Positions 1 to 64,000 of a stretch of 64,000 nt of DNA are shown piece by piece (positions within the stretch are counted from its first letter, which is position 1; the number at the start of each line of letters is the position of its first letter). The notes beneath the pieces are model-generated. The model was not told where the DNA came from. It was given only the letters and a program-made list of their open reading frames with translations, and did no database searches. Made by a program: the position numbers and the translations under genes. Source of the DNA: Hoplostethus atlanticus (Eukaryota > Chordata > Actinopteri > Trachichthyiformes > Trachichthyidae); contig JAXDDX010000001.1 of NCBI GenBank assembly GCA_034670405.1, positions 12,633,501-12,697,500 on the forward strand, in the 5' to 3' direction.

Positions 1-80
1 ACACACACGCACACACACAAGATAGTTACTCTTCTCTCCACACCTCACGAAAATCTGTGGCAACTCGTGGATGTAATCCA

Positions 81-253
81 CTGTAATATAGAGGAGGGGA
101 ATTCCACAGCCCACCAGGAAATATTACACATTTCCACTGCATGACTGGATATAGTGAATAGTGCCTTACAAAATCCATTTTCATATCTCCCAAATTCCAT
201 TTTATTTTCTCCCCATTTTCAGATTTGTTCCACTTTATTTTTCCAAGATTCTG
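81..253. repeat. Duplicated segment, copy 1
   Basis: Matches 2588-2772 almost base for base (from ctgtaatatagaggagggga to ccaagattctgga), apart from an 8-base insertion (tgtttcag) in the second copy and a few changes. Ends in a (CA)n run. Confidence 0.85.
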
Positions 254-271
254 GATTTTCTCTGGACTGTA

Positions 272-272
<1 letters not shown>

Positions 273-303
<31 letters not shown>
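273..303. repeat. (CA)n microsatellite
   Basis: About 15 CA units at the end of duplicated segment copy 1. Copy 2 lacks it. Confidence 0.95.
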
Positions 304-305
<2 letters not shown>

Positions 306-634
306 GAAGTGTTTCTTACATTGATTAACTGTGGCTGATCTCTCCTCCATAACAAGGAGATAAATAACAGCCCATTGAACAGTGAATGGGTTGGCCCTGA
401 ACCCTCACATCTCTACTCCGCTCTACTCCACAGTCTCTGACCCTGGGGTCCCGCGGCATCGCCAGCTCTCTCGTTAAATGCCCTCATGCTTTTGGGGGTG
501 TAGTATAGACCCCTTTTCAGTTAGTATACATGATGACGTTTTTTTTGTGGGCGGAGCTTAGGTGGAGGCAGAACCCGGCCGGAACACGTTAGCCAACAAC
601 GCTGGCTAGCAAGTTTCGTTGGCTTGTTTTTAAC

Positions 635-993
635 ATGGCTGAAGAAAATAACGCTATATCTGAATATTTACGGTCACTCACTCTCCAGGACCGCGAGTGT
701 TACTTGAACAAGTTAACATTAACCAACGGGACCAGATTGGCCGACCCAACGATCTGACAGGACTACCTACTGTGGAATGGCCAGACATTTACACCTACCT
801 GATAGAGAAACCAAGCGTGTATAGTAAAGAGAAACTGAGGGCGTATAAATCTTTAGATGCCTATAACTATGTCCTGAATGGTCATGTACAAGACTTAAAA
901 TACAAAGATTTACCAGATGAGTTTTGTGTCGTGCGATCCGAACACACACACACACACACACCTGACACACATAACGTTACAACTAAAAGTTAG
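635..993 (+). pseudogene. Start of YqaJ-type transposon-associated protein, frameshifted
   Basis: An ATG at 635 opens [20 protein letters not shown], then [17 protein letters not shown] and a stop. The following [20 protein letters not shown] and [18 protein letters not shown] are in another frame. I recognise the combined pattern from fish and cnidarian proteins annotated with SWIM or YqaJ domains. Broken by a frameshift and truncated. Confidence 0.5.
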
Positions 994-1120
994 CTAATGC
1001 GCTAAGAGAGTTACGAGAGAAATCACCTAATGTTATTCCTCCTAGTTCCCCAATTTGTGATTAGGTGGGCATGACAAATCTTTAGACACATATCCATACC
1101 TAAAACAGACAATACTTTAT

Positions 1121-1312
1121 TTAACCTATGAAGTGTGCGCTGCAAACACGAGCATTTTTGATGATCGCCTCAGTCCAATCCTTTCGTTTTATCGCGTTTA
1201 ACCATAGTTGTCTTTGATTTTTTTTACTGGCAGTGGCAGCTGGTATACGATAAAATTTCAAGTTGGAGCCTCTCCTTCGATTCTGGCATCCAACAACACA
1301 GCAAGATGACAT
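1121..1312 (-). CDS. THAP zinc-finger domain, truncated
   Basis: Sixty-three codons: MSSCCVVGCQNRRRGSNLKF then YRIPAA, RQLWLNAIKRKDW, and CSAHFIG. This has the C2CH zinc ligands of a THAP DNA-binding domain (CxxxC early, CxxH late). It stops right after the domain, where the first exon of fish THAP genes often ends. Most likely part of the transposon fragment. Confidence 0.6.
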   Translation of the reverse strand: MSSCCVVGCQNRRRGSNLKFYRIPAATASKKNQRQLWLNAIKRKDWTEAIIKNARVCSAHFIG

Positions 1313-1960
1313 TTTCGGTGAATGGTAGCCTCTTACTCTGCTGCTCTGAGGTGAGGTGATGCCTCCAATTTTGCTTTGTTTTGCCTCCAGCTAACACCGT
1401 GACATAATCGTGACGTAGGCGCTAAAAGGGTCTATTCTGAGGGGTGCAGGCATCCGATTTGCATATATAAATGCAGTTGTGTGTGCAATTAGTGTTTCTG
1501 TGTTAGTGTTTTAAGTTGCAACAGGTAGGGCTGAACAGACACTAAATGAAAACTGATACTGCAATATGACAGACTGCAGGATCCTGCATTGTAAACCAAC
1601 ACATCTAAGCAGTGCACCAAAAAAGGATCATATTTTGTCATGAACGTTGACTAAGCATTCTAGATGAGGTAATTCTTATGTTTAGCCTTTATTTTTTTAC
1701 GTCTATTATGACTGTAATCAGGTGATGGCACATTTTCTATGTTATGGAAACTGTCCATGTGGTGAAACCTGAGGTCTTTCTGGGAGCTGGCAAAGACAGT
1801 TACGCTGGGGTATCACAAGTTTCCTTTTAGTGTAATCTAGCACACTGGCACTTCCCCCCTGCTCCTGCCTCCTCTAGTATAGCAGTTCAGATACGACACG
1901 CAGTCTCACAAACACACACACAAACATCAACACTGACCCTAGCAGGCGGGGAGGAAACCA

Positions 1961-1992
1961 AATTAATTAATTAATTAATTAATTAATTAATA
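1961..1992. repeat. (AATT)n microsatellite
   Basis: Eight perfect aatt units. The rest of 1441-2587 shows no gene. Confidence 0.9.
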
Positions 1993-2587
1993 ACAGAGAG
2001 GTGTGATATCACCCATTAATGGCAATTAATTAACAATGTTGCCACATTATGGCAACATCAGAATGATCCAGGATACCAGATCCAAAAATCAGAGCCAATC
2101 CCACCTAGTCTGCACACAGAGCCATGATGACCCTCCAAAGAGGGTTTTAACAGCCTAGTGTTAAAACCATGACGTAATCAAGCCTTAACACTTTCATAAT
2201 AAAATACTCTCCCTGCTGCAAAAGTCTTCAAAGTGTGTCAAACATTGACGACGAGCCTGATGCAAACTCAACACAGAAACTGCAGTTCAGCCCTTAAAAC
2301 TACAGGTTATCACCATCTGACACAGAGTGCCCAGAGTGCCAATCATTTTCAGGACCAGGACAAAATCTCTGTGTAAGGCCCGCTACTCAGAAACAACTTT
2401 TAGAACAGATGAAGAAAACGGATGAGAGAGGATGAGCTTGGTAACCATTTAGTCTCGATTAAACTGATTAAACTGTTTCTCTGTGGACTGTAATTACTAA
2501 GCAGGGTTGGGTCTAATAAGACCTTGCATTATTCTTACAATTCGAACCCTGCAATAAATTGTACTTTAAATGGTAGCCTTTTCAAAA

Positions 2588-2772
2588 CTGTAATATAGAG
2601 GAGGGGAATTCCACAGTGTTTCAGCCCACCAGGAAATATTACACATTTCCACTGCATGACTGGATATAGTGAATAGTGCCTTACAAAATCCATTTTCATA
2701 TCTCCCAAATTCCATTTCATTTTTTCCCCATTTTCAGATTTGTTCCACTTTATTTTTCCAAGATTCTGGATT
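2588..2772. repeat. Duplicated segment, copy 2
   Basis: Direct repeat of 81-253, 2.5 kb away, same orientation. Either a dispersed repeat or a local duplication. No coding content. Confidence 0.85.
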
Positions 2773-3715
2773 TAATAATTTAAAAAAAACAATTACAGTC
2801 CATAATTCTTATAATCCCAATTTTGTTGCCTTAGTCAATGTAACTGGTGAGACTAAAACTAAATCACTATAACATATAATAACTATTTATATGCATCATA
2901 AACAATACAAGCAGCATTATTAGTCTTCACCCAAAAAGCAACTGTTAGATGAAGATGCAAACATTCACACACAATCACATTATGAGAACCTGCAAAACAC
3001 AGCACCGCTAAGAAGTGCCATTGCTTAGTACTTGTAAACGATTGGCACTATCTTTAATTACTAAATATGTGTACAGTGATCTTATCCTTAAGCGTTGCAC
3101 AGACAGGAACCCCCGCCCCTCAATATGAAAACGTATTGTACCTAGTCCTATGCACATACTAACACTGATGACTGTTTATCACCCCATAATAAACCCACGT
3201 GTATTTGTTGAAGTACAGGCAAGCACATGCACACAACATACACACACAGCATCCCATATGATCGTAACTGGTGATATTTATGTTTTAACTTAAAATTGAA
3301 GGATTGCATGGTTCTTTACGATTTGAGAAAATTCTACAACTTGCTTTCATAATAGAAACCAACCAAAATAACAAATGTTTTACTATTTCTACAACGATTT
3401 TGCATTGGTCTGAATTCCTTTTTTAAACCCAGATTCTGCAATTTCCACAAAATAGAACACAACGGGTCCTGAGTAAAGTTGGCAGCATTTACACAAGCAG
3501 CAGCCCCATACACTAAGCTAGAGTTGAGTGAGAGGTGTATATCGATTGCAGAGGCGCTACCGTGAGAACTCTCTTCCAGCCTCTGCCTCTGTAAAGGGAA
3601 GAGCATTGGGTCTACTGTCTTTAACCTGCTCTATAAATACACACAGTGGCTAAGCCCACCCAACCCAGCAGCCTAGGAACAAACATCAAGGGTCAGGGGT
3701 CAGTCGCAAACCCTG

Positions 3716-3720
<5 letters not shown>

Positions 3721-3767
<47 letters not shown>
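3721..3767. repeat. (GT)n microsatellite followed by GA-rich run
   Basis: About 23 GT units followed by gagagagagtgagagagatg. No gene was seen between 2773 and 7280 in either strand; the open frames there are short and resemble nothing known to me. Confidence 0.95.
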
Positions 3768-3772
<5 letters not shown>

Positions 3773-6700
3773 GAGAGAGTGAGAGAGATGGTAAGCAAGA
3801 GACAGAGACAGAATGATAGAATGACAAATGGTGAGGCAAAGAATGGTAATTTTGCTGTTTAGGGTATAAACTAAAAAAGGAAGATTTATGTGGTGTCTGG
3901 AAATGTTATAATCTTATAATCCTGGTGTCTTCGTAAAAAGCTGCAAGGATGATAACAGCAGGCCTAAGAGTTAAGCCTGAATGTATTTGTATCTCAGAGA
4001 CCAACAGGTGTAACACAATCCACAATGATGCCATCTAGCCTTTATAGTGTCATCTCTCTGCATTAACAGAGTGCAGTGTGCATTCGGCCAAGCACCTTTA
4101 ATGGTTTAAGACGATGGGCCATATGTCATCTTGTGTGCTGTCTTTTTCTCAATTTAATGATGCAGCTCAATAATAATGTTGAAAATGTCAGCATTCATTA
4201 TTTTATTCCCAGGCAAGGTTTTCTCTGGGGAAAAATGACATTCTGTGAGAGAGCAACCTGCTTTAAGACATATAAAGGCCAACTGTACAGTTGTAAAAAG
4301 TAACTTAGGGAGAAAGAAAACTGCACGAGCGAGGGAGGGGAAGAGAATCTTGGCACAATGAAGGCTGCTAAAAGTGCGTTTGCTCTCTGGGGGCAGAGAG
4401 AGACAGATTCAATATGGAGCAGTGTTAGCCTAGATTCCCCCACTAGATGTTGGGGAAAGCATTTAGGTCCCAGGAGAGCTGGAACGGCACTGAGCCACTT
4501 ATCAAACCCTGGAGTAGGACACTCCCATAGTAAAGAGCTGTCAGATTCAAACTAATGGTTTATGGTACACCAGCTAAAGCCGTTGCCGCTCCAAGGAAAA
4601 ACCACATGTAGTATTAATGCAGGTGCCCCACAGGCACACACACACAAATGAATGCATGCATGCAAAGAGGTACATTTTTTTAAAATACACGTGTGTGTAC
4701 AGCCATTGCTGACTGCTGGAGTTCAGAGAGTGCATGTCTCCCCTGACTTCTTACAGCCGACGTATCCATGCAGCTTTGTCTCTATTGGGCAGCTGTCTGG
4801 CATCTATGATTTCCCTCATGACAGACTCACCCCACAGGTAAAGCTGAAGCACCAGTTGGTCATTCAAACTAAGGCTTGGCAGTGCTCAACTGAGGTTCCA
4901 GAGAGAGATGAGCGTTTTCCCAAATCCTGACATTTACAGTAAGAGCGTGACCTCCGGGTGGCTTCTTCCATAGAGGTCTAATCTACAGTATATGTTTGGA
5001 CATGATATTTTCTGACCATTCCTAAGGGCAAAGCATGGAAGTTGAGACATCTGTTGCTGTAGTTTTCTGGTAGAAGAAGCAGTGATAAAAGATTCACCAC
5101 TCACCGCCCTCGGAAAGTGACTCAGACAGCTCTTCACGCTCTCACCAATTCTGTTTTTTTCCTTCATTCACTATCACTCTTCATTTGCCATTCCTGGCAG
5201 AGGAAAGCCAGTTCTAGTTGATAGGCTTAGGGACCAACACCATTAAATCTCCCTGCCTGATTAGTACAGGGCAGATTCTCACATGGCTTTGGATGAGGAC
5301 AGCAAACCTCCCATCAAAACAAAAACCTCAATGACCCAAAATTAGATAGGTTGAGGAACCCAACTCAAACTGTGCCTAGATAGAGACATGTTTGGTTATA
5401 TAAGATTTAAGATCAATCTAATGAAAGGAAAGACAAATATTTGAGACTACATAGAGTAGATAACAAACCAAAGAGGGCAGGCAATAAAGGGTTGTTTTTA
5501 TGGATCTCTTGGTCATTTCTGTGCCAGTTATCAGCAGCACTATTGAAATGGTGCTTTACCAACTCTGCAACTGACACAGTCTGACGTTTTGCGGTCATTC
5601 AATATCAGATCAATTTTTTACAATGCAAGTCAGTCGGACATAACCTAGTCTGAAAGACAGAGTGGAGCACAGCACCCAAGTTCAGAATGGGGCAACAAGG
5701 CAAAGAAGAAATCACCAGAGAAAAAAAAGCGGTAAACAAGAGCCAGATTGTTAAACACTGTTTCTCACTCAGCTTCGATTTCCCAAATGTCACCAGACTT
5801 CACTTCTAGTACTCTGGTAATCATTTCCATTTGTACTGACTACCTTCTCTTCTGATGAGTCTCTTTTGCTGCACATCCCAGTAAAACCTTAACCATTAAC
5901 TAAAGTGCACCACTGTGTTATTCTCTTCTCTAGCAGAGCCCAACTACACTTAATACCACAAAATGAAGGATAATGAGCTCTTCTATTTGTCTCTACTGAG
6001 AGTAGGCAGAGATGGATGAGGTGAAACTGAACAAGTGAAATCTCCAGTTATTCATGATCTCATCAAGACCACATCTCACCCATCTCTTCATTTCTAGTCA
6101 AGTTAATCACATTCAGACACTGCAGTCTGTGTCATGAGAATCACTCTCCAAAATACCCTAACATTAGCTGTAAATGCTTCAATATTAGCCGAGAGAGGAC
6201 TTCGCAGAAAGGCTTGTTGACAACCATCATGTGTTGATAGTGAACACTTCAGAAAGGTTAAAGCTTTGGCAGCACACCCACAACAGAGGGGTTATGCTAC
6301 TGCAGAGATGGCTTGGCCTGCACTGCATATATTTGACATTGAACTGTCTTCAGCCCTCATATGTCTCCTTAGAGTCGCCTGCACTTACGCACTGCACTAT
6401 GTAAGCAATACATCTCGCATTGCATGATATCACGATGATGTGTGGTGTTGTAATGTAACTGCAGTGTTTCCATTGGTTAGTATAGGTTATTAAGAGGTAA
6501 TGGCTACGGTTAGCTTTCCTATGGCTGATCTGCACTACTACATGGGTTTTTATAGGCTATCCATTCCGTTGATGGTCAAATCATTAACCGCTAACGTTAT
6601 ACTTGTTGAAGGTAAAGCCAACAAACATGAGAAAATCCCACAAAGCGAGCCACCTGTGCTTGTCACAGCCAGTCCAGACATCGGCTAGGTTCATGGTTGC

Positions 6701-7289
6701 CATGCAAACAAGTGACAACCAAGCTACAGCCGCACGGGGCATCGTCCGTTCAGCTAACTCGCTAATGTGGTACTGTAGGTTTACTTTACAGTTAGTACCC
6801 AGCCAGCCGGTAACCTAACAGAGATATACACCACCACCACTGACCAAATCATTCCAAAATGTTGCCTCGTTAAAGCACCTACAATTATCTTTGGATCACG
6901 TACAAAAATAAATCAAATCATTGTGCCAACCAGTGCTACTTGGGCTTCGCTAGCTAGCTAGCACATCAAACATCTCAAGAAAAGCAACTAACGTTCGCTA
7001 CAATAGCAAGTAACGTTATGTTCCTCGCCGTGCTGATGTGGTATTCTCAGATGAAGAGTTACACATACACTTACTCGGTGTCGATATCGGTTACGCACAT
7101 GTAGTTGTTTCAGACCTTCCTTCACAGTCCTTTGCTCTGGCACAGCTTCATCGCACGGGCAGTGTGAGACGGCCAGGCTGGAGCAGCGGGCTGCAGCAGA
7201 CGGCTGGACGGCTACAAGTTCCTCCGTTTCAACAACATGGAGAGTGGGACTGGGTCCTGCTGCGGTTCAGCTGGTTACCACAGGAGCTG

Positions 7290-7306
7290 CAGCGCCCCCT
7301 GTGGCC
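7290..7306 (-). promoter_or_regulatory. Candidate CTCF-type site
   Basis: The minus strand reads CCACAGGGGGCGCTG, matching the strongest CAGGGGGCGC core of the CTCF motif, though the flanking CCA spacing is one base off. It sits in a GC-richer island (about 7120-7340) in otherwise AT-rich DNA. Motif match only. Confidence 0.3.
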
Positions 7307-7379
7307 ACAGGCGGATACAACTGGTCCAAGTCGGATGCACGCTATGCACGTGTCACTAGAATGGTAAATACGGTCGTAG

Positions 7380-8060
7380 TCGCCATAGTACTTTTACAAT
7401 TTGGTATATAATAGATTCTAGGTCTAAATTGATAGTAAATAATTCTTACTGGTAGCTTTATGTTACTGATAATAACTATTCTCATTTGGATATCAACATG
7501 TGATATGTGAGATAAGTATTTTTTACTAGCAGTTTTTCATTACTTACTAGTCACTATTTTAATTAGCACTAGTCTCTGTTATTATCTAATGATCTATTAT
7601 TAGTTATTAGGTGTAACTATTTATTAAAGCGTAGTTGCTGTTGAACTCTGAACCACTACTGGTGGACTAGTCGTTTTTCAATAATGACTAGTTTTTATTC
7701 CATTTGACACATCAACATTTTCAGTTTGACAAATAAAACCTACAATTGTATCATCAGTATCTAGTTTCGACTGGCCATTATTATCTGACAAGTAATTATT
7801 CTATTGATATATCTATTGATTATAGTTACTAGTTACTTTAAAATAGTGACTAGTGAATAATACAATTCTAAATTGTGTAGCCCTATAAGATTCAATTACT
7901 TGTAAAAATGAAATTAGTCATGAGTAACTATAAAATAAGCTACTAGTATTTATTAAATTATTAGTTAAAAGAGAAAAGTGACTCGTAAAAGCTAAACAAG
8001 TCACTAGTTCAAATTAAGTTAAAACTAGTATCTATTATTATTATTAGTGTTTTTTTTCTT
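7380..8060. repeat. AT-rich stretch with many CTAGT motifs
   Basis: Palindromic actagt and its half-sites recur about every 30-60 bases (for example ttactagtcac, tgactagtt, gtcactagttc) in both orientations, with no fixed period. Looks like a decayed repeat. No coding content. Confidence 0.55.
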
Positions 8061-8099
8061 TGTAGTTAGTGGACCAGCTGATGCTATTCCCACAGTCTC

Positions 8100-8190
8100 T
8101 CACTATTATTATTATTAGTAATAATAATATACTATATATATATATGATATATTATATACCATATATATACCTTATATATATTAACTGTAT
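8100..8190. repeat. (TA)n / ATT low-complexity run
   Basis: Alternating tatata and attatt tracts. From here to 9600 I see no gene. Confidence 0.8.
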
Positions 8191-9626
8191 TGGGATTTAT
8201 TTTTGTATTATTATTGTATCAGCGTTGTCATTGTGTTTTTTTGTTGCAAGATGAATTTCCCACATGGACAATAAAAGTGAACTGAGAGCCATCCCACCTG
8301 TGTTTTCCTTGACTGAATAGGTGCATGAATACTCATTTGTGACTGTTTTGTTTTTCATATTTTCAGTTGAGAGCTGAAAAAGAAAGACTTTCTGCACCAA
8401 TTAGAATCTGAAATATCCCAACGTAATCCATTATCGTGGATTTATTGTCACTCAAGCATTTGATCTCATCATTATAAATTTGGAGCACCCAGTTATTTTT
8501 GTGTCCCATTTTAATCTCTGTACTTTGCTGGTTGCATAGGCAGGATAAAGCCTGCAGCTCCCTGTGCACCTCTCTTTACTGAGACTAACACCGTAGGAAA
8601 CTAGAAGGAGGAAACCAAAAGCTATCTATTTTTGGATCCAACTTTGGGATCTGTGTGACATGAAATAATGATGATGACAATAACATATAGAGCTGCAACT
8701 CTGAAGCGTAGGGAAAAGAAATGGGGAAAGAGAAGAGAGAGGGGACATGTAGGAAGCAAGAAATACCAACATATACATGCCTGCATATCCCATTCAGTGA
8801 CTGATGCTGACATGCCAACAACATCTTATAACATGCCATGAGCTGCAGCCCCACAGAGTGCCCTGTACTGTGAAAATAATTGCCCTCAGAAACGCCCCCA
8901 AAATGTACAAAATCCCCAGTGTGTAGGTCTGCTGTAAGATGTAAAATTAGAACTTTTTGAAGTGGCCTGGCAGACTCTGTATAAAAGCCTTTTACTCTTT
9001 AAGTAAGAAACAGAAATGGCATCCATTATTTATTCATCCCACGAGGGCGCATTTAGCTACCTGGCTGCAACCTCAAAGTTGCTCTGAATAATGCAGAGGT
9101 GTGCCAGCTCAATCCTCCTCTGCAGCAGGCAGCATATTCTTGAGACTGTATTGTCTTGCTGCCTTTGATCCTTTCATTTCACTGAAACAATTTGGAAATT
9201 ATTTGCATGATGAATTTATCAGATCGCTGCCAGGAAAGAAGAAAGAACGGTTAATACTGTAACTGTCAGGCAAACCATGGTATTTGTTTTTTAAATGATG
9301 TTAGCTTGTAAATTTTGATACATCAGAAAAAACAGAATTTGTTTTGAGTGATATTGGTTTTGTAACAGGTATCAAAAATCCTGGTTGTGAATGGATAAAG
9401 CTGACAGGGACAGAAAAATGTAAATCCATTGGAAAGGCTATGTGCTATTACGTAAAAGAGAGAACTGGACCACACACACACACACACCCAAGCACACACA
9501 AAGACACAAACTACAGACAGGCACGTAGCCACAGACAAATCTAGAGAAAAAAGCCTAATAGCATCATTATTCCCATTTTGTTGGATGGATTGAAGAGTAT
9601 AGAAAATACTGAATCATTGCTCCTTT

Positions 9627-9637
9627 TTTATTTTATT
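9627..9637 (-). terminator. Candidate polyadenylation signals (two AATAAA)
   Basis: The plus strand reads tttattttatt, giving two overlapping AATAAA hexamers on the gene strand, about 1.6 kb past the stop codon. Confidence 0.3.
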
Positions 9638-11223
9638 TCTTTTGCATTGTACCAGCAAGCATCTCACAAAGGGTTTCAACCTCCTAAAACTTTGTGACTA
9701 TTTGCTATTTTTGTTGTTTCATAAAAAAATGGATCTAAGTGCTTTGAATCATTTTCAGAAACAAATACATATCTTACTGAAGTAAGCTAAAGTACATTAT
9801 GATGCAAAGGCAATACAACATTGACCTGTAAAAATTGTGTGTGGATGACCACACACATACAATTTAGAAAAAAACGTACCCGCCTCATGGAAAGATCTGC
9901 CCTTTAGAAGCTGAAAATAACATTTATACTCCTCCAGTGATCAAAACAACACAGGAATGCCCATAGATATATGAGATGTGCAGCAGGAAGTGACATAACA
10001 TTGCTATTTCTTCTAGGAACGCACAGTACAGATAAGAAAGACATTAACAAAACAAAACAAAACAATGGATGTGACCTCTCAGTCCTTCATAGTGAAAGCT
10101 GTTTCAGGCACTGGTACATTATGGGACTTCCAATACCATGTCTGTCAATGAAACGTTCACTTCCATGTTCAGATATTGCTTGAGTTCCTGAGTTGTTGTT
10201 TACAGCGACCGTTCAGTGGCATCTTCAGATATCATCAAAGTGAATATGTGTCAATCAAATGTGCGGAGAGTAGCATATGTTCCTAAACAGTTTCACAAAG
10301 CACTTTTCTATTTGTTTTTTACTACTGAGTATGTATCTATACATAAAAACTGTCAAAATAAACAGTGTAGGAAAAATGCATCCAGTGCATTATTCAGAAC
10401 AGTCTATACAAATGCAAAAAGACTCTAAAACAAACAAAACAAAACTTCTCTTCACTTAAGGCATTGCACAGTTCAAATTTTCTTAGGAAGTGCAAAGTTG
10501 CCCAAAAGGAATCAGCCCAATGTACTGACCATATGCAATAAAACGTAATATCCTAAGGTCCTCATAACGAGGTAAGATTATAAGAGTATGTCTTTTTCAG
10601 CTTGGGCCTCAATCACACAAAAACAATAACAAAAGTCTGCCACCTATTGGTATTAAGGGGTTACAAGTTCTGAATGTGCACATAATTATTTTTCCAGAAA
10701 ACTTGCAATGACATTATACCATATCATTTGTATCATTCGATGAAATACATATAATGTAACCATAAAACATACAAAACAACCATACATTTTTCTTTGACAA
10801 AAATGTCTCTTATAATACCTATACAGCATCCAACATAGTACCTGAGCAAAACCTTTTGTCTTCGATAAATCATGTAGTAAGCAAGCAAAATTCAAAATTC
10901 ATGTAAGCAATACAAAAATATGCAATTATAAGAAATAAACCTCATATATATTTGACAACATTTTATATACAATCGAAATATTTTTTGGTCAGCAGATATA
11001 GTTTATGTTCATAATTTTATCTCCATATACAGTTCCCTCCCTTATCAAACATTCTACATTTTTAACAAATAAATATCAGAAAATAGAGGCTTGAATCCAG
11101 AAGAATCTTAACAAGAGTGTAAGTGGTGGAATATAAAAAATAAATACAATCTATTAAAAGACTTCCCTTTGCTAATCTGTCCTCAAGCTGAGAGCAAAAG
11201 AGAGGAGTGGAAGCTGCCTGGGC
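9627..11223 (-). other. ptprj: Probable 3' UTR
   Basis: AT-rich sequence after the stop with no coding potential. The first AATAAA signals on the minus strand that I could find are two overlapping copies at 9627-9637. The real end could be nearer if a variant signal is used. Confidence 0.35.
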
Positions 11224-11382
11224 CTAAGCATTGTGGTAACCATTTCCGGGCAAACCTTTCTTGGGTTCTACATTCTCGTAAATAGTGAGTGCAGTGGCGT
11301 TTTGGTAGATTAAATCCACATTGGTTCCAGTTCTTGATCTGATGATGTCCATAGCACACTGGTTTAGGAACACATACTGGTC
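11224..11382 (-). CDS. ptprj: Exon 64: PTP C-terminus, tail and stop
   Basis: [44 protein letters not shown] then TAG. It includes the Q-loop Gln region and a short tail with two Tyr-x-Asn motifs (YENV and YHNA), possible SH2 docking sites of the Grb2 type. TIYEN matches the PTPRJ tail. Confidence 0.92.
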   Translation of the reverse strand, partial: DQYVFLNQCAMDIIRSRTGTNVDLIYQNATALTIYENVEPKKGLPGNGYHNA

Positions 11383-11891
11383 CTGTGGACAGAACAATTA
11401 CATAATTTGGTTGGTAAAATGATACCGTTCATTTTCCACAAACCATTTTTTGTGACAAAAATCCTGTCAGGGCTACACAAAAGTTTTTACAATGCAGGTG
11501 CGTTATATAGGACTGTATATAGGACTGCGGCCTACCTCTGTCTGCACCATGAGGGTCCGGTGCATGCGCAGGTCATGGATGATGCCGTACACATCCACAA
11601 TGCTCTCCCTCTCAATCTGGAAGATCAGACGGTCAATGGCTATGAAGGTACCTGTACGCCCTACGCCAGCACTGTGTGTAAAAAAAGTGGGAGACACAGA
11701 GAGAGATAGAGACAGCAATAGAAACAGGTAGGGAGACGAAGACAGATAGAAAAAATATTGATGAAAGAAAGCAAAAAGCAATGAAAGATTAAGCAATGGT
11801 TAGTTTCATCACTTTGAATTGAGGGCAACAGTGTGTGTTTTCAGTGTAGGGTTATCTCTGGGTAATGCATGTGTATGTGCATGTGTGTGCG

Positions 11892-11926
<35 letters not shown>

Positions 11927-14900
11927 TAGCGGACCTGCAGTGGACCACGGTAGGAGAGTGTCTGGAGTACTGGTCCATGTGCTCTCTGACCAAGTGTCTG
12001 AAGTTGATCAGGAGCTCGGTGGTCTCTGGTACCCCGTGGTCCGGCCAGGCCGTGAAGTGGAAGTGACGCACAGAGCGAGTCTCTGCTGTTTTCACCTGGG
12101 AGACCAAAATGTTAGAGTGTGTACACACAATAATGACCAATAATCATCCGCTGAAATAAAATTCAAACTCGCGCTACCCTGTATATATGTCATGTTGTAT
12201 CTCGTAAGCTTACATTTTTGATGTCAAAGTCCCTGATGGTCCAGTCATCGAGTGGTATTTCAGAGGTGGTCGTCACAGTGATGTTCCCAAAGTGCTTGGT
12301 GTCAGAAGGCCAGTACTGCTCACATTTTACCTGGGAAGGGTGTGTGTGCGCCAGACAAAAGGTGAATCGAGTGTGTGTATGTACGTGCGCTGATGCATGT
12401 TGCCTCTAGGCGTGGTGAGTGCGTCTGCGTTTGTACTTACTCGTCCCTGTTCGTTGCAGCGGGTCAGCATGACCAGAGTCAGTATGTTCTTCTCCCATAT
12501 CATCCTCCAGAACTCGTTGACCGTGCCGGGCAACGGACCCTGGGCCGCAATAAACTCCTTCCTGGAGTTGTAACCCTGGCAAATAAAAATATCATCCCCA
12601 CCCCCCCACACCGCAAAACATAAACATCCATTCTGTTCGGTTTTCCATGCGATTCTCAATTGTTTCATCCATCAACGTGGATGAAGATGGAATACTTCAA
12701 ATGGCGTTAGGTGACTACTTTTTTCCCCCAAACAACTTTAACATGAGAATGAAAAGAATGAGCAGTTAAGAGGAATTAGCTGGCAAATGTAAAATTCCAG
12801 TGATTTAATGACAACAGAGGCTGAAGCAATGACTGAGGCAGAGAGCTGGTTTACAGTGTCAGTACGCACCGGGATGTAGTTAGCATTGATGTAGTCATCA
12901 AATGGACTCCCAAGGATAGAGAGTTTCACCCTAGAAGAGTCATCTAGGGGGTGAGAAATAAGGGGAAATGAATGCTTGATAGAAATGTAAAAAAAAACAA
13001 AAAAAAAACTATGAGGTTAAGAGGTTATTTACACTGCTATGTGTATACAGTGTTATGGCGCTGCTGATGCTCACTGTTGCACAAGAGGTACAATTCATGG
13101 AATTATTGTATTTTAATGCCCTGGATGTTATTGCATTGAATCAAGGTGAATTATAACTTTGATTTCATGGCAGAGCAACAATGTGATTAGGCAGTAGATA
13201 TGACAAGCGATGATGTGGTTTAAGGTGCAGAGGTGGGGTTGTCATGGTGACTCACAAGGAAGCACATTGTTGTAGCGGTTCTTGGGCTTGTTTTCCAAAG
13301 CCTGAGCACTTGTCTTTGCCTGAGCTGTACCAACAGGTTTCAGGTCCTTTACACAGACAGACAGACACACACACACACACACACACACACAGCCATGTTG
13401 GACAACGTAACGTTAAAAAAGAATGATTGGTGATTGAGTGTCTTACATTGTGCCCCAACAACTGGCACATGTAAGGTGCCACAAAAGCCACTCATTAGGC
13501 TTATGCTCTACCTCGAACTCAGAGGCAAAGCCACAGTTGGAGTCTGCTTTCTGCTTCCTGTAGTAGGCCTCATAGTCCTCCACCCTCACAGCTACATTTC
13601 TGCTCAAATGGACACCAGAGGTCAGACAACAATAATGATTTTTCATCCACAACCATTGTCTCTGGTACTTGTTCAGTTCAATCTAGTCCTGTCACATGAC
13701 TCAATAGATCTGATTGTACTATTTGATGTAAGGGATTTATACTCACACTTTGGCTCTGAAAAATAGAGAGAAACCAGAGTGATGTTGACCAGCAGTGATG
13801 GAAATACTTGTTAATTTACTTCATATTTGCATTATGGCAAAGATAAAAACCTTACCTCATGGAATGAATCTGGATGTCTGAAGGTTCTTCCTTTTTCAGC
13901 CTTTGTAAAAAAACAAAACAAATTATATCATCTCTCACTTAATAGTAAAATGTAGGTGTTATTTATGATGATGATGATGATGATGATGATGAATACCTCT
14001 TCCAGTAGATGATGAAGCCGATAACAATGATGAAGAGGACACCAAATATTCCCAATGTTGCTCCGACAGCGATGTTAATTACTATGTTGAGACAGATTAG
14101 GACAGAGAAAAAATAAAGGGGCAAAAAGCATTATGGGGAACGCCAGGTTCTTAACATTGACTAACAAACTAACAAACTGGTTTTGGATGTAGTACCTGGG
14201 TTCGGTGGGAGTGTTATGGCAGTATAGAAGACCGTTGTTGAGACCAGTGATGATACATCCACAAGGCCATTGTGCATATTCAGTTGGGTGAATAACACAA
14301 TTGCATAACTGCAATATCAAACAAAACAACATCAGTCTACTGATTTAAATTTCTTGGTCCAAAATGTCAGTTGTTCATCTTTAATAACTGTCTCTTTCAC
14401 TAAAAACCTTGTAGCAACTGATGATGTAATATCTGCTGGAAAATATAATAACTTAATAACTCAAATGTAATAAAAATGTCTGACTAAATGGGTCAAAAAG
14501 GTAATAATACCTGTTGATGTAATAAAATCCATCACATTATTGCATTATTACATTATTATTACTTCAAAAGGAGTGTACTATTTATAGAGGGACATTTTAT
14601 CACATTTTGACAAGTTCTTACATTATCCGGCAGTGATTACATTATCGGTTATGACACACTTATTGATCCACAATATGTTTTCTGTTCTTACCGATACTGC
14701 TTGTTGGCCGTCAGTTCTCCATTGATATAGCCTTCCCATGTCGTTTTGTCCCCTATATCTACAGTCACATGGTTCCCTCCACTGCGGGACTGGAGGACAT
14801 TGTTTCTGACTGTTGCCAGGTATGCTGGAGTAGTGCCCTCGATCCATTCTTGATAGGTCTTCTGTAAGTACTGTTTGAGATTAGATGGGTCTAAATCTGA

Positions 14901-17900
14901 GGGGGAGTAAATTAGAGGAAGAGTGTCATGTTGCAGTAGTCAGCGGTGTTTGACAGCAAGGTTTTTAACAAGAGTTCATTCTTAAACATCTGTTTATGAG
15001 AAGACCTGAAGCCATCAAGTCAGCATTTATGGATTACGACAGGATTATGATATGATTACGACAGATATTTACTGACAGAGTAAGAAAAGAAAAACCCACC
15101 ATTGTTGTTTGTCACCAGAACCCCAAAATGGGTGATTGGCCCGTTGGTGGCGATCAGCAGATTGGGGTCAATGGTAATAGAGAACATGTTGTACTGCTTC
15201 ATAGACACTCTCACCAGCGACGCATAGTCCGGTGTGATCGGTGGGCCTTCAGAAAAAGAATAGATTATTATAAACAGTTCCATATTGCATAACACAAAAA
15301 TACTATAAATATATATTAAAGACTGTCAAAAACTTGTAAGGAAATGTATTTGATGTGACATCCTACTTGTGATGCCAGTCTCGCAGGTGCGGGATACGGG
15401 AGTGCTGGGTTTTCCACAGCTCTGCGTCTCCACTGTCAGTTTGTAATTTGTATGGTACTTCAGCTCAGAGACGTTGTGAGCACAGTTAGGGTTACAAGGG
15501 TTATTCAAGGTGATCGTGCGGGTCTCGTTGTCGTTTGCTACGGTGACCCGGAAGCCAGAGTTCAGGCCTTTGGGTTTAGTCCAGGACAGGATGACCTCGG
15601 CCTGAGCTCCATTTGGACTATCACACTTAAGGTCAGTCACTGCACTCGCATCTGCAGGGGTAAACAGAAATTAGTCTGTCGCAGGAAGAACTGAACATTG
15701 ATGATACACAGATAAAAAACATGAATCTATAAGCAATAAACAAAAAAAAAACTCCCACAATGTGCCTGTTTTAGCATACACGTATCACACACAGTTGACA
15801 AACAAAAGCCATGAAATTAACATAACATCTTTATATAAAGAATCAAACCTGCTAGGAGCATACTTGTACAACTGGAAATGGATACTGGGGCAGCCTGTGT
15901 TTGGTCCGAGGTCTCTGTGGTCACGGTGAAGGTATACGAGCTGCCGGGAACTAGCCTGCTGATTTTAAACTCATCTTTGTCTGTTATTGCATTGCTGCTG
16001 TTAGGCCCATCTGAGTTAGCCCAGGTCAAATTGTAGCGATAGCTTTGTTTGTAGTCGGCAGGTGTGACCCACTGCAGTGTGATGCTCTCCTCCTCTGTCA
16101 AAGCTTCCAGAGACACCACACTCTTTGGTCCTGATTGGTTAAATAGAGATATACATATTACTACAGTTAAGGTACAAGTGGTAAAAATTGTGTGAGTGTG
16201 TGTATGTTCCTTTTTGCACATAAATAAAACCCTTACTTGTGGTGACCATGTGCCTCCAGACCTCTTTGCTCGTAAAGCCCATGGGCCCCACTGTTGCCAC
16301 CGAGAAGTTGTAGGAAGTTCCAGAAAGCAGGTTGAAAAACGTATGACTGGTGTTGGTGGTGTATTTGGGCCCCTGGGACGCTGCGTTAGTCACTAGGTAT
16401 TGGAATGATGCACTGGCCATCAGAGGAGCTTCCCACTTTATGTGAATGGAGTTGGTTGTCTTCATCAGGATATTGATAGGCCCGGGTGGGTTAGGAACTG
16501 GGGGTGAAATTCCAATAATGTGAACTCAGTTGATTATATGAGGTATACTTTAGTTCCTAAATAAGACACTATTAAAACCCTCAAAATATAACATGTTTAT
16601 CGCACTTACAAGTTGCATTAGTAATAAATTCAGATGGTGCCGTGAAGGGTCCGCTAATTGTGGTCACCATGGCGGTATATTCCCTTCCTGCTAACAGGCC
16701 GACAAACAGGAAGGATGCACTGGTCGAGTTCAGCGTAAGGTTCAGCATAAGGTTACTGCCGTTTAGATATACCACATAATGCTCTACATTCCCAAAAGGA
16801 GCTGTCCACGACACCAGGATTGAATTGTTAGAGCCATCGCTGGAGAGCCTGGGTTGCACCAGCTCGGGTTCTGTTAAAGGAGGAGAAATCCAGGAGAAGA
16901 AAGGAGGACAAAGAGACAAAAACAGGGAGATCAGAGGAAGGCTGGTAGGAGGAGGTGGGGCGGTGAGGCTGGTCAACTACCTTAGATAATACTCAAACTT
17001 GAGAACTTGAAGTAAACAACTAAAGGAGAAGTAAGGGTCTCACTGGTGTACTGCGAAGTGCAATAAGATTCGCCCTCTATGCCGTCCTCTGCCCTGACAA
17101 AAACACAGAACGTGCAGTTGGTTCCAGGTGTGAGCTCGGAGATCTCCGCTTCTTCTTCTGCCGAGGTTTTGTTTTGGGAGGCGCAACCAGTGGTCTCCAC
17201 CCGATAGTTGTAGCCACCCTTGTACTGCAGTGGTCTCGTCCAATTCAGGCGTACAGCAGTCGTGTTCAAGGTGTTAGCCTCCAGCCAGCTGATATTATAC
17301 GGCCCTGCAAACAGAGGAGTGTAAGTTTTGAAAATTAGATTAGTAGATTAGAGACAGTATAATCTTTCATTTTGCATCAAACTATCATGTAAGAAGCACA
17401 ACACTCAGTACACGTTTTAAAGAGATACAGAACTTTGTTTAAAAAAATAGCAATAAAACAAACATGTTTTATATCCTTACATATTGGTATTATTACAGTT
17501 TTTTTCTGAAATGTACAGAAAGCATCACTGACCGGATGGATACTTACGTGTAAAAAAGGACACTGTCACAGGGTTTGCCTTGGTGCCATCTACTGTTTGT
17601 GTGGTGACAGTGAAGGTGTAGTTGCTCCCAGACAGAAGACCAGAGATAGTGAGTGTGGTGTTGAAGACTAATTCAGATGAAAAAAGGGAGCCGTTGGCTG
17701 AGTTAGTGACCACCAAGAATGAGTAGCCAGGTTTGCTTTCTGGCTGATCCCACAGCAAGGTCACTGTATTTGGGGAGATTCCTGCCTGCCTCAGCATGCT
17801 TACATTGAGTGGTCCTAGGAGAAGGAGACAGCCGAGATACAGAAGAGTTACAGCCAAACTACAGGAGATATACAGAAGAGTTACAGCTGAACTACAGGAG

Positions 17901-20900
17901 ATATACAGAAGCGTTACAGCCGAACTACAGGAGATATATAGAAGAGTTACAGCCGAACTACAGGAGATATATAGAAGAGTTACTTGTGCTTGCATGTTTG
18001 TGTGTGTCAGATAGTACAAATAGTGAGTGGGGTTTGCCCCATAGGACAACACTATGAGTGCTAGGGTTAGGGTTAGTGTTAGGTTTAGAAAAGCATTTGG
18101 AAGCTAATCTAGCATACTTTTTTTCCCTACAATCTCTGACCTGCTGCTTTTTGAATTATCCTGATGCAGGAAAAGCCACCTATCTGGTTCTTAAAGCAGG
18201 TCGAAATAAAGACTTAATATTCCTATCAGAATGTATAGTATTTGACTCAGGTCTTTGGTTTATGTGGGTGTCTCTCAGGATATGTTAGTCACACTCACTG
18301 GTATAGTTTTCTGTCGTCACCCCTGTGCTTCGGTAGCCAAGTACGCCTACAGTAACAACAGAGATGTTATAGGGCGTTCCAGACTGGAGGTTGTCCAGCA
18401 GGATCCAGTTGTTTCTCATCAGGTACTCCTGGTTCAGACTGAACACTGTGAAGTTGTACTGATTAAGCTCCATGTCCTCTGGTAAGGCCCAGCTGATGTT
18501 GATGGAGTGAGTGGTCTGGGACTCCACGATGATGAGGCCAGGAGGGTTGGGAACTGAGCAGGAGAAGGAACTGAGTTAAATTGGCGCTCAATTCAAACAT
18601 GTCAGGAAGTTGTTGGGATTTATTTTCTTAAATCTGCGTCAAAACACATGGAGTACATATGCACAGGTGTACGCATCGCAGCGTAACAATGTTTAAATAT
18701 CAGCGATGTGACTCACAAGTTGCGTTGAAAGCAATTGAACTGCCAAAGTGAGGCCCACTCTTGGTGATCACCATGATATTGTACAGCGTTCCTGGTTTCA
18801 GGCCCTGAAACAACACGTTTAAGGTAGTGTTGCTGAGTCCGGTGTGGTTTCCCTCCAACAGGCTGCCTCTATACAGCAGGACAGAGTAAGATTCCACCTG
18901 CCCAGTCGGTGCTGTCCAGCTCACTGACATGGTTGTGGTGGTTCCTATGGCATCTATGCCAGGCACATTCTCAGGCCCTGGAAAAACAGATTTCAACAAA
19001 ATTAAAACAAAAAGCCTTAACTCTAGCGCTGACTGATGTAATGCATATAAGGTAACTTGTAGAAATGTACTGCATATGAATTGTTCGTCCAAGTGAACAT
19101 ATATTTCATAAAAAAAAAAAACTCTGGAAGCTTTGGAGACGCACTTGTGTAGCTTGATGTGCATTCCACATTGGACTTGACCCCTCCTACAACCGTAAGC
19201 ACGCAGAAAGTGTGGATTTCCCCAGGAGTCAGATTGACGAAGGTGTAAGTCTCTGTCTCTGTTGAAACATTGTGAACCACCTCTGTGCCCTCGCGTACAG
19301 TCACCAGGTAGGAGTAGCTGGGCTTATAATCACTCTGTCTGGCCCACGTCAACCGGACGGCAGTGGTGTTCAGATCCTCAGTGGTTAGGTTGGTCACTGC
19401 TTTGGGCACTGCAGAGAAAACAGCAGAAGGCTATGTAAGACCAAAGACCAACATGGAAATAGGTCTTTTTGTGTTGATCATTTTGAGATGATTTTAAAGA
19501 TCGTCCAATAAACTGAACTAAACTAAACAATAATTATTTTGTTGTCAGTATCTAGGAAACACAGAGCTTATTAATATGATAATAGATTTGATAGAGGTGA
19601 GAAACTGCAGAACTTATCAAGACCTCAGCATAATGTGATGTAATGTAATGTGTGCCCTTGAGTATAAGGACTTACTTGTGTAACTGAACGCCTGCTCCAT
19701 AGTGGAGTAACTTCCTGGTGCTGCTACCGTGGTGACAGTAAAATTGTATCTAGTTCCTGGTTCCAGAACAGTTACAACAGTGCTGTTAGTGCTGACTGTT
19801 GCTGGGTTAACATGTGCTCCTTCGGTGTTGCTGGTTTCAATCCTGTACGTGTAATACGCCTGGGCTCCCAGCGGGTCTGACCATTCTACTTTAACTGAGG
19901 TGGTGGACTCAGGGCCCGCTATGACATTCAACACAGGGTTGGGCACTAAAAATTGGGAAAGGGGAGGAAATGTTAGTAACTTATTAAGAAGGCATTCCTG
20001 TTTATATAGAAAGATTGCTAATGTTTGCTACTGCGCTGTATGCTTAGGCTCTGGCCAATTAGTGAGTAGTTGAGTCCATAAGGAATCTCAGATGTTTGGT
20101 TACTACTAAAATCACAAAATGGTTTAATCTGTCCAAGGAGTATAGGATAAATAAAACGACAACACTTTTATGTCCGTATATTTCTACATGTTTTACTCAC
20201 ATGTGTAAGTAGAATTCTGGATGCCGATGCTCCTTAAATTCTGAGGTCCCACTGTTTCCACAGTTATATTGTAGGATGTTCCAGAAGAGAGCAAGGATAG
20301 CACTGTGTTATTGGCTGTGGTGCTTTTACTTTGTAGTCCGTGCCCTTCATGGTGGTAGGTTATTTGGTAGCTGATGTTTGGGGCACCCTCCATGAAGACA
20401 GGAGTTCCCCACTCCAGACTGAGGGAGGAATTGGTCCGCTGGTTTATAATGATGGCATCAGGAGGAGTGGGATCTGAGATGTACGAGTAATGGATTAAAA
20501 AAGTGTATGTCAGACCACATACACACACACACACCACAGAATACTCTGCAGTATACTAAGAAACCAGCAAACACAACTTAAAGGGGCCCTATTATAGGAA
20601 TTCAAATTTTCTTGCAGTCATGTGCATATATGATCTTCACACACACATACACACACCAGTTTGTGCCATTTGAATTAAAGCTGGTGTTGTCGGCCAATCA
20701 GGGTCTAGTACTGGATCTCTTCTGCCCGTGAAGACTTAATTCAAATGAATTCAATAAATATGCTTTTAACTAAATGACATTTATTTGGAAAAGATCACAG
20801 AGAACATTATTCTTGTCCTGATCCACAGTATACCTGAAAACAAAATGTTTAAAAAAATAAAAGTGAACAATATAAAACCTTTAACTTACCAGTGGCCAAT

Positions 20901-23900
20901 GAGGACTGATCAGATGTGTTACTGAAATGTCCAGCTACAGCAGTCACTGTGATCACATAGATTCTCCCAGGATTTAAAGCACTAAAGCTGGCTGTGGTGA
21001 CCTCTGATGTATTGCTAGACTGAAACATCAGTTCCTCATTTGAGATGTTCACCACATAGTGATCGACTTTCCCCCTAGGCAAGGTCCAATTCATGGTCAG
21101 CTTATTAGTTCCTCTTGCTGTAACCTGAATGTTCCCAGGCTTCTCAGGCCCTATACAATGCACAAGTAAAAGGTATTTGTTTGTTTTTTTGTTATGACAT
21201 TATGGAAAAAGATGATATCCATTGACAACGTGTGACATTTTGAGATGGCACACTTGAGCACAAAGTGTAAAAAGTGATAAATATATAATAAACTAGACAT
21301 ACTGTATCCATTACCCAGACACATAAACTGAAAGAGGATTATCTCAAAGTATGGACTTACTTATGAAAGGGGTTACTAGGGTCCTGACTCCTTCATTTGA
21401 GCTATATCCAGCAACAGCAGCGACTGTGATGTTGTACTGGAATCCAGCGAGTAACTCAGTGATGGTAATGGAGGTTTCATTAGTAGTATTATTATCAGCG
21501 TCTCCTCCTGAAGTCCACTGAACTGTGTACGAGGTGGCATTGCCCTCTGGTTCAGTCCAGCTCAGAGACACTGACGACGTTGTGACTTCAGTGATAGTGA
21601 GATTCCTAACCACAGCAGGTTCTGTGAATGCAGGACGGACCAGAGGAAAAAAAAAAACATGAAATTTAGAGCCTAATAACAGCCTAATAACCGACTGACG
21701 ACATCTTCCAAAACAAAACCTATAATAACTTCAGGTTCTGTGGGAAAAAAGAGGTGAAAGAAATAAAGCATTGCCTTTTCCAAAACTGCTTATATAGACC
21801 AGATGTGTGAAGACAATATGAGAGGAGTCTCCTTTTAAATGGATTGTAGCATCAGTGAAGTGGGATATATTCTCAGAGTAAAATCTTAGACACTAACTCA
21901 TGACATGACTGCTTCTACAAACAAGGCCTTTAATGCTGCCATCTCCAGCACTGCAGTGACTGGTGACAAATTGGTACCAAACACCAGCAAGAAGATTTGC
22001 TATATCAAAGGTGGTTTTGTTGGTTTCTCATAAAGATTATTTCTATCAGTCCATTATACTATGTAAAAGGCACTATTGCCAACAGGTTTAGTCCAGTTGA
22101 GAGACAGAGGATGTTGTGATTCAAGAGAAAGTGAAGTTCCTGATGATTTCAGGATCTGTGCATGCAAAAGAGGGGCAGGCAACAACAACAAGGGCAGAAA
22201 ACAAAACACGATGAAGAACAACAGATGCTTTCTGCAAGTGGTTTTATGAACAATAAAAATGTTGTCAAAGTAGTGTGCATCATCTTACTTGTATAGAGTA
22301 AAATCTCAGCCTTTTTGCTTTCTGTTTTGTTATCTCCAGCTACTGCAATGACAGTGAATGTGTACTGCACTCCAGCAGTCAGCTCAGTGATATTCAGATA
22401 TGTTGTTTTCACACTGTGACTCCCATTGGCTCTTCCATCAGTCCACTCTACTCTATAGAAGGACCTGTTTCCCTCTGGTTCAGTCCAGCTCAGCAAAACA
22501 GAGGATGTTGTGATTCCAGTGAAAGTGAGATTCCTGACTACTTCAGGCTCTGTGAGTGCAAAACAGTGGAAAGTAGAAGACGAAAGGTCACAGCAAACCT
22601 TAATTTGTCTATGAACAACTACACATATAAATAAAACGACATAGTAAAACCTTAGAATAGAAAACATAGTAGCTATACAGATCGTCTTGCTAAGATTAAC
22701 TACTGTGGCAACAAACAGTGTCTAATGCAACGTGGGAACTACTGTACATCTTACTTGTATAGAGTGAAATTCTGTTCCCCTGTCCTAGAGTTTCATTGTC
22801 TCCAGCCACTGCAATGACAGTGAATGTGTACTGCACTCCAGCAGTCAGCTCAGTGATATTCATATATGTTGTTTTCACACTGTGACTCCCATTGGCCCTT
22901 CCATCAGTCCACTCTACTCTATAGAAGGAACTGTTTCCCTCTGGTTCAGTCCAGCTCAGAGACACTGACGACGTTGTGATTTCAGTAACATTGAGACTCC
23001 CGACCACAGCAGGTTCTGTGAGTGCAGGACGGACACAAGACCAGGGGAAATAAATAACATGAAACTTATGGCTGTCAAAGAACATAATGGCTGACTAATG
23101 GACACCTGTCACTGAAAAACTACAATAACCTCAGGTTTTGTAGTAAAAAACAATGGAAGGTTGTTGCCATCTCCAGCACTGCAGTGACTGCAAATTGGTA
23201 CCAAACACCAGCAGGAAGATTTGCTATATCAAAGGTGGTTTTGTTGGTTTCTCATAAAGATTATTTCTATCAGTCCATTATACTATGTAAAAGGCACTAT
23301 TGCCAACAGGTTTAGTCCAGTTCAGAGACAGAGGATATTGTGATTCAAGAGAAAGTGAAGTTCCTGATGATTTCAGGATCTGTGCATGCAAAAGAGGGGC
23401 AGGCAACAACAACAAGGGCAGAAAACAAAACATGATGAAGAACAACAGATGCTTTCTGCAAGTGGTTTTATGAACAATAAAAATGTTGTCAAAGTAGTGT
23501 GCATCATCTTACTTGTATATAGTAAAATCTCAGCCTTTTTGCTTTCTGTTTTGTTATCTCCAGCTACTGCAATGACAGTGAATGTGTACTGCACTCCAGC
23601 AGTCAGCTCAGTGATATTCAAATATGTTGATTTCACACTGTGACTCCCATTGGCTCTTCCATCAGTCCACTCTACTCTATAGAAGGACCTGTTTCCCTCT
23701 GGTTCAGTCCAGCTCAGCAAAACAGAGGATGTTGTGATTCCAGTGAAAGTGAGATTCCTGACTACTTCAGGCTCTGTGAGTGCAAAACAGTGGAAAGTAG
23801 AAGACGAAAGGTCACAGCAAACCTTAATTTGTCTATGAACAACTACACATATAAATAAAACGACATAGTAAAACCGTAGAATAGAAAAGATAGTAGCTAT

Positions 23901-26900
23901 ACAGATCGTCTTGCTAAGATTAACTACTGTGGCAACAAACAGTGTCTAATGCAACGTGGGAACTACTGTACATCTTACTTGTATAGAGTGAAATTCTGTT
24001 CCCTGTCCTAGAGTTTCATTGTCTCCAGCCACTGCAATGACAGTGAATGTGTACTGCACTCCAGCAGTCAGTTCAGTGATATTCATATATGTTGTATTTG
24101 TATTTTGACTCCCATTGGCTCTTCCATCAGTCCACACTACTCTATAGAAGGACCTGTTTCCCTCTGGTTCAGTCCAGCTCAGCAAAACAGAGGATGTTGT
24201 GATTCCAGTGAAAGTGAGATTCCTGACTACTTCAGGCTCTGTGAGTGCAAAACAGTGGAAAGAAGAAGACAAAAGGTCACCGCAAACCTTAATTTGTCTA
24301 TGAACAACTACACATATAAAAAAATGACATAGTAAAACCTTAGAATAGAAAAGATAGTAGCTATACAGATCGTCTTGCTAAGGTTAACTACTGTGGCAAC
24401 AAACAGTATCAAATGCAACGTGGGAACTACTGTACATCTTACTTGTATAGAGTGAAATTCTGTTCCCATGTCCTAGAGTTTCATTGTCTCCAGCTACTGC
24501 AATGACAGTGAATGTGTACTGCACTCCAGCAGTCAGCTCAGTGATATTCATATATGTTGTTTTCACACTGTGACTCCCATTGGCTCTTCCATCAGTCCAC
24601 TCTACTCTATAGAAGGACCTGTTTCCCTCTGGTTCAGTCCAGCTCAGAGACACTGACGACGTTGTGATTTCAGTAACATTGAGACTCCCGACCACAGCAG
24701 GTTCTGTGAGTGCAGGACGGACACAGGACCAGAGGAAATAAATAACATGAAACTTATGGCTGTCAAAGAACATAATGGCTGACTAATGGACACCTGTCAC
24801 TAAAAAACTACAATAACCTCAGGTTTTGTGGAAAAAAACAATGGAAGGTGAAAGAAATAAAGCTTTACATTTTCCAAAACTGCAAGACCAGATGTGTGAA
24901 GACAGTATGAGAGGAATCTCTTTTGAAATGGGTTGTAGCATCAGTGAAGTGGGATATATTCTCAGAGTAAAATCTGAGACACTAACTCGTGACATGACTG
25001 CTTCTAAAAACAAGGCCTTTAGTGCTGCCATCTCCAGCACTGCAGTGACTGCAAATTGGTACCAAACACCAGCAGGAAGATTTGCTATATCAAAGGTGGT
25101 TTTGTTGGTTTCTCATAAAGATTATTTCTATCAGTCCATTATACTATGTAAAAGGCACTATTGCCAACAGGTTTAGTCCAGTTGAGAGACAGAGGATGTT
25201 GTGATTCAAGAGAAAGTGAAGTTCCTGATGATTTCAGGATCTGTGCATGCAAAAGAGGGGCAGGCAACAACAACAAGGGCAGAAAACAAAACACGATGAA
25301 GAACAACAGATGCTTTCTGCAAGTGGTTTTATGAACAATAAAAATGTTGTCAAAGTAGTGTGCATCATCTTACTTGTATAGAGTAAAATCTCAGCCTTTT
25401 TGCTTTCTGTTTCGTTATCTCCAGCTACTGCAATGACAGTGAATGTGTACTGCACTCCAGCAGTCAGTTCAGTGATATTCAGATATGTTGATTTCACACT
25501 GTGACTCCCATTGGCTCTTCCATCAGTCCACTCTACTCTATAGAAGGACCTGTTTCCCTCTGGTTCAGTCCAGCTCAGCAAAACAGAGGATGTTGTGATT
25601 CCAGTGAAAGTGAGATTCCTGACTACTTCAGGCTCTGTGAGTGCAAAACAGTGGAAAGTAGAAGACGAAAGGTCACAGCAAACCTTAATTTGTCTATGAA
25701 CAACTACACATATAAATAAAACGACATAGTAAAACCTTAGAATAGAAAACATAGTAGCTATACAGATCGTCTTGCTAAGATTAACTACTGTGGCAACAAA
25801 CAGTGTCTAATGCAACGTGGGAACTACTGTACATCTTACTTGTATAGAGTGAAATTCTGTTCCCCTGTCCTAGAGTTTCATTGTCTCCAGCCACTGCAAT
25901 GACAGTGAATGTGTACTGCACTCCAGCAGTCAGCCCAGTGATATTCATATATGTTGTTTTCACACTGTGACTCCCATTGGCTCTTCCATCAGTCCACTCT
26001 ACTCTATAGAAGGAACTGTTTCCCTCTGGTTCAGTCCAGCTCAGAGACACTGACGACGTTGTGATTTCAGTAACATTGAGACTCCCGACCACAGCAGGTT
26101 CTGTGAGTGCAGGACGGACACAAGACCAGGGGAAATAAATAACATGAAACTTATGGCTGTCAAAGAACATAATGGCTGACTAGTGGACACCTGTCACTGA
26201 AAAACTACAATAACCTCAGGTTTTGTGGAAAAAAACAATGGAAGGTTGTTGCCATCTCCAGCACTGCAGTGACTGCAAATTGGTACCAAACACCAGCAGG
26301 AAGATTTGCTATATCAAAGGTGGTTTTGTTGGTTTCTCATAAAGATTATTTCTATCAGTCCATTCTACTATGTAAAAGGCACTATTGCCAACAGGTTTAG
26401 TCCAGTTAAGAGACAGAGGATGTTGTGATTCAAGAGAAAGTGAAGTTCCTGATGATTTCAGGATCTGTGCATGCAAAAGAGGGGCAGGCAACAACAACAA
26501 GGGCAGAAAACAAAACACGATGAAGAACAACAGATGCTTTCTGCAAGTGGTTTTATGAACAATAAAAATGTTGTCAAAGTAGTGTGCATCATCTTACTTG
26601 TATAGAGTAAAATCTCAGCCTTTTTGCTTTCTGTTTTGTTATCTCCAGCCACTGCAATGACAGTGAATGTGTACTGCACTCCAGCAGTCAGTTCAGTGAT
26701 ATTCATATATGTTGTATTTGTATTTTGACTCCCATTGGCTCTTCCATCAGTCCACACTACTCTATAGAAGGACCTGTTTCCCTCTGGTTCAGTCCAGCTC
26801 AGCAAAACAGAGGATGTTGTGATTCCAGTGAAAGTGAGATTCCTGACTACTTCAGGCTCTGTGAGTGCAAAACAGTGGAAAGAAGAAGACAAAAGGTCAC

Positions 26901-29900
26901 CGCAAACCTTAATTTGTCTATGAACAACTACACATATAAAAAAATGACATAGTAAAACCTTAGAATAGAAAAGATAGTAGCTATACAGATCGTCTTGCTA
27001 AGGTTAACTACTGTGGCAACAAACAGTATCAAATGCAACGTGGGAACTACTGTACATCTTACTTGTATAGAGTGAAATTCTGTTCCCATGTCCTAGAGTT
27101 TCATTGTCTCCAGCTACTGCAATGACAGTGAATGTGTACTGCACTCCAGCAGTCAGCTCAGTGATATTCATATATGTTGTTTTCACACTGTGACTCCCAT
27201 TGGCTCTTCCATCAGTCCACTCTACTCTATAGAAGGAACTGTTTCCCTCTGGTTCAGTCCAGCTCAGAGACACTGACGACGTTGTGATTTCAGTAACATT
27301 GAGACTCCCGACCACAGCAGGTTCTGTGAGTGCAGGACGGACACAGGACCAGAGGAAATAAATAACATGAAACTTATGGCTGTCAAAGAACATAATGGCT
27401 GACTAATGGACACCTGTCACTAAAAAACTACAATAACCTCAGGTTTTGTGGAAAAAAACAATGGAAGGTGAAAGAAATAAAGCTTTACATTTTCCAAAAC
27501 TGCAAGACCAGATGTGTGAAGACAGTATGAGAGGAATCTCTTTTGAAATGGGTTGTAGCATCAGTGAAGTGGGATATATTCTCAGAGTAAAATCTGAGAC
27601 ACTAACTCGTGACATGACTGCTTCTAAAAACAAGGCCTTTAGTGCTGCCATCTCCAGCACTGCAGTGACTGCAAATTGGTACCAAACACCAGCAGGAAGA
27701 TTTGCTATATCAAAGGTGGTTTTGTTGGTTTTTCATAAAGATTATTTCTATCAGTCCATTATACTATGTAAAAGGCACTATTGCCAAGAGGTTTAGTCCA
27801 GTTGAGAGACAGAGGATGTTGTGATTCAAGAGAAAGTGAAGTTCCTGATGATTTCAGGATCTGTGCATGCAAAAGAGGGGCAGGCAACAACAACAAGGGC
27901 AGAAAACAAAACACGATGAAGAACAACAGATGCTTTCTGCAAGTGGTTTTATGAACAATAAAAATGTTGTCAAAGTAGTGTGCATCATCTTACTTGTATA
28001 GAGTAAAATATCAGCCTTTTTGCTTTCTGTTTTGTTATCTCCAGCTACTGCAATGACAGTGAATGTGTACTGCACTCCAGCAGTCAGCTCAGTGATATTC
28101 AGATATGTTGATTTCACACTGTGACTCCCATTCGCTCTTCCATCAGTCCACTCTACTCTATAGAAGGACCTGTTTCCCTCTGGTTCAGTCCAGGTCAGCA
28201 AAACAGAGGATGTTGTGATTCCAGTGAAAGTGAGATTCCTGACTACTTCAGGCTCTGTGAGTGCAAAACAGTGGAAAGTAGAAGACGAAAGGTCACAGCA
28301 AACCTTAATTTGTCTATGAACAACTACACATATAAATAAAACGACATAGTAAAACCTTAGAATAGAAAACATAGTAGCTATACAGATCATCTTGCTAAGA
28401 TTAACTACTGTGGCAACAAACAGTGTCTAATGCAACGTGGGAACTACTGTACATCTTACTTGTATAGAGTGAAATTCTGTTCCCCTGTCCTAGAGTTTCA
28501 TTGTCTCCAGCTACTGCAATGACAGTGAATGTGTACTGCACTCCAGCAGTCAGCTCAGTGATATTCATATATGTTGTTTTCACACTGTGACTCCCATTGG
28601 CTCTTCCATCAGTCCACTCTACTCTATAGAAGGACCTGTTTCCCTCTGGTTCAGTCCAGCTCAGAGACACTGACGACGTTGTGATTTCAGTAACATTGAG
28701 ACTCCCGACCACAGCAGGTTCTGTGAGTGCAGGACGGACACAGGACCAGAGGAAATAAATAACATGAAACTTATGGCTGTCAAAGAACATAATGGCTGAC
28801 TAATGGACACCTGTCACCGAAAAAACTACAATAAACTCAGGTTTTGTGGAAAAAAACAATGGAAGGTTGCTGCCATCTCCAGCACTGCAGTGACTGCAAA
28901 TTGGTACCAAACACCAGCAGGAAGATTTGCTATATCAAAGGTGGTTTTGTTGGTTTCTCATAAAGATTATTTCTATCAGTCCATTCTACTATGTAAAAGG
29001 CACTATTGCCAACAGATTTAGTCCAGTTCAGAGACAGAGGATGTTGTGATTCAAGAGAAAGTGAAGTTCCTGATGATTTCAGGATCTGTGCATGCAAAAG
29101 AGGGGCAGGCAACAACAACAAGGGCAGAAAACAAAACACGATAAAGAACAACAGATGCTTTCTGCAAGTGGTTTTATGAACAATAAAAATGTTGTCAAAG
29201 TAGTGTGCATCATCTTACTTGTATAGAGTAAAATCTCAGCCTTTTTGCTTTCTGTTTTGTTATCTCCAGCCACTGCAATGACAGTGAATGTGTACTGCAC
29301 TCCAGCAGTCAGCTCAGTGATATTCAGATATGTTGATTTCACACTGTGACTCCAATACGCTCTTCCATCAGTCCACTCTACTCTATAGAAGGACCTGTTT
29401 CCCTCTGGTTCAGTCCAGCTCAGCAAAACAGAGGATGTTGTGATTCCAGTGAAAGTGAGATTCCTGACTACTTCAGGCTCTGTGAGTGCAAAACAGTGGA
29501 AAGTAGAAGACAAAAGGTCACAACAAACCTTAATTTTTCTATGAACAACTATACATATAAAAAAATGACATAGTAAAACCTTAGAATAGAAAACATAGTA
29601 GCTGTACAGATCGTCTTGCTATGGTTAACTACTGTGGCAACAAACAGTATCAAATGCAACGTGGGAACTACTGTACATCTTACTTGTATAGAGTGAAATT
29701 CTGTTCCCCTGTCCTAGAGTTTCATTGTCTCCAGCTACTGCAATGACAGTGAATGTGTACTGCACTCCAGCAGTCAGCTCAGTGATATTCATATATGTTG
29801 TTTTCACACTGTGACTCCCATTGGCTCTTCCATCAGTCCACTCTACTCTATAGAAGGACCTGTTTCCCTCTGGTTCAGTCCAGCTCAGAGACACTGACGA

Positions 29901-32900
29901 CGTTGTGATTTCAGTAACATTGAGACTCCCGACCACAGCAGGTTCTGTGAGTGCAGGACGGACACAGGACCAGAGGAAATAAATAACATGAAACTTATGG
30001 TTGTCAAAGAACATAATGGCTGACTAATGGACACCTGTCACTAAAAAAACTACAATAACCTCAGGTTTTGCTGAAAAGAGAAATAAAAAATTCCAAAACT
30101 GGCCGTGTCTGATCATCTTGTGAAAGTGAATCATGTGCAAACTCCATAGAGGTACAACAAGGACAAATAAGGTTGATTACATTGAGTGTTTTTCATCATA
30201 GAGGAGTATAATTGGCCATCCAATGTGAGCTAGAATTAGAAGATGTTAAATGCAGAAACTGTGACTTACTTGTGAATGAACTGAAAATGTAAGGGTCTCC
30301 TTCTGTTTGGTTGTCTTGGGCAATGGCAATGACGTGGAGTGTGTAGCTGGTGCCAGGGATCAGGTCAGATAAGAAAGCAGAGGTATTATATGTAGTTGTG
30401 GTCTCCACTGCTCCACCATTGTGCCACTCCACCCTGTACTTGAAGACTTCCCCAGGAGGTCTGGTCCAGTCCAGTGAGATGGAGGAGTTTGTCTTGGACA
30501 CACTAAGTGCCCCAATTGTACCCGGTTCTGGAGAGGAGAGGAGACCAGATGTGAGATTCCTGACTACTTCAGACTCTGTGAGTGCAAAACAGTGGAAAGT
30601 AGAAGACTAAAGGTCACAGCAAACCTTAATTTGTCTATGAACAACTACACATATAAATAAAACAACATAGTAAAACCTTAGAATAGAAAAGATAGTAGCT
30701 ATACAGATCATCTTGCTAAAATGAACTACTGTGGCAACAAACAGTATCAAATGCAACGTGGGAACTACTGTACATCTTACTTGTATAGAGTGAAATTCTG
30801 TTCCCCTGTCCTAGAGTTTCATTGTCTCCAGCTACTGCAAAGACAGTGAATGTGTACTGCACTCCAGCAGTCAGCTCAGTGATATTCATATATGTTGTTT
30901 TCACACTGTGACTCCCATTGGCTCTTCCATCAGTCCACTCTACTCTATAGAAGGACCTGTTTCCCTCTGGTTCAGTCCAGCTCAGAGACACTGACGACGT
31001 TGTGATTTCAGTAACATTGAGACTCCCGACCACAGCAGGTTCTGTGAGTGCAGGACGGACACAGGACCAGGGGAAATAAATAACATGAAACTTATGGCTG
31101 TCAAAGAACATAATGGCTGACTAATGTACACCTGTCACTGAAAAACTACAATAACCTCAGGTTTTGTGGAAAAAAACAATGGAAGGTGAAAGAAATAAAG
31201 CTTTGCATTTTCCAAAACTGCAAGACCAGATGTGAGAAGACAGTATGAGAGGAATCTCTTTTGAAATGGGTTGTAGCATCAGTGAAGTGGGATATACTCT
31301 CAGAGAAAAATCTGAGACACTAACTCGTGACGTGACTGCTTCTACAAACAAGGCCTTTAGTGCTGCCATCTCCAGCACTGCAGTGACGGCAAATTGGTGA
31401 CAAACACCAGCAGGAAGATTTGCTATATCAAAGGTGGTTTTGTTGGTTTCTCATAAAGATTATTTCTATCAGTCCATTATACTATGTAAAAGGCACTATT
31501 GCCAACAGGTTTAGTCCAGTTGAGAGACAGAGGATGTTGTGATTCAAGAGAAAGTGAAGTTCCTGATGATTTCAGGATCTGTGCATGCAAAACAGGGGCA
31601 GGCAACAACAACAAGGGCAGAAAACAAAACACGATGAAGAACAACAGATGCTTTCTGCAAGTGGTTTTATGAACAATAAAAATGTTGTCAAAGTAGTGTG
31701 CATCATCTTACTTGTATATAGTAAAATCTCAGCCTTTTTGCTTTCTGTTTTGTTATCTCCAGCTACTGCAATTACAGTGAATGTGTACTGCACTCCAGCA
31801 GTCAGCTCAGTGATATTCATATATGTTGTATTTGTATTTTGACTCCCATTGTCTCTTCCATCAGTCCACACTACTCTATAGAAGGACCTGTTTCCCTCTG
31901 GTTCAGTCCAGCTCAGCAAAACAGAGGATGTTGTGATTCCAGTGAAAGTGAGATTCCTGACTACTTCAGGCTCTGTGAGTGCAAAACAGTGGAAAGTAGA
32001 AGACAAAAGGTCACAACAAACCTTAATTTGTCTATGAACAACTATACATATAAAAAAATGACATAGTAAAACCTTAGAATAGAAAAGATAGTAGCTATAC
32101 AGATCGTCTTGCTAAGTTTAACTACTGTGGCAACAAACAGTATCAAATGCAATGTGGAAACTACTGTACATCTTACTTGTATAGAGTGGAATTCTGTTCC
32201 CCTGTCCTAGAGTTTCATTGTCTCCAGCTACTGCAATGACAGTGAATGTGTACTGCACTCCAGCAGTCAGCTCAGTGATATTCATATATGTTGTATTCAC
32301 ATTGTGACTCCCATTGGCTCCTCCATCAGTCCACTCTACTCTATAGAAGGAACTGTTTCCCTCTGGTTCAGTCCAGCTCAGAGACACTGACGACGTTGTG
32401 ATTTCAGTGAAAGTGAGATTCCTGACTACTTCAGGCTCTGTGAGTGCAAAACAGTGGAAAGTAGAAGACGAAAGGTCACAGCAAACCCTAATTTGTCTAT
32501 GAACAACTACACATATAAATAAAACGACATAGTAAAACCTTAGAATAGAAAAGATAGTAGCTATACAGATCGTCTAAGATTAACTACTGTGGCAACAAAC
32601 AGTATCAAATGCAACATGGGATCTACTGTACATCTTACTTGTATAGAGTGAAATTCTGTTCCCCTGTCCTAGAGTTTCATTGTCTCCAGCTACTGCAATG
32701 ACAGTGAATGTGTACTGCACTCCAGCAGTCAGCTCAGTGATATTCATATATGTTGTATTCACATTGTGACTCCCATTGGCTCCTCCATCAGTCCACTCTA
32801 CTCTATAGAAGGAACTGTTTCCCTCTGGTTCAGTCCAGCTCAGAGACACTGACGACGTTGTGATTTCAGTGAAAGTGAGATTCCTGACTACTTCAGGCTC

Positions 32901-35900
32901 TGTGAGTGCAAAACAGTGGAAAGTAGAAGACAAAAGGTCACAACAAACCTTAATTTGTCTATGAACAACTATACATATAAAAAAATGACATAGTAAAACC
33001 TTAGAATAGAAAAGATAGTAGCTATACAGATCGTCTTGCTAAGGTTAACTACTGTGGCAACAAACAGTATCAAATGCAATGTGGGAACTACTGTACATCT
33101 TACTTGTATAGAGTGGAATTCTGTTCCCCTGTCCTAGAGTTTCATTGTCTCCAGCTACTGCAATGACAGTGAATGTGTACTGCACTCCAGCAGTCAGCTC
33201 AGTGATATTCATATATGTTGTTTTCACACTGTGACTCCCATTGGCTCTTCCATCAGTCCACTCTACTCTATAGAAGGAACTGTTTCCCTCTGGTTCAGTC
33301 CAGCTCAGAGACACTGACGACGTTGTGATTTCAGTAACATTGAGACTCCCGACCACAGCAGGTTCTGTGAGTGCAGGACGGACACAGGACCAGAGGAAAT
33401 AAATAACATGAAACTTATGGTTGTCAAAGAACATAATGGCTGACTAATGGACACCTGTCACTAAAAAAACTACAATAACCTCAGGTTTTGCTGAAAAGAG
33501 AAATAAAAAATTCCAAAACTGGCCGTGTCTGATCATCTTGTGAAAGTGAATCATGTGCAAACTCCATAGAGGTACAACAAGGACAAAAAAGGTTGATTAC
33601 ATTGAGTGTTTTTCATCATAGAGGAGTATAATTGGCCATCCAATGTGAGCTAGAATTAGAAGATGTTAAATGCAGAAACTGTGACTTACTTGTGAATGAA
33701 CTGAAAATGTAAGGGTCTCCTTCTGTTTGGTTGTCTTGGGCAATGGCAATGACGTGGAGTGTGTAGCTGGTGCCAGGGATCAGGTCAGATAAGAAAGCAG
33801 AGGTATTATATGTAGTTGTGGTCTCCACTGCTCCACCATTGTGCCACTCCACCCTGTACTTGAAGACTTCCCCAGGAGGTCTGGTCCAGTCCAGTGAGAT
33901 GGAGGAGTTTGTCTTGGACACACTAAGTGCCCCAATTGTACCCGGTTCTGGAGAGGAGAGGAGACCAGATGTGAGATTCCTGACTACTTCAGACTCTGTG
34001 AGTGCAAAACAGTGGAAAGTAGAAGACTAAAGGTCACAGCAAACCTTAATTTGTCTATGAACAACTACACATATAAATAAAACAACATAGTAAAACCTTA
34101 GAATAGAAAAGATAGTAGCTATACAGATCATCTTGCTAAAATGAACTACTGTGGCAACAAACAGTATCAAATGCAACGTGGGAACTACTGTACATCTTAC
34201 TTGTATAGAGTGAAATTCTGTTCCCCTGTCCTAGAGTTTCATTGTCTCCAGCTACTGCAATGACAGTGAATGTGTACTGCACTCCAGCAGTCAGCTCAGT
34301 GATATTCATATATGTTGTATTCACATTGTGACTCCCATTGGCTCCTCCATCAGTCCACTCTACTCTATAGAAGGAACTGTTTCCCTCTGGTTCAGTCCAG
34401 CTCAGAGACACTGACGACGTTGTGATTTCAGTGAAAGTGAGATTCCTGACTACTTCAGGCTCTGTGAGTGCAAAACAGTGGAAAGTAGAAGACGAAAGGT
34501 CACAGCAAACCCTAATTTGTCTATGAACAACTACACATATAAATAAAACGACGTGGTAAAACCTTAGAATAGAAAAGATAGTAGCTATACAGATCGTCTA
34601 AGATGAACTACTGTGGCAACAAACAGTATCAAATGCAACATGGGATCTACTGTACATCTTACTTGTATAGAGTGAAATTCTGTTCCCCTGTCCTAGAGTT
34701 TCATTGTCTCCAGCTACTGCAATGACAGTGAATGTGTACTGCACTCCAGCAGTCAGCTCAGTGATATTCATATATGTTGTATTCACATTGTGACTCCCAT
34801 TGGCTCCTCCATCAGTCCACTCTACTCTATAGAAGGAACTGTTTCCCTCTGGTTCAGTCCAGCTCAGAGACACTGACGACGTTGTGATTTCAGTGAAAGT
34901 GAGATTCCTGACTACTTCAGGCTCTGTGAGTGCAAAACAGTGGAAAGTAGAAGACAAAAGGTCACAACAAACCTTAATTTGTCTATGAACAACTATACAT
35001 ATAAAAAAATGACATAGTAAAACCTTAGAATAGAAAAGATAGTAGCTATACAGATCGTCTTGCTAAGGTTAACTACTGTGGCAACAAACAGTATCAAATG
35101 CAACGTGGGAACTACTGTACATCTTACTTGTATAGAGTGGAATTCTGTTCCCCTGTCCTAGAGTTTCATTGTCTCCAGCTACTGCAATGACAGTGAATGT
35201 GTACTGCACTCCAGCAGTCAGCTCAGTGATATTCATATATGTTGTATTCACATTGTGACTCCCATTGGCTCCTCCATCAGTCCACTCTACTCTATAGAAG
35301 GAACTGTTTCCCTCTGGTTCAGTCCAGCTCAGAGACACTGACGACGTTGTGATTTCAGTGAAAGTGAGATTCCTGACTACTTCAGGCTCTGTGAGTGCAA
35401 AACAGTGGAAAGTAGAAGACGAAAGGTCACAGCAAACCCTAATTTGTCTATGAACAACTACACATATAAATTAAACGACGTAGTAAAACCTTAGAATAGA
35501 AAAGATAGTAGCTATACAGATCGTCTAAGATTAACTACTGTGGCAACAAACAGTATCAAATGCAACATGGGATCTACTGTACATCTTACTTGTATAGAGT
35601 GAAATTCTGTTCCCCTGTCCTAGAGTTTCATTGTCTCCAGCTACTGCAATGACAGTGAATGTGTACTGCACTCCAGCAGTCAGCTCAGTGATATTCATAT
35701 ATGTTGTATTCACATTGTGACTCCCATTGGCTCCTCCATCAGTCCACTCTACTCTATAGAAGGAACTGTTTCCCTCTGGTTCAGTCCAGCTCAGAGACAC
35801 TGACGACGTTGTGATTTCAGTGAAAGTGAGATTCCTGACTACTTCAGGCTCTGTGAGTGCAAAACAGTGGAAAGTAGAAGACAAAAGGTCACAACAAACC

Positions 35901-38900
35901 TTAATTTGTCTATGAACAACTATACATATAAAAAAATGACATAGTAAAACCTTAGAATAGAAAAGATAGTAGCTATACAGATCGTCTTGCTAAGGTTAAC
36001 TACTGTGGCAACAAACAGTATCAAATGCAACGTGGGAACTACTGTACATCTTACTTGTATAGAGTGGAATTCTGTTCCCCTGTCCTAGAGTTTCATTGTC
36101 TCCAGCTACTGCAATGACAGTGAATGTGTACTGCACTCCAGCAGTCAGCTCAGTGATATTCATATATGTTGTTTTCACACTGTGACTCCCATTGGCTCTT
36201 CCATCAGTCCACTCTACTCTATAGAAGGACCTGTTTCCCTCTGGTTCAGTCCAGCTCAGAGACACTGACGACGTTGTGATTTCAGTAACATTGAGACTCC
36301 CGACCACAGCAGGTTCTGTGAGTGCAGGACGGACACAGGACCAGGGGAAATAAATAACATGAAACTTATGGCTGTCAAAAACATAATGGCTGACTAATGT
36401 ACACCTGTCACTGAAAAACTACAATAACCTCAGGTTTTGTGGAAAAAAACAATGGAAGGTGAAAGAAATAAAGCTTTGCATTTTCCAAAACTGCAAGACC
36501 AGATGTGAGAAGACAGTATGAGAGGAATCTCTTTTGAAATGGGTTGTAGCATCAGTGAAGTGGGATATACTCTCAGAGAAAAATCTGAGACACTAACTCG
36601 TGACGTGACTGCTTCTACAAACAAGGCCTTTAGTGCTGCCATCTCCAGCACTGCAGTGACGGCAAATTGGTAACAAACACCAGCAGGAAGATTTGCTATA
36701 TCAAAGGTGGTTTTGTTGGTTTCTCATAAAGATTATTTCTATCAGTCCATTATACTATGTAAAAGGCACTATTGCCAACAGGTTTAATCCAGTTGAGAGA
36801 CAGAGGATGTTGTGATTCAAGAGAAAGTGAAGTTCCTGATGATTTCAGGATCTGTGCATGCAAAAGAGGGGCAGGCAACAACAACAAGGGCAGAAAACAA
36901 AACACGATGAAGAACAACAGATGCTTTCTGCAAGTGGTTTTATGAACAATAACAATGTTGTCAAAGTAGTGTGCATCATCTTACTTGTATATAGTAAAAT
37001 CTCAGCCTTTTTGCTTTCTGTTTCGTTATCTCCAGCTACTGCAATTACAGTGAATGTGTACTGCACTCCAGCAGTCAGCTCAGTGATATTCATATATGTT
37101 GTATTTGTATTTTGACTCCCATTCGCTCTTCCATCAGTCCACACTACTCTATAGAAGGACCTGTTTCCCTCTGGTTCAGTCCAGCTCAGCAAAACAGAGG
37201 ATGTTGTGATTCCAGTGAAAGTGAGATTCCTGACTACTTCAGGCTCTGTGAGTGCAAAACAGTGGAAAGTAGAAGACGAAAGGTCACAACAAACCTTAAT
37301 TTGTCTATGAACAACTATACATATAAAAAAATGACATAGTAAAACCTTAGAATAGAAAAGATAGTAGCTATACAGATCGTCTAAGATTAACTACTGTGGC
37401 AACAAACAGTATCAAATGCAACATGGGATCTACTGTACATCTTACTTGTATAGAGTGAAATTCTGTTCCCCTGTCCTAGAGTTTCATTGTCTCCAGCTAC
37501 TGCAATGACAGTGAATGTGTACTGCACTCCAGCAGTCAGCTCAGTGATATTCATATATGTTGTATTCACATTGTGACTCCCATTGGCTCCTCCATCAGTC
37601 CACTCTACTCTATAGAAGGAACTGTTTCCCTCTGGTTCAGTCCAGCTCAGAGACACTGACGACGTTGTGATTTCAGTGAAAGTGAGATTCCTGACTACTT
37701 CAGGCTCTGTGAGTGCAAAACAGTGGAAAGTAGAAGACAAAAGGTCACAACAAACCTTAATTTGTCTATGAACAACTATACATATAAAAAAATGACATAG
37801 TAAAACCTTAGAATAGAAAACATAGTAGCTATACAGATCGTCTTGCTATGGTTAACTACTGTGGCAACAAACAGTATCAAATGCAACGTGGGAACTACTG
37901 TACATCTTACTTGTATAGAGTGAAATTCTGTTCCCCTGTCCTAGAGTTTCATTGTCTCCAGCTACTGCAATGACAGTGAATGTGTACTGCACTCCAGCAG
38001 TCAGCTCAGTGATATTCATATATGTTGTTTTCACACTGTGACTCCCATTGGCTCTTCCATCAGTCCACTCTACTCTATAGAAGGAACTGTTTCCCTCTGG
38101 TTCAGTCCAGCTCAGAGACACTGACGACGTTGTGATTTCAGTAACATTGAGACTCCCGACCACAGCAGGTTCTGTGAGTGCAGGACGGACACAGGACCAG
38201 AGGAAATAAATAACATGAAACTTATGGTTGTCAAAGAACATAATGGCTGACTAATGGACACCTGTCACTAAAAAAACTACAATAACCTCAGGTTTTGCTG
38301 AAAAGAGAAATAAAAAATTCCAAAACTGGCCGTGTCTGATCATCTTGTGAAAGTGAATCATGTGCAAACTCCATAGAGGTACAACAAGGACAAATAAGGT
38401 TGATTACATTGAGTGTTTTTCATCATAGAGGAGTATAATTGGCCATCCAATGTGAGCTAGAATTAGAAGATGTTAAATGCAGAAACTGTGACTTACTTGT
38501 GAATGAACTGAAAATGTAAGGGTCTCCTTCTGTTTGGTTGTCTTGGGCAATGGCAATGACGTGGAGTGTGTAGCTGGTGCCAGGGATCAGGTCAGATAAG
38601 AAAGCAGAGGTATTATATGTAGTTGTGGTCTCCACTGCTCCACCATTGTGCCACTCCACCCTGTACTTGAAGACTTCCCCAGGAGGTCTGGTCCAGTCCA
38701 GTGAGATGGAGGAGTTTGTCTTGGACACACTAAGTGCCCCAATTGTACCCGGTTCTGGAGAGGAGAGGAGACCAGATGTGAGATTCCTGACTACTTCAGA
38801 CTCTGTGAGTGCAAAACAGTGGAAAGTAGAAGACTAAAGGTCACAGCAAACCTTAATTTGTCTATGAACAACTACACATATAAATAAAACAACATAGTAA

Positions 38901-41900
38901 AACCTTAGAATAGAAAAGATAGTAGCTATACAGATCATCTTGCTAAAATGAACTACTGTGGCAACAAACAGTATCAAATGCAACGTGGGAACTACTGTAC
39001 ATCTTACTTGTATAGAGTGAAATTCTGTTCCCCTGTCCTAGAGTTTCATTGTCTCCAGCTACTGCAATGACAGTGAATGTGTACTGCACTCCAGCAGTCA
39101 GCTCAGTGATATTCATATATGTTGTATTCACATTGTGACTCCCATTGGCTCCTCCATCAGTCCACTCTACTCTATAGAAGGAACTGTTTCCCTCTGGTTC
39201 AGTCCAGCTCAGAGACACTGACGACGTTGTGATTTCAGTGAAAGTGAGATTCCTGACTACTTCAGGCTCTGTGAGTGCAAAACAGTGGAAAGTAGAAGAC
39301 GAAAGGTCACAGCAAACCCTAATTTGTCTATGAACAACTACACATATAAATAAAACGACATAGTAAAACCTTAGAATAGAAAAGATAGTAGCTATACAGA
39401 TCGTCTAAGGTTAACTACTGTGGCAACAAACAGTATCAAATGCAACATGGGATCTACTGTACATCTTACTTGTATAGAGTGAAATTCTGTTCCCCTGTCC
39501 TAGAGTTTCATTGTCTCCAGCTACTGCAATGACAGTGAATGTGTACTGCACTCCAGCAGTCAGCTCAGTGATATTCATATATGTTGTATTCACATTGTGA
39601 CTCCCATTGGCTCTTCCATCAGTCCACTCTACTCTATAGAAGGAACTGTTTCCCTCTGGTTCAGTCCAGCTCAGAGACACTGACGACGTTGTGATTTCAG
39701 TAACATTGAGACTCCCGACCACAGCAGGTTCTGTGAGTGCAGGACGGACACAGGACCAGAGGAAATAAATAACATGAAACTAATGGCTGTCAAAGAACAT
39801 AATGGCTGACTAATGGACACCTGTCACTAATAAACTACAATAACCTCAGGTTTTGAGGAAAAGAGAAATACAAAAATTCCCAAACTAGCTGTGTCTGATG
39901 ATCTTGCAAAAGTGAATCATGTGCAAACTCCATAGAGGTACAACAAGGACAAATAAGGTTGATTACATTGAGTGTTTTTCATCATAGAGGAGTATAATTG
40001 ACCATCCAATGTGAGCTAGAATTAGAAGATGTTAAATGCAGAAACTGTGACTTACTTGTGAATGAACTGAAAATGTAAGGGTCTCCTTCTGTTTGGTTGT
40101 CTTGGGCAATGGCAATGACGTGGAGTGTGTAGCTGGTGCCAGGGATCAGGTCAGATAAGAAAGCAGAGGTATTATATGTAGTCGTGGTCTCCACTGCTCC
40201 ACCATTGTGCCACTCCACCCTGTACTTGAAGACTTCCCCAGGAGGTCTGGTCCAGTCCAGTGAGATGGAGGAGTTTGTCTTGGACACATTAAGTGCCCCA
40301 ATTGTACCCGGTTCTGGAGAGGAGAGGAGAGGTTTAGTCCAGTTCATCACATTACATTACATTACAGGCATTTGGCAGACGCTTTTATCCAAAGCGACTT
40401 ACAATAAGTGCATTCAACATAGGTAGGCAAGAGAACTACTAGTCACCAGAAATCGTAAGTGCATTTCCTTCCTAGACAAGCATCTAAGAGCAGAACCAGT
40501 GCTAAGGTAAAAGTGCAATAAGTTAGCTACCTACTTTGTAATTAAACAAATGAGACAAACAAGTAAATCAAATAAACAAGAGCTAAGACAAATAAGTGCA
40601 GCAAATAAACAAGAGCTAATAAACAAGAGCTCAGGCAAATAAGTGAAGACAAATAAGCAAGTGCTAAGAGGAAGGGTCAGGGTAGTGTTTCTTGAAGAGG
40701 TAGGTTTTCAGCCTGCGGCGAAAGATGGGAAGCGACTCAGCTGCCCTGACATCAGTGGGGAGTTAATTCCACCACTGTGGGGCCAGGACAGAGAAAAGCT
40801 GTGACTGTGTAGATCGGCCGCAGGGGCCTCTGAGCGACGGGGCAACCCGTCGCCTCGAGGCAGCAGAGCAAAGTGGTCGGGCGGGGGTGTAAGGCTTGAT
40901 CATAGCCTGGAGGTAAGAAGGAGCTGTTCCTTTCACTGCCCTATAGGCTAGCACCAGGGTCTTGAACTGGATGCGAGCTGCTACAGGGAGCCAGTGTAGA
41001 GAACAGAGAAGGGTAGTTGTGTGGGAGAACTTGGGGCGGTTGAACACCAGATGAGCTGCAGCTTTCTGAACAAGCTCCAGAGGTCTGATGGCAGACGCCG
41101 GGGCACCAGCAAGGAGGGAGTTGCAGTAGTCTAGGCGGGAGATGACAAGAGCCTGGATGAGCACCTGCGCCGTCTCGTCAGTGAGGAAGGGGCGAATCCT
41201 CCTGATGTTGTAGAGGAGGAATCTGCAGGAGCGTGTCACTGATGTGATGTTTGCCGAGAACAACAGTTGGTCGTCCAAGGTCACACCCAGATTCCTCGCA
41301 GTCCAAGTTGACGTCACCACAGCATTATTAATGGTGATGGCCAGGTCTCGGGGCGGACAACCCTTCCCCGGGAGGAACACCAGCTCAGTCTTGTCCAGGT
41401 TGAGCTTCAGGTGGTGCATCGACATCCACTCCGAGATGTCTGCCAGGCACGCAGCAATGTGTGCCTCCACTTGTGTGTTAGAGGGGGGAAATGACAGGAT
41501 CAGCTGGGTGTCATCGGCATAGCAGTGGTAGGAAAGGTCATGGGAGTGGATAACAGAACCAAGAGATGTTGTGTAGAGGGAAAAAAGAAGAGGACCCAGA
41601 ACTGAGCCTTGCGGAACCCCAATAGTGAGCCTGCGTGGTTCTGACACAGACCCTCTCAGTGTCACCTGGTAGGAGCGACCCGTCAGGTGTGGTTGGTGCA
41701 CGGAGCACCAGCCGGGGGGTGAGGGAAGGAGGATCGGATCTCGTTAACCTTCTTGTTAAAGAAGTTGGCGAAATCGTCAGGGAGGAGGGAGGAGGTGGTG
41801 GGGGTTGGAGGAGGGAAGCGAAAGTTTTTTAGGGTTGGAAGCAGAAGTTTGAATTTTAGTGCAGAAGAAAGCAGCTTTAGCAGCAGATAGAGAGGAGGAA

Positions 41901-44265
41901 AAAGTGGAAAGGAGAGATTGGAAGTTAAGAAGGTCCTCTGGGAGTTGGTCTTTTCTCCATTTGCGCTCAGCCACTCTCAGGCTCCGTCTCTCAGTACGCA
42001 CTGAGTCAGACAACCAAGGAGCAGGTGGAGTTTGGCGTGCAGGCCTGGAGGTGAGAGGACAGAGATTGTCCAGAGAAGAGGACAGAGTAGAGAGAATAAG
42101 ATCAATGGCAGTATCAGGGGATAGAAGAGAAAAAGATTCAGGGCCAGAAGAGGAAAGATCAGTGGGGGAGAGCGAGCGGAGATTGCGACGGGAAGAAACC
42201 ATGTGGGTAGGGGGAGGATGTAAGGGGGGAGAGGACAGAGAGAGAGAGAGAGAGAGTAGGACATGAAGTAGTGGTCAGAGAGATGGAGAGGAGTGACAGA
42301 GAGGTTAGCAGTAGAACAGTGTCTGGTGAAGATTAGGTCCAGCTGGTTGTCAGCCTTGTGGGTCGGAGGAGATGGGGAGAGGGATAGGTCGAAGGAGGAG
42401 AGGAAAGAAAGAAGAGAGTCAAGCTTCTCAGTCTGGATGTTGAAGTCACCGAGAAAGATGAGCCCAGAGCCATCATCAGGGAAGTGGGAGAAGTGTGTCA
42501 AGCTCCTCCAAGAACACACCAGAAGGGCCTGGTGGGTGATAAACAACCACAATGGTGAGCTTGACTGGATAAGAAACAGTGACAGCATGAAATTCAAAGG
42601 AGGAAGGAGAGAATTGTGAAGTATAAAAAAGAGAGTATTTGCGGGAAATTAGCAGGCCAGTACTACCACCTCGCCTCGCAGCTCTGGGAGTGTGAGAGAA
42701 AGAGTACACATCTGACAGAGCAGCGGGCATGGCAGTGTTTTCTGGGGTGATCCAAGTCTCAGTTAGAGCAAGAAAGTTGAGGGAGAGCAAGGATGCGTAG
42801 CCTGAGATGAACTCAGCTTTCGGCACAGCCGACTGGCAATTCCAAAGCCCCCCTGCCACCACTTGCTCAACGTGAGTTGAGAGAGTAGGATAGAGGAGAT
42901 TAGTGGGGTCACGGCGCCTGGGTGTGACCCAGCGTCTGTGCGACCACTGGAAAGAGGAGTAGACAGGAATAGGAAGCAAACACATGGTAGATCACAGTAC
43001 AATGACAGGGTTTAAATAATAATATGAAAAGTTGAAGCACCCAATCTTCAGAGACAGAGGATGTTGTGATTCAAGTGAAAGTGAAGATCCTGATGATTTC
43101 AGGATCTGTGCATGCAAAAGAGGGGCTGGCAACAACCACAAGGGCAGAAAACAAAACTCGATGAAGAACAACAGATGCTTTCTGCAAGTGGTTTTTTGAA
43201 CAATAAAAATGTTGTCAAAGTAGTGTGCATCATCTTACTTGTATAGAGTAAAATCTCAGCCTTGTTGCTTTCTGTTTTGTTATCTCCAGCCACTGCAATG
43301 ACAGTGAATGTGTACTGCACTCCAGCAGTCAGCTCAGTGATATTCAGATATGTTGATTTCACACTGTGACTCCCATTCGCTCTTCCATCAGTCCACTCTA
43401 CTCTATAGAAGGACCTGTTTCCCTCTGGTTCAGTCCAGCTCAGAGACACTGACGATGTTGTGATTCCAGTGAAAGTGAGATTCCTGACTACTTCAGGCTC
43501 TGTGAGTGCAAAACAGTGGAAAGTAGAGGACGAAAGGTCACAGCAAACCTTAATTTGTCTATGAACAACTATACATATAAATAAAACAACATAGTAAAAC
43601 CTTAGAATAGAAAAGATAGTAGCTATACAGATCGTCTTGCTAAGATTAACTACTGTGGCAACAAACAGTATCAAATGCAACGTGAGAACTACTGTACATC
43701 TTACTTGTATAGAGTGAAATTCTGTTCCCCTGTCCTAGAGTTTCATTGTCTCCAGCTACTGGCCTAATGACTGACTAATGCACACCTGTCACTAAAAAAA
43801 AACCCCGTAAATCAGATCCCTGGCTACTTCAGGTTCTGGGAGTGAAAGATGGACATTATGAGAAATAAATAATGAGATGTATTCACGCTCTTATCGACTA
43901 ACTCCCCCGTCCTTTAGGAGTCTGACATTTAGTACAGGTCAGTATGATCTTACAGTGTAAACCACAATTAAATGCTTACTTACGTGTGTACCGAAAATCT
44001 GTTTCACTCCGTCCATCAGTACGGCCATCATCTGCCACTGCAGTGATAGTTACGGTATACTGGACCCCAGCAGTCAGGTTAGTTATGATGTTAGATGTTT
44101 GAGTTACATTTTCCGCCTCATTCAGTTCTCCATCGGTCCACTCTACTCTATAGAAGGAGCTGTTTCCCTCTGGTTTAATCCAGCTCAGAGATATAGAGGA
44201 TGTTGTGGTTTCAGTGAAAGTAAGATTCCTGATGACTTCAGGTTCTGTGAGAGAGGTGGATGGGG

Positions 44266-44307
<42 letters not shown>

Positions 44308-47300
44308 ATATTCATATTTTAGGTTCTCATGGGTTCAGTTTAGCACAATATTACCACCTTTCTATACAGTATAATCTTCAGCTTCTTTGAAATCTGGGGC
44401 TTATTGACACTGATAGTGTTCAGGTGTCAAGCTTGTAGTACAAAGCATAATCAAACCAGTCTTTTGAACCTTTGACTATAAAAGGGTTGTTGTATTAATA
44501 TATAATATACTATACAAATACATTCCAGGGAATAACAGCACTTACTAGTTGTGATCTCTTTGCAGCAGTTAAGAAAACTGAGAAAGACTTGATGGGTAGC
44601 CCCAGGAGTCAGTCCAGATATTAATGGGCCTTCGTAGGATTGGTTGCCAATGATAAAGGTGCGGTTTATCAGAGATGTGAAGTTGATTGTTGTTGTTCCT
44701 ATTGTTGTTTTAATGTTCCCACAATTACCACCTAAGAAGAAGAAGAAGAAATAGAAATGTGTGGTGGCACAAATAGACTAGAAAGTCAAAACTTCAAAAC
44801 TTTCCAACACATCAGTTGTTAAGCTTAAATTAAATACAACATGATCTATGAGAATGTATAACACTCACATAAAATAAATACAATCTAATACAAATCTAGC
44901 ACAATCAAAAAATCATTACTTACCATCACATTCTGCTTGAGAGTTCTATAATGAGGAAAGAGAAAAGAAAAGTGAATCAGTTTATACCAGTAGAGGTCAG
45001 CATTGAGTTAAAGACCTCCTCAAACCACCAACCAGAGACCTAACCACCTGTTCACTGCTACAGGGCGAGAATGAATTGATGCTTGATGGTTGATGGAGTA
45101 AACACAAATGAATTATTAATTAAACTGATGAAGGAGAACTACTCTGTTCAAAGTCTTGAATAAGTTAAGTCTCCCTCAAATTCTTGAAACACGTAGGTGA
45201 GATGTGTCCCTTCCTGTAGAACTACATGAGACATTTATGTCCTAAAGCAAGATGCCTTTGTCCAGCCTGACTAGCCTGTTCCAAAGCAGCACTGTGCTGA
45301 GCAGCCTTGCTCTCTCTTTCTCTCCATGGTAATCAACAAAAATCCCCCAGTACTGCTGGTGCCAGAGTGCAATAATCGCGACTGTAACTGTTATGAGAAA
45401 GTCGGCATCCCATATCAGCCATACCACAGGCTCAGCCTTATGAGCTAAACTCTGGCCCAGACAGATAATTGAAAATGTATTTCATCAAGACACCTTTCCC
45501 CTGGTGTCACAGTCAGAGGGTGTACATATGTGTGTACGTCCCTATTAGCTATTGGAAAGATCATGTTTGTGAGCCTGTTAGTACAAACAAGGAAGTGGAT
45601 CCTGGTTATACATGTCCAGTGTCTGGTAGTCACTGTGGGTCCTGAGATAATATTACATTTGGGAAATCAATGTGGAAAATTGTTTCCCCTCTAATCCCAA
45701 ACAGGGAAATGGATTCCAACGCCACAATCCTATCGCCACAAAGCACTGTGGTTATTCACCAGTTTCCTGGTACTGGCGAGGCATATAACTCGTTCCACCT
45801 TAATGATTAGTCAAAGCTAAACAGTCCATAGCCACGCACTGCAGGCCTTGCCTTACAGTCTGTTTACCAGATAGCTAAATATTAAACCCATGGCATCACC
45901 GGTCTAATCTCCATTCTCTTCGATCACTCCCCCACAAAGACCCAGATATCATTCATTAACTACACTTAACATTAACAGAGTACATACGGGTCATGGTCTG
46001 TTTTAGGTAATGCACATCATTACAGTACCTCAGGGTGTCCTTTAAAATAGAATAGAATAGAATAGAATAGAATAGACCTTCCAGACCAGGGACCCAAACA
46101 GTAGTCTTCAGTGGAAAGAATGGTCCATTCTGGACGTAATGTTGCCACTTCCCCCTACCCTTCCCCGGAGACCCCGCTCCTGTCCTCAACCTTTCCTATT
46201 CTATTCATAACAGCAGCCCTGCCCTTCCTCCCAACCCTCTGGTACCCTATTCTTTCTGAAGGCCAAGGGTACCACACAGTTGAAGGGTTGAAGGGTTCAG
46301 AGCTCTTTGATGTCCTTGTGGGGCAGACCCCATTGTACCAGTATGGCTTGTATTTGATTGGATTGGTTATATATAATATATAATGATGTAAAAATATAAA
46401 AAAAAGTTGTTTTAAGCTCATTACAAATCCAAAACATAGATTTTTAAATGGCTTTTTGCTTCACACATTGTTCTAGGAATCACATTTTGTTCCCAAGGAA
46501 CTTTATTTATTGAATACAAAAGTCATATGACCTTTTCAGAGTCAGTATTTAACTACCGAAACAAAAGGCTGCTGTACCACCCAACAACCAAGCATTAGAC
46601 TACAGATTACATCAAAATGCCAGGTGGTATGAACTGAACATGTTGCACTGAGTGGATTTTGTGAACTGGGGGAACAAGTTGTCTACTTTGAGGAACTATA
46701 TGAGGAACTATGATATGTTTTAACCATTGCTGCCTAACTTCATTTGAATGAAGAGGCAGCAAAGATACAATGCCTATTTCTGTACTGGTGTTTTGCATGT
46801 TTCATCAGCTGCTTAGTACAGTGCTTTTACTACTAGTGGGTGTGTTGGGTGGGACATTTTCTACAAGAGGAAAAGTGAGAGAACTAGCAACTTGTGAAGT
46901 CAGCACATCTCTGCTAAATACTTTGACGATACATAAAGTTTTGGAAGTAGTGGTTAGTGTGATCCAGTGGCCAAAATCGACACTATCCTAGCCTTTTATA
47001 TTTGAAATAGAACATTACAGTGTACTTAAAATAGATCAGCTGTAAAGCTACCCGTCGTCTCCATCCATGAAAACATTTGTGCACTTAATAATAAGTAATT
47101 GCTCCTTTCTAGACCTCTTCCCACTACATCAAAATATGAGGAACAGCAGTATGGGAAGCCTGCATGTCAACACCATGACAACCTCACGTTTTGATCCAAA
47201 TATTGATGTTTAATTGACCTCTGGAGATGTGACTTTGCTGAGCCATGATTCCCTAATGTTTTTTATTTTCTTGGCCCACTTCCTCAGTATCGTTTATTTT

Positions 47301-48219
47301 CTTCTGACTAAATAAACAAAACGACATCTCAAGCCACAGGAGCCATCATGCCTTGGCAGTGACTCAGGGAGAGATTTGGGAAATCTCTAGAAATACTGAA
47401 GTAGTTCAAATAATGAAAGTCATTTTATTTAGCATCCCCTGGGACCCCGCTCCCCACCTCTGCACCTCTTCAACGCCCAGCTTAGTACGCAGTCCCAGGC
47501 TTGTGCAGGACAGTCTATAGATGCATTGGCCAGTTCATCACAGCAATCTTTCTGTCTGATATTTCTTATAAAAGGATGTTTTTGGTGCTTGTGTAAAACC
47601 ACTAATAGCAGGGATTAATGAGGAAATAATTCTACTAAGATCGCTGAAAGAAGGGGAAAACATAATAGTGGCGGTTAGCTGTTTCTCGATACAGAGAGCT
47701 TAAAAGCACTCTGATACACTACTGCTCAGAAGCTCTCCAGCGGTACTTTTTTGTACCCATTAGATTTCCCCTTGAGAGGCAATATTTAACCCTAATCTGA
47801 AATATACTTGGCTGGGACTCAGCCAGTGGCCCTCATGCCCTGTGTACTATATCTGTGCCCTTTGGCTGGGCCAGTCTGCACCAGGGGGAGGAAATAGCTG
47901 TACTGACCACTATGTAAACATTACATCAACCCTAAAGGCAGCCTGTGATTCCCTCTCACTCCGAACAGTCTTCCTTCTCTGCTTGCCTCCTGATAACGCC
48001 CCAGTTCCTTCCTCCACACTAACAGTCGGACCCAAAAACAATTAAGAAATCACTTTTAAATCTGTTTGTTCTGGGATCAGCCTATTTAACCTTAGCTATT
48101 TCATCTGATAACCTCAAATCACACAATTCTTAGTTTCCGGTGCTGTTCAAGGTTCAGTCGCAGACAAAGTTGCAGTCGCAGACAGTTGAGACGAGACAAA
48201 AAAGGAATCCTCTACAGCA

Positions 48220-48255
<36 letters not shown>

Positions 48256-51199
48256 TACAGGTAAGTCAATTAAGCAATAACCCACGACAGGCTGTGGTAC
48301 ATGAAATTTATATCACAGTTAACGATCTTATAAATTCCATATATCATAGTCTGGAGTTTATTACCATAAATGTTCATAATACAAGAAGGGTTAGAAATAA
48401 AATAAAATATACAATTATCATTTTGACAAAAAAAGGGGGGGGTGACAGAGAGAGCATGAAGACTAGTTAGAATAGTACAATAGCTGAACTAGGTGAGATG
48501 GAACAAAAGAGAAAGAGATGAGGAATGAAACAGGAGAAAGTGTGTGTGCTGCCAAGGGATAATGCAGTCTCTGCTTTATAAATTGAAAGCATAAACTTGT
48601 TCCCTCATCAGGAACTTTGGATTACCTCCATTTCTAATAATGTAAAACATATATAGGTTTGACTGCCATCCAAATCCTATATTTGATTTAATTATGAGCT
48701 GAACAAAGCAAACCGCTAAAATATATCTTGGCCTACTGAGCAAAAGCAAACAGGGTGAGAGAACAAGTCGTGGTCCAGCTACTTCATGGTGGAAGCGGGT
48801 AGACTGAAGAACCTCGCTCCAGCCACATGATGCCTCAGCAACAAGACAATATGGTGACTGTCACACTGTAACGTCGGACCAATTTTTAAAAAACACTATG
48901 TTTAGCATTTTGTGTTTCTCAAAATATAGACCACTTTTCCCACTTTTGCTTCCTGTTGCAAAGAGGATGTTGTTACTTCCCCCCTCCCTCTCCCTGCCAT
49001 CACTCCACATGCATTTGTTTTAAAGAGCAAGAGGAATGATAAGAACCAGTGACAGCACTTGAACAGTCAATATGCATTCCAATGAAGTAAGCTAACATGA
49101 TGGTAAAACTATGCAGCTAGAAGAGTGGAACTATTGAAGTTGTCTATTACTTGTGAAGTAAAAACGGTTCCTGTTTTTGTGCCGTAAAGCAATTCCCCTT
49201 TGTGCTGTAAAGCACATTGTTTTACAGATACATACACACACATGCACACAAACACAGAATTTACTATGTACAGTCTTTTGGTAGGTATTTGAAAGGGATG
49301 ATTCCTCACAGTGCACTTGACGTATGTTCGCAGGCGAGAAGGGTGGACCAAAACTAAATTCTCCTTTCTAACTTCCCTTTCGGTAATTCAGACATTCGTT
49401 TTATTTATGATGTGTGAGGTTGGTGAAAGCTGTAAAACTCCCTTGAGATCAAGTAAAAAAGGCACTTTCTCCTCTCCTCGCAGGCTTTACTCATTGGCAG
49501 CATGTTCTCTATTTAACGCTCAGTCCCCCAGCCTCGCCAGTTTCTCATGAGTAACCTACTCATTGTTTCTGGACTAGCACAACATCCTGGCACTTCCTTA
49601 GCCCACCCAGAGAGCCCCGATAACAGATTGGAAAAATATAAAGGACTTTTCAGTTAATCATTGTGCTGCACTTCATGCCTCCACCTCATTAAGGTCAAAT
49701 AAAGGAAGAGAAGAGCCACACGACATTGGCTAATAAATCAACGCTAGCCTCCCTTAAAATGGACTAGGGCAGCTAAAAGCTATCTGAGAGCACCGCTGTT
49801 GCCACAGGAGCACTTGATATACTGTACTGCTCCTTCCTCTGCAGTGTGCCAAGCTCATGCTAATCTGTACCTTTGAGTTTTTTCCATCTCAGAATCAGCA
49901 TCTTTTTTTAAATCACTAAACGTGTTTCTGAAAACTGTCTGTGATGTCTTGGAGATATTTTGATTAAAGAAATTCAATCCTTGGGTTAACGTCAGACAGA
50001 ACATGCAAGGAAGTGACTGAAAAGTTAAATATTATTAGACAATAGGTCATACATTAAAGTTTAGAACCATTTTCTCAATAACTTCCTGACAATAGATGAC
50101 TGATTTCTCTTTTCACATCACAATTTTGGCTCCTGCTCATTCATGATGTTAGGGAACCAGATGACCTTTGACCTATGTTTAGCTACAGGGCTTAAAGCTC
50201 GTGGGACCCACATTCAAAGATAATCTTAGAGTAGGGGTGTTAACCTGAGACTAGTTTGCCAATTTTTATCTTCATGACTACACCAATGATTCCAGATTAG
50301 TACTCCTATTTTTACTCCTAGTTTCTTCTCATGATGATATGGATATTTAGGGTACAAATTTATGATAAAGCCACACTGTCTTTTGAAAAATACGAACTAT
50401 CATCTACTGTCTTGTTTATGAAATGATTATTTAAGATAAAAGTTGAAATTATTATAACTTTATAAGCCACTGTATGGGAAAATCAGGAGACTGTCATTTG
50501 CTGTACTGATTCAAGGACTTTGTGGCTCTGGTCTTTAACTTAAGGATAAGATAACAGTTTTTATGGGAGGCTTACATGTAAAACTCCTTTTAACACTATC
50601 AGTAAAGTCTGAGTTACTTTACCACAGTCTGTTTGATTGGGAACCATTTTCATAAATATTTGCCTTTCTAGATTGGTGTGTTCAGTTTCCTGGTGTCACT
50701 AGTCATGACTGATGGACAGGGTGGCGGCAGCTTTTCAGTCAGTGTTGAGTCAGTTACAACACAAAGCTATTTACAGATCTTTTGAAGGAAATGTATGAAT
50801 TAAGTAAATAAAAACTCCATTTATATATTAAACCATATATTATATTTATGTGGTTAAATGATCTTGGGTTGTGTTTTCTTTGTGGGTGATCCATTCAGAT
50901 GGTCCATTTACACATTTGTACATTTGTGTTTAATGTCTATATTACATGTACCGACATTTGACAGTGTGTTCCTGTGTATAATGTCTTTAGGTATGAGTGT
51001 GTTTTCTCCACGTGTCCAGCCTCCCTCTGCTGCTATCATGGGCCCGATCAGCAGCTATGGAAATCAGTGACGTGGTATTTACTGTCCACAGCCCCAGTGG
51101 ACAGTGCAGGGCTGTGCAGTGTCTCGATCTGCTGGGTGTAGATTCGTATCTGTACTTACCACTGAAGCTTCCTCTTTATGGTGCGAGGCACGTGCACGA

Positions 51200-51255
<56 letters not shown>

Positions 51256-53216
51256 AGACACATTCACACATAAATTCTCGACACAGAGGGCTGGGCCTTT
51301 ACACTGAATATAGAAGTGCAATCTATGTGTGGAGTGTGTGAAACTGCAGCATGGGTGGGGTGTGTGATGTGGTGTGATGTGCGCTTGTTAGGAGGGACGG
51401 AAGGAAAGTGAGAGGCGGCGATTATCATCTTTAAATAATCACAGGGGACTATGACTGTACCTGTCTGTCCCCCATTTAAATCCAGACTGTGATGAATGGT
51501 GACACTGTATGCAAGCTGCCAGATCTTCCTTCTCATTTTATGAGCCTTTTCAGCAGTCCCCAAATTTTACAAACCACAAACAATTTTCTCTCCACAGGTC
51601 AAACAAGCATTATCTTACTATCTCTCTCTCTCATGCACACACAACACACACACACACTCACACCACCATTTCGTTGTTGTTTTTTTTGTTCTCAAAGGGC
51701 CATTAAATTGATAATCTGCAAGATTCTTGTTTTTCTTGATTTTGGCAACACCTGTGGTGATAAGCAGTCAATGCTATGGTGTTTTACACTCAATAATAAA
51801 GACACTCAATGTAGACTGTGGCTAATAAGCAATAGAAAAACCTCCCAGTCCAAAAGAAAGAGGGCCATGTCTGCATCACTCTTTATCATCCCATCCCATC
51901 TTCAAGTGCTTTTCACCTTGGAAAGGTAATGCAGATGTTCACTCTAGTTCCTTTTTAGCACACTTGCTTTCCTCACTATTCACTATTGTATGGTGTCAAT
52001 CAGCAATAGAGTGTAGCAAAACTGACATTTATTTATATGAAAAAGTTGCAGATTATTACTTTAAGTACTTTCTGACTTTTATTGACCTCTATCGGTGATC
52101 AAGGAATTGCAACATCGACAGGTGTCAGTGACAGTGACAGTAATTGACAGAACTATAAGGCCCATTTTTACAATAGAACGAGTTAGCTAGCTAATGAGAG
52201 CAGAGATCCTACAGACCAGTGATCAGGTAATAAATATCATAATGCAAAACAGTACTGCTCTGTCATTTGCCTTTTTTGCTTGAGAATTAAATGTTGTGCG
52301 ATGCTGGTTAGCTCCATCCTGCGTCATTGAGTAGTTGTTCCAAAACAACTGGCCCGAAAAGTACGTTTTAAAATAAATAACTGAATCATTGGTATTGATC
52401 AACAAATCTGATATACTGATGTAGATATATTATGGCCATTTTGTGCTATGAGACTGTAAAAGTCGTATCTGTACTTAAGGCAGCTTTAAAAGACCACTCA
52501 TTCTGACCTCCCTATAAAGGAAGGGGGAGTAAGACTGAGGAGGACAGGGATTGAGGGACACATGCAAAAGAAGAAAAAAATCATTTTTCATCTTCACTCC
52601 ACACGTCCATAGCCTTGCCTGGCCATGGCTCGCTCATTGGCCACTGATAAAACGATAGTTATCCGCTGACAATAAGGCCTTTGAGGCTGAAAGAGGAGCC
52701 TGTCTCTCATTTACATGGACGCTGGAACTGTGTCTCTTTGTGGTGCATCATGCACATGCAATGCTTCCAGTCAGGCTCCTGGTCAAAGGCAACATGTTTG
52801 GGGATGTTAATTTGGAAATGCAGTGTCTTGATTCAGTTGTGAGGTGGGTGGAGGGTGCAGCATTCCACAAAGACCCTAGACTCGATTGGTGACTTGGGTA
52901 ATTCAGAACAATAATGGGATTTTTGGTCTGGGACATGTTGAACTGCAACAATTCATCAGAATCAGAGGCACTAGAAAGTCTTTGAAAAGGAAGTAAGCTG
53001 CGTTGGTGTGTCTGTACTGTATGTCAGTCCGCATTTGAAAGTAATATGATGCATAGAACAGCATCTGATCCGACACTGTTGGCCATATGAATGTCAGACA
53101 GACAGACCAGTACTTGTAAATGGTAGAAAGGTCCCGTTTCCTTGTTCCGAGATGCTTCCCTGTGATAGCCACGTCACCAGTCTCATCACTAATATGTTTG
53201 CAAGTTATGAGAAGGC

Positions 53217-53278
<62 letters not shown>

Positions 53279-56200
53279 GAGACAGGTGGGCAGCAAGACT
53301 TCATACCATGATAAACTCATGCAAAGTGATGTACTTTTCCTGGGTCGTTAATGGGTGGGTGTTTAACTGTGACTTTGCACGCACTCTCTCTGAACTGTGG
53401 TTAACATCTAGCAACCCACACCATACTTAATAGCCTAGCCCTATTCTTCTCCCAGGATATTGTCAATATGTTTTCGAAGGTCTTGCATGTTGGCTAAACA
53501 AATGGCATGCAAAGTTTCCCATTACAGAAAAAATCTGAATGTATAACTACAGAATAGCAGCCTTTTATTTCAAGCAGTGAGATCCATTGGAGTCATTATA
53601 GTCTGAAAGTGTTGCTAAGAGAAAGGAAGAAATCATTAAAGGCGCCAGACTAGAAAATTGAATTATTCATTTAAATGTTAACTTATCAGTTTCATTTAGT
53701 TTAGTGTTTTATATGAATTGTATAAGATAAGATAATATCAAACTTTAGTGAAATAATAATAAAATTAAGATATAATGAAAGTAATAGGATTCAGCGAAGC
53801 ATAAGCAATAAAAAAAAAAACAGTAAATAAAGCAACAAAATAGAATATAAATGTAAATCATGGGGCTTGAGAAATGTATATTGGTGTCAATTTAAACCCA
53901 ATTTGTCATGTAGAGACAGTATCAGTTGGGAAAATGCTGGATTAAAGTTACAATTATTACTGCATTTACTCACAGTTATTATATACAGATGTTACTATTA
54001 GTCACAACTGCTTACTGAAATATACAACTAATGGATTTCTAAATTAGAAATATGTGCTATATATAATGTAAATAGATAAGGTAATAAAAATATAAAAATA
54101 TCAGTATGTATACTGTATGAAAGTGTGGAAGCATTATGAAAATACATGCAGAATATAACAATGGAATGGAGATATGTGAAAAACACAAACAAGTATACGG
54201 GTGGTCATATATGTACAGAAAGTGTTGTGGCTTGTAGAAATGTGTTATAAAAACCTATACACCATATCACATACAGTATATTCACTTTACAGAAGCCAAT
54301 AGCATATGTACAGAATGTGCCATTGCTCCAGGTCAGAGGTACCATGTGTACAGAAAGAGAAAGAAAGAAAGAAAAGGAAGACAAGTATTGGTGCAAATGT
54401 ACCACGGCTTGCAGAAAAACCCACTATTTCCCCTTTTTGTATTTCAACTTCTGTTCCTCTTTTAGCTTGATTTTGTTTGCATATTTTTCAGTCAGACTAT
54501 TGTGGATGACATTGAGCATCTGAGAAAGCCTGAAATCTATGAAGAAACATTGATACGCTGGCCCAGATAGTATAGTTTGTGATCTGGGTGTGAAAAAGTT
54601 ATCAGCTCCATTCCATCCTCTCTGCCCTGTTTCCATTTCCTTCTATTGAGCTGCCAGGGGCATTGAGCGGTACTGCCCCACCACACCTGCCACTTCCCAT
54701 ATCTGGGGCTACTGTACGAAATAGTGGGTGATAGTCGTTTGAGTCTGCCACCAACTTCCTGTCAGATTCCTGGAGCCCCTAAAGTATGTTAACAGGAGTG
54801 TTGCGAGGGCAGGAGATGACAACACACAAATGCTAGGAGTGAGAAGAGAAAGAGAAGGAGGTGCAGTGTCACAGTGTCACTCACCATGATATATATAATA
54901 CGTTAAGGCAATACGATAAGAAATTGCACAAATAAATATTTTAAAAAGGTGTTTATGGTGTTTTATGCTCTTTTCTGTATCTTCCATATCTGGAATCAAC
55001 ACCTTTGTCAAGGTCACCATCATCATCATCATCCATCCATGCTTTGACAGTTGAACCAAGGTTTGTGGACATGAACAAGGCTCCTAAAAAGAGAAATGAG
55101 CCAAGAAGAGAACCAAGGCTCTAAGGATTTGTCTCTTATTGACATCTTCAGGTGACTGTCTTATCACTAACTTTGGGAGAAAATTGTTATTGTTCACAAT
55201 TCTAGGCCGAACAGTCTTGCGGAACAACATGTTGAATTTGTTTCAGGGTGGATATTTACCTTTAAAACTAACAAATCCCTGAAAACATTTAGTCCTAATT
55301 TCATGTTTACAGCCCAATGAAAATCCCCTTTAATCTTCAAACAACTCAATTATAGCCATCATATCTGATAATCAATTACACAGATTCCACGCCAGAGGCC
55401 TGTCTGTCTGTTGCACCCCAACGGGTTTAACACTCCATTGCTTGTGGTAGGCTCATATTTGCATGTGTACTGATCATTGATCACCATGTGTACTCTTCAT
55501 AGAAGTTGGCAAAAATAATGCACATCCACCTCATCAAGACCTTTACAGCTATTTACAGCTATAGTAACTGAGTATTTACAATAAATAAATTCTATCCAAT
55601 CCGTTGATTTACTGTATTCTTCTCGCAAGAATGACCACCGGGGAAATATCTAAGTTGTTTCAATCCTTCAAAAGAGTGTCTCATGCAGAACTATCCTATG
55701 TGTATACTGTAGATGCTTTATTACATTTTCTTTACCCACCCTGTTGTCCACATCATAGAACAAACTAATGCAGCAACATCCTGAGCAAAATAGGGCAATT
55801 TTAAAATGTATTGTCTTCCACTGTACAGTAACTGGCCTCCGCAGAACTGCAGTAAACCCAGCTGCGGTACCATAACATCTAGGCAACTCCTATTGATGTT
55901 ATGATGTGGCTGTGGGATGCATTCACACACACACACACACAGAAAACAAACACCGTGACAGGGACACAGACCTGCACCTCATTCCATTCCTGACCCCTTT
56001 GTGTTGGCCACACACATCCTCACATGCCATTCTCAACCTCTCTCTCTCTCTCTCTCTTTCTCTCCAGAAAGACCAGTGAGACAAGGACAGGTGGTTCTGT
56101 GGCCCTAAGATAGTCAATATTTTATGTAAGCTCCATAACTTTGTACATTTTGATCAAAGCGATGAATATAAGCCATTAAACACATTATAAGGCACTGCAT

Positions 56201-56890
56201 TAGGCCTAATAAATTGAAAATTGATCTGTAAAATTACAAATAGTTAGTTCAGGTAGTTTAAAGTAGTATTGGCTCTCTAGTAGGTCCAATGAAGTGGCTT
56301 TCCATTTCCATAGAAAGAAGCCAAACATTTTGCTCTCACATCGTTAGCCATAATATATTCTCTCCGCGTATTCCAATAAATAGCTCACCATTGTTAAATC
56401 TCTCCAACTTGAAGGTCAGCATATTAATTACTTGCTGACATAAATTTGAATCCAATTAAAATTCTCAAAGGACCATTATTCATCCTACAGTAAGCCATGA
56501 CATTCTCCATCTGCCAAAATCAGTCACCAAAACTCTTTAGCTGACACCAATTTAGAATGGCTTTTTTTTTTTTTAAAACGTTGCTACTTTTCTCAAACTT
56601 TTCCCTTAAACCACCCGGATCATGACCGACTGCTGACTAGAGGGAATCACGACTCAGAGGAGGACAGTTACCTGCGCAACAGGTGCAGTCTCACCCCCGT
56701 TGGTCGAAACTGACCTTTATCATCCAAACAACACGCGCCTTTGTCTTTTAGTCCATGAGAAAATACCAACACCTGCGTTCAACGTTTATTCTCCGCAAAA
56801 TGGAAATGAATGAGAGTCCCTTACCTTGAGGAAAGCGTAAAAGACCAGGAGGGTCCTGAGTAAAACAATGAGGCGCAGCAGTCGCTTCAT
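11224..56890 (-). CDS. ptprj: PTPRJ-like receptor tyrosine phosphatase, 64 coding exons, 47 FN3 domains
   Basis: Type I membrane receptor of the R3 class that removes phosphate from tyrosines on signalling proteins at the plasma membrane. Order: signal peptide, short N-terminal segment, 47 FN3 exons, juxtamembrane region, one transmembrane helix, one PTP domain. All 64 exons join in frame (sum 14,147 nt, one nucleotide short because of exon 34), giving about 4,715 residues. The catalytic signature [15 protein letters not shown] loop and KNRYNN substrate loop are intact. [17 protein letters not shown] before the PTP domain and the tail LTIYENV are closest, from memory, to PTPRJ; PTPRH is the main alternative. 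Mammalian PTPRJ has only about eight or nine FN3 domains, so the ectodomain is greatly enlarged. Only one signal-peptide exon and one TM/PTP set exist on this strand, which argues for one gene. This span entry includes introns; the exons are listed separately. Confidence 0.85.
11536..11671 (-). CDS. ptprj: Exon 63: PTP signature loop
   Basis: [41 protein letters not shown]. It completes [10 protein letters not shown], including the phosphate-binding Arg. 136 nt. Confidence 0.93.
11894..11924. repeat. (TG)n next to the exon 62 donor
   Basis: About 15 TG units (CA on the gene strand) beginning some 11 bases into the intron after exon 62. Confidence 0.95.
11935..12095 (-). CDS. ptprj: Exon 62: PTP domain, WPD loop and catalytic cysteine
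   Basis: [43 protein letters not shown]. It carries the general-acid Asp of WPDHG and the nucleophilic Cys. The exon breaks inside the Ser after HC, as in other receptor PTP genes. The donor is GTCCGC, a weak form, with a (CA)n run close behind in the intron. Confidence 0.92.
12214..12330 (-). CDS. ptprj: Exon 61: PTP domain
   Basis: [45 protein letters not shown] is the usual family motif. 39 codons. Confidence 0.92.
12441..12575 (-). CDS. ptprj: Exon 60: PTP domain core
   Basis: [42 protein letters not shown]. Contains the conserved AAQGP and FWRM-x-WE motifs. 45 codons, phase 0-0. Confidence 0.92.
12870..12943 (-). CDS. ptprj: Exon 59: PTP domain, DDYINANY motif
   Basis: [20 protein letters not shown] then ANYIP, a standard PTP motif. 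Donor GTGCGT. Confidence 0.9.
13256..13346 (-). CDS. ptprj: Exon 58: PTP domain, substrate-recognition loop
   Basis: [20 protein letters not shown] then [10 protein letters not shown]. The KNRYNNVLP loop positions the phosphotyrosine ring. Donor GTGAGT. Confidence 0.9.
13365..13391. repeat. (CA)n in the intron before exon 58
   Basis: About 13 CA units, 19 bases upstream (gene sense) of the exon 58 acceptor. Confidence 0.95.
13512..13599 (-). CDS. ptprj: Exon 57: N-terminal helix of the PTP domain
   Basis: [20 protein letters not shown] then NCGFASEFE. The ADSNCGFA-x-E-[FY]-E phrase is the strongest pointer to PTPRJ in the R3 group. Donor GTAGAG, phase 0. Confidence 0.88.
13747..13755 (-). 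CDS. ptprj: Exon 56: 9-nt microexon
   Basis: Nine bases (AGCCAAAGT) between a TTTTTCAG acceptor and a GTGAGT donor, adding AKV-type residues between exons 55 and 57. Both neighbours are in the matching phase 2, so it can be included or skipped in frame. Human PTPRJ has a short basic segment (KPKKSK) at the same place. Confidence 0.65.
13856..13900 (-). CDS. ptprj: Exon 55: cytoplasmic juxtamembrane
   Basis: Fifteen codons: [15 protein letters not shown]. Charged linker just inside the membrane. Donor GTAAGG. Confidence 0.82.
13965..13992. repeat. (GAT)n at the exon 54 donor
   Basis: About nine ATG/GAT units directly behind the donor of the transmembrane exon, so length variation could affect splicing. 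Confidence 0.95.
13997..14081 (-). CDS. ptprj: Exon 54: transmembrane helix
   Basis: Codes for [20 protein letters not shown] then GFIIYWKR: about 24 hydrophobic residues followed by basic stop-transfer residues. It has a GTATTC donor, with a (TCA)n run starting five bases into the intron. Confidence 0.9.
14196..14308 (-). CDS. ptprj: Exon 53: juxtamembrane extracellular region, part 3
   Basis: [33 protein letters not shown], ending just before the membrane. 113 nt, phase 2 to phase 1. The donor is GTACTA. Confidence 0.8.
14692..14896 (-). CDS. ptprj: Exon 52: juxtamembrane extracellular region, part 2
   Basis: [52 protein letters not shown]. 205 nt taking phase 1 to phase 2. [13 protein letters not shown] matches the YNGPL-x-x-x-x-YR style of the R3 membrane-proximal domain. 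Confidence 0.85.
15100..15246 (-). CDS. ptprj: Exon 51: juxtamembrane extracellular region, part 1
   Basis: Forty-nine codons: [45 protein letters not shown]. The [10 protein letters not shown] phrase resembles the membrane-proximal region of R3 phosphatases. Donor GTGGGT. Confidence 0.82.
15367..15651 (-). CDS. ptprj: Exon 50: last FN3 domain, cysteine-rich
   Basis: [67 protein letters not shown]. 95 codons and several cysteines, unlike the array domains. Donor GTAGGA. Confidence 0.85.
15864..16130 (-). CDS. ptprj: Exon 49: FN3 domain
   Basis: [58 protein letters not shown]. 89 codons. Donor GTATGC. Confidence 0.87.
16237..16497 (-). CDS. ptprj: Exon 48: FN3 domain
   Basis: [59 protein letters not shown]. 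87 codons. Pairs in sequence style with exon 44 (both start FPNPPG). Confidence 0.88.
16610..16870 (-). CDS. ptprj: Exon 47: FN3 domain
   Basis: [59 protein letters not shown]. 87 codons. Confidence 0.88.
17044..17304 (-). CDS. ptprj: Exon 46: FN3 domain
   Basis: [59 protein letters not shown]. 87 codons, with an unusual pair of cysteines in the F strand region. Confidence 0.88.
17548..17814 (-). CDS. ptprj: Exon 45: FN3 domain
   Basis: [61 protein letters not shown]. 89 codons. The intron upstream holds a 33-bp minisatellite. Confidence 0.88.
17836..17983. repeat. 33-bp minisatellite in the intron before exon 45
   Basis: About four and a half copies of a 33-bp unit (agttacagccgaactacagg + agatatayagaag). 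Because 33 is a multiple of three, it gives a misleading open frame with an 11-residue repeat. Confidence 0.85.
18060..18088. repeat. Short telomere-like run
   Basis: Contains three imperfect copies of ttaggg-like sequence (agggttagggttagtgttag). Too short to indicate a former chromosome end. Confidence 0.4.
18299..18553 (-). CDS. ptprj: Exon 44: FN3 domain
   Basis: [60 protein letters not shown]. 85 codons, the shortest FN3 exon. Confidence 0.88.
18717..18977 (-). CDS. ptprj: Exon 43: FN3 domain
   Basis: [59 protein letters not shown]. 87 codons, donor GTGAGT. Confidence 0.88.
19145..19408 (-). CDS. ptprj: Exon 42: FN3 domain
   Basis: [59 protein letters not shown]. 88 codons. The donor reads GTGCGT, weaker than its neighbours. 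Confidence 0.85.
19676..19945 (-). CDS. ptprj: Exon 41: FN3 domain
   Basis: [61 protein letters not shown]. 90 codons. Confidence 0.88.
20201..20473 (-). CDS. ptprj: Exon 40: FN3 domain
   Basis: [57 protein letters not shown]. 91 codons, donor GTGAGT. Confidence 0.88.
20890..21150 (-). CDS. ptprj: Exon 39: FN3 domain
   Basis: [53 protein letters not shown]. 87 codons, acceptor TATAG, donor GTAAG. Diverged from the array. Confidence 0.88.
21361..21621 (-). CDS. ptprj: Exon 38: FN3, diverged 3' flank of the array
   Basis: [58 protein letters not shown], ending VTPFI. Related to the array exons but clearly older. Seven sequons by eye. Confidence 0.88.
21870..22155 (-). pseudogene. Dead FN3 exon, type C long form, most diverged copy
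   Basis: Outermost C copy, between exons 37 and 38, with more substitutions and small indels than the others. Perhaps nearest to the founder of this dead exon. Confidence 0.65.
22289..22549 (-). CDS. ptprj: Exon 37: FN3, type A, last array member
   Basis: [33 protein letters not shown]. The only type A exon with KTTYLN. 3' edge of the homogenised array. Confidence 0.85.
22755..23015 (-). CDS. ptprj: Exon 36: FN3, type B
   Basis: [42 protein letters not shown]. 3'-most B copy. Confidence 0.85.
23160..23379 (-). pseudogene. Dead FN3 exon, type C short form
   Basis: Short-form C copy between exons 35 and 36. Same internal deletion as 26246-26464 and 28868-29085. Confidence 0.7.
23513..23773 (-). 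CDS. ptprj: Exon 35: FN3, type A
   Basis: [33 protein letters not shown], with a silent CTA at the last Leu (as in exons 12 and 22). Confidence 0.85.
23979..24238 (-). CDS. ptprj: Exon 34: FN3, A/B chimera with 1-nt deletion
   Basis: The only 260-nt member. It starts as type A ([26 protein letters not shown]) and ends as type B (NETLGQG), then loses one C of the usual four-C run at about 24001-24003, giving GTEFHSIQ instead of GNRISLYT. Inclusion would shift the rest of the protein out of frame. Because exon phases are 1-1, skipping it restores the frame. It may be a real lesion, or a sequencing or assembly error. Confidence 0.75.
24443..24703 (-). CDS. ptprj: Exon 33: FN3, type B
   Basis: [42 protein letters not shown]. 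Confidence 0.85.
24967..25240 (-). pseudogene. Dead FN3 exon, type C long form
   Basis: Long-form copy with the [20 protein letters not shown] reading at the 3' end, shared with 27587-27860. Stops interrupt the acceptor-linked frame. Confidence 0.7.
25374..25634 (-). CDS. ptprj: Exon 32: FN3, type A
   Basis: [34 protein letters not shown] (Glu in place of Lys in the NKT sequon). Confidence 0.85.
25840..26100 (-). CDS. ptprj: Exon 31: FN3, type B
   Basis: [41 protein letters not shown] (Gly for the usual Glu), [10 protein letters not shown]. Confidence 0.85.
26246..26464 (-). pseudogene. Dead FN3 exon, type C short form
   Basis: In one reading the stretch [20 protein letters not shown] survives, but the acceptor-linked frame stops after about 11 codons and the 3' third is deleted. 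Confidence 0.7.
26598..26858 (-). CDS. ptprj: Exon 30: FN3, type A
   Basis: [39 protein letters not shown]. Its 5' two thirds match exon 34 (2,620-bp shift region), while its 3' end is type A. Confidence 0.85.
27063..27323 (-). CDS. ptprj: Exon 29: FN3, type B
   Basis: [42 protein letters not shown] (His shared only with exon 33, its 2,620-bp partner). Confidence 0.85.
27587..27860 (-). pseudogene. Dead FN3 exon, type C long form
   Basis: Near-identical to the copy at 24967-25240 (2,620-bp shift). FN3-like [11 protein letters not shown] start followed by a stop, then out-of-frame FN3 sequence. Confidence 0.7.
27994..28254 (-). CDS. ptprj: Exon 28: FN3, type A
   Basis: [12 protein letters not shown] (Thr for Ser), [27 protein letters not shown] (Asp for Glu). 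Corresponds to exon 32, 2,620 bp away. Confidence 0.85.
28460..28720 (-). CDS. ptprj: Exon 27: FN3, type B
   Basis: [42 protein letters not shown]. Corresponds to exon 31, 2,620 bp away. Confidence 0.85.
28868..29085 (-). pseudogene. Dead FN3 exon, type C short form
   Basis: Same start as the long form but the 3' third is deleted (junction at the TAVLEMAA region near 28870). Aligns with the copy at 26246-26464 (2,621-bp shift). Confidence 0.7.
29219..29479 (-). CDS. ptprj: Exon 26: FN3, type A, one sequon lost
   Basis: [39 protein letters not shown]. The usual RANGS is RAYWS, so the central glycosylation site is gone. Unique in the array. Confidence 0.85.
29684..29944 (-). CDS. ptprj: Exon 25: FN3, type B
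   Basis: [42 protein letters not shown]. Joins the D block to the A-C-B part of the array. Confidence 0.85.
30270..30527 (-). CDS. ptprj: Exon 24: FN3, type D, 3'-most D copy
   Basis: Eighty-six codons: [46 protein letters not shown]. Same protein reading as exons 9 and 18. Confidence 0.85.
30540..30579 (-). pseudogene. FN3 exon-start remnant upstream of exon 24
   Basis: About 35 bp matching an acceptor and the first codons of an A/B' exon (SEVVRNLTS reading) fused to the type D intron. Same junction recurs at 33960-33999 and 38767-38806. It marks the recombination scar that created the D block. Confidence 0.55.
30781..31041 (-). CDS. ptprj: Exon 23: FN3, type B
   Basis: [42 protein letters not shown] (Phe where others have Ile), GNRISLYT. 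Confidence 0.85.
31300..31578 (-). pseudogene. Dead FN3 exon, type C long form
   Basis: Copy of the C dead exon. It shares with the copy at 36570-36851 the variant [20 protein letters not shown] reading, and so belongs to the same duplicated block. Stops and frame breaks as in the other copies. Confidence 0.7.
31712..31972 (-). CDS. ptprj: Exon 22: FN3, type A
   Basis: [26 protein letters not shown] (RDNGS in place of RANGS), [13 protein letters not shown]. Block partner of exon 12 (5,273-bp shift). Confidence 0.85.
32177..32437 (-). CDS. ptprj: Exon 21: FN3, type B'
   Basis: As exon 20 but ends GNRIPLYT. 462 bp spacing. Confidence 0.85.
32639..32899 (-). CDS. ptprj: Exon 20: FN3, type B'
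   Basis: [32 protein letters not shown]. 465 bp from exon 19. Confidence 0.85.
33104..33364 (-). CDS. ptprj: Exon 19: FN3, type B
   Basis: [40 protein letters not shown]. Aligns with exons 10 and 25 in the shared block. Confidence 0.85.
33690..33947 (-). CDS. ptprj: Exon 18: FN3, type D
   Basis: Eighty-six codons, same protein reading as exons 9 and 24. The intron upstream holds a short FN3 acceptor remnant (33960-33999). Confidence 0.85.
34201..34461 (-). CDS. ptprj: Exon 17: FN3, type B'
   Basis: Repeats exon 15 at 927 bp but ends ISLYT, so it differs at the Pro/Ser site. Its 3' flank leads into the type D block. Confidence 0.85.
34663..34923 (-). CDS. ptprj: Exon 16: FN3, type B'
   Basis: Repeats exon 14 at a distance of 927 bp, down to the ISLYT ending and the flanking intron. 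Confidence 0.85.
35128..35388 (-). CDS. ptprj: Exon 15: FN3, type B'
   Basis: Same as exon 14 except a GNRIPLYT end. 462 bp downstream of it. Confidence 0.85.
35590..35850 (-). CDS. ptprj: Exon 14: FN3, type B'
   Basis: [41 protein letters not shown]. First of four consecutive B' exons (14-17). Confidence 0.85.
36055..36315 (-). CDS. ptprj: Exon 13: FN3, type B
   Basis: [32 protein letters not shown], ending GNRIPLYT (proline where most have serine). Block partner of exon 23 (5,274-bp shift). Confidence 0.85.
36570..36851 (-). pseudogene. Dead FN3 exon, type C long form
   Basis: Begins at the acceptor edge with [11 protein letters not shown] then a stop, continues out of frame through [13 protein letters not shown]-like and [16 protein letters not shown]-like sequence, and has no usable donor. 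The FN3 skeleton is recognisable but split by stops and frameshifts. Confidence 0.7.
36985..37245 (-). CDS. ptprj: Exon 12: FN3, type A
   Basis: [46 protein letters not shown]. The QNTNTTYMN centre is shared only with exons 22, 30 and 34. Followed by a long-form type C dead exon. Confidence 0.85.
37446..37706 (-). CDS. ptprj: Exon 11: FN3, type B'
   Basis: [45 protein letters not shown]. 465 bp from exon 10, the usual spacing in the compact B' part of the array. Confidence 0.85.
37911..38171 (-). CDS. ptprj: Exon 10: FN3, type B
   Basis: [49 protein letters not shown]. Five sequons. First exon of the B-D block shared with exons 19 and 25. Confidence 0.85.
38497..38754 (-). CDS. ptprj: Exon 9: FN3, type D
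   Basis: Eighty-six codons. The protein and the following intron reading are the same as exons 18 and 24, indicating recent block duplication (4,807 and 8,227 bp shifts). Confidence 0.85.
39008..39268 (-). CDS. ptprj: Exon 8: FN3, type B'
   Basis: [45 protein letters not shown]. Six sequons. Its flanks match exons 17 and 23 in the D-containing block. Confidence 0.85.
39470..39730 (-). CDS. ptprj: Exon 7: FN3, type B with hybrid centre
   Basis: Starts like B ([20 protein letters not shown]) but carries [14 protein letters not shown] in the centre, a mix of B (RANGS) and B' (NVNTT). Ends [14 protein letters not shown]. Six sequons. Confidence 0.85.
40056..40313 (-). CDS. ptprj: Exon 6: FN3, type D
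   Basis: FN3 of 86 codons: [64 protein letters not shown]. Four sequons. It is the only D copy with a T instead of C at the ALNV codon context and an ACG instead of ACA in the TTTTY run, so it is the most diverged D copy and lies outermost. Confidence 0.85.
40331..40346 (-). pseudogene. Dead FN3 exon (type C), remainder 3' of the L2 insertion
   Basis: Sixteen bases matching the middle of the type C dead exon, ending in the ttca target duplication. It abuts the exon 6 acceptor intron directly, so the rest of the dead exon was lost by a separate deletion. Confidence 0.6.
40347..43046 (-). mobile_element. L2-clade LINE, internally deleted and frame-broken
   Basis: A non-LTR retrotransposon of about 2.7 kb on the minus strand. 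The 5' part (about 42985-41977) encodes an apurinic endonuclease with [21 protein letters not shown] and LSDHYF motifs, split over three frames. After the linker (about 41977-41740) the sequence jumps to the second half of reverse transcriptase (41701-40763) with [17 protein letters not shown] and the catalytic YADDTQL near 41515. The N-terminal RT palm and finger region is missing, so the copy cannot move. The 3' UTR ends in the teleost L2 tail (gcatttggcagacgctttta on the plus strand) and a short ATTAC tandem tail, without poly(A). A 4-bp target duplication (ttca) flanks it at 40343-40346 and 43047-43050. Confidence 0.85.
40763..41701 (-). CDS. L2 LINE reverse transcriptase, C-terminal part
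   Basis: Open frame of 312 codons inside the LINE, starting after the deletion junction. It begins [20 protein letters not shown], then carries RT motifs GVPQGS and [21 protein letters not shown] and the thumb/connection sequence ending APQWWN. This is the conserved C-terminal RT region of L2/CR1-group elements. The first ATG is internal to the original protein, so this is a fragment of a dead transposon gene and not a host gene. Confidence 0.85.
   Translation of the reverse strand: MHQPHLTGRSYQVTLRGSVSEPRRLTIGVPQGSVLGPLLFSLYTTSLGSVIHSHDLSYHCYADDTQLILSFPPSNTQVEAHIAACLADISEWMSMHHLKLNLDKTELVFLPGKGCPPRDLAITINNAVVTSTWTARNLGVTLDDQLLFSANITSVTRSCRFLLYNIRRIRPFLTDETAQVLIQALVISRLDYCNSLLAGAPASAIRPLELVQKAAAHLVFNRPKFSHTTTLLCSLHWLPVAARIQFKTLVLAYRAVKGTAPSYLQAMIKPYTPARPLCSAASRRRVAPSLRGPCGRSTQSQLFSVLAPQWWN
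43047..43105 (-). pseudogene. Dead FN3 exon (type C), 5' part, cut by the L2 LINE
   Basis: First about 59 bp of the type C dead exon (acceptor side, [11 protein letters not shown] then a stop). The rest lies at 40331-40346 beyond the LINE. Intact neighbouring C copies read straight through this point, which identifies the empty site. Confidence 0.75.
43239..43499 (-). CDS. ptprj: Exon 5: FN3, type A, first array member
   Basis: FN3 of 87 codons: [47 protein letters not shown]. Five N-glycosylation sequons. It differs from other type A copies in SVSLSW (others SVLLSW) and SNKAE (others SKKAE). The L2 insertion lies in the intron that follows. Confidence 0.85.
43707..43841 (-). pseudogene. Truncated FN3 exon remnant with internal deletion
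   Basis: The lower part (43707-43760) matches the 3' end of a B-type array exon with its donor. At about 43760 it breaks into unrelated sequence. At about 43818-43841 a run matching the first codons (KPEVAR) and acceptor side of an FN3 exon reappears. The middle of the exon is missing and the remaining frame meets stops, so this is a dead exon. Confidence 0.7.
43984..44244 (-). CDS. ptprj: Exon 4: FN3 domain, diverged 5' flank of the array
   Basis: FN3 of 87 codons: [43 protein letters not shown]. Clearly a relative of the array exons but diverged (for example [15 protein letters not shown] in the C'-E region and a [14 protein letters not shown] end). It marks the 5' boundary of the homogenised array. 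Confidence 0.85.
44269..44306. repeat. (GA)n upstream of exon 4
   Basis: Nineteen GA units (CT on the gene strand) about 25 bases before the exon 4 acceptor. It lengthens the polypyrimidine tract. Confidence 0.95.
44546..44731 (-). CDS. ptprj: Exon 3: N-terminal extracellular segment, FN3-like
   Basis: Sixty-two codons beginning [10 protein letters not shown] and ending CCKEITT. It contains NFT, NRT and NQS glycosylation sequons and the phrase [19 protein letters not shown], which resembles the E-F strands of an FN3 fold. It looks like a shortened or degenerate FN3 domain with four cysteines. Acceptor CTTAG, donor GTAAG, phase 1 at both ends. Confidence 0.65.
44924..44945 (-). CDS. ptprj: Exon 2: 22-nt linker exon
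   Basis: A very short exon coding for NSQAECD and the first base of a glycine codon. It has a TTATAG acceptor and a GTAAGT donor, and it converts phase 0 to phase 1, the phase used by every FN3 exon that follows. Its small size makes it easy for gene finders to miss. Confidence 0.65.
46046..46075. repeat. (AATAG)n pentanucleotide repeat
   Basis: Six perfect five-base units in intron 1. Confidence 0.95.
48223..48253. repeat. (GT)n microsatellite
   Basis: About 15 perfect units in intron 1. Confidence 0.95.
51206..51248. repeat. (CA)n microsatellite
   Basis: About 21 units, preceded by a short CG-rich run (cgaacgcgcgc) that could adopt alternating purine-pyrimidine structure. Confidence 0.95.
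53221..53281. repeat. (GA)n microsatellite
   Basis: About 30 units with one interruption (gcga). Confidence 0.95.
56825..56890 (-). CDS. ptprj: Exon 1: start codon and signal peptide
   Basis: Codes for [20 protein letters not shown] followed by LK: basic n-region, then a hydrophobic core, a typical secretory signal. The start is the first ATG of the frame, and the exon ends in phase 0 at an AAG/GTAAGG donor. It is separated from exon 2 by an intron of about 11.9 kb. The flanking sequence upstream is locally GC-richer. Confidence 0.75.
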
Positions 56891-57200
56891 GATGCCGTGC
56901 GGTTGGGGAAAACACTCAAGCGCGGTTTTGCTCCCCGGCGAGCGCTCTCATCTCCAAACTTTGTCCTCACTTGAAAAAGAAAATATCCTTGACTTTATTT
57001 CTCACTCTGATGCGCTTCGTCAAGTGCTGTGCAAATAGCCGATACATCGGGAGACTTAGAGCAAAGAGGGGGAAACTTTTCTGTCTCTTGCGATGGGGTG
57101 GAGCGGTGGTCAGGCGCGTCACGTTGGGAAGTTTGTCAGTCCTCGACATGCCTGTACATGGGTTACGTCAAAACTATGCCACTCCTCTCATCACCGCTCC
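56891..57200 (-). promoter_or_regulatory. ptprj: Probable 5' UTR and promoter region
   Basis: Sequence just upstream of the start codon is GC-richer than its surroundings, with several CpG steps (gcgcggttttgctccccggc and cgcgtcacg). No clear TATA box in gene sense. Assigned by position only. Confidence 0.35.
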
Positions 57201-60200
57201 GCTTTAATAATATCACCAGCGATATGTCACAGCCTCTACAAGAGACAGCCATAAACGTGGATGAGGAGGAAGCTAAGAAATGTGAAAGCCATCCCACATT
57301 CTTGCCATAACTTGGCTAAGCAGGGTGAAGGAATGTCTCCATGGGGTCCCTTCAGCAATACCACACAGAGCCAAGGCAAATGTTTTTAGGAAACTTCCTT
57401 AGCCTAGTTTTACCGTTACAAATTGATTTCCATGATTTCAGATGAGGGGGGGTAAAACATTTTCTACAACACCAGTGAAGGGTGGAGAAAGTTGGTGTTG
57501 ATAACGGCATCATTTAAGTGGTAATAATGTAATACTTTGTTGATCCATGGCCAGAGGTCAGAGAACGGGGTCGGCTACAGAGCCTACAGTGTCTTGGGAC
57601 ACTTCAGCAGGGTGGGATGCTTGTCAACGGGGGGGGGGGGCTTGAGCCCAGGTGGTCAAGGTTGAAGGGCAATCTCTGTAATCAGTACGCCACCCTGCTG
57701 TGCCCCACCTTCCATCACCCTCCACCTCCCTTAATCAAAGGATTAAAGTCAGAATGAAAATCAAAGTGAAACATGTCGCAAACATGTCAGGAATTACCAG
57801 GAATTACCCCTTGGGCCAATCAGTAACAAGAATGAATCATCCCTCCATGTTTCATCAAAATTAGACTGGTGGTGCCTGGGATATCACATTTCAGTTACAT
57901 TTTTTTGACCTGACCTCATTTGGCCAATCAGTGTATTTTTAAAACAATGGATGACAGTGTGAAGATATGATGTGAAAGAAAAATCCATACCAGTCCATCC
58001 ATACCATCACTTGTTTAGCTTACCTGAGCTACTTCTCGTAATGTTACGCACCAGGAAGACCAACAATCTCCAATTTCCCCGAAGTGATTGGTTCTTGTGG
58101 CGTGGCCGTTCTGCTCCTCTGCATAGTATTTCCCTTTTTCGATGCTTCTCATCGCGTCACAGGCCTGGTTGGCATCACCACCTATCCCATCATGCCGTGC
58201 ACAGTTAATCTGCTTCTCATAGACAATGAATGGAGGCGTGTTTGCCTCATGAGTTCCCCACCCCGGATTGTATTATATTTCTGAGTTGTAAATTAATTCT
58301 AAAAAAAATCGAATCCCTATTCAATAAGTATGTAATCAAATACCGCCCCACCCACTGTCCTGCACTCCTACCTCACCCATTATTCTGTTTCGGTACCTCC
58401 TCTTCCTCACCCCTGTTTCACCCCCCCCTACGTCACCCCTACTTTACCTGCTATCCTTGACGGAGAACATCTGGTAGATTAGTCTCCAGACTATGTGAGT
58501 CTACATTTCTTCTTATGAATACACTTAAAGAATGAGTCAAAGGGCTATTTTAAGCGACACTTATTCCTGCTTGTTCCAGTTTGTCTCAGGTAACACAACA
58601 GTTGCTGTATCATATTTTTGAGCATGTTGTATTTGTTTGCAGTTTTGTAGATTCCAACCAAACCCACCTTCAAAACCAGAGTAGTGTGAAATAAAAGTAT
58701 CAAATATTTATAAATATACACTTGAGGATTTTAGTCTAGACACATTAGGGGCCCTGAAAGTGTGATAAAGCATAATAGTGGTTCATGCACATATGGACGA
58801 TGAGACAAGATCATGAAAGATGTTTGGGGGAAAAGAGAAAGAAAGAAAATGCACCTCACTCAGAACTCATGCGATAACAGCCAGGGATGTCTCGACTCGT
58901 CTAGCTGTGAGTTAGTATGCTGTATTCATGCAACATTAACACTTCCTACTAGCGGCAATACAGTATTAAACAAATGTGTGTGTTGACTGAATGGTATGCT
59001 GGATGTCGAAGCTGGCCGCCACTCAGTGACAGACTGTCCCATAATGGCTGTTATGAAAGGCCTGCTGATGATGGCGGATGGAGATTGAGATGATCTGAAG
59101 AGCTCCTTCAACTGGTCACTGTGACCCACCATTCCCAAGGAAATGTTGCGTAATCCTACGGGGGATTATCGCCGCACGTCCGTCTTTTTCTGCAGGTCTG
59201 CTTCTGTGCAGTGCAGTGGTTGCTGTATTTTTTGTTTGTCTTTTTTCTGTCTTACTCCTGCCATTGCTCCGCCTTCCTGTATCAAGGGATCAAGAGTCAA
59301 GCGATTTCATGTGTGTGTGTGATGCTAATAGTATTTAAGCAGATGGACCCAAAAGGAATTTTATGTTATCTGCTTGAATTACTATGCATGTTGGACTGCT
59401 GTTGATGGATGCTTAAACAAAGACGCACTCAAAATGTATACATTCCCAGCTTTAAGATTTATGGTCTGAAATGCAGGCCATCATGATTTTGAAGAAGTCT
59501 AAACTGTAATTGTGATATCTGCTGATATTATTGGGTGATTCTCAGCAGGGTTTAGAAAGTATAAACATTCACGCTAGATAACATTGTCTCAGCACAACGA
59601 TAACAACTACCTAACAATTACCCTTTGACAAACTGGATTTATAAACATGCAGCAACATAAATCATCTGAATCTTAGACCTTAACATCCTTGACATCCTGA
59701 GTCTCGTCCTTTAAATGGCTTTGCTCTCGGCCTTTATTTTGTTACCGTGAGCAGATGCAGCGCGCAGCATTTGTTTGGCTCCACAAAAATGTGACACTAC
59801 AACAAGGTGAATGAGTACAATACACCGACCTGTGATCAAGTAAGTGCCTCACTACCTCAGATTCAATACGACACAGTTAATAATGTCGTCTTCAGGGCTG
59901 CACATGTAACTGCCTCATCAGTGACCCCTCTCTCCCCCTCGCTGTCACTAACTAAACACACTGCCCCTGACTCATCCTTCTACAGAGGCCTTACAGATGC
60001 ATGGATAAGAGTCCATGTGATTTTGGGGGAATGCAGGAAGCTACTGACAATCGACACTTCAGTTATATACTGAACTAGAGTCATTTGAACAAAGCAACAC
60101 AAATATATAGTAAATTTACTCTTTTTTTGTGTGATTTGTGACAATGACCTTGAGCAGGAGACAGAGATATAGTAATCAACGAGAGCAAAGATCAGATTAC

Positions 60201-62733
60201 GAATGTTACGGGTGTGGAGGGACAGTGCGGTAATAAGGTTATCAAGTTGAAAAGATTAGCAGTAGGGAGCGTAGGTAAAGTCTGCGGGCGCATGTTTACG
60301 GGTTTGTTTGCATGTGTGTGTGTGTGTGTGTGTACACAGTATCCACAATAGCACACAGCACGCTATGTACAGTACCTGCCCTAACCCTAACCACACAACA
60401 GACAAATTTGATGCTCCGTTTACTGAATGCAAACTTAACGCAAATGAAACTCTTCCTCAGCTCGTTTCCCGTGCTGGACCTGCGCCTCCAAGATAGACAC
60501 GGGCTCCAATGTGTGACTTTCACACACACAATGCAAATCAGATGCCTTCATTGCATGTCTATGTCAAGAGACGGGGTTTCAGCTTTCATGTAAACGGTGC
60601 ATTCAGGTGCCTCATAAACCCTCACGACCAGCGTCATTGTGTGGGAGGCGCTCTTCGAATGAATGCTGAAAAGACTCACTACCTGTTGACCGTTTTTCAT
60701 AATCAGTTTCAGAGGAGGACTGGTTTATTATCTGATTCCACTGGTGGAAGTGACTAGATAATAGGACTGGTCATAGGGTGACTGTGCAATTTCCCTTTTT
60801 GAGAATGCATGTTCTGCTGAGAATTGAGAACTCAGGAACATGCGTTCTGCTGCTCAGTTATTGAGAGGCTGTAACAACAATCGTTATCATTTCTGCTTTC
60901 TCTGCATTGTAATGTCAGTATGTGCTTTTTCTTTACTTCCTTTTTCTGTTTCTCATCCCGCCTTGCCCTATTGAGCAGCTGAGGACAATGACCCTTTACA
61001 GACGAGGAGTTTGCAAAAAATGTGATGTGATGATTTCTCTGCACTCTTTCGTATCATTTTTATAAATAGTTTAAGTCAGATTCTGTGTCGTAATCGCTCG
61101 AAGAACAAACAAAAAAAAGCGAACGAGAAAAAGAGAGTGATTACGTTAGATGACAGATGCCATATTTTATCAGAGCAGACATTAGCTGGAAAGAGCTTCA
61201 AAGAATTGAGCAATCTGACACGCACTGAACCTGTTCAAGTTCAAACATCGGTCTGAAAGCGCGATCCTTTGAATGTTTGCTCTCCTTCAAAGAAGATACG
61301 AGCAGGAAAGAAACCAAAGCATTTCAAGTTCCAGGTCAAATAGTAAAGACAATGGAGGAATTTCCTAATTAAGGTGAAATGGTTATATGTGTTGGCTGTT
61401 GTCCACATTTTGAAACTGGAGGTTTGAAGGATGTGTGTGATACGTAGAGGTGATCACCGGTATTTTGGGTCGTAAGAGGATATGTACATCATATAAATCG
61501 ATATGAAGCTGTCTCTCTGTCGTGCGTACACCCTTGTACAGCTTCTTGCTAACCCAGGAGACATTTGAAGTAACATGCCAGCTAGCCCAGTTTTTACGAA
61601 CGAGGTGACACAAGAGTTGATACAAGAGAGTGCAAGAGGAAGGGAGTGAGTTCTCTCCTCTGAGTCGTCCAATCCCACGTCCAGAGGTGCTGCAACAGTC
61701 TCCCACCTTGACACCGGATGAGCAGACAGGGTTTTCATAACTTTTACTCTCTGGAGATGTATCAAGCTAAATGCCAGATAACTATGGGAGGATGTTTTTG
61801 AAGTGTTCCGATCCAAGTGAACCTCGCCTTTTCCTCCGGTGCCCGGTGTGTTAGATGGTTAATTCTCTGATACGAATGACTCTCTGCCTTTGATAATGGG
61901 TTGACACTTTGAGAAAACCTTTTTTTCTAAAACCCTTGTTCAGTGTTTTGCTCTCACACGCTACTGCCGATTGAGATAACTTTTTCACATGCTGCACTGT
62001 TGTCATTCAGTTACAACAGTAGAGTAAATGTATTGAAGAGTGGTTTTGATAACAGTTTTACACGGAAACCTCCCAAGATTTGTTCAAGAACATCGCAACA
62101 CCTAGCCACAGTCCTTAGCCTTCTTACTGAATTGAATCTGACCAACGGATATGATATACTTTATTAAAGTAGATAGATAAAGTAAGGAGTGTTAGGAATT
62201 TCTGAGGGCTCCCTTTAGCCTGATCTTTGACCGATTGACTAAAGGCATCCAGAGTCGAGGGAAGAGAAATACCCAAACACTTCCTTCCCTCCTAACCTCC
62301 TTCCCTCATTTCGCTCCACTTCAAGGGAAAGCTGTTGTTTTTTGAACACGATAATTCTCATATTACTGCTGAACAGAGTTGGCAGACATTATGTAATAGG
62401 AGGCAGAGTAGGGTAGAAGGACCCGGGAGAGGAGGAAGATGTAAGACGGGAGCTGGTTCCTGGTCACGACGCAGTTGGACGGGATCCATGCAGTGAAGGA
62501 ACGGGCTTCCATAGAGGAGGCCCAACTCACGTTTAAAAGAACAGGGATCAAAAATAAGTCGGGCCCCTGTTTCTGTTATTTTGCTTATTCACAGAACACA
62601 GGCGATGAGGAGTTGAAATTTGATCCATCCAACAACATGTAAACATGACCACAGAGACATAACACAGTTAATCATGTCATCTTCAGTACGTGTTGTAACT
62701 GCCCTGTCAGTGACCCCTCTCTTCCTGATGCTG

Positions 62734-62775
<42 letters not shown>
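62734..62775. repeat. (CT)n microsatellite
   Basis: About 20 units. A second, interrupted (CT)n lies 150 bp on, at 62927-62978. Confidence 0.95.
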
Positions 62776-62777
<2 letters not shown>

Positions 62778-62943
62778 GTTCAACAGTATAGTCCCTTCAA
62801 ACTCCTGTTTAGATTTGGAGGAAACAGAAAGCTTATAATTATGCCTGCATGAAACAGTTACAGCTACTATCAGGGCAGGAGATTCCTTTGAGTTCCCATC
62901 TCTGCTCTTCATCTGTATGAACCCCCCTCTCTCTCTCTTTCTC

Positions 62944-62978
<35 letters not shown>

Positions 62979-63488
62979 TCGTCATTTGCTTGTTTATGTT
63001 GGGCAAATGGTCATAATTGCAGCTATGACAGATGAAGACATATGTTTACATCTTCGCTGTCAGAGCTTGTTGCTTGGTTGTAAACGTTGGAGCACACAAG
63101 GGGTCTTATGTTCTTATTATCTTATGTTTGAAACTGCCCTGTCCTACGTCTGTCCCTCTGTGGTAGTAGTAGCAGTACTAGTGTTAAAATGAGTGTTAGT
63201 ATTGTTGTTGTTGTTGTCGTCAAAAGGTCTCAGTTGGTCACAGGTTCATGTCTGTTGCTATGCAAGGGGCCTCCAGGGGTCGGAGGTCAAGGGTCGCCGT
63301 GACAGAGCCCTAGGGTGAGGGTGGAGACACTAATAACTCTCATAATCACTATTTTTTTTTTTTCGTGTTCGTTTTGCAGCCTGTGTGTTAAGTTAAGTTG
63401 AAAAGTGCTATGTAAATAAAATTGTATTAGTAGTAGTAGTAGTAGTAATAAAACATCATTTCTACACACTCCATTAAAGACTTAAGGG

Positions 63489-63498
<10 letters not shown>

Positions 63499-63535
<37 letters not shown>
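63499..63535. repeat. (CA)n microsatellite
   Basis: About 17 units following a (CT)n start. Confidence 0.95.
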
Positions 63536-63539
<4 letters not shown>

Positions 63540-63659
63540 TATACTATAGGCATAACAAACATACACAAACACAAGCAGATAAACACATAAACTCTTGTTT
63601 CAGTGCCAGCAGAAGATCACATAAACAGAGCTGATCTGAGACCAAACACCGTCATTAAC

Positions 63660-64000
63660 AAGTCAAGTCAAGTTTATTTGTCACATGTAGTAGATATAAA
63701 TAAAATAAAGATATAAAACAAAAAGAGTATATATGAAGTGTATAAGTACAGGCTGACAAATACTGCAGTTGTGTATAGTTGAAGGCAGTAATACACAGTA
63801 CATGCCAGATGTAAATATAGTATAAAGTATAGGTCCAGGATGAATGGCAGGGGTGTGTGGTAGAGTCTGTGAGGAGAGTCAGTGCAGGTTAGGGATGGAG
63901 TGGATGGACCGGGATGCCACCGGTCAGCTGTTCAGCAGTCTTAAGGCTTGAGGGTAGGAGCTGTCTCGGCGCATGTTGGTCCGAGAGCCGATGCTCCGGT
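63660..64000. mobile_element. Interspersed teleost repeat, cut by the window end
   Basis: Starts with aagtcaagtcaagtttattt and includes ttgagggtaggagctgtctc and ggtccgagagccgatgctcc. I recognise these phrases as belonging to a common fish interspersed repeat, probably a non-LTR element, but cannot name the family. Continues past 64000. Confidence 0.5.

Follow-up and report, generated by a model that had tools for sequence, protein, structure and literature searches.

A PTPRJ gene with 47 FN3 exons, 33 of them in a near-identical array, in Hoplostethus atlanticus

Introduction

Does the fish Hoplostethus atlanticus possess a receptor tyrosine phosphatase with an ectodomain far longer than those of its relatives, and how could such a gene have arisen? 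We analyzed a stretch of 64,000 nucleotides (the window; contig JAXDDX010000001.1, positions 12,633,501 to 12,697,500), whose minus strand carries a gene for which this had been suggested by the original prediction. Judged from its sequence, this gene is PTPRJ (DEP-1/CD148) with 47 FN3 exons. The five human R3 phosphatases possess 7–18 FN3 domains according to Table 1 of PMC10815196. The FN3 exon count is thus well above that of these relatives, and the predicted stalk would reach several times the length of its counterpart in humans.

Exon model and reading frame

From this analysis, we obtained a gene model extending from an ATG at 56890 to a stop codon at 11224 and ending in an intact PTP domain, all as originally predicted. 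An HMM trained on 16 FN3 exons of the window gave 59 matches along the minus strand, 47 of them full-length, with 76.6–102.5 bits, between 44244 and 15367. In an independent check, the translations of all 47 exons matched Pfam fn3 (20 of 20 and 27 of 27; E up to 0.001), which rules out chance or mis-called exons. AG/GT borders were found in all 47, and 46 have lengths that are multiples of three and phase 1-1 joins, the exception being FN3 exon 31 with its deletion. Hence, the predicted number of 47 FN3 exons stands for the assembled sequence, but they are not strictly consecutive, as eight degenerate FN3 exons and an insertion matching reverse transcriptase interrupt the series.

Table 1 Features of the PTPRJ gene in the window, from its start codon to its stop codon
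Feature	Coordinates	Strand	Basis or remark
Exon 1	56825..56890	-	Start ATG, hydrophobic leader; donor score 7.4
Exon 2	44924..44945	-	Candidate 22-nt microexon, phase 0 in, 1 out; splice scores, phase
Exon 3	44546..44731	-	Short N-terminal exon; FN3-like in part, by eye only
FN3 exon 1	43984..44244	-	Diverged; 57% mean identity to array exons
FN3 exons 2-34 (array, n=33)	22289..43499	-	HMM, AG/GT, identity
FN3 exons 2-9	43499-43239, 40313-40056, 39730-39470, 39268-39008, 38754-38497, 38171-37911, 37706-37446, 37245-36985	-	
FN3 exons 10-17	36315-36055, 35850-35590, 35388-35128, 34923-34663, 34461-34201, 33947-33690, 33364-33104, 32899-32639	-	
FN3 exons 18-25	32437-32177, 31972-31712, 31041-30781, 30527-30270, 29944-29684, 29479-29219, 28720-28460, 28254-27994	-	
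FN3 exons 26-34	27323-27063, 26858-26598, 26100-25840, 25634-25374, 24703-24443, 24238-23979, 23773-23513, 23015-22755, 22549-22289	-	
FN3 exon 31	23979..24238	-	260 nt, 1-base deletion, splice sites intact; exon comparison
Ninth degenerate FN3 fragment	43130-43047	-	
Broken LINE-like element	40763..42991	-	Intron between FN3 exons 2 and 3 (first array intron)
Degenerate FN3 exons (n=8)	21934..36876	-	BLAST
Degenerate FN3 exons, first bases	36851, 31578, 29085, 27860, 26464, 25240, 23379, 22155	-	
FN3 exons 35-47 (diverged, n=13)	15367..21621	-	HMM match, AG/GT
FN3 exons 35-41	21621-21361, 21150-20890, 20473-20201, 19945-19676, 19408-19145, 18977-18717, 18553-18299	-	
FN3 exons 42-47	17814-17548, 17304-17044, 16870-16610, 16497-16237, 16130-15864, 15651-15367	-	
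Large juxtamembrane domain (three exons)	14196..15246 (15246-15100, 14896-14692, 14308-14196)	-	Intron phases 1:1:2:1
Transmembrane exon	13997..14081	-	Splice scores weak (-1.1, -1.0)
Cytoplasmic juxtamembrane and PTP-domain exons (n=9)	11224..13900	-	Motifs WPD, HCSAGVGR, YEN
Cytoplasmic exons	13900-13856, 13599-13512, 13346-13256, 12943-12870, 12575-12441, 12330-12214, 12095-11935, 11671-11536, 11382-11224 (stop)	-	

The leader encoded by exon 1 is a candidate signal peptide, as judged from hydrophobicity only. The exon lies in a CpG-rich stretch, as at a promoter, with an observed/expected ratio of 0.84–0.91 at 57100-56501 compared with 0.33 in the whole window. The chain from the ATG exon across an 11.9-kb intron to exon 2 is tentative and built on splice scores and phase only; exon 2 reached the highest sum of acceptor and donor scores (14.6) among eight phase-compatible candidates. 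Exon 3 gave no match to Pfam.

Between 15246 and 11224, the tail consists of 13 exons: three encode the juxtamembrane domain, one the transmembrane segment and nine the cytoplasmic part. They were chosen to preserve the frame, some of them with weak splice scores. An ectodomain exon near 14432 was dropped in favor of 14308-14196, which fits the phases on both sides. The FN3 nature of the juxtamembrane domain, which had no Pfam match here, is taken from the family. One of the introns separating diverged FN3 exons contains a 33-bp minisatellite (4.5 copies, 94% matches; window positions 17834-17983).

The full model comprises 63 exons with 14,138 nt, a sum not divisible by three, and FN3 exon 31 breaks its frame; the 64 exons joining in frame that had been predicted were therefore not recovered. 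The lesion is a GGG in place of the GGGG in the sister exon starting at 32437. If exon 31 is left out, the remaining 62 exons (13,878 nt) form a single open frame of 4,625 amino acids without any frame error. The predicted product of ~507 kDa before glycans has 46 exon-encoded FN3 domains and the juxtamembrane one, and Kyte-Doolittle values above 1.6 were reached only in the leader and in one transmembrane stretch. If exon 31 is kept, the first stop follows after 2,787 residues, upstream of the transmembrane exon. Because this frameshifted exon possesses usable splice sites, an intact giant protein requires either that it is skipped or that the missing base is an assembly error.

Inclusion of exon 31 would make this a damaged allele, whose FN3 ectodomain would be truncated or soluble, or whose mRNA would decay. 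The position of the resulting stop before the transmembrane exon is consistent with this, and a soluble splice form of PTPRJ is described for human (PMC5354644; PMC10815196). We consider a damaged allele improbable, however, since the PTP exons further downstream are intact and the lesion is private to one of the 33 array copies.

Assignment to PTPRJ

Among PDB chains, the PTP domain scored highest against PTPRJ, with 492 bits for 3i36, 468 bits for 2nz6 and 467 bits for the human 2cfv. The entry 3i36 is labeled Vascular protein tyrosine phosphatase 1, which we take to be rat PTPRJ. The scores for the other R3 members (PTPRB 349, PTPRH 300, PTPRO 283, PTPRQ 258 bits) rule out an identity as PTPRH, PTPRB, PTPRO or PTPRQ, and the values for PTPRS (462 bits) and LAR (459 bits) are sums of two domain matches (244 + 216 in PTPRS). 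The domain is identical to human PTPRJ at 195 of 290 positions (67.2%), and its catalytic motifs are intact, with WPD at residue 4491 and HCSAGVGR (HCX5R), followed by the C-terminal YEN (YxN) at 4608. Therefore, the receptor tyrosine phosphatase of the original prediction can be specified as PTPRJ-type. Within its own genome (632.8 Mb, 1161 contigs), PTP exons with at least 84% identity were found in the window only; the next locus, on contig C44, reached 65% at best.

The gene shows the R3 architecture of an FN3 ectodomain, one transmembrane segment and a single PTP domain (one Y_phosphatase match in Pfam), together with the R3 motifs, namely the C-terminal YxN and a canonical WPD loop. According to PMC5336234, R3 phosphatases have single-exon FN3 domains with phase-1 borders and juxtamembrane domain introns in the phases 1:1:2:1, which agrees with the 46 of 47 FN3 exons in phase 1-1 and with the juxtamembrane exons observed here. 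Shared with mammalian PTPRJ are the single PTP domain, the tyrosine-containing C-terminal tail (LIYQN.TA.TIYEN), the one-exon FN3 domains, the phase-1 introns and the large juxtamembrane domain. In contrast to the 8–9 FN3 domains listed for human PTPRJ (PMC10815196, Table 1), the gene described here has 47 FN3 exons in addition to the juxtamembrane domain, and 33 of these exons are near-identical. The number of FN3 domains varies within R3 and is not taken as defining for PTPRJ.

Structure and origin of the array

The 47 FN3 exons divide into the 33 of the array and 14 diverged ones with a mean identity of 24% among themselves. The diverged exons nearest to the array by mean identity are those bordering it, FN3 exons 1 (57%) and 35 (50%). 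Within the array, we distinguished the types A (11 exons), B' (8), B (9) and C (4) as well as one chimera, the copies being near-identical within each type. Type C is only ~40% identical to A and B at the protein level. The repeats are nested, with tandem monomers of 461–465 nt and duplicated blocks of up to 3,489 bp at 98.1% identity. The chimera is exon 31, in which the first 217 nt are identical to the B exon starting at 26858 and the end corresponds to an A/B' exon, with an A/B' intron following. Because of the nested repeats and the chimeric exon 31, the origin of the array appears best explained by unequal crossing-over.

Just upstream of the C exon at 38754, window positions 38802-38755 comprise the truncated start of a B-type exon, which has an acceptor of its own. 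The same truncated starts precede the C exons at 33947 and 30527, hence three of the four C exons, always in frame. Use of this alternative acceptor could add 16 residues to the respective C exons.

The FN3 frame of each of the eight degenerate exons is interrupted by a stop at codon 11, and these exons were apparently amplified together with the array. Their acceptors score 3.1–4.8, and no donor above -0.1 was found in the expected range 150–330 nt further on. Because they retain these acceptors, these dead exons too must be skipped. The LINE-like element matched RVT_1 at 2.9e-14, with two further endonuclease matches below the Pfam cut-off. The locus thus displays exon duplication in several states at once, with copies that are live, dead or, in one case, chimeric.

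Near-identical repeats are difficult to assemble, and part of the array might stem from false duplication or from a repeat that was collapsed and then expanded during assembly. The lesion in exon 31 is a homopolymer-length change, which is a common long-read error, and exact internal repeats extend to 981 bp. This maximum is well below long-read length, however; only 20 of the 528 array exon pairs are identical, and the longest duplicated block contains 60 mismatches; the window is free of N, the contig is 19.5 Mb long, and the 62 remaining exons show no frame error. A second copy of the array or of the PTP end, or a second haplotype copy, was not found in the genome searches. Because the copies differ, the contig is long and no second genome copy was found, an assembly artefact is unlikely, and we regard a partly artefactual array as very improbable.

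At least 35 of 37 array-exon matches in the genome lay inside the window and the other two were 43% and 52% identical, all counts being lower bounds owing to a loose initial search. With only these two matches listed elsewhere, a dispersed repeat with FN3-like ORFs was rejected. A search at the DNA level hit the window only, but it missed most of the known array copies and adds little.

Constraint on the array exons

In the B' exons, 1 of 261 columns was variable compared with 17 of 185 in the intron that follows (p=2e-6), and in the A exons 9 of 261 compared with 21 of 185 (p=0.002). For this contrast, we used only the A and B' sets; the pooled A/B copies and the C exons were excluded, as their flanks are non-homologous. 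Two other contrasts, A-B-P (p=3e-6) and B-P (p=0.0008), owe part of their strength to one alignment end. The dead exons were as uniform as the live ones, with 5 of 155 versus 22 of 522 variable columns in five units and 7 of 155 versus 20 of 261 in eight segments. Low exon divergence is therefore not clear proof of selection. Based on few changes, pN/pS was 0.32 for type C, 0.53 for type B and 1.11 for A and B' together. Taken as a whole, these comparisons argue weakly to moderately for constraint on the array exons.

Two further explanations of the array bear on these results. It could represent a neutral, satellite-like amplification tolerated by the gene, its length drifting without consequence. 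The pN/pS of 1.11 in the largest exon class, in which A and B' are mixed, would fit such a process, as would the broken exon 31 and the dead exons co-amplified with the live ones and equally uniform. Frames remained open in 32 of the 33 copies, however, and the exon-intron contrast in the B' exons is strong, so that we consider neutral amplification rather doubtful.

Alternatively, the array might be genomic but mostly spliced out, leaving a working protein of ordinary size with 13–14 diverged FN3 domains. Skipping would be frame-neutral, given that the array exons are symmetric (phase 1-1), and the frameshifted exon and the eight dead ones point in the same direction. On the other hand, in 32 of the 33 array exons the frame is open and neither splice site is lost. 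The array acceptors score 3.3–9.7 (median 3.3) and the donors 3.8–5.3, comparable to the values for the diverged exons (acceptors 0.0–9.3, median 5.2; donors 0.8–6.7), and the live A and B' exons are less variable than their introns. We therefore regard predominant splicing-out of the array as unlikely.

Predicted product and function

We consider it probable that the array arose in place in PTPRJ by unequal crossing-over and gives rise to a long-stalk phosphatase, exon 31 being skipped or mis-assembled. According to this model, repeated rounds of unequal crossing-over at the locus would have multiplied FN3 exons together with their introns, and the resulting 33-exon array lies next to 14 FN3 exons of older origin. 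With phase-1 introns on both sides, copies of the FN3 exons could be gained, lost or skipped without disturbing the frame. We infer that the array is transcribed and that the stalk length probably differs between alleles and transcripts. The likeliest product would be a receptor phosphatase with a predicted stalk of up to ~47 FN3 domains, heavily N-glycosylated; the ectodomain without the leader contains 219 N-glycosylation sequons compared with 74 (s.d. 7) in 200 shuffles. Its cytoplasmic PTP domain would dephosphorylate tyrosine-phosphorylated receptors, as in PTPRJ/CD148.

In a leading model of receptor triggering, CD45 and CD148 are excluded from close contacts according to their size. The predicted long stalk would likewise exclude the enzyme from narrow cell-cell contacts, with far more reach, and from work on CD148 it is reasonable to expect that stalk length would affect signaling via contact exclusion. 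With FN3 domains of ~3.5 nm in length, a stalk of 47 domains would measure about 165 nm; to our knowledge, it would be the longest known ectodomain of a receptor tyrosine phosphatase. The longest form of CD45 reaches ~40 nm if treated as a rod (PMC6170634). Because a freely rotating rod has a height below its length, as noted in the same source, the actual height of the predicted stalk may be much below 165 nm. The ectodomain of CD148, described as large and rigid, is reported to keep this protein out of close contacts, and the AlphaFold model of CD148 has an extended shape (PMC10815196).

More tentatively, we suggest that the array might behave as a tandem repeat with coding content, each unit combining an exon with an intron, and with a copy number that varies between individuals and transcripts. 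The stalk would then range from ~15 to nearly 50 FN3 domains (~50 to 165 nm), and the range of contact exclusion would be heritable and tunable. As a natural long-stalk PTPRJ with an otherwise standard enzyme, the protein would test whether length alone sets exclusion, and how far.

Comparison with other R3 phosphatases

Among the matches listed, mainly from the open-access literature, we found no earlier report of a comparable FN3 stalk in PTPRJ. The longest human R3 phosphatases, PTPRB (17 FN3 domains) and PTPRQ (18 FN3 domains), share the FN3 stalk, the single membrane pass and one PTP domain with the gene described here, but their FN3 count is well under half and their PTP match clearly weaker. 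Moreover, PTPRQ has WPE according to PMC5336234, whereas we found WPD.

Expansion of domain repeats through internal duplication is already known (PMC1553488) and in itself not new; the same genome holds a small version of it. In a PTPRH/PTPRB-like gene on contig C44, six FN3 stretches are 84–99% alike (C44:3373993-3379488), hence also form a small FN3 array. For this gene, which served as the in-genome yardstick, a search of 70 kb yielded eight FN3-like stretches in the orientation of the gene. Its PTP domain is 58.6% identical (143/244) to that of the PTPRJ gene, and the nearest R3 PDB chains are PTPRB (322 bits), PTPRH (308 bits) and PTPRJ (299 bits). Two other R3-like regions, on contigs C212 and C348, served as further yardsticks; counted along the strand of the gene, they gave 16 and 18 FN3-like stretches, respectively, of which many are partial, and C348 includes 17,500 N. 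On contig C1, two equal-scoring FN3 stretches lie 65 kb apart (8152967-8153218 and 8218383-8218634), with PTP matches at 8229892-8231389, possibly reflecting a duplication, either segmental or introduced by the assembly, in the vicinity of a further R3-like phosphatase gene.
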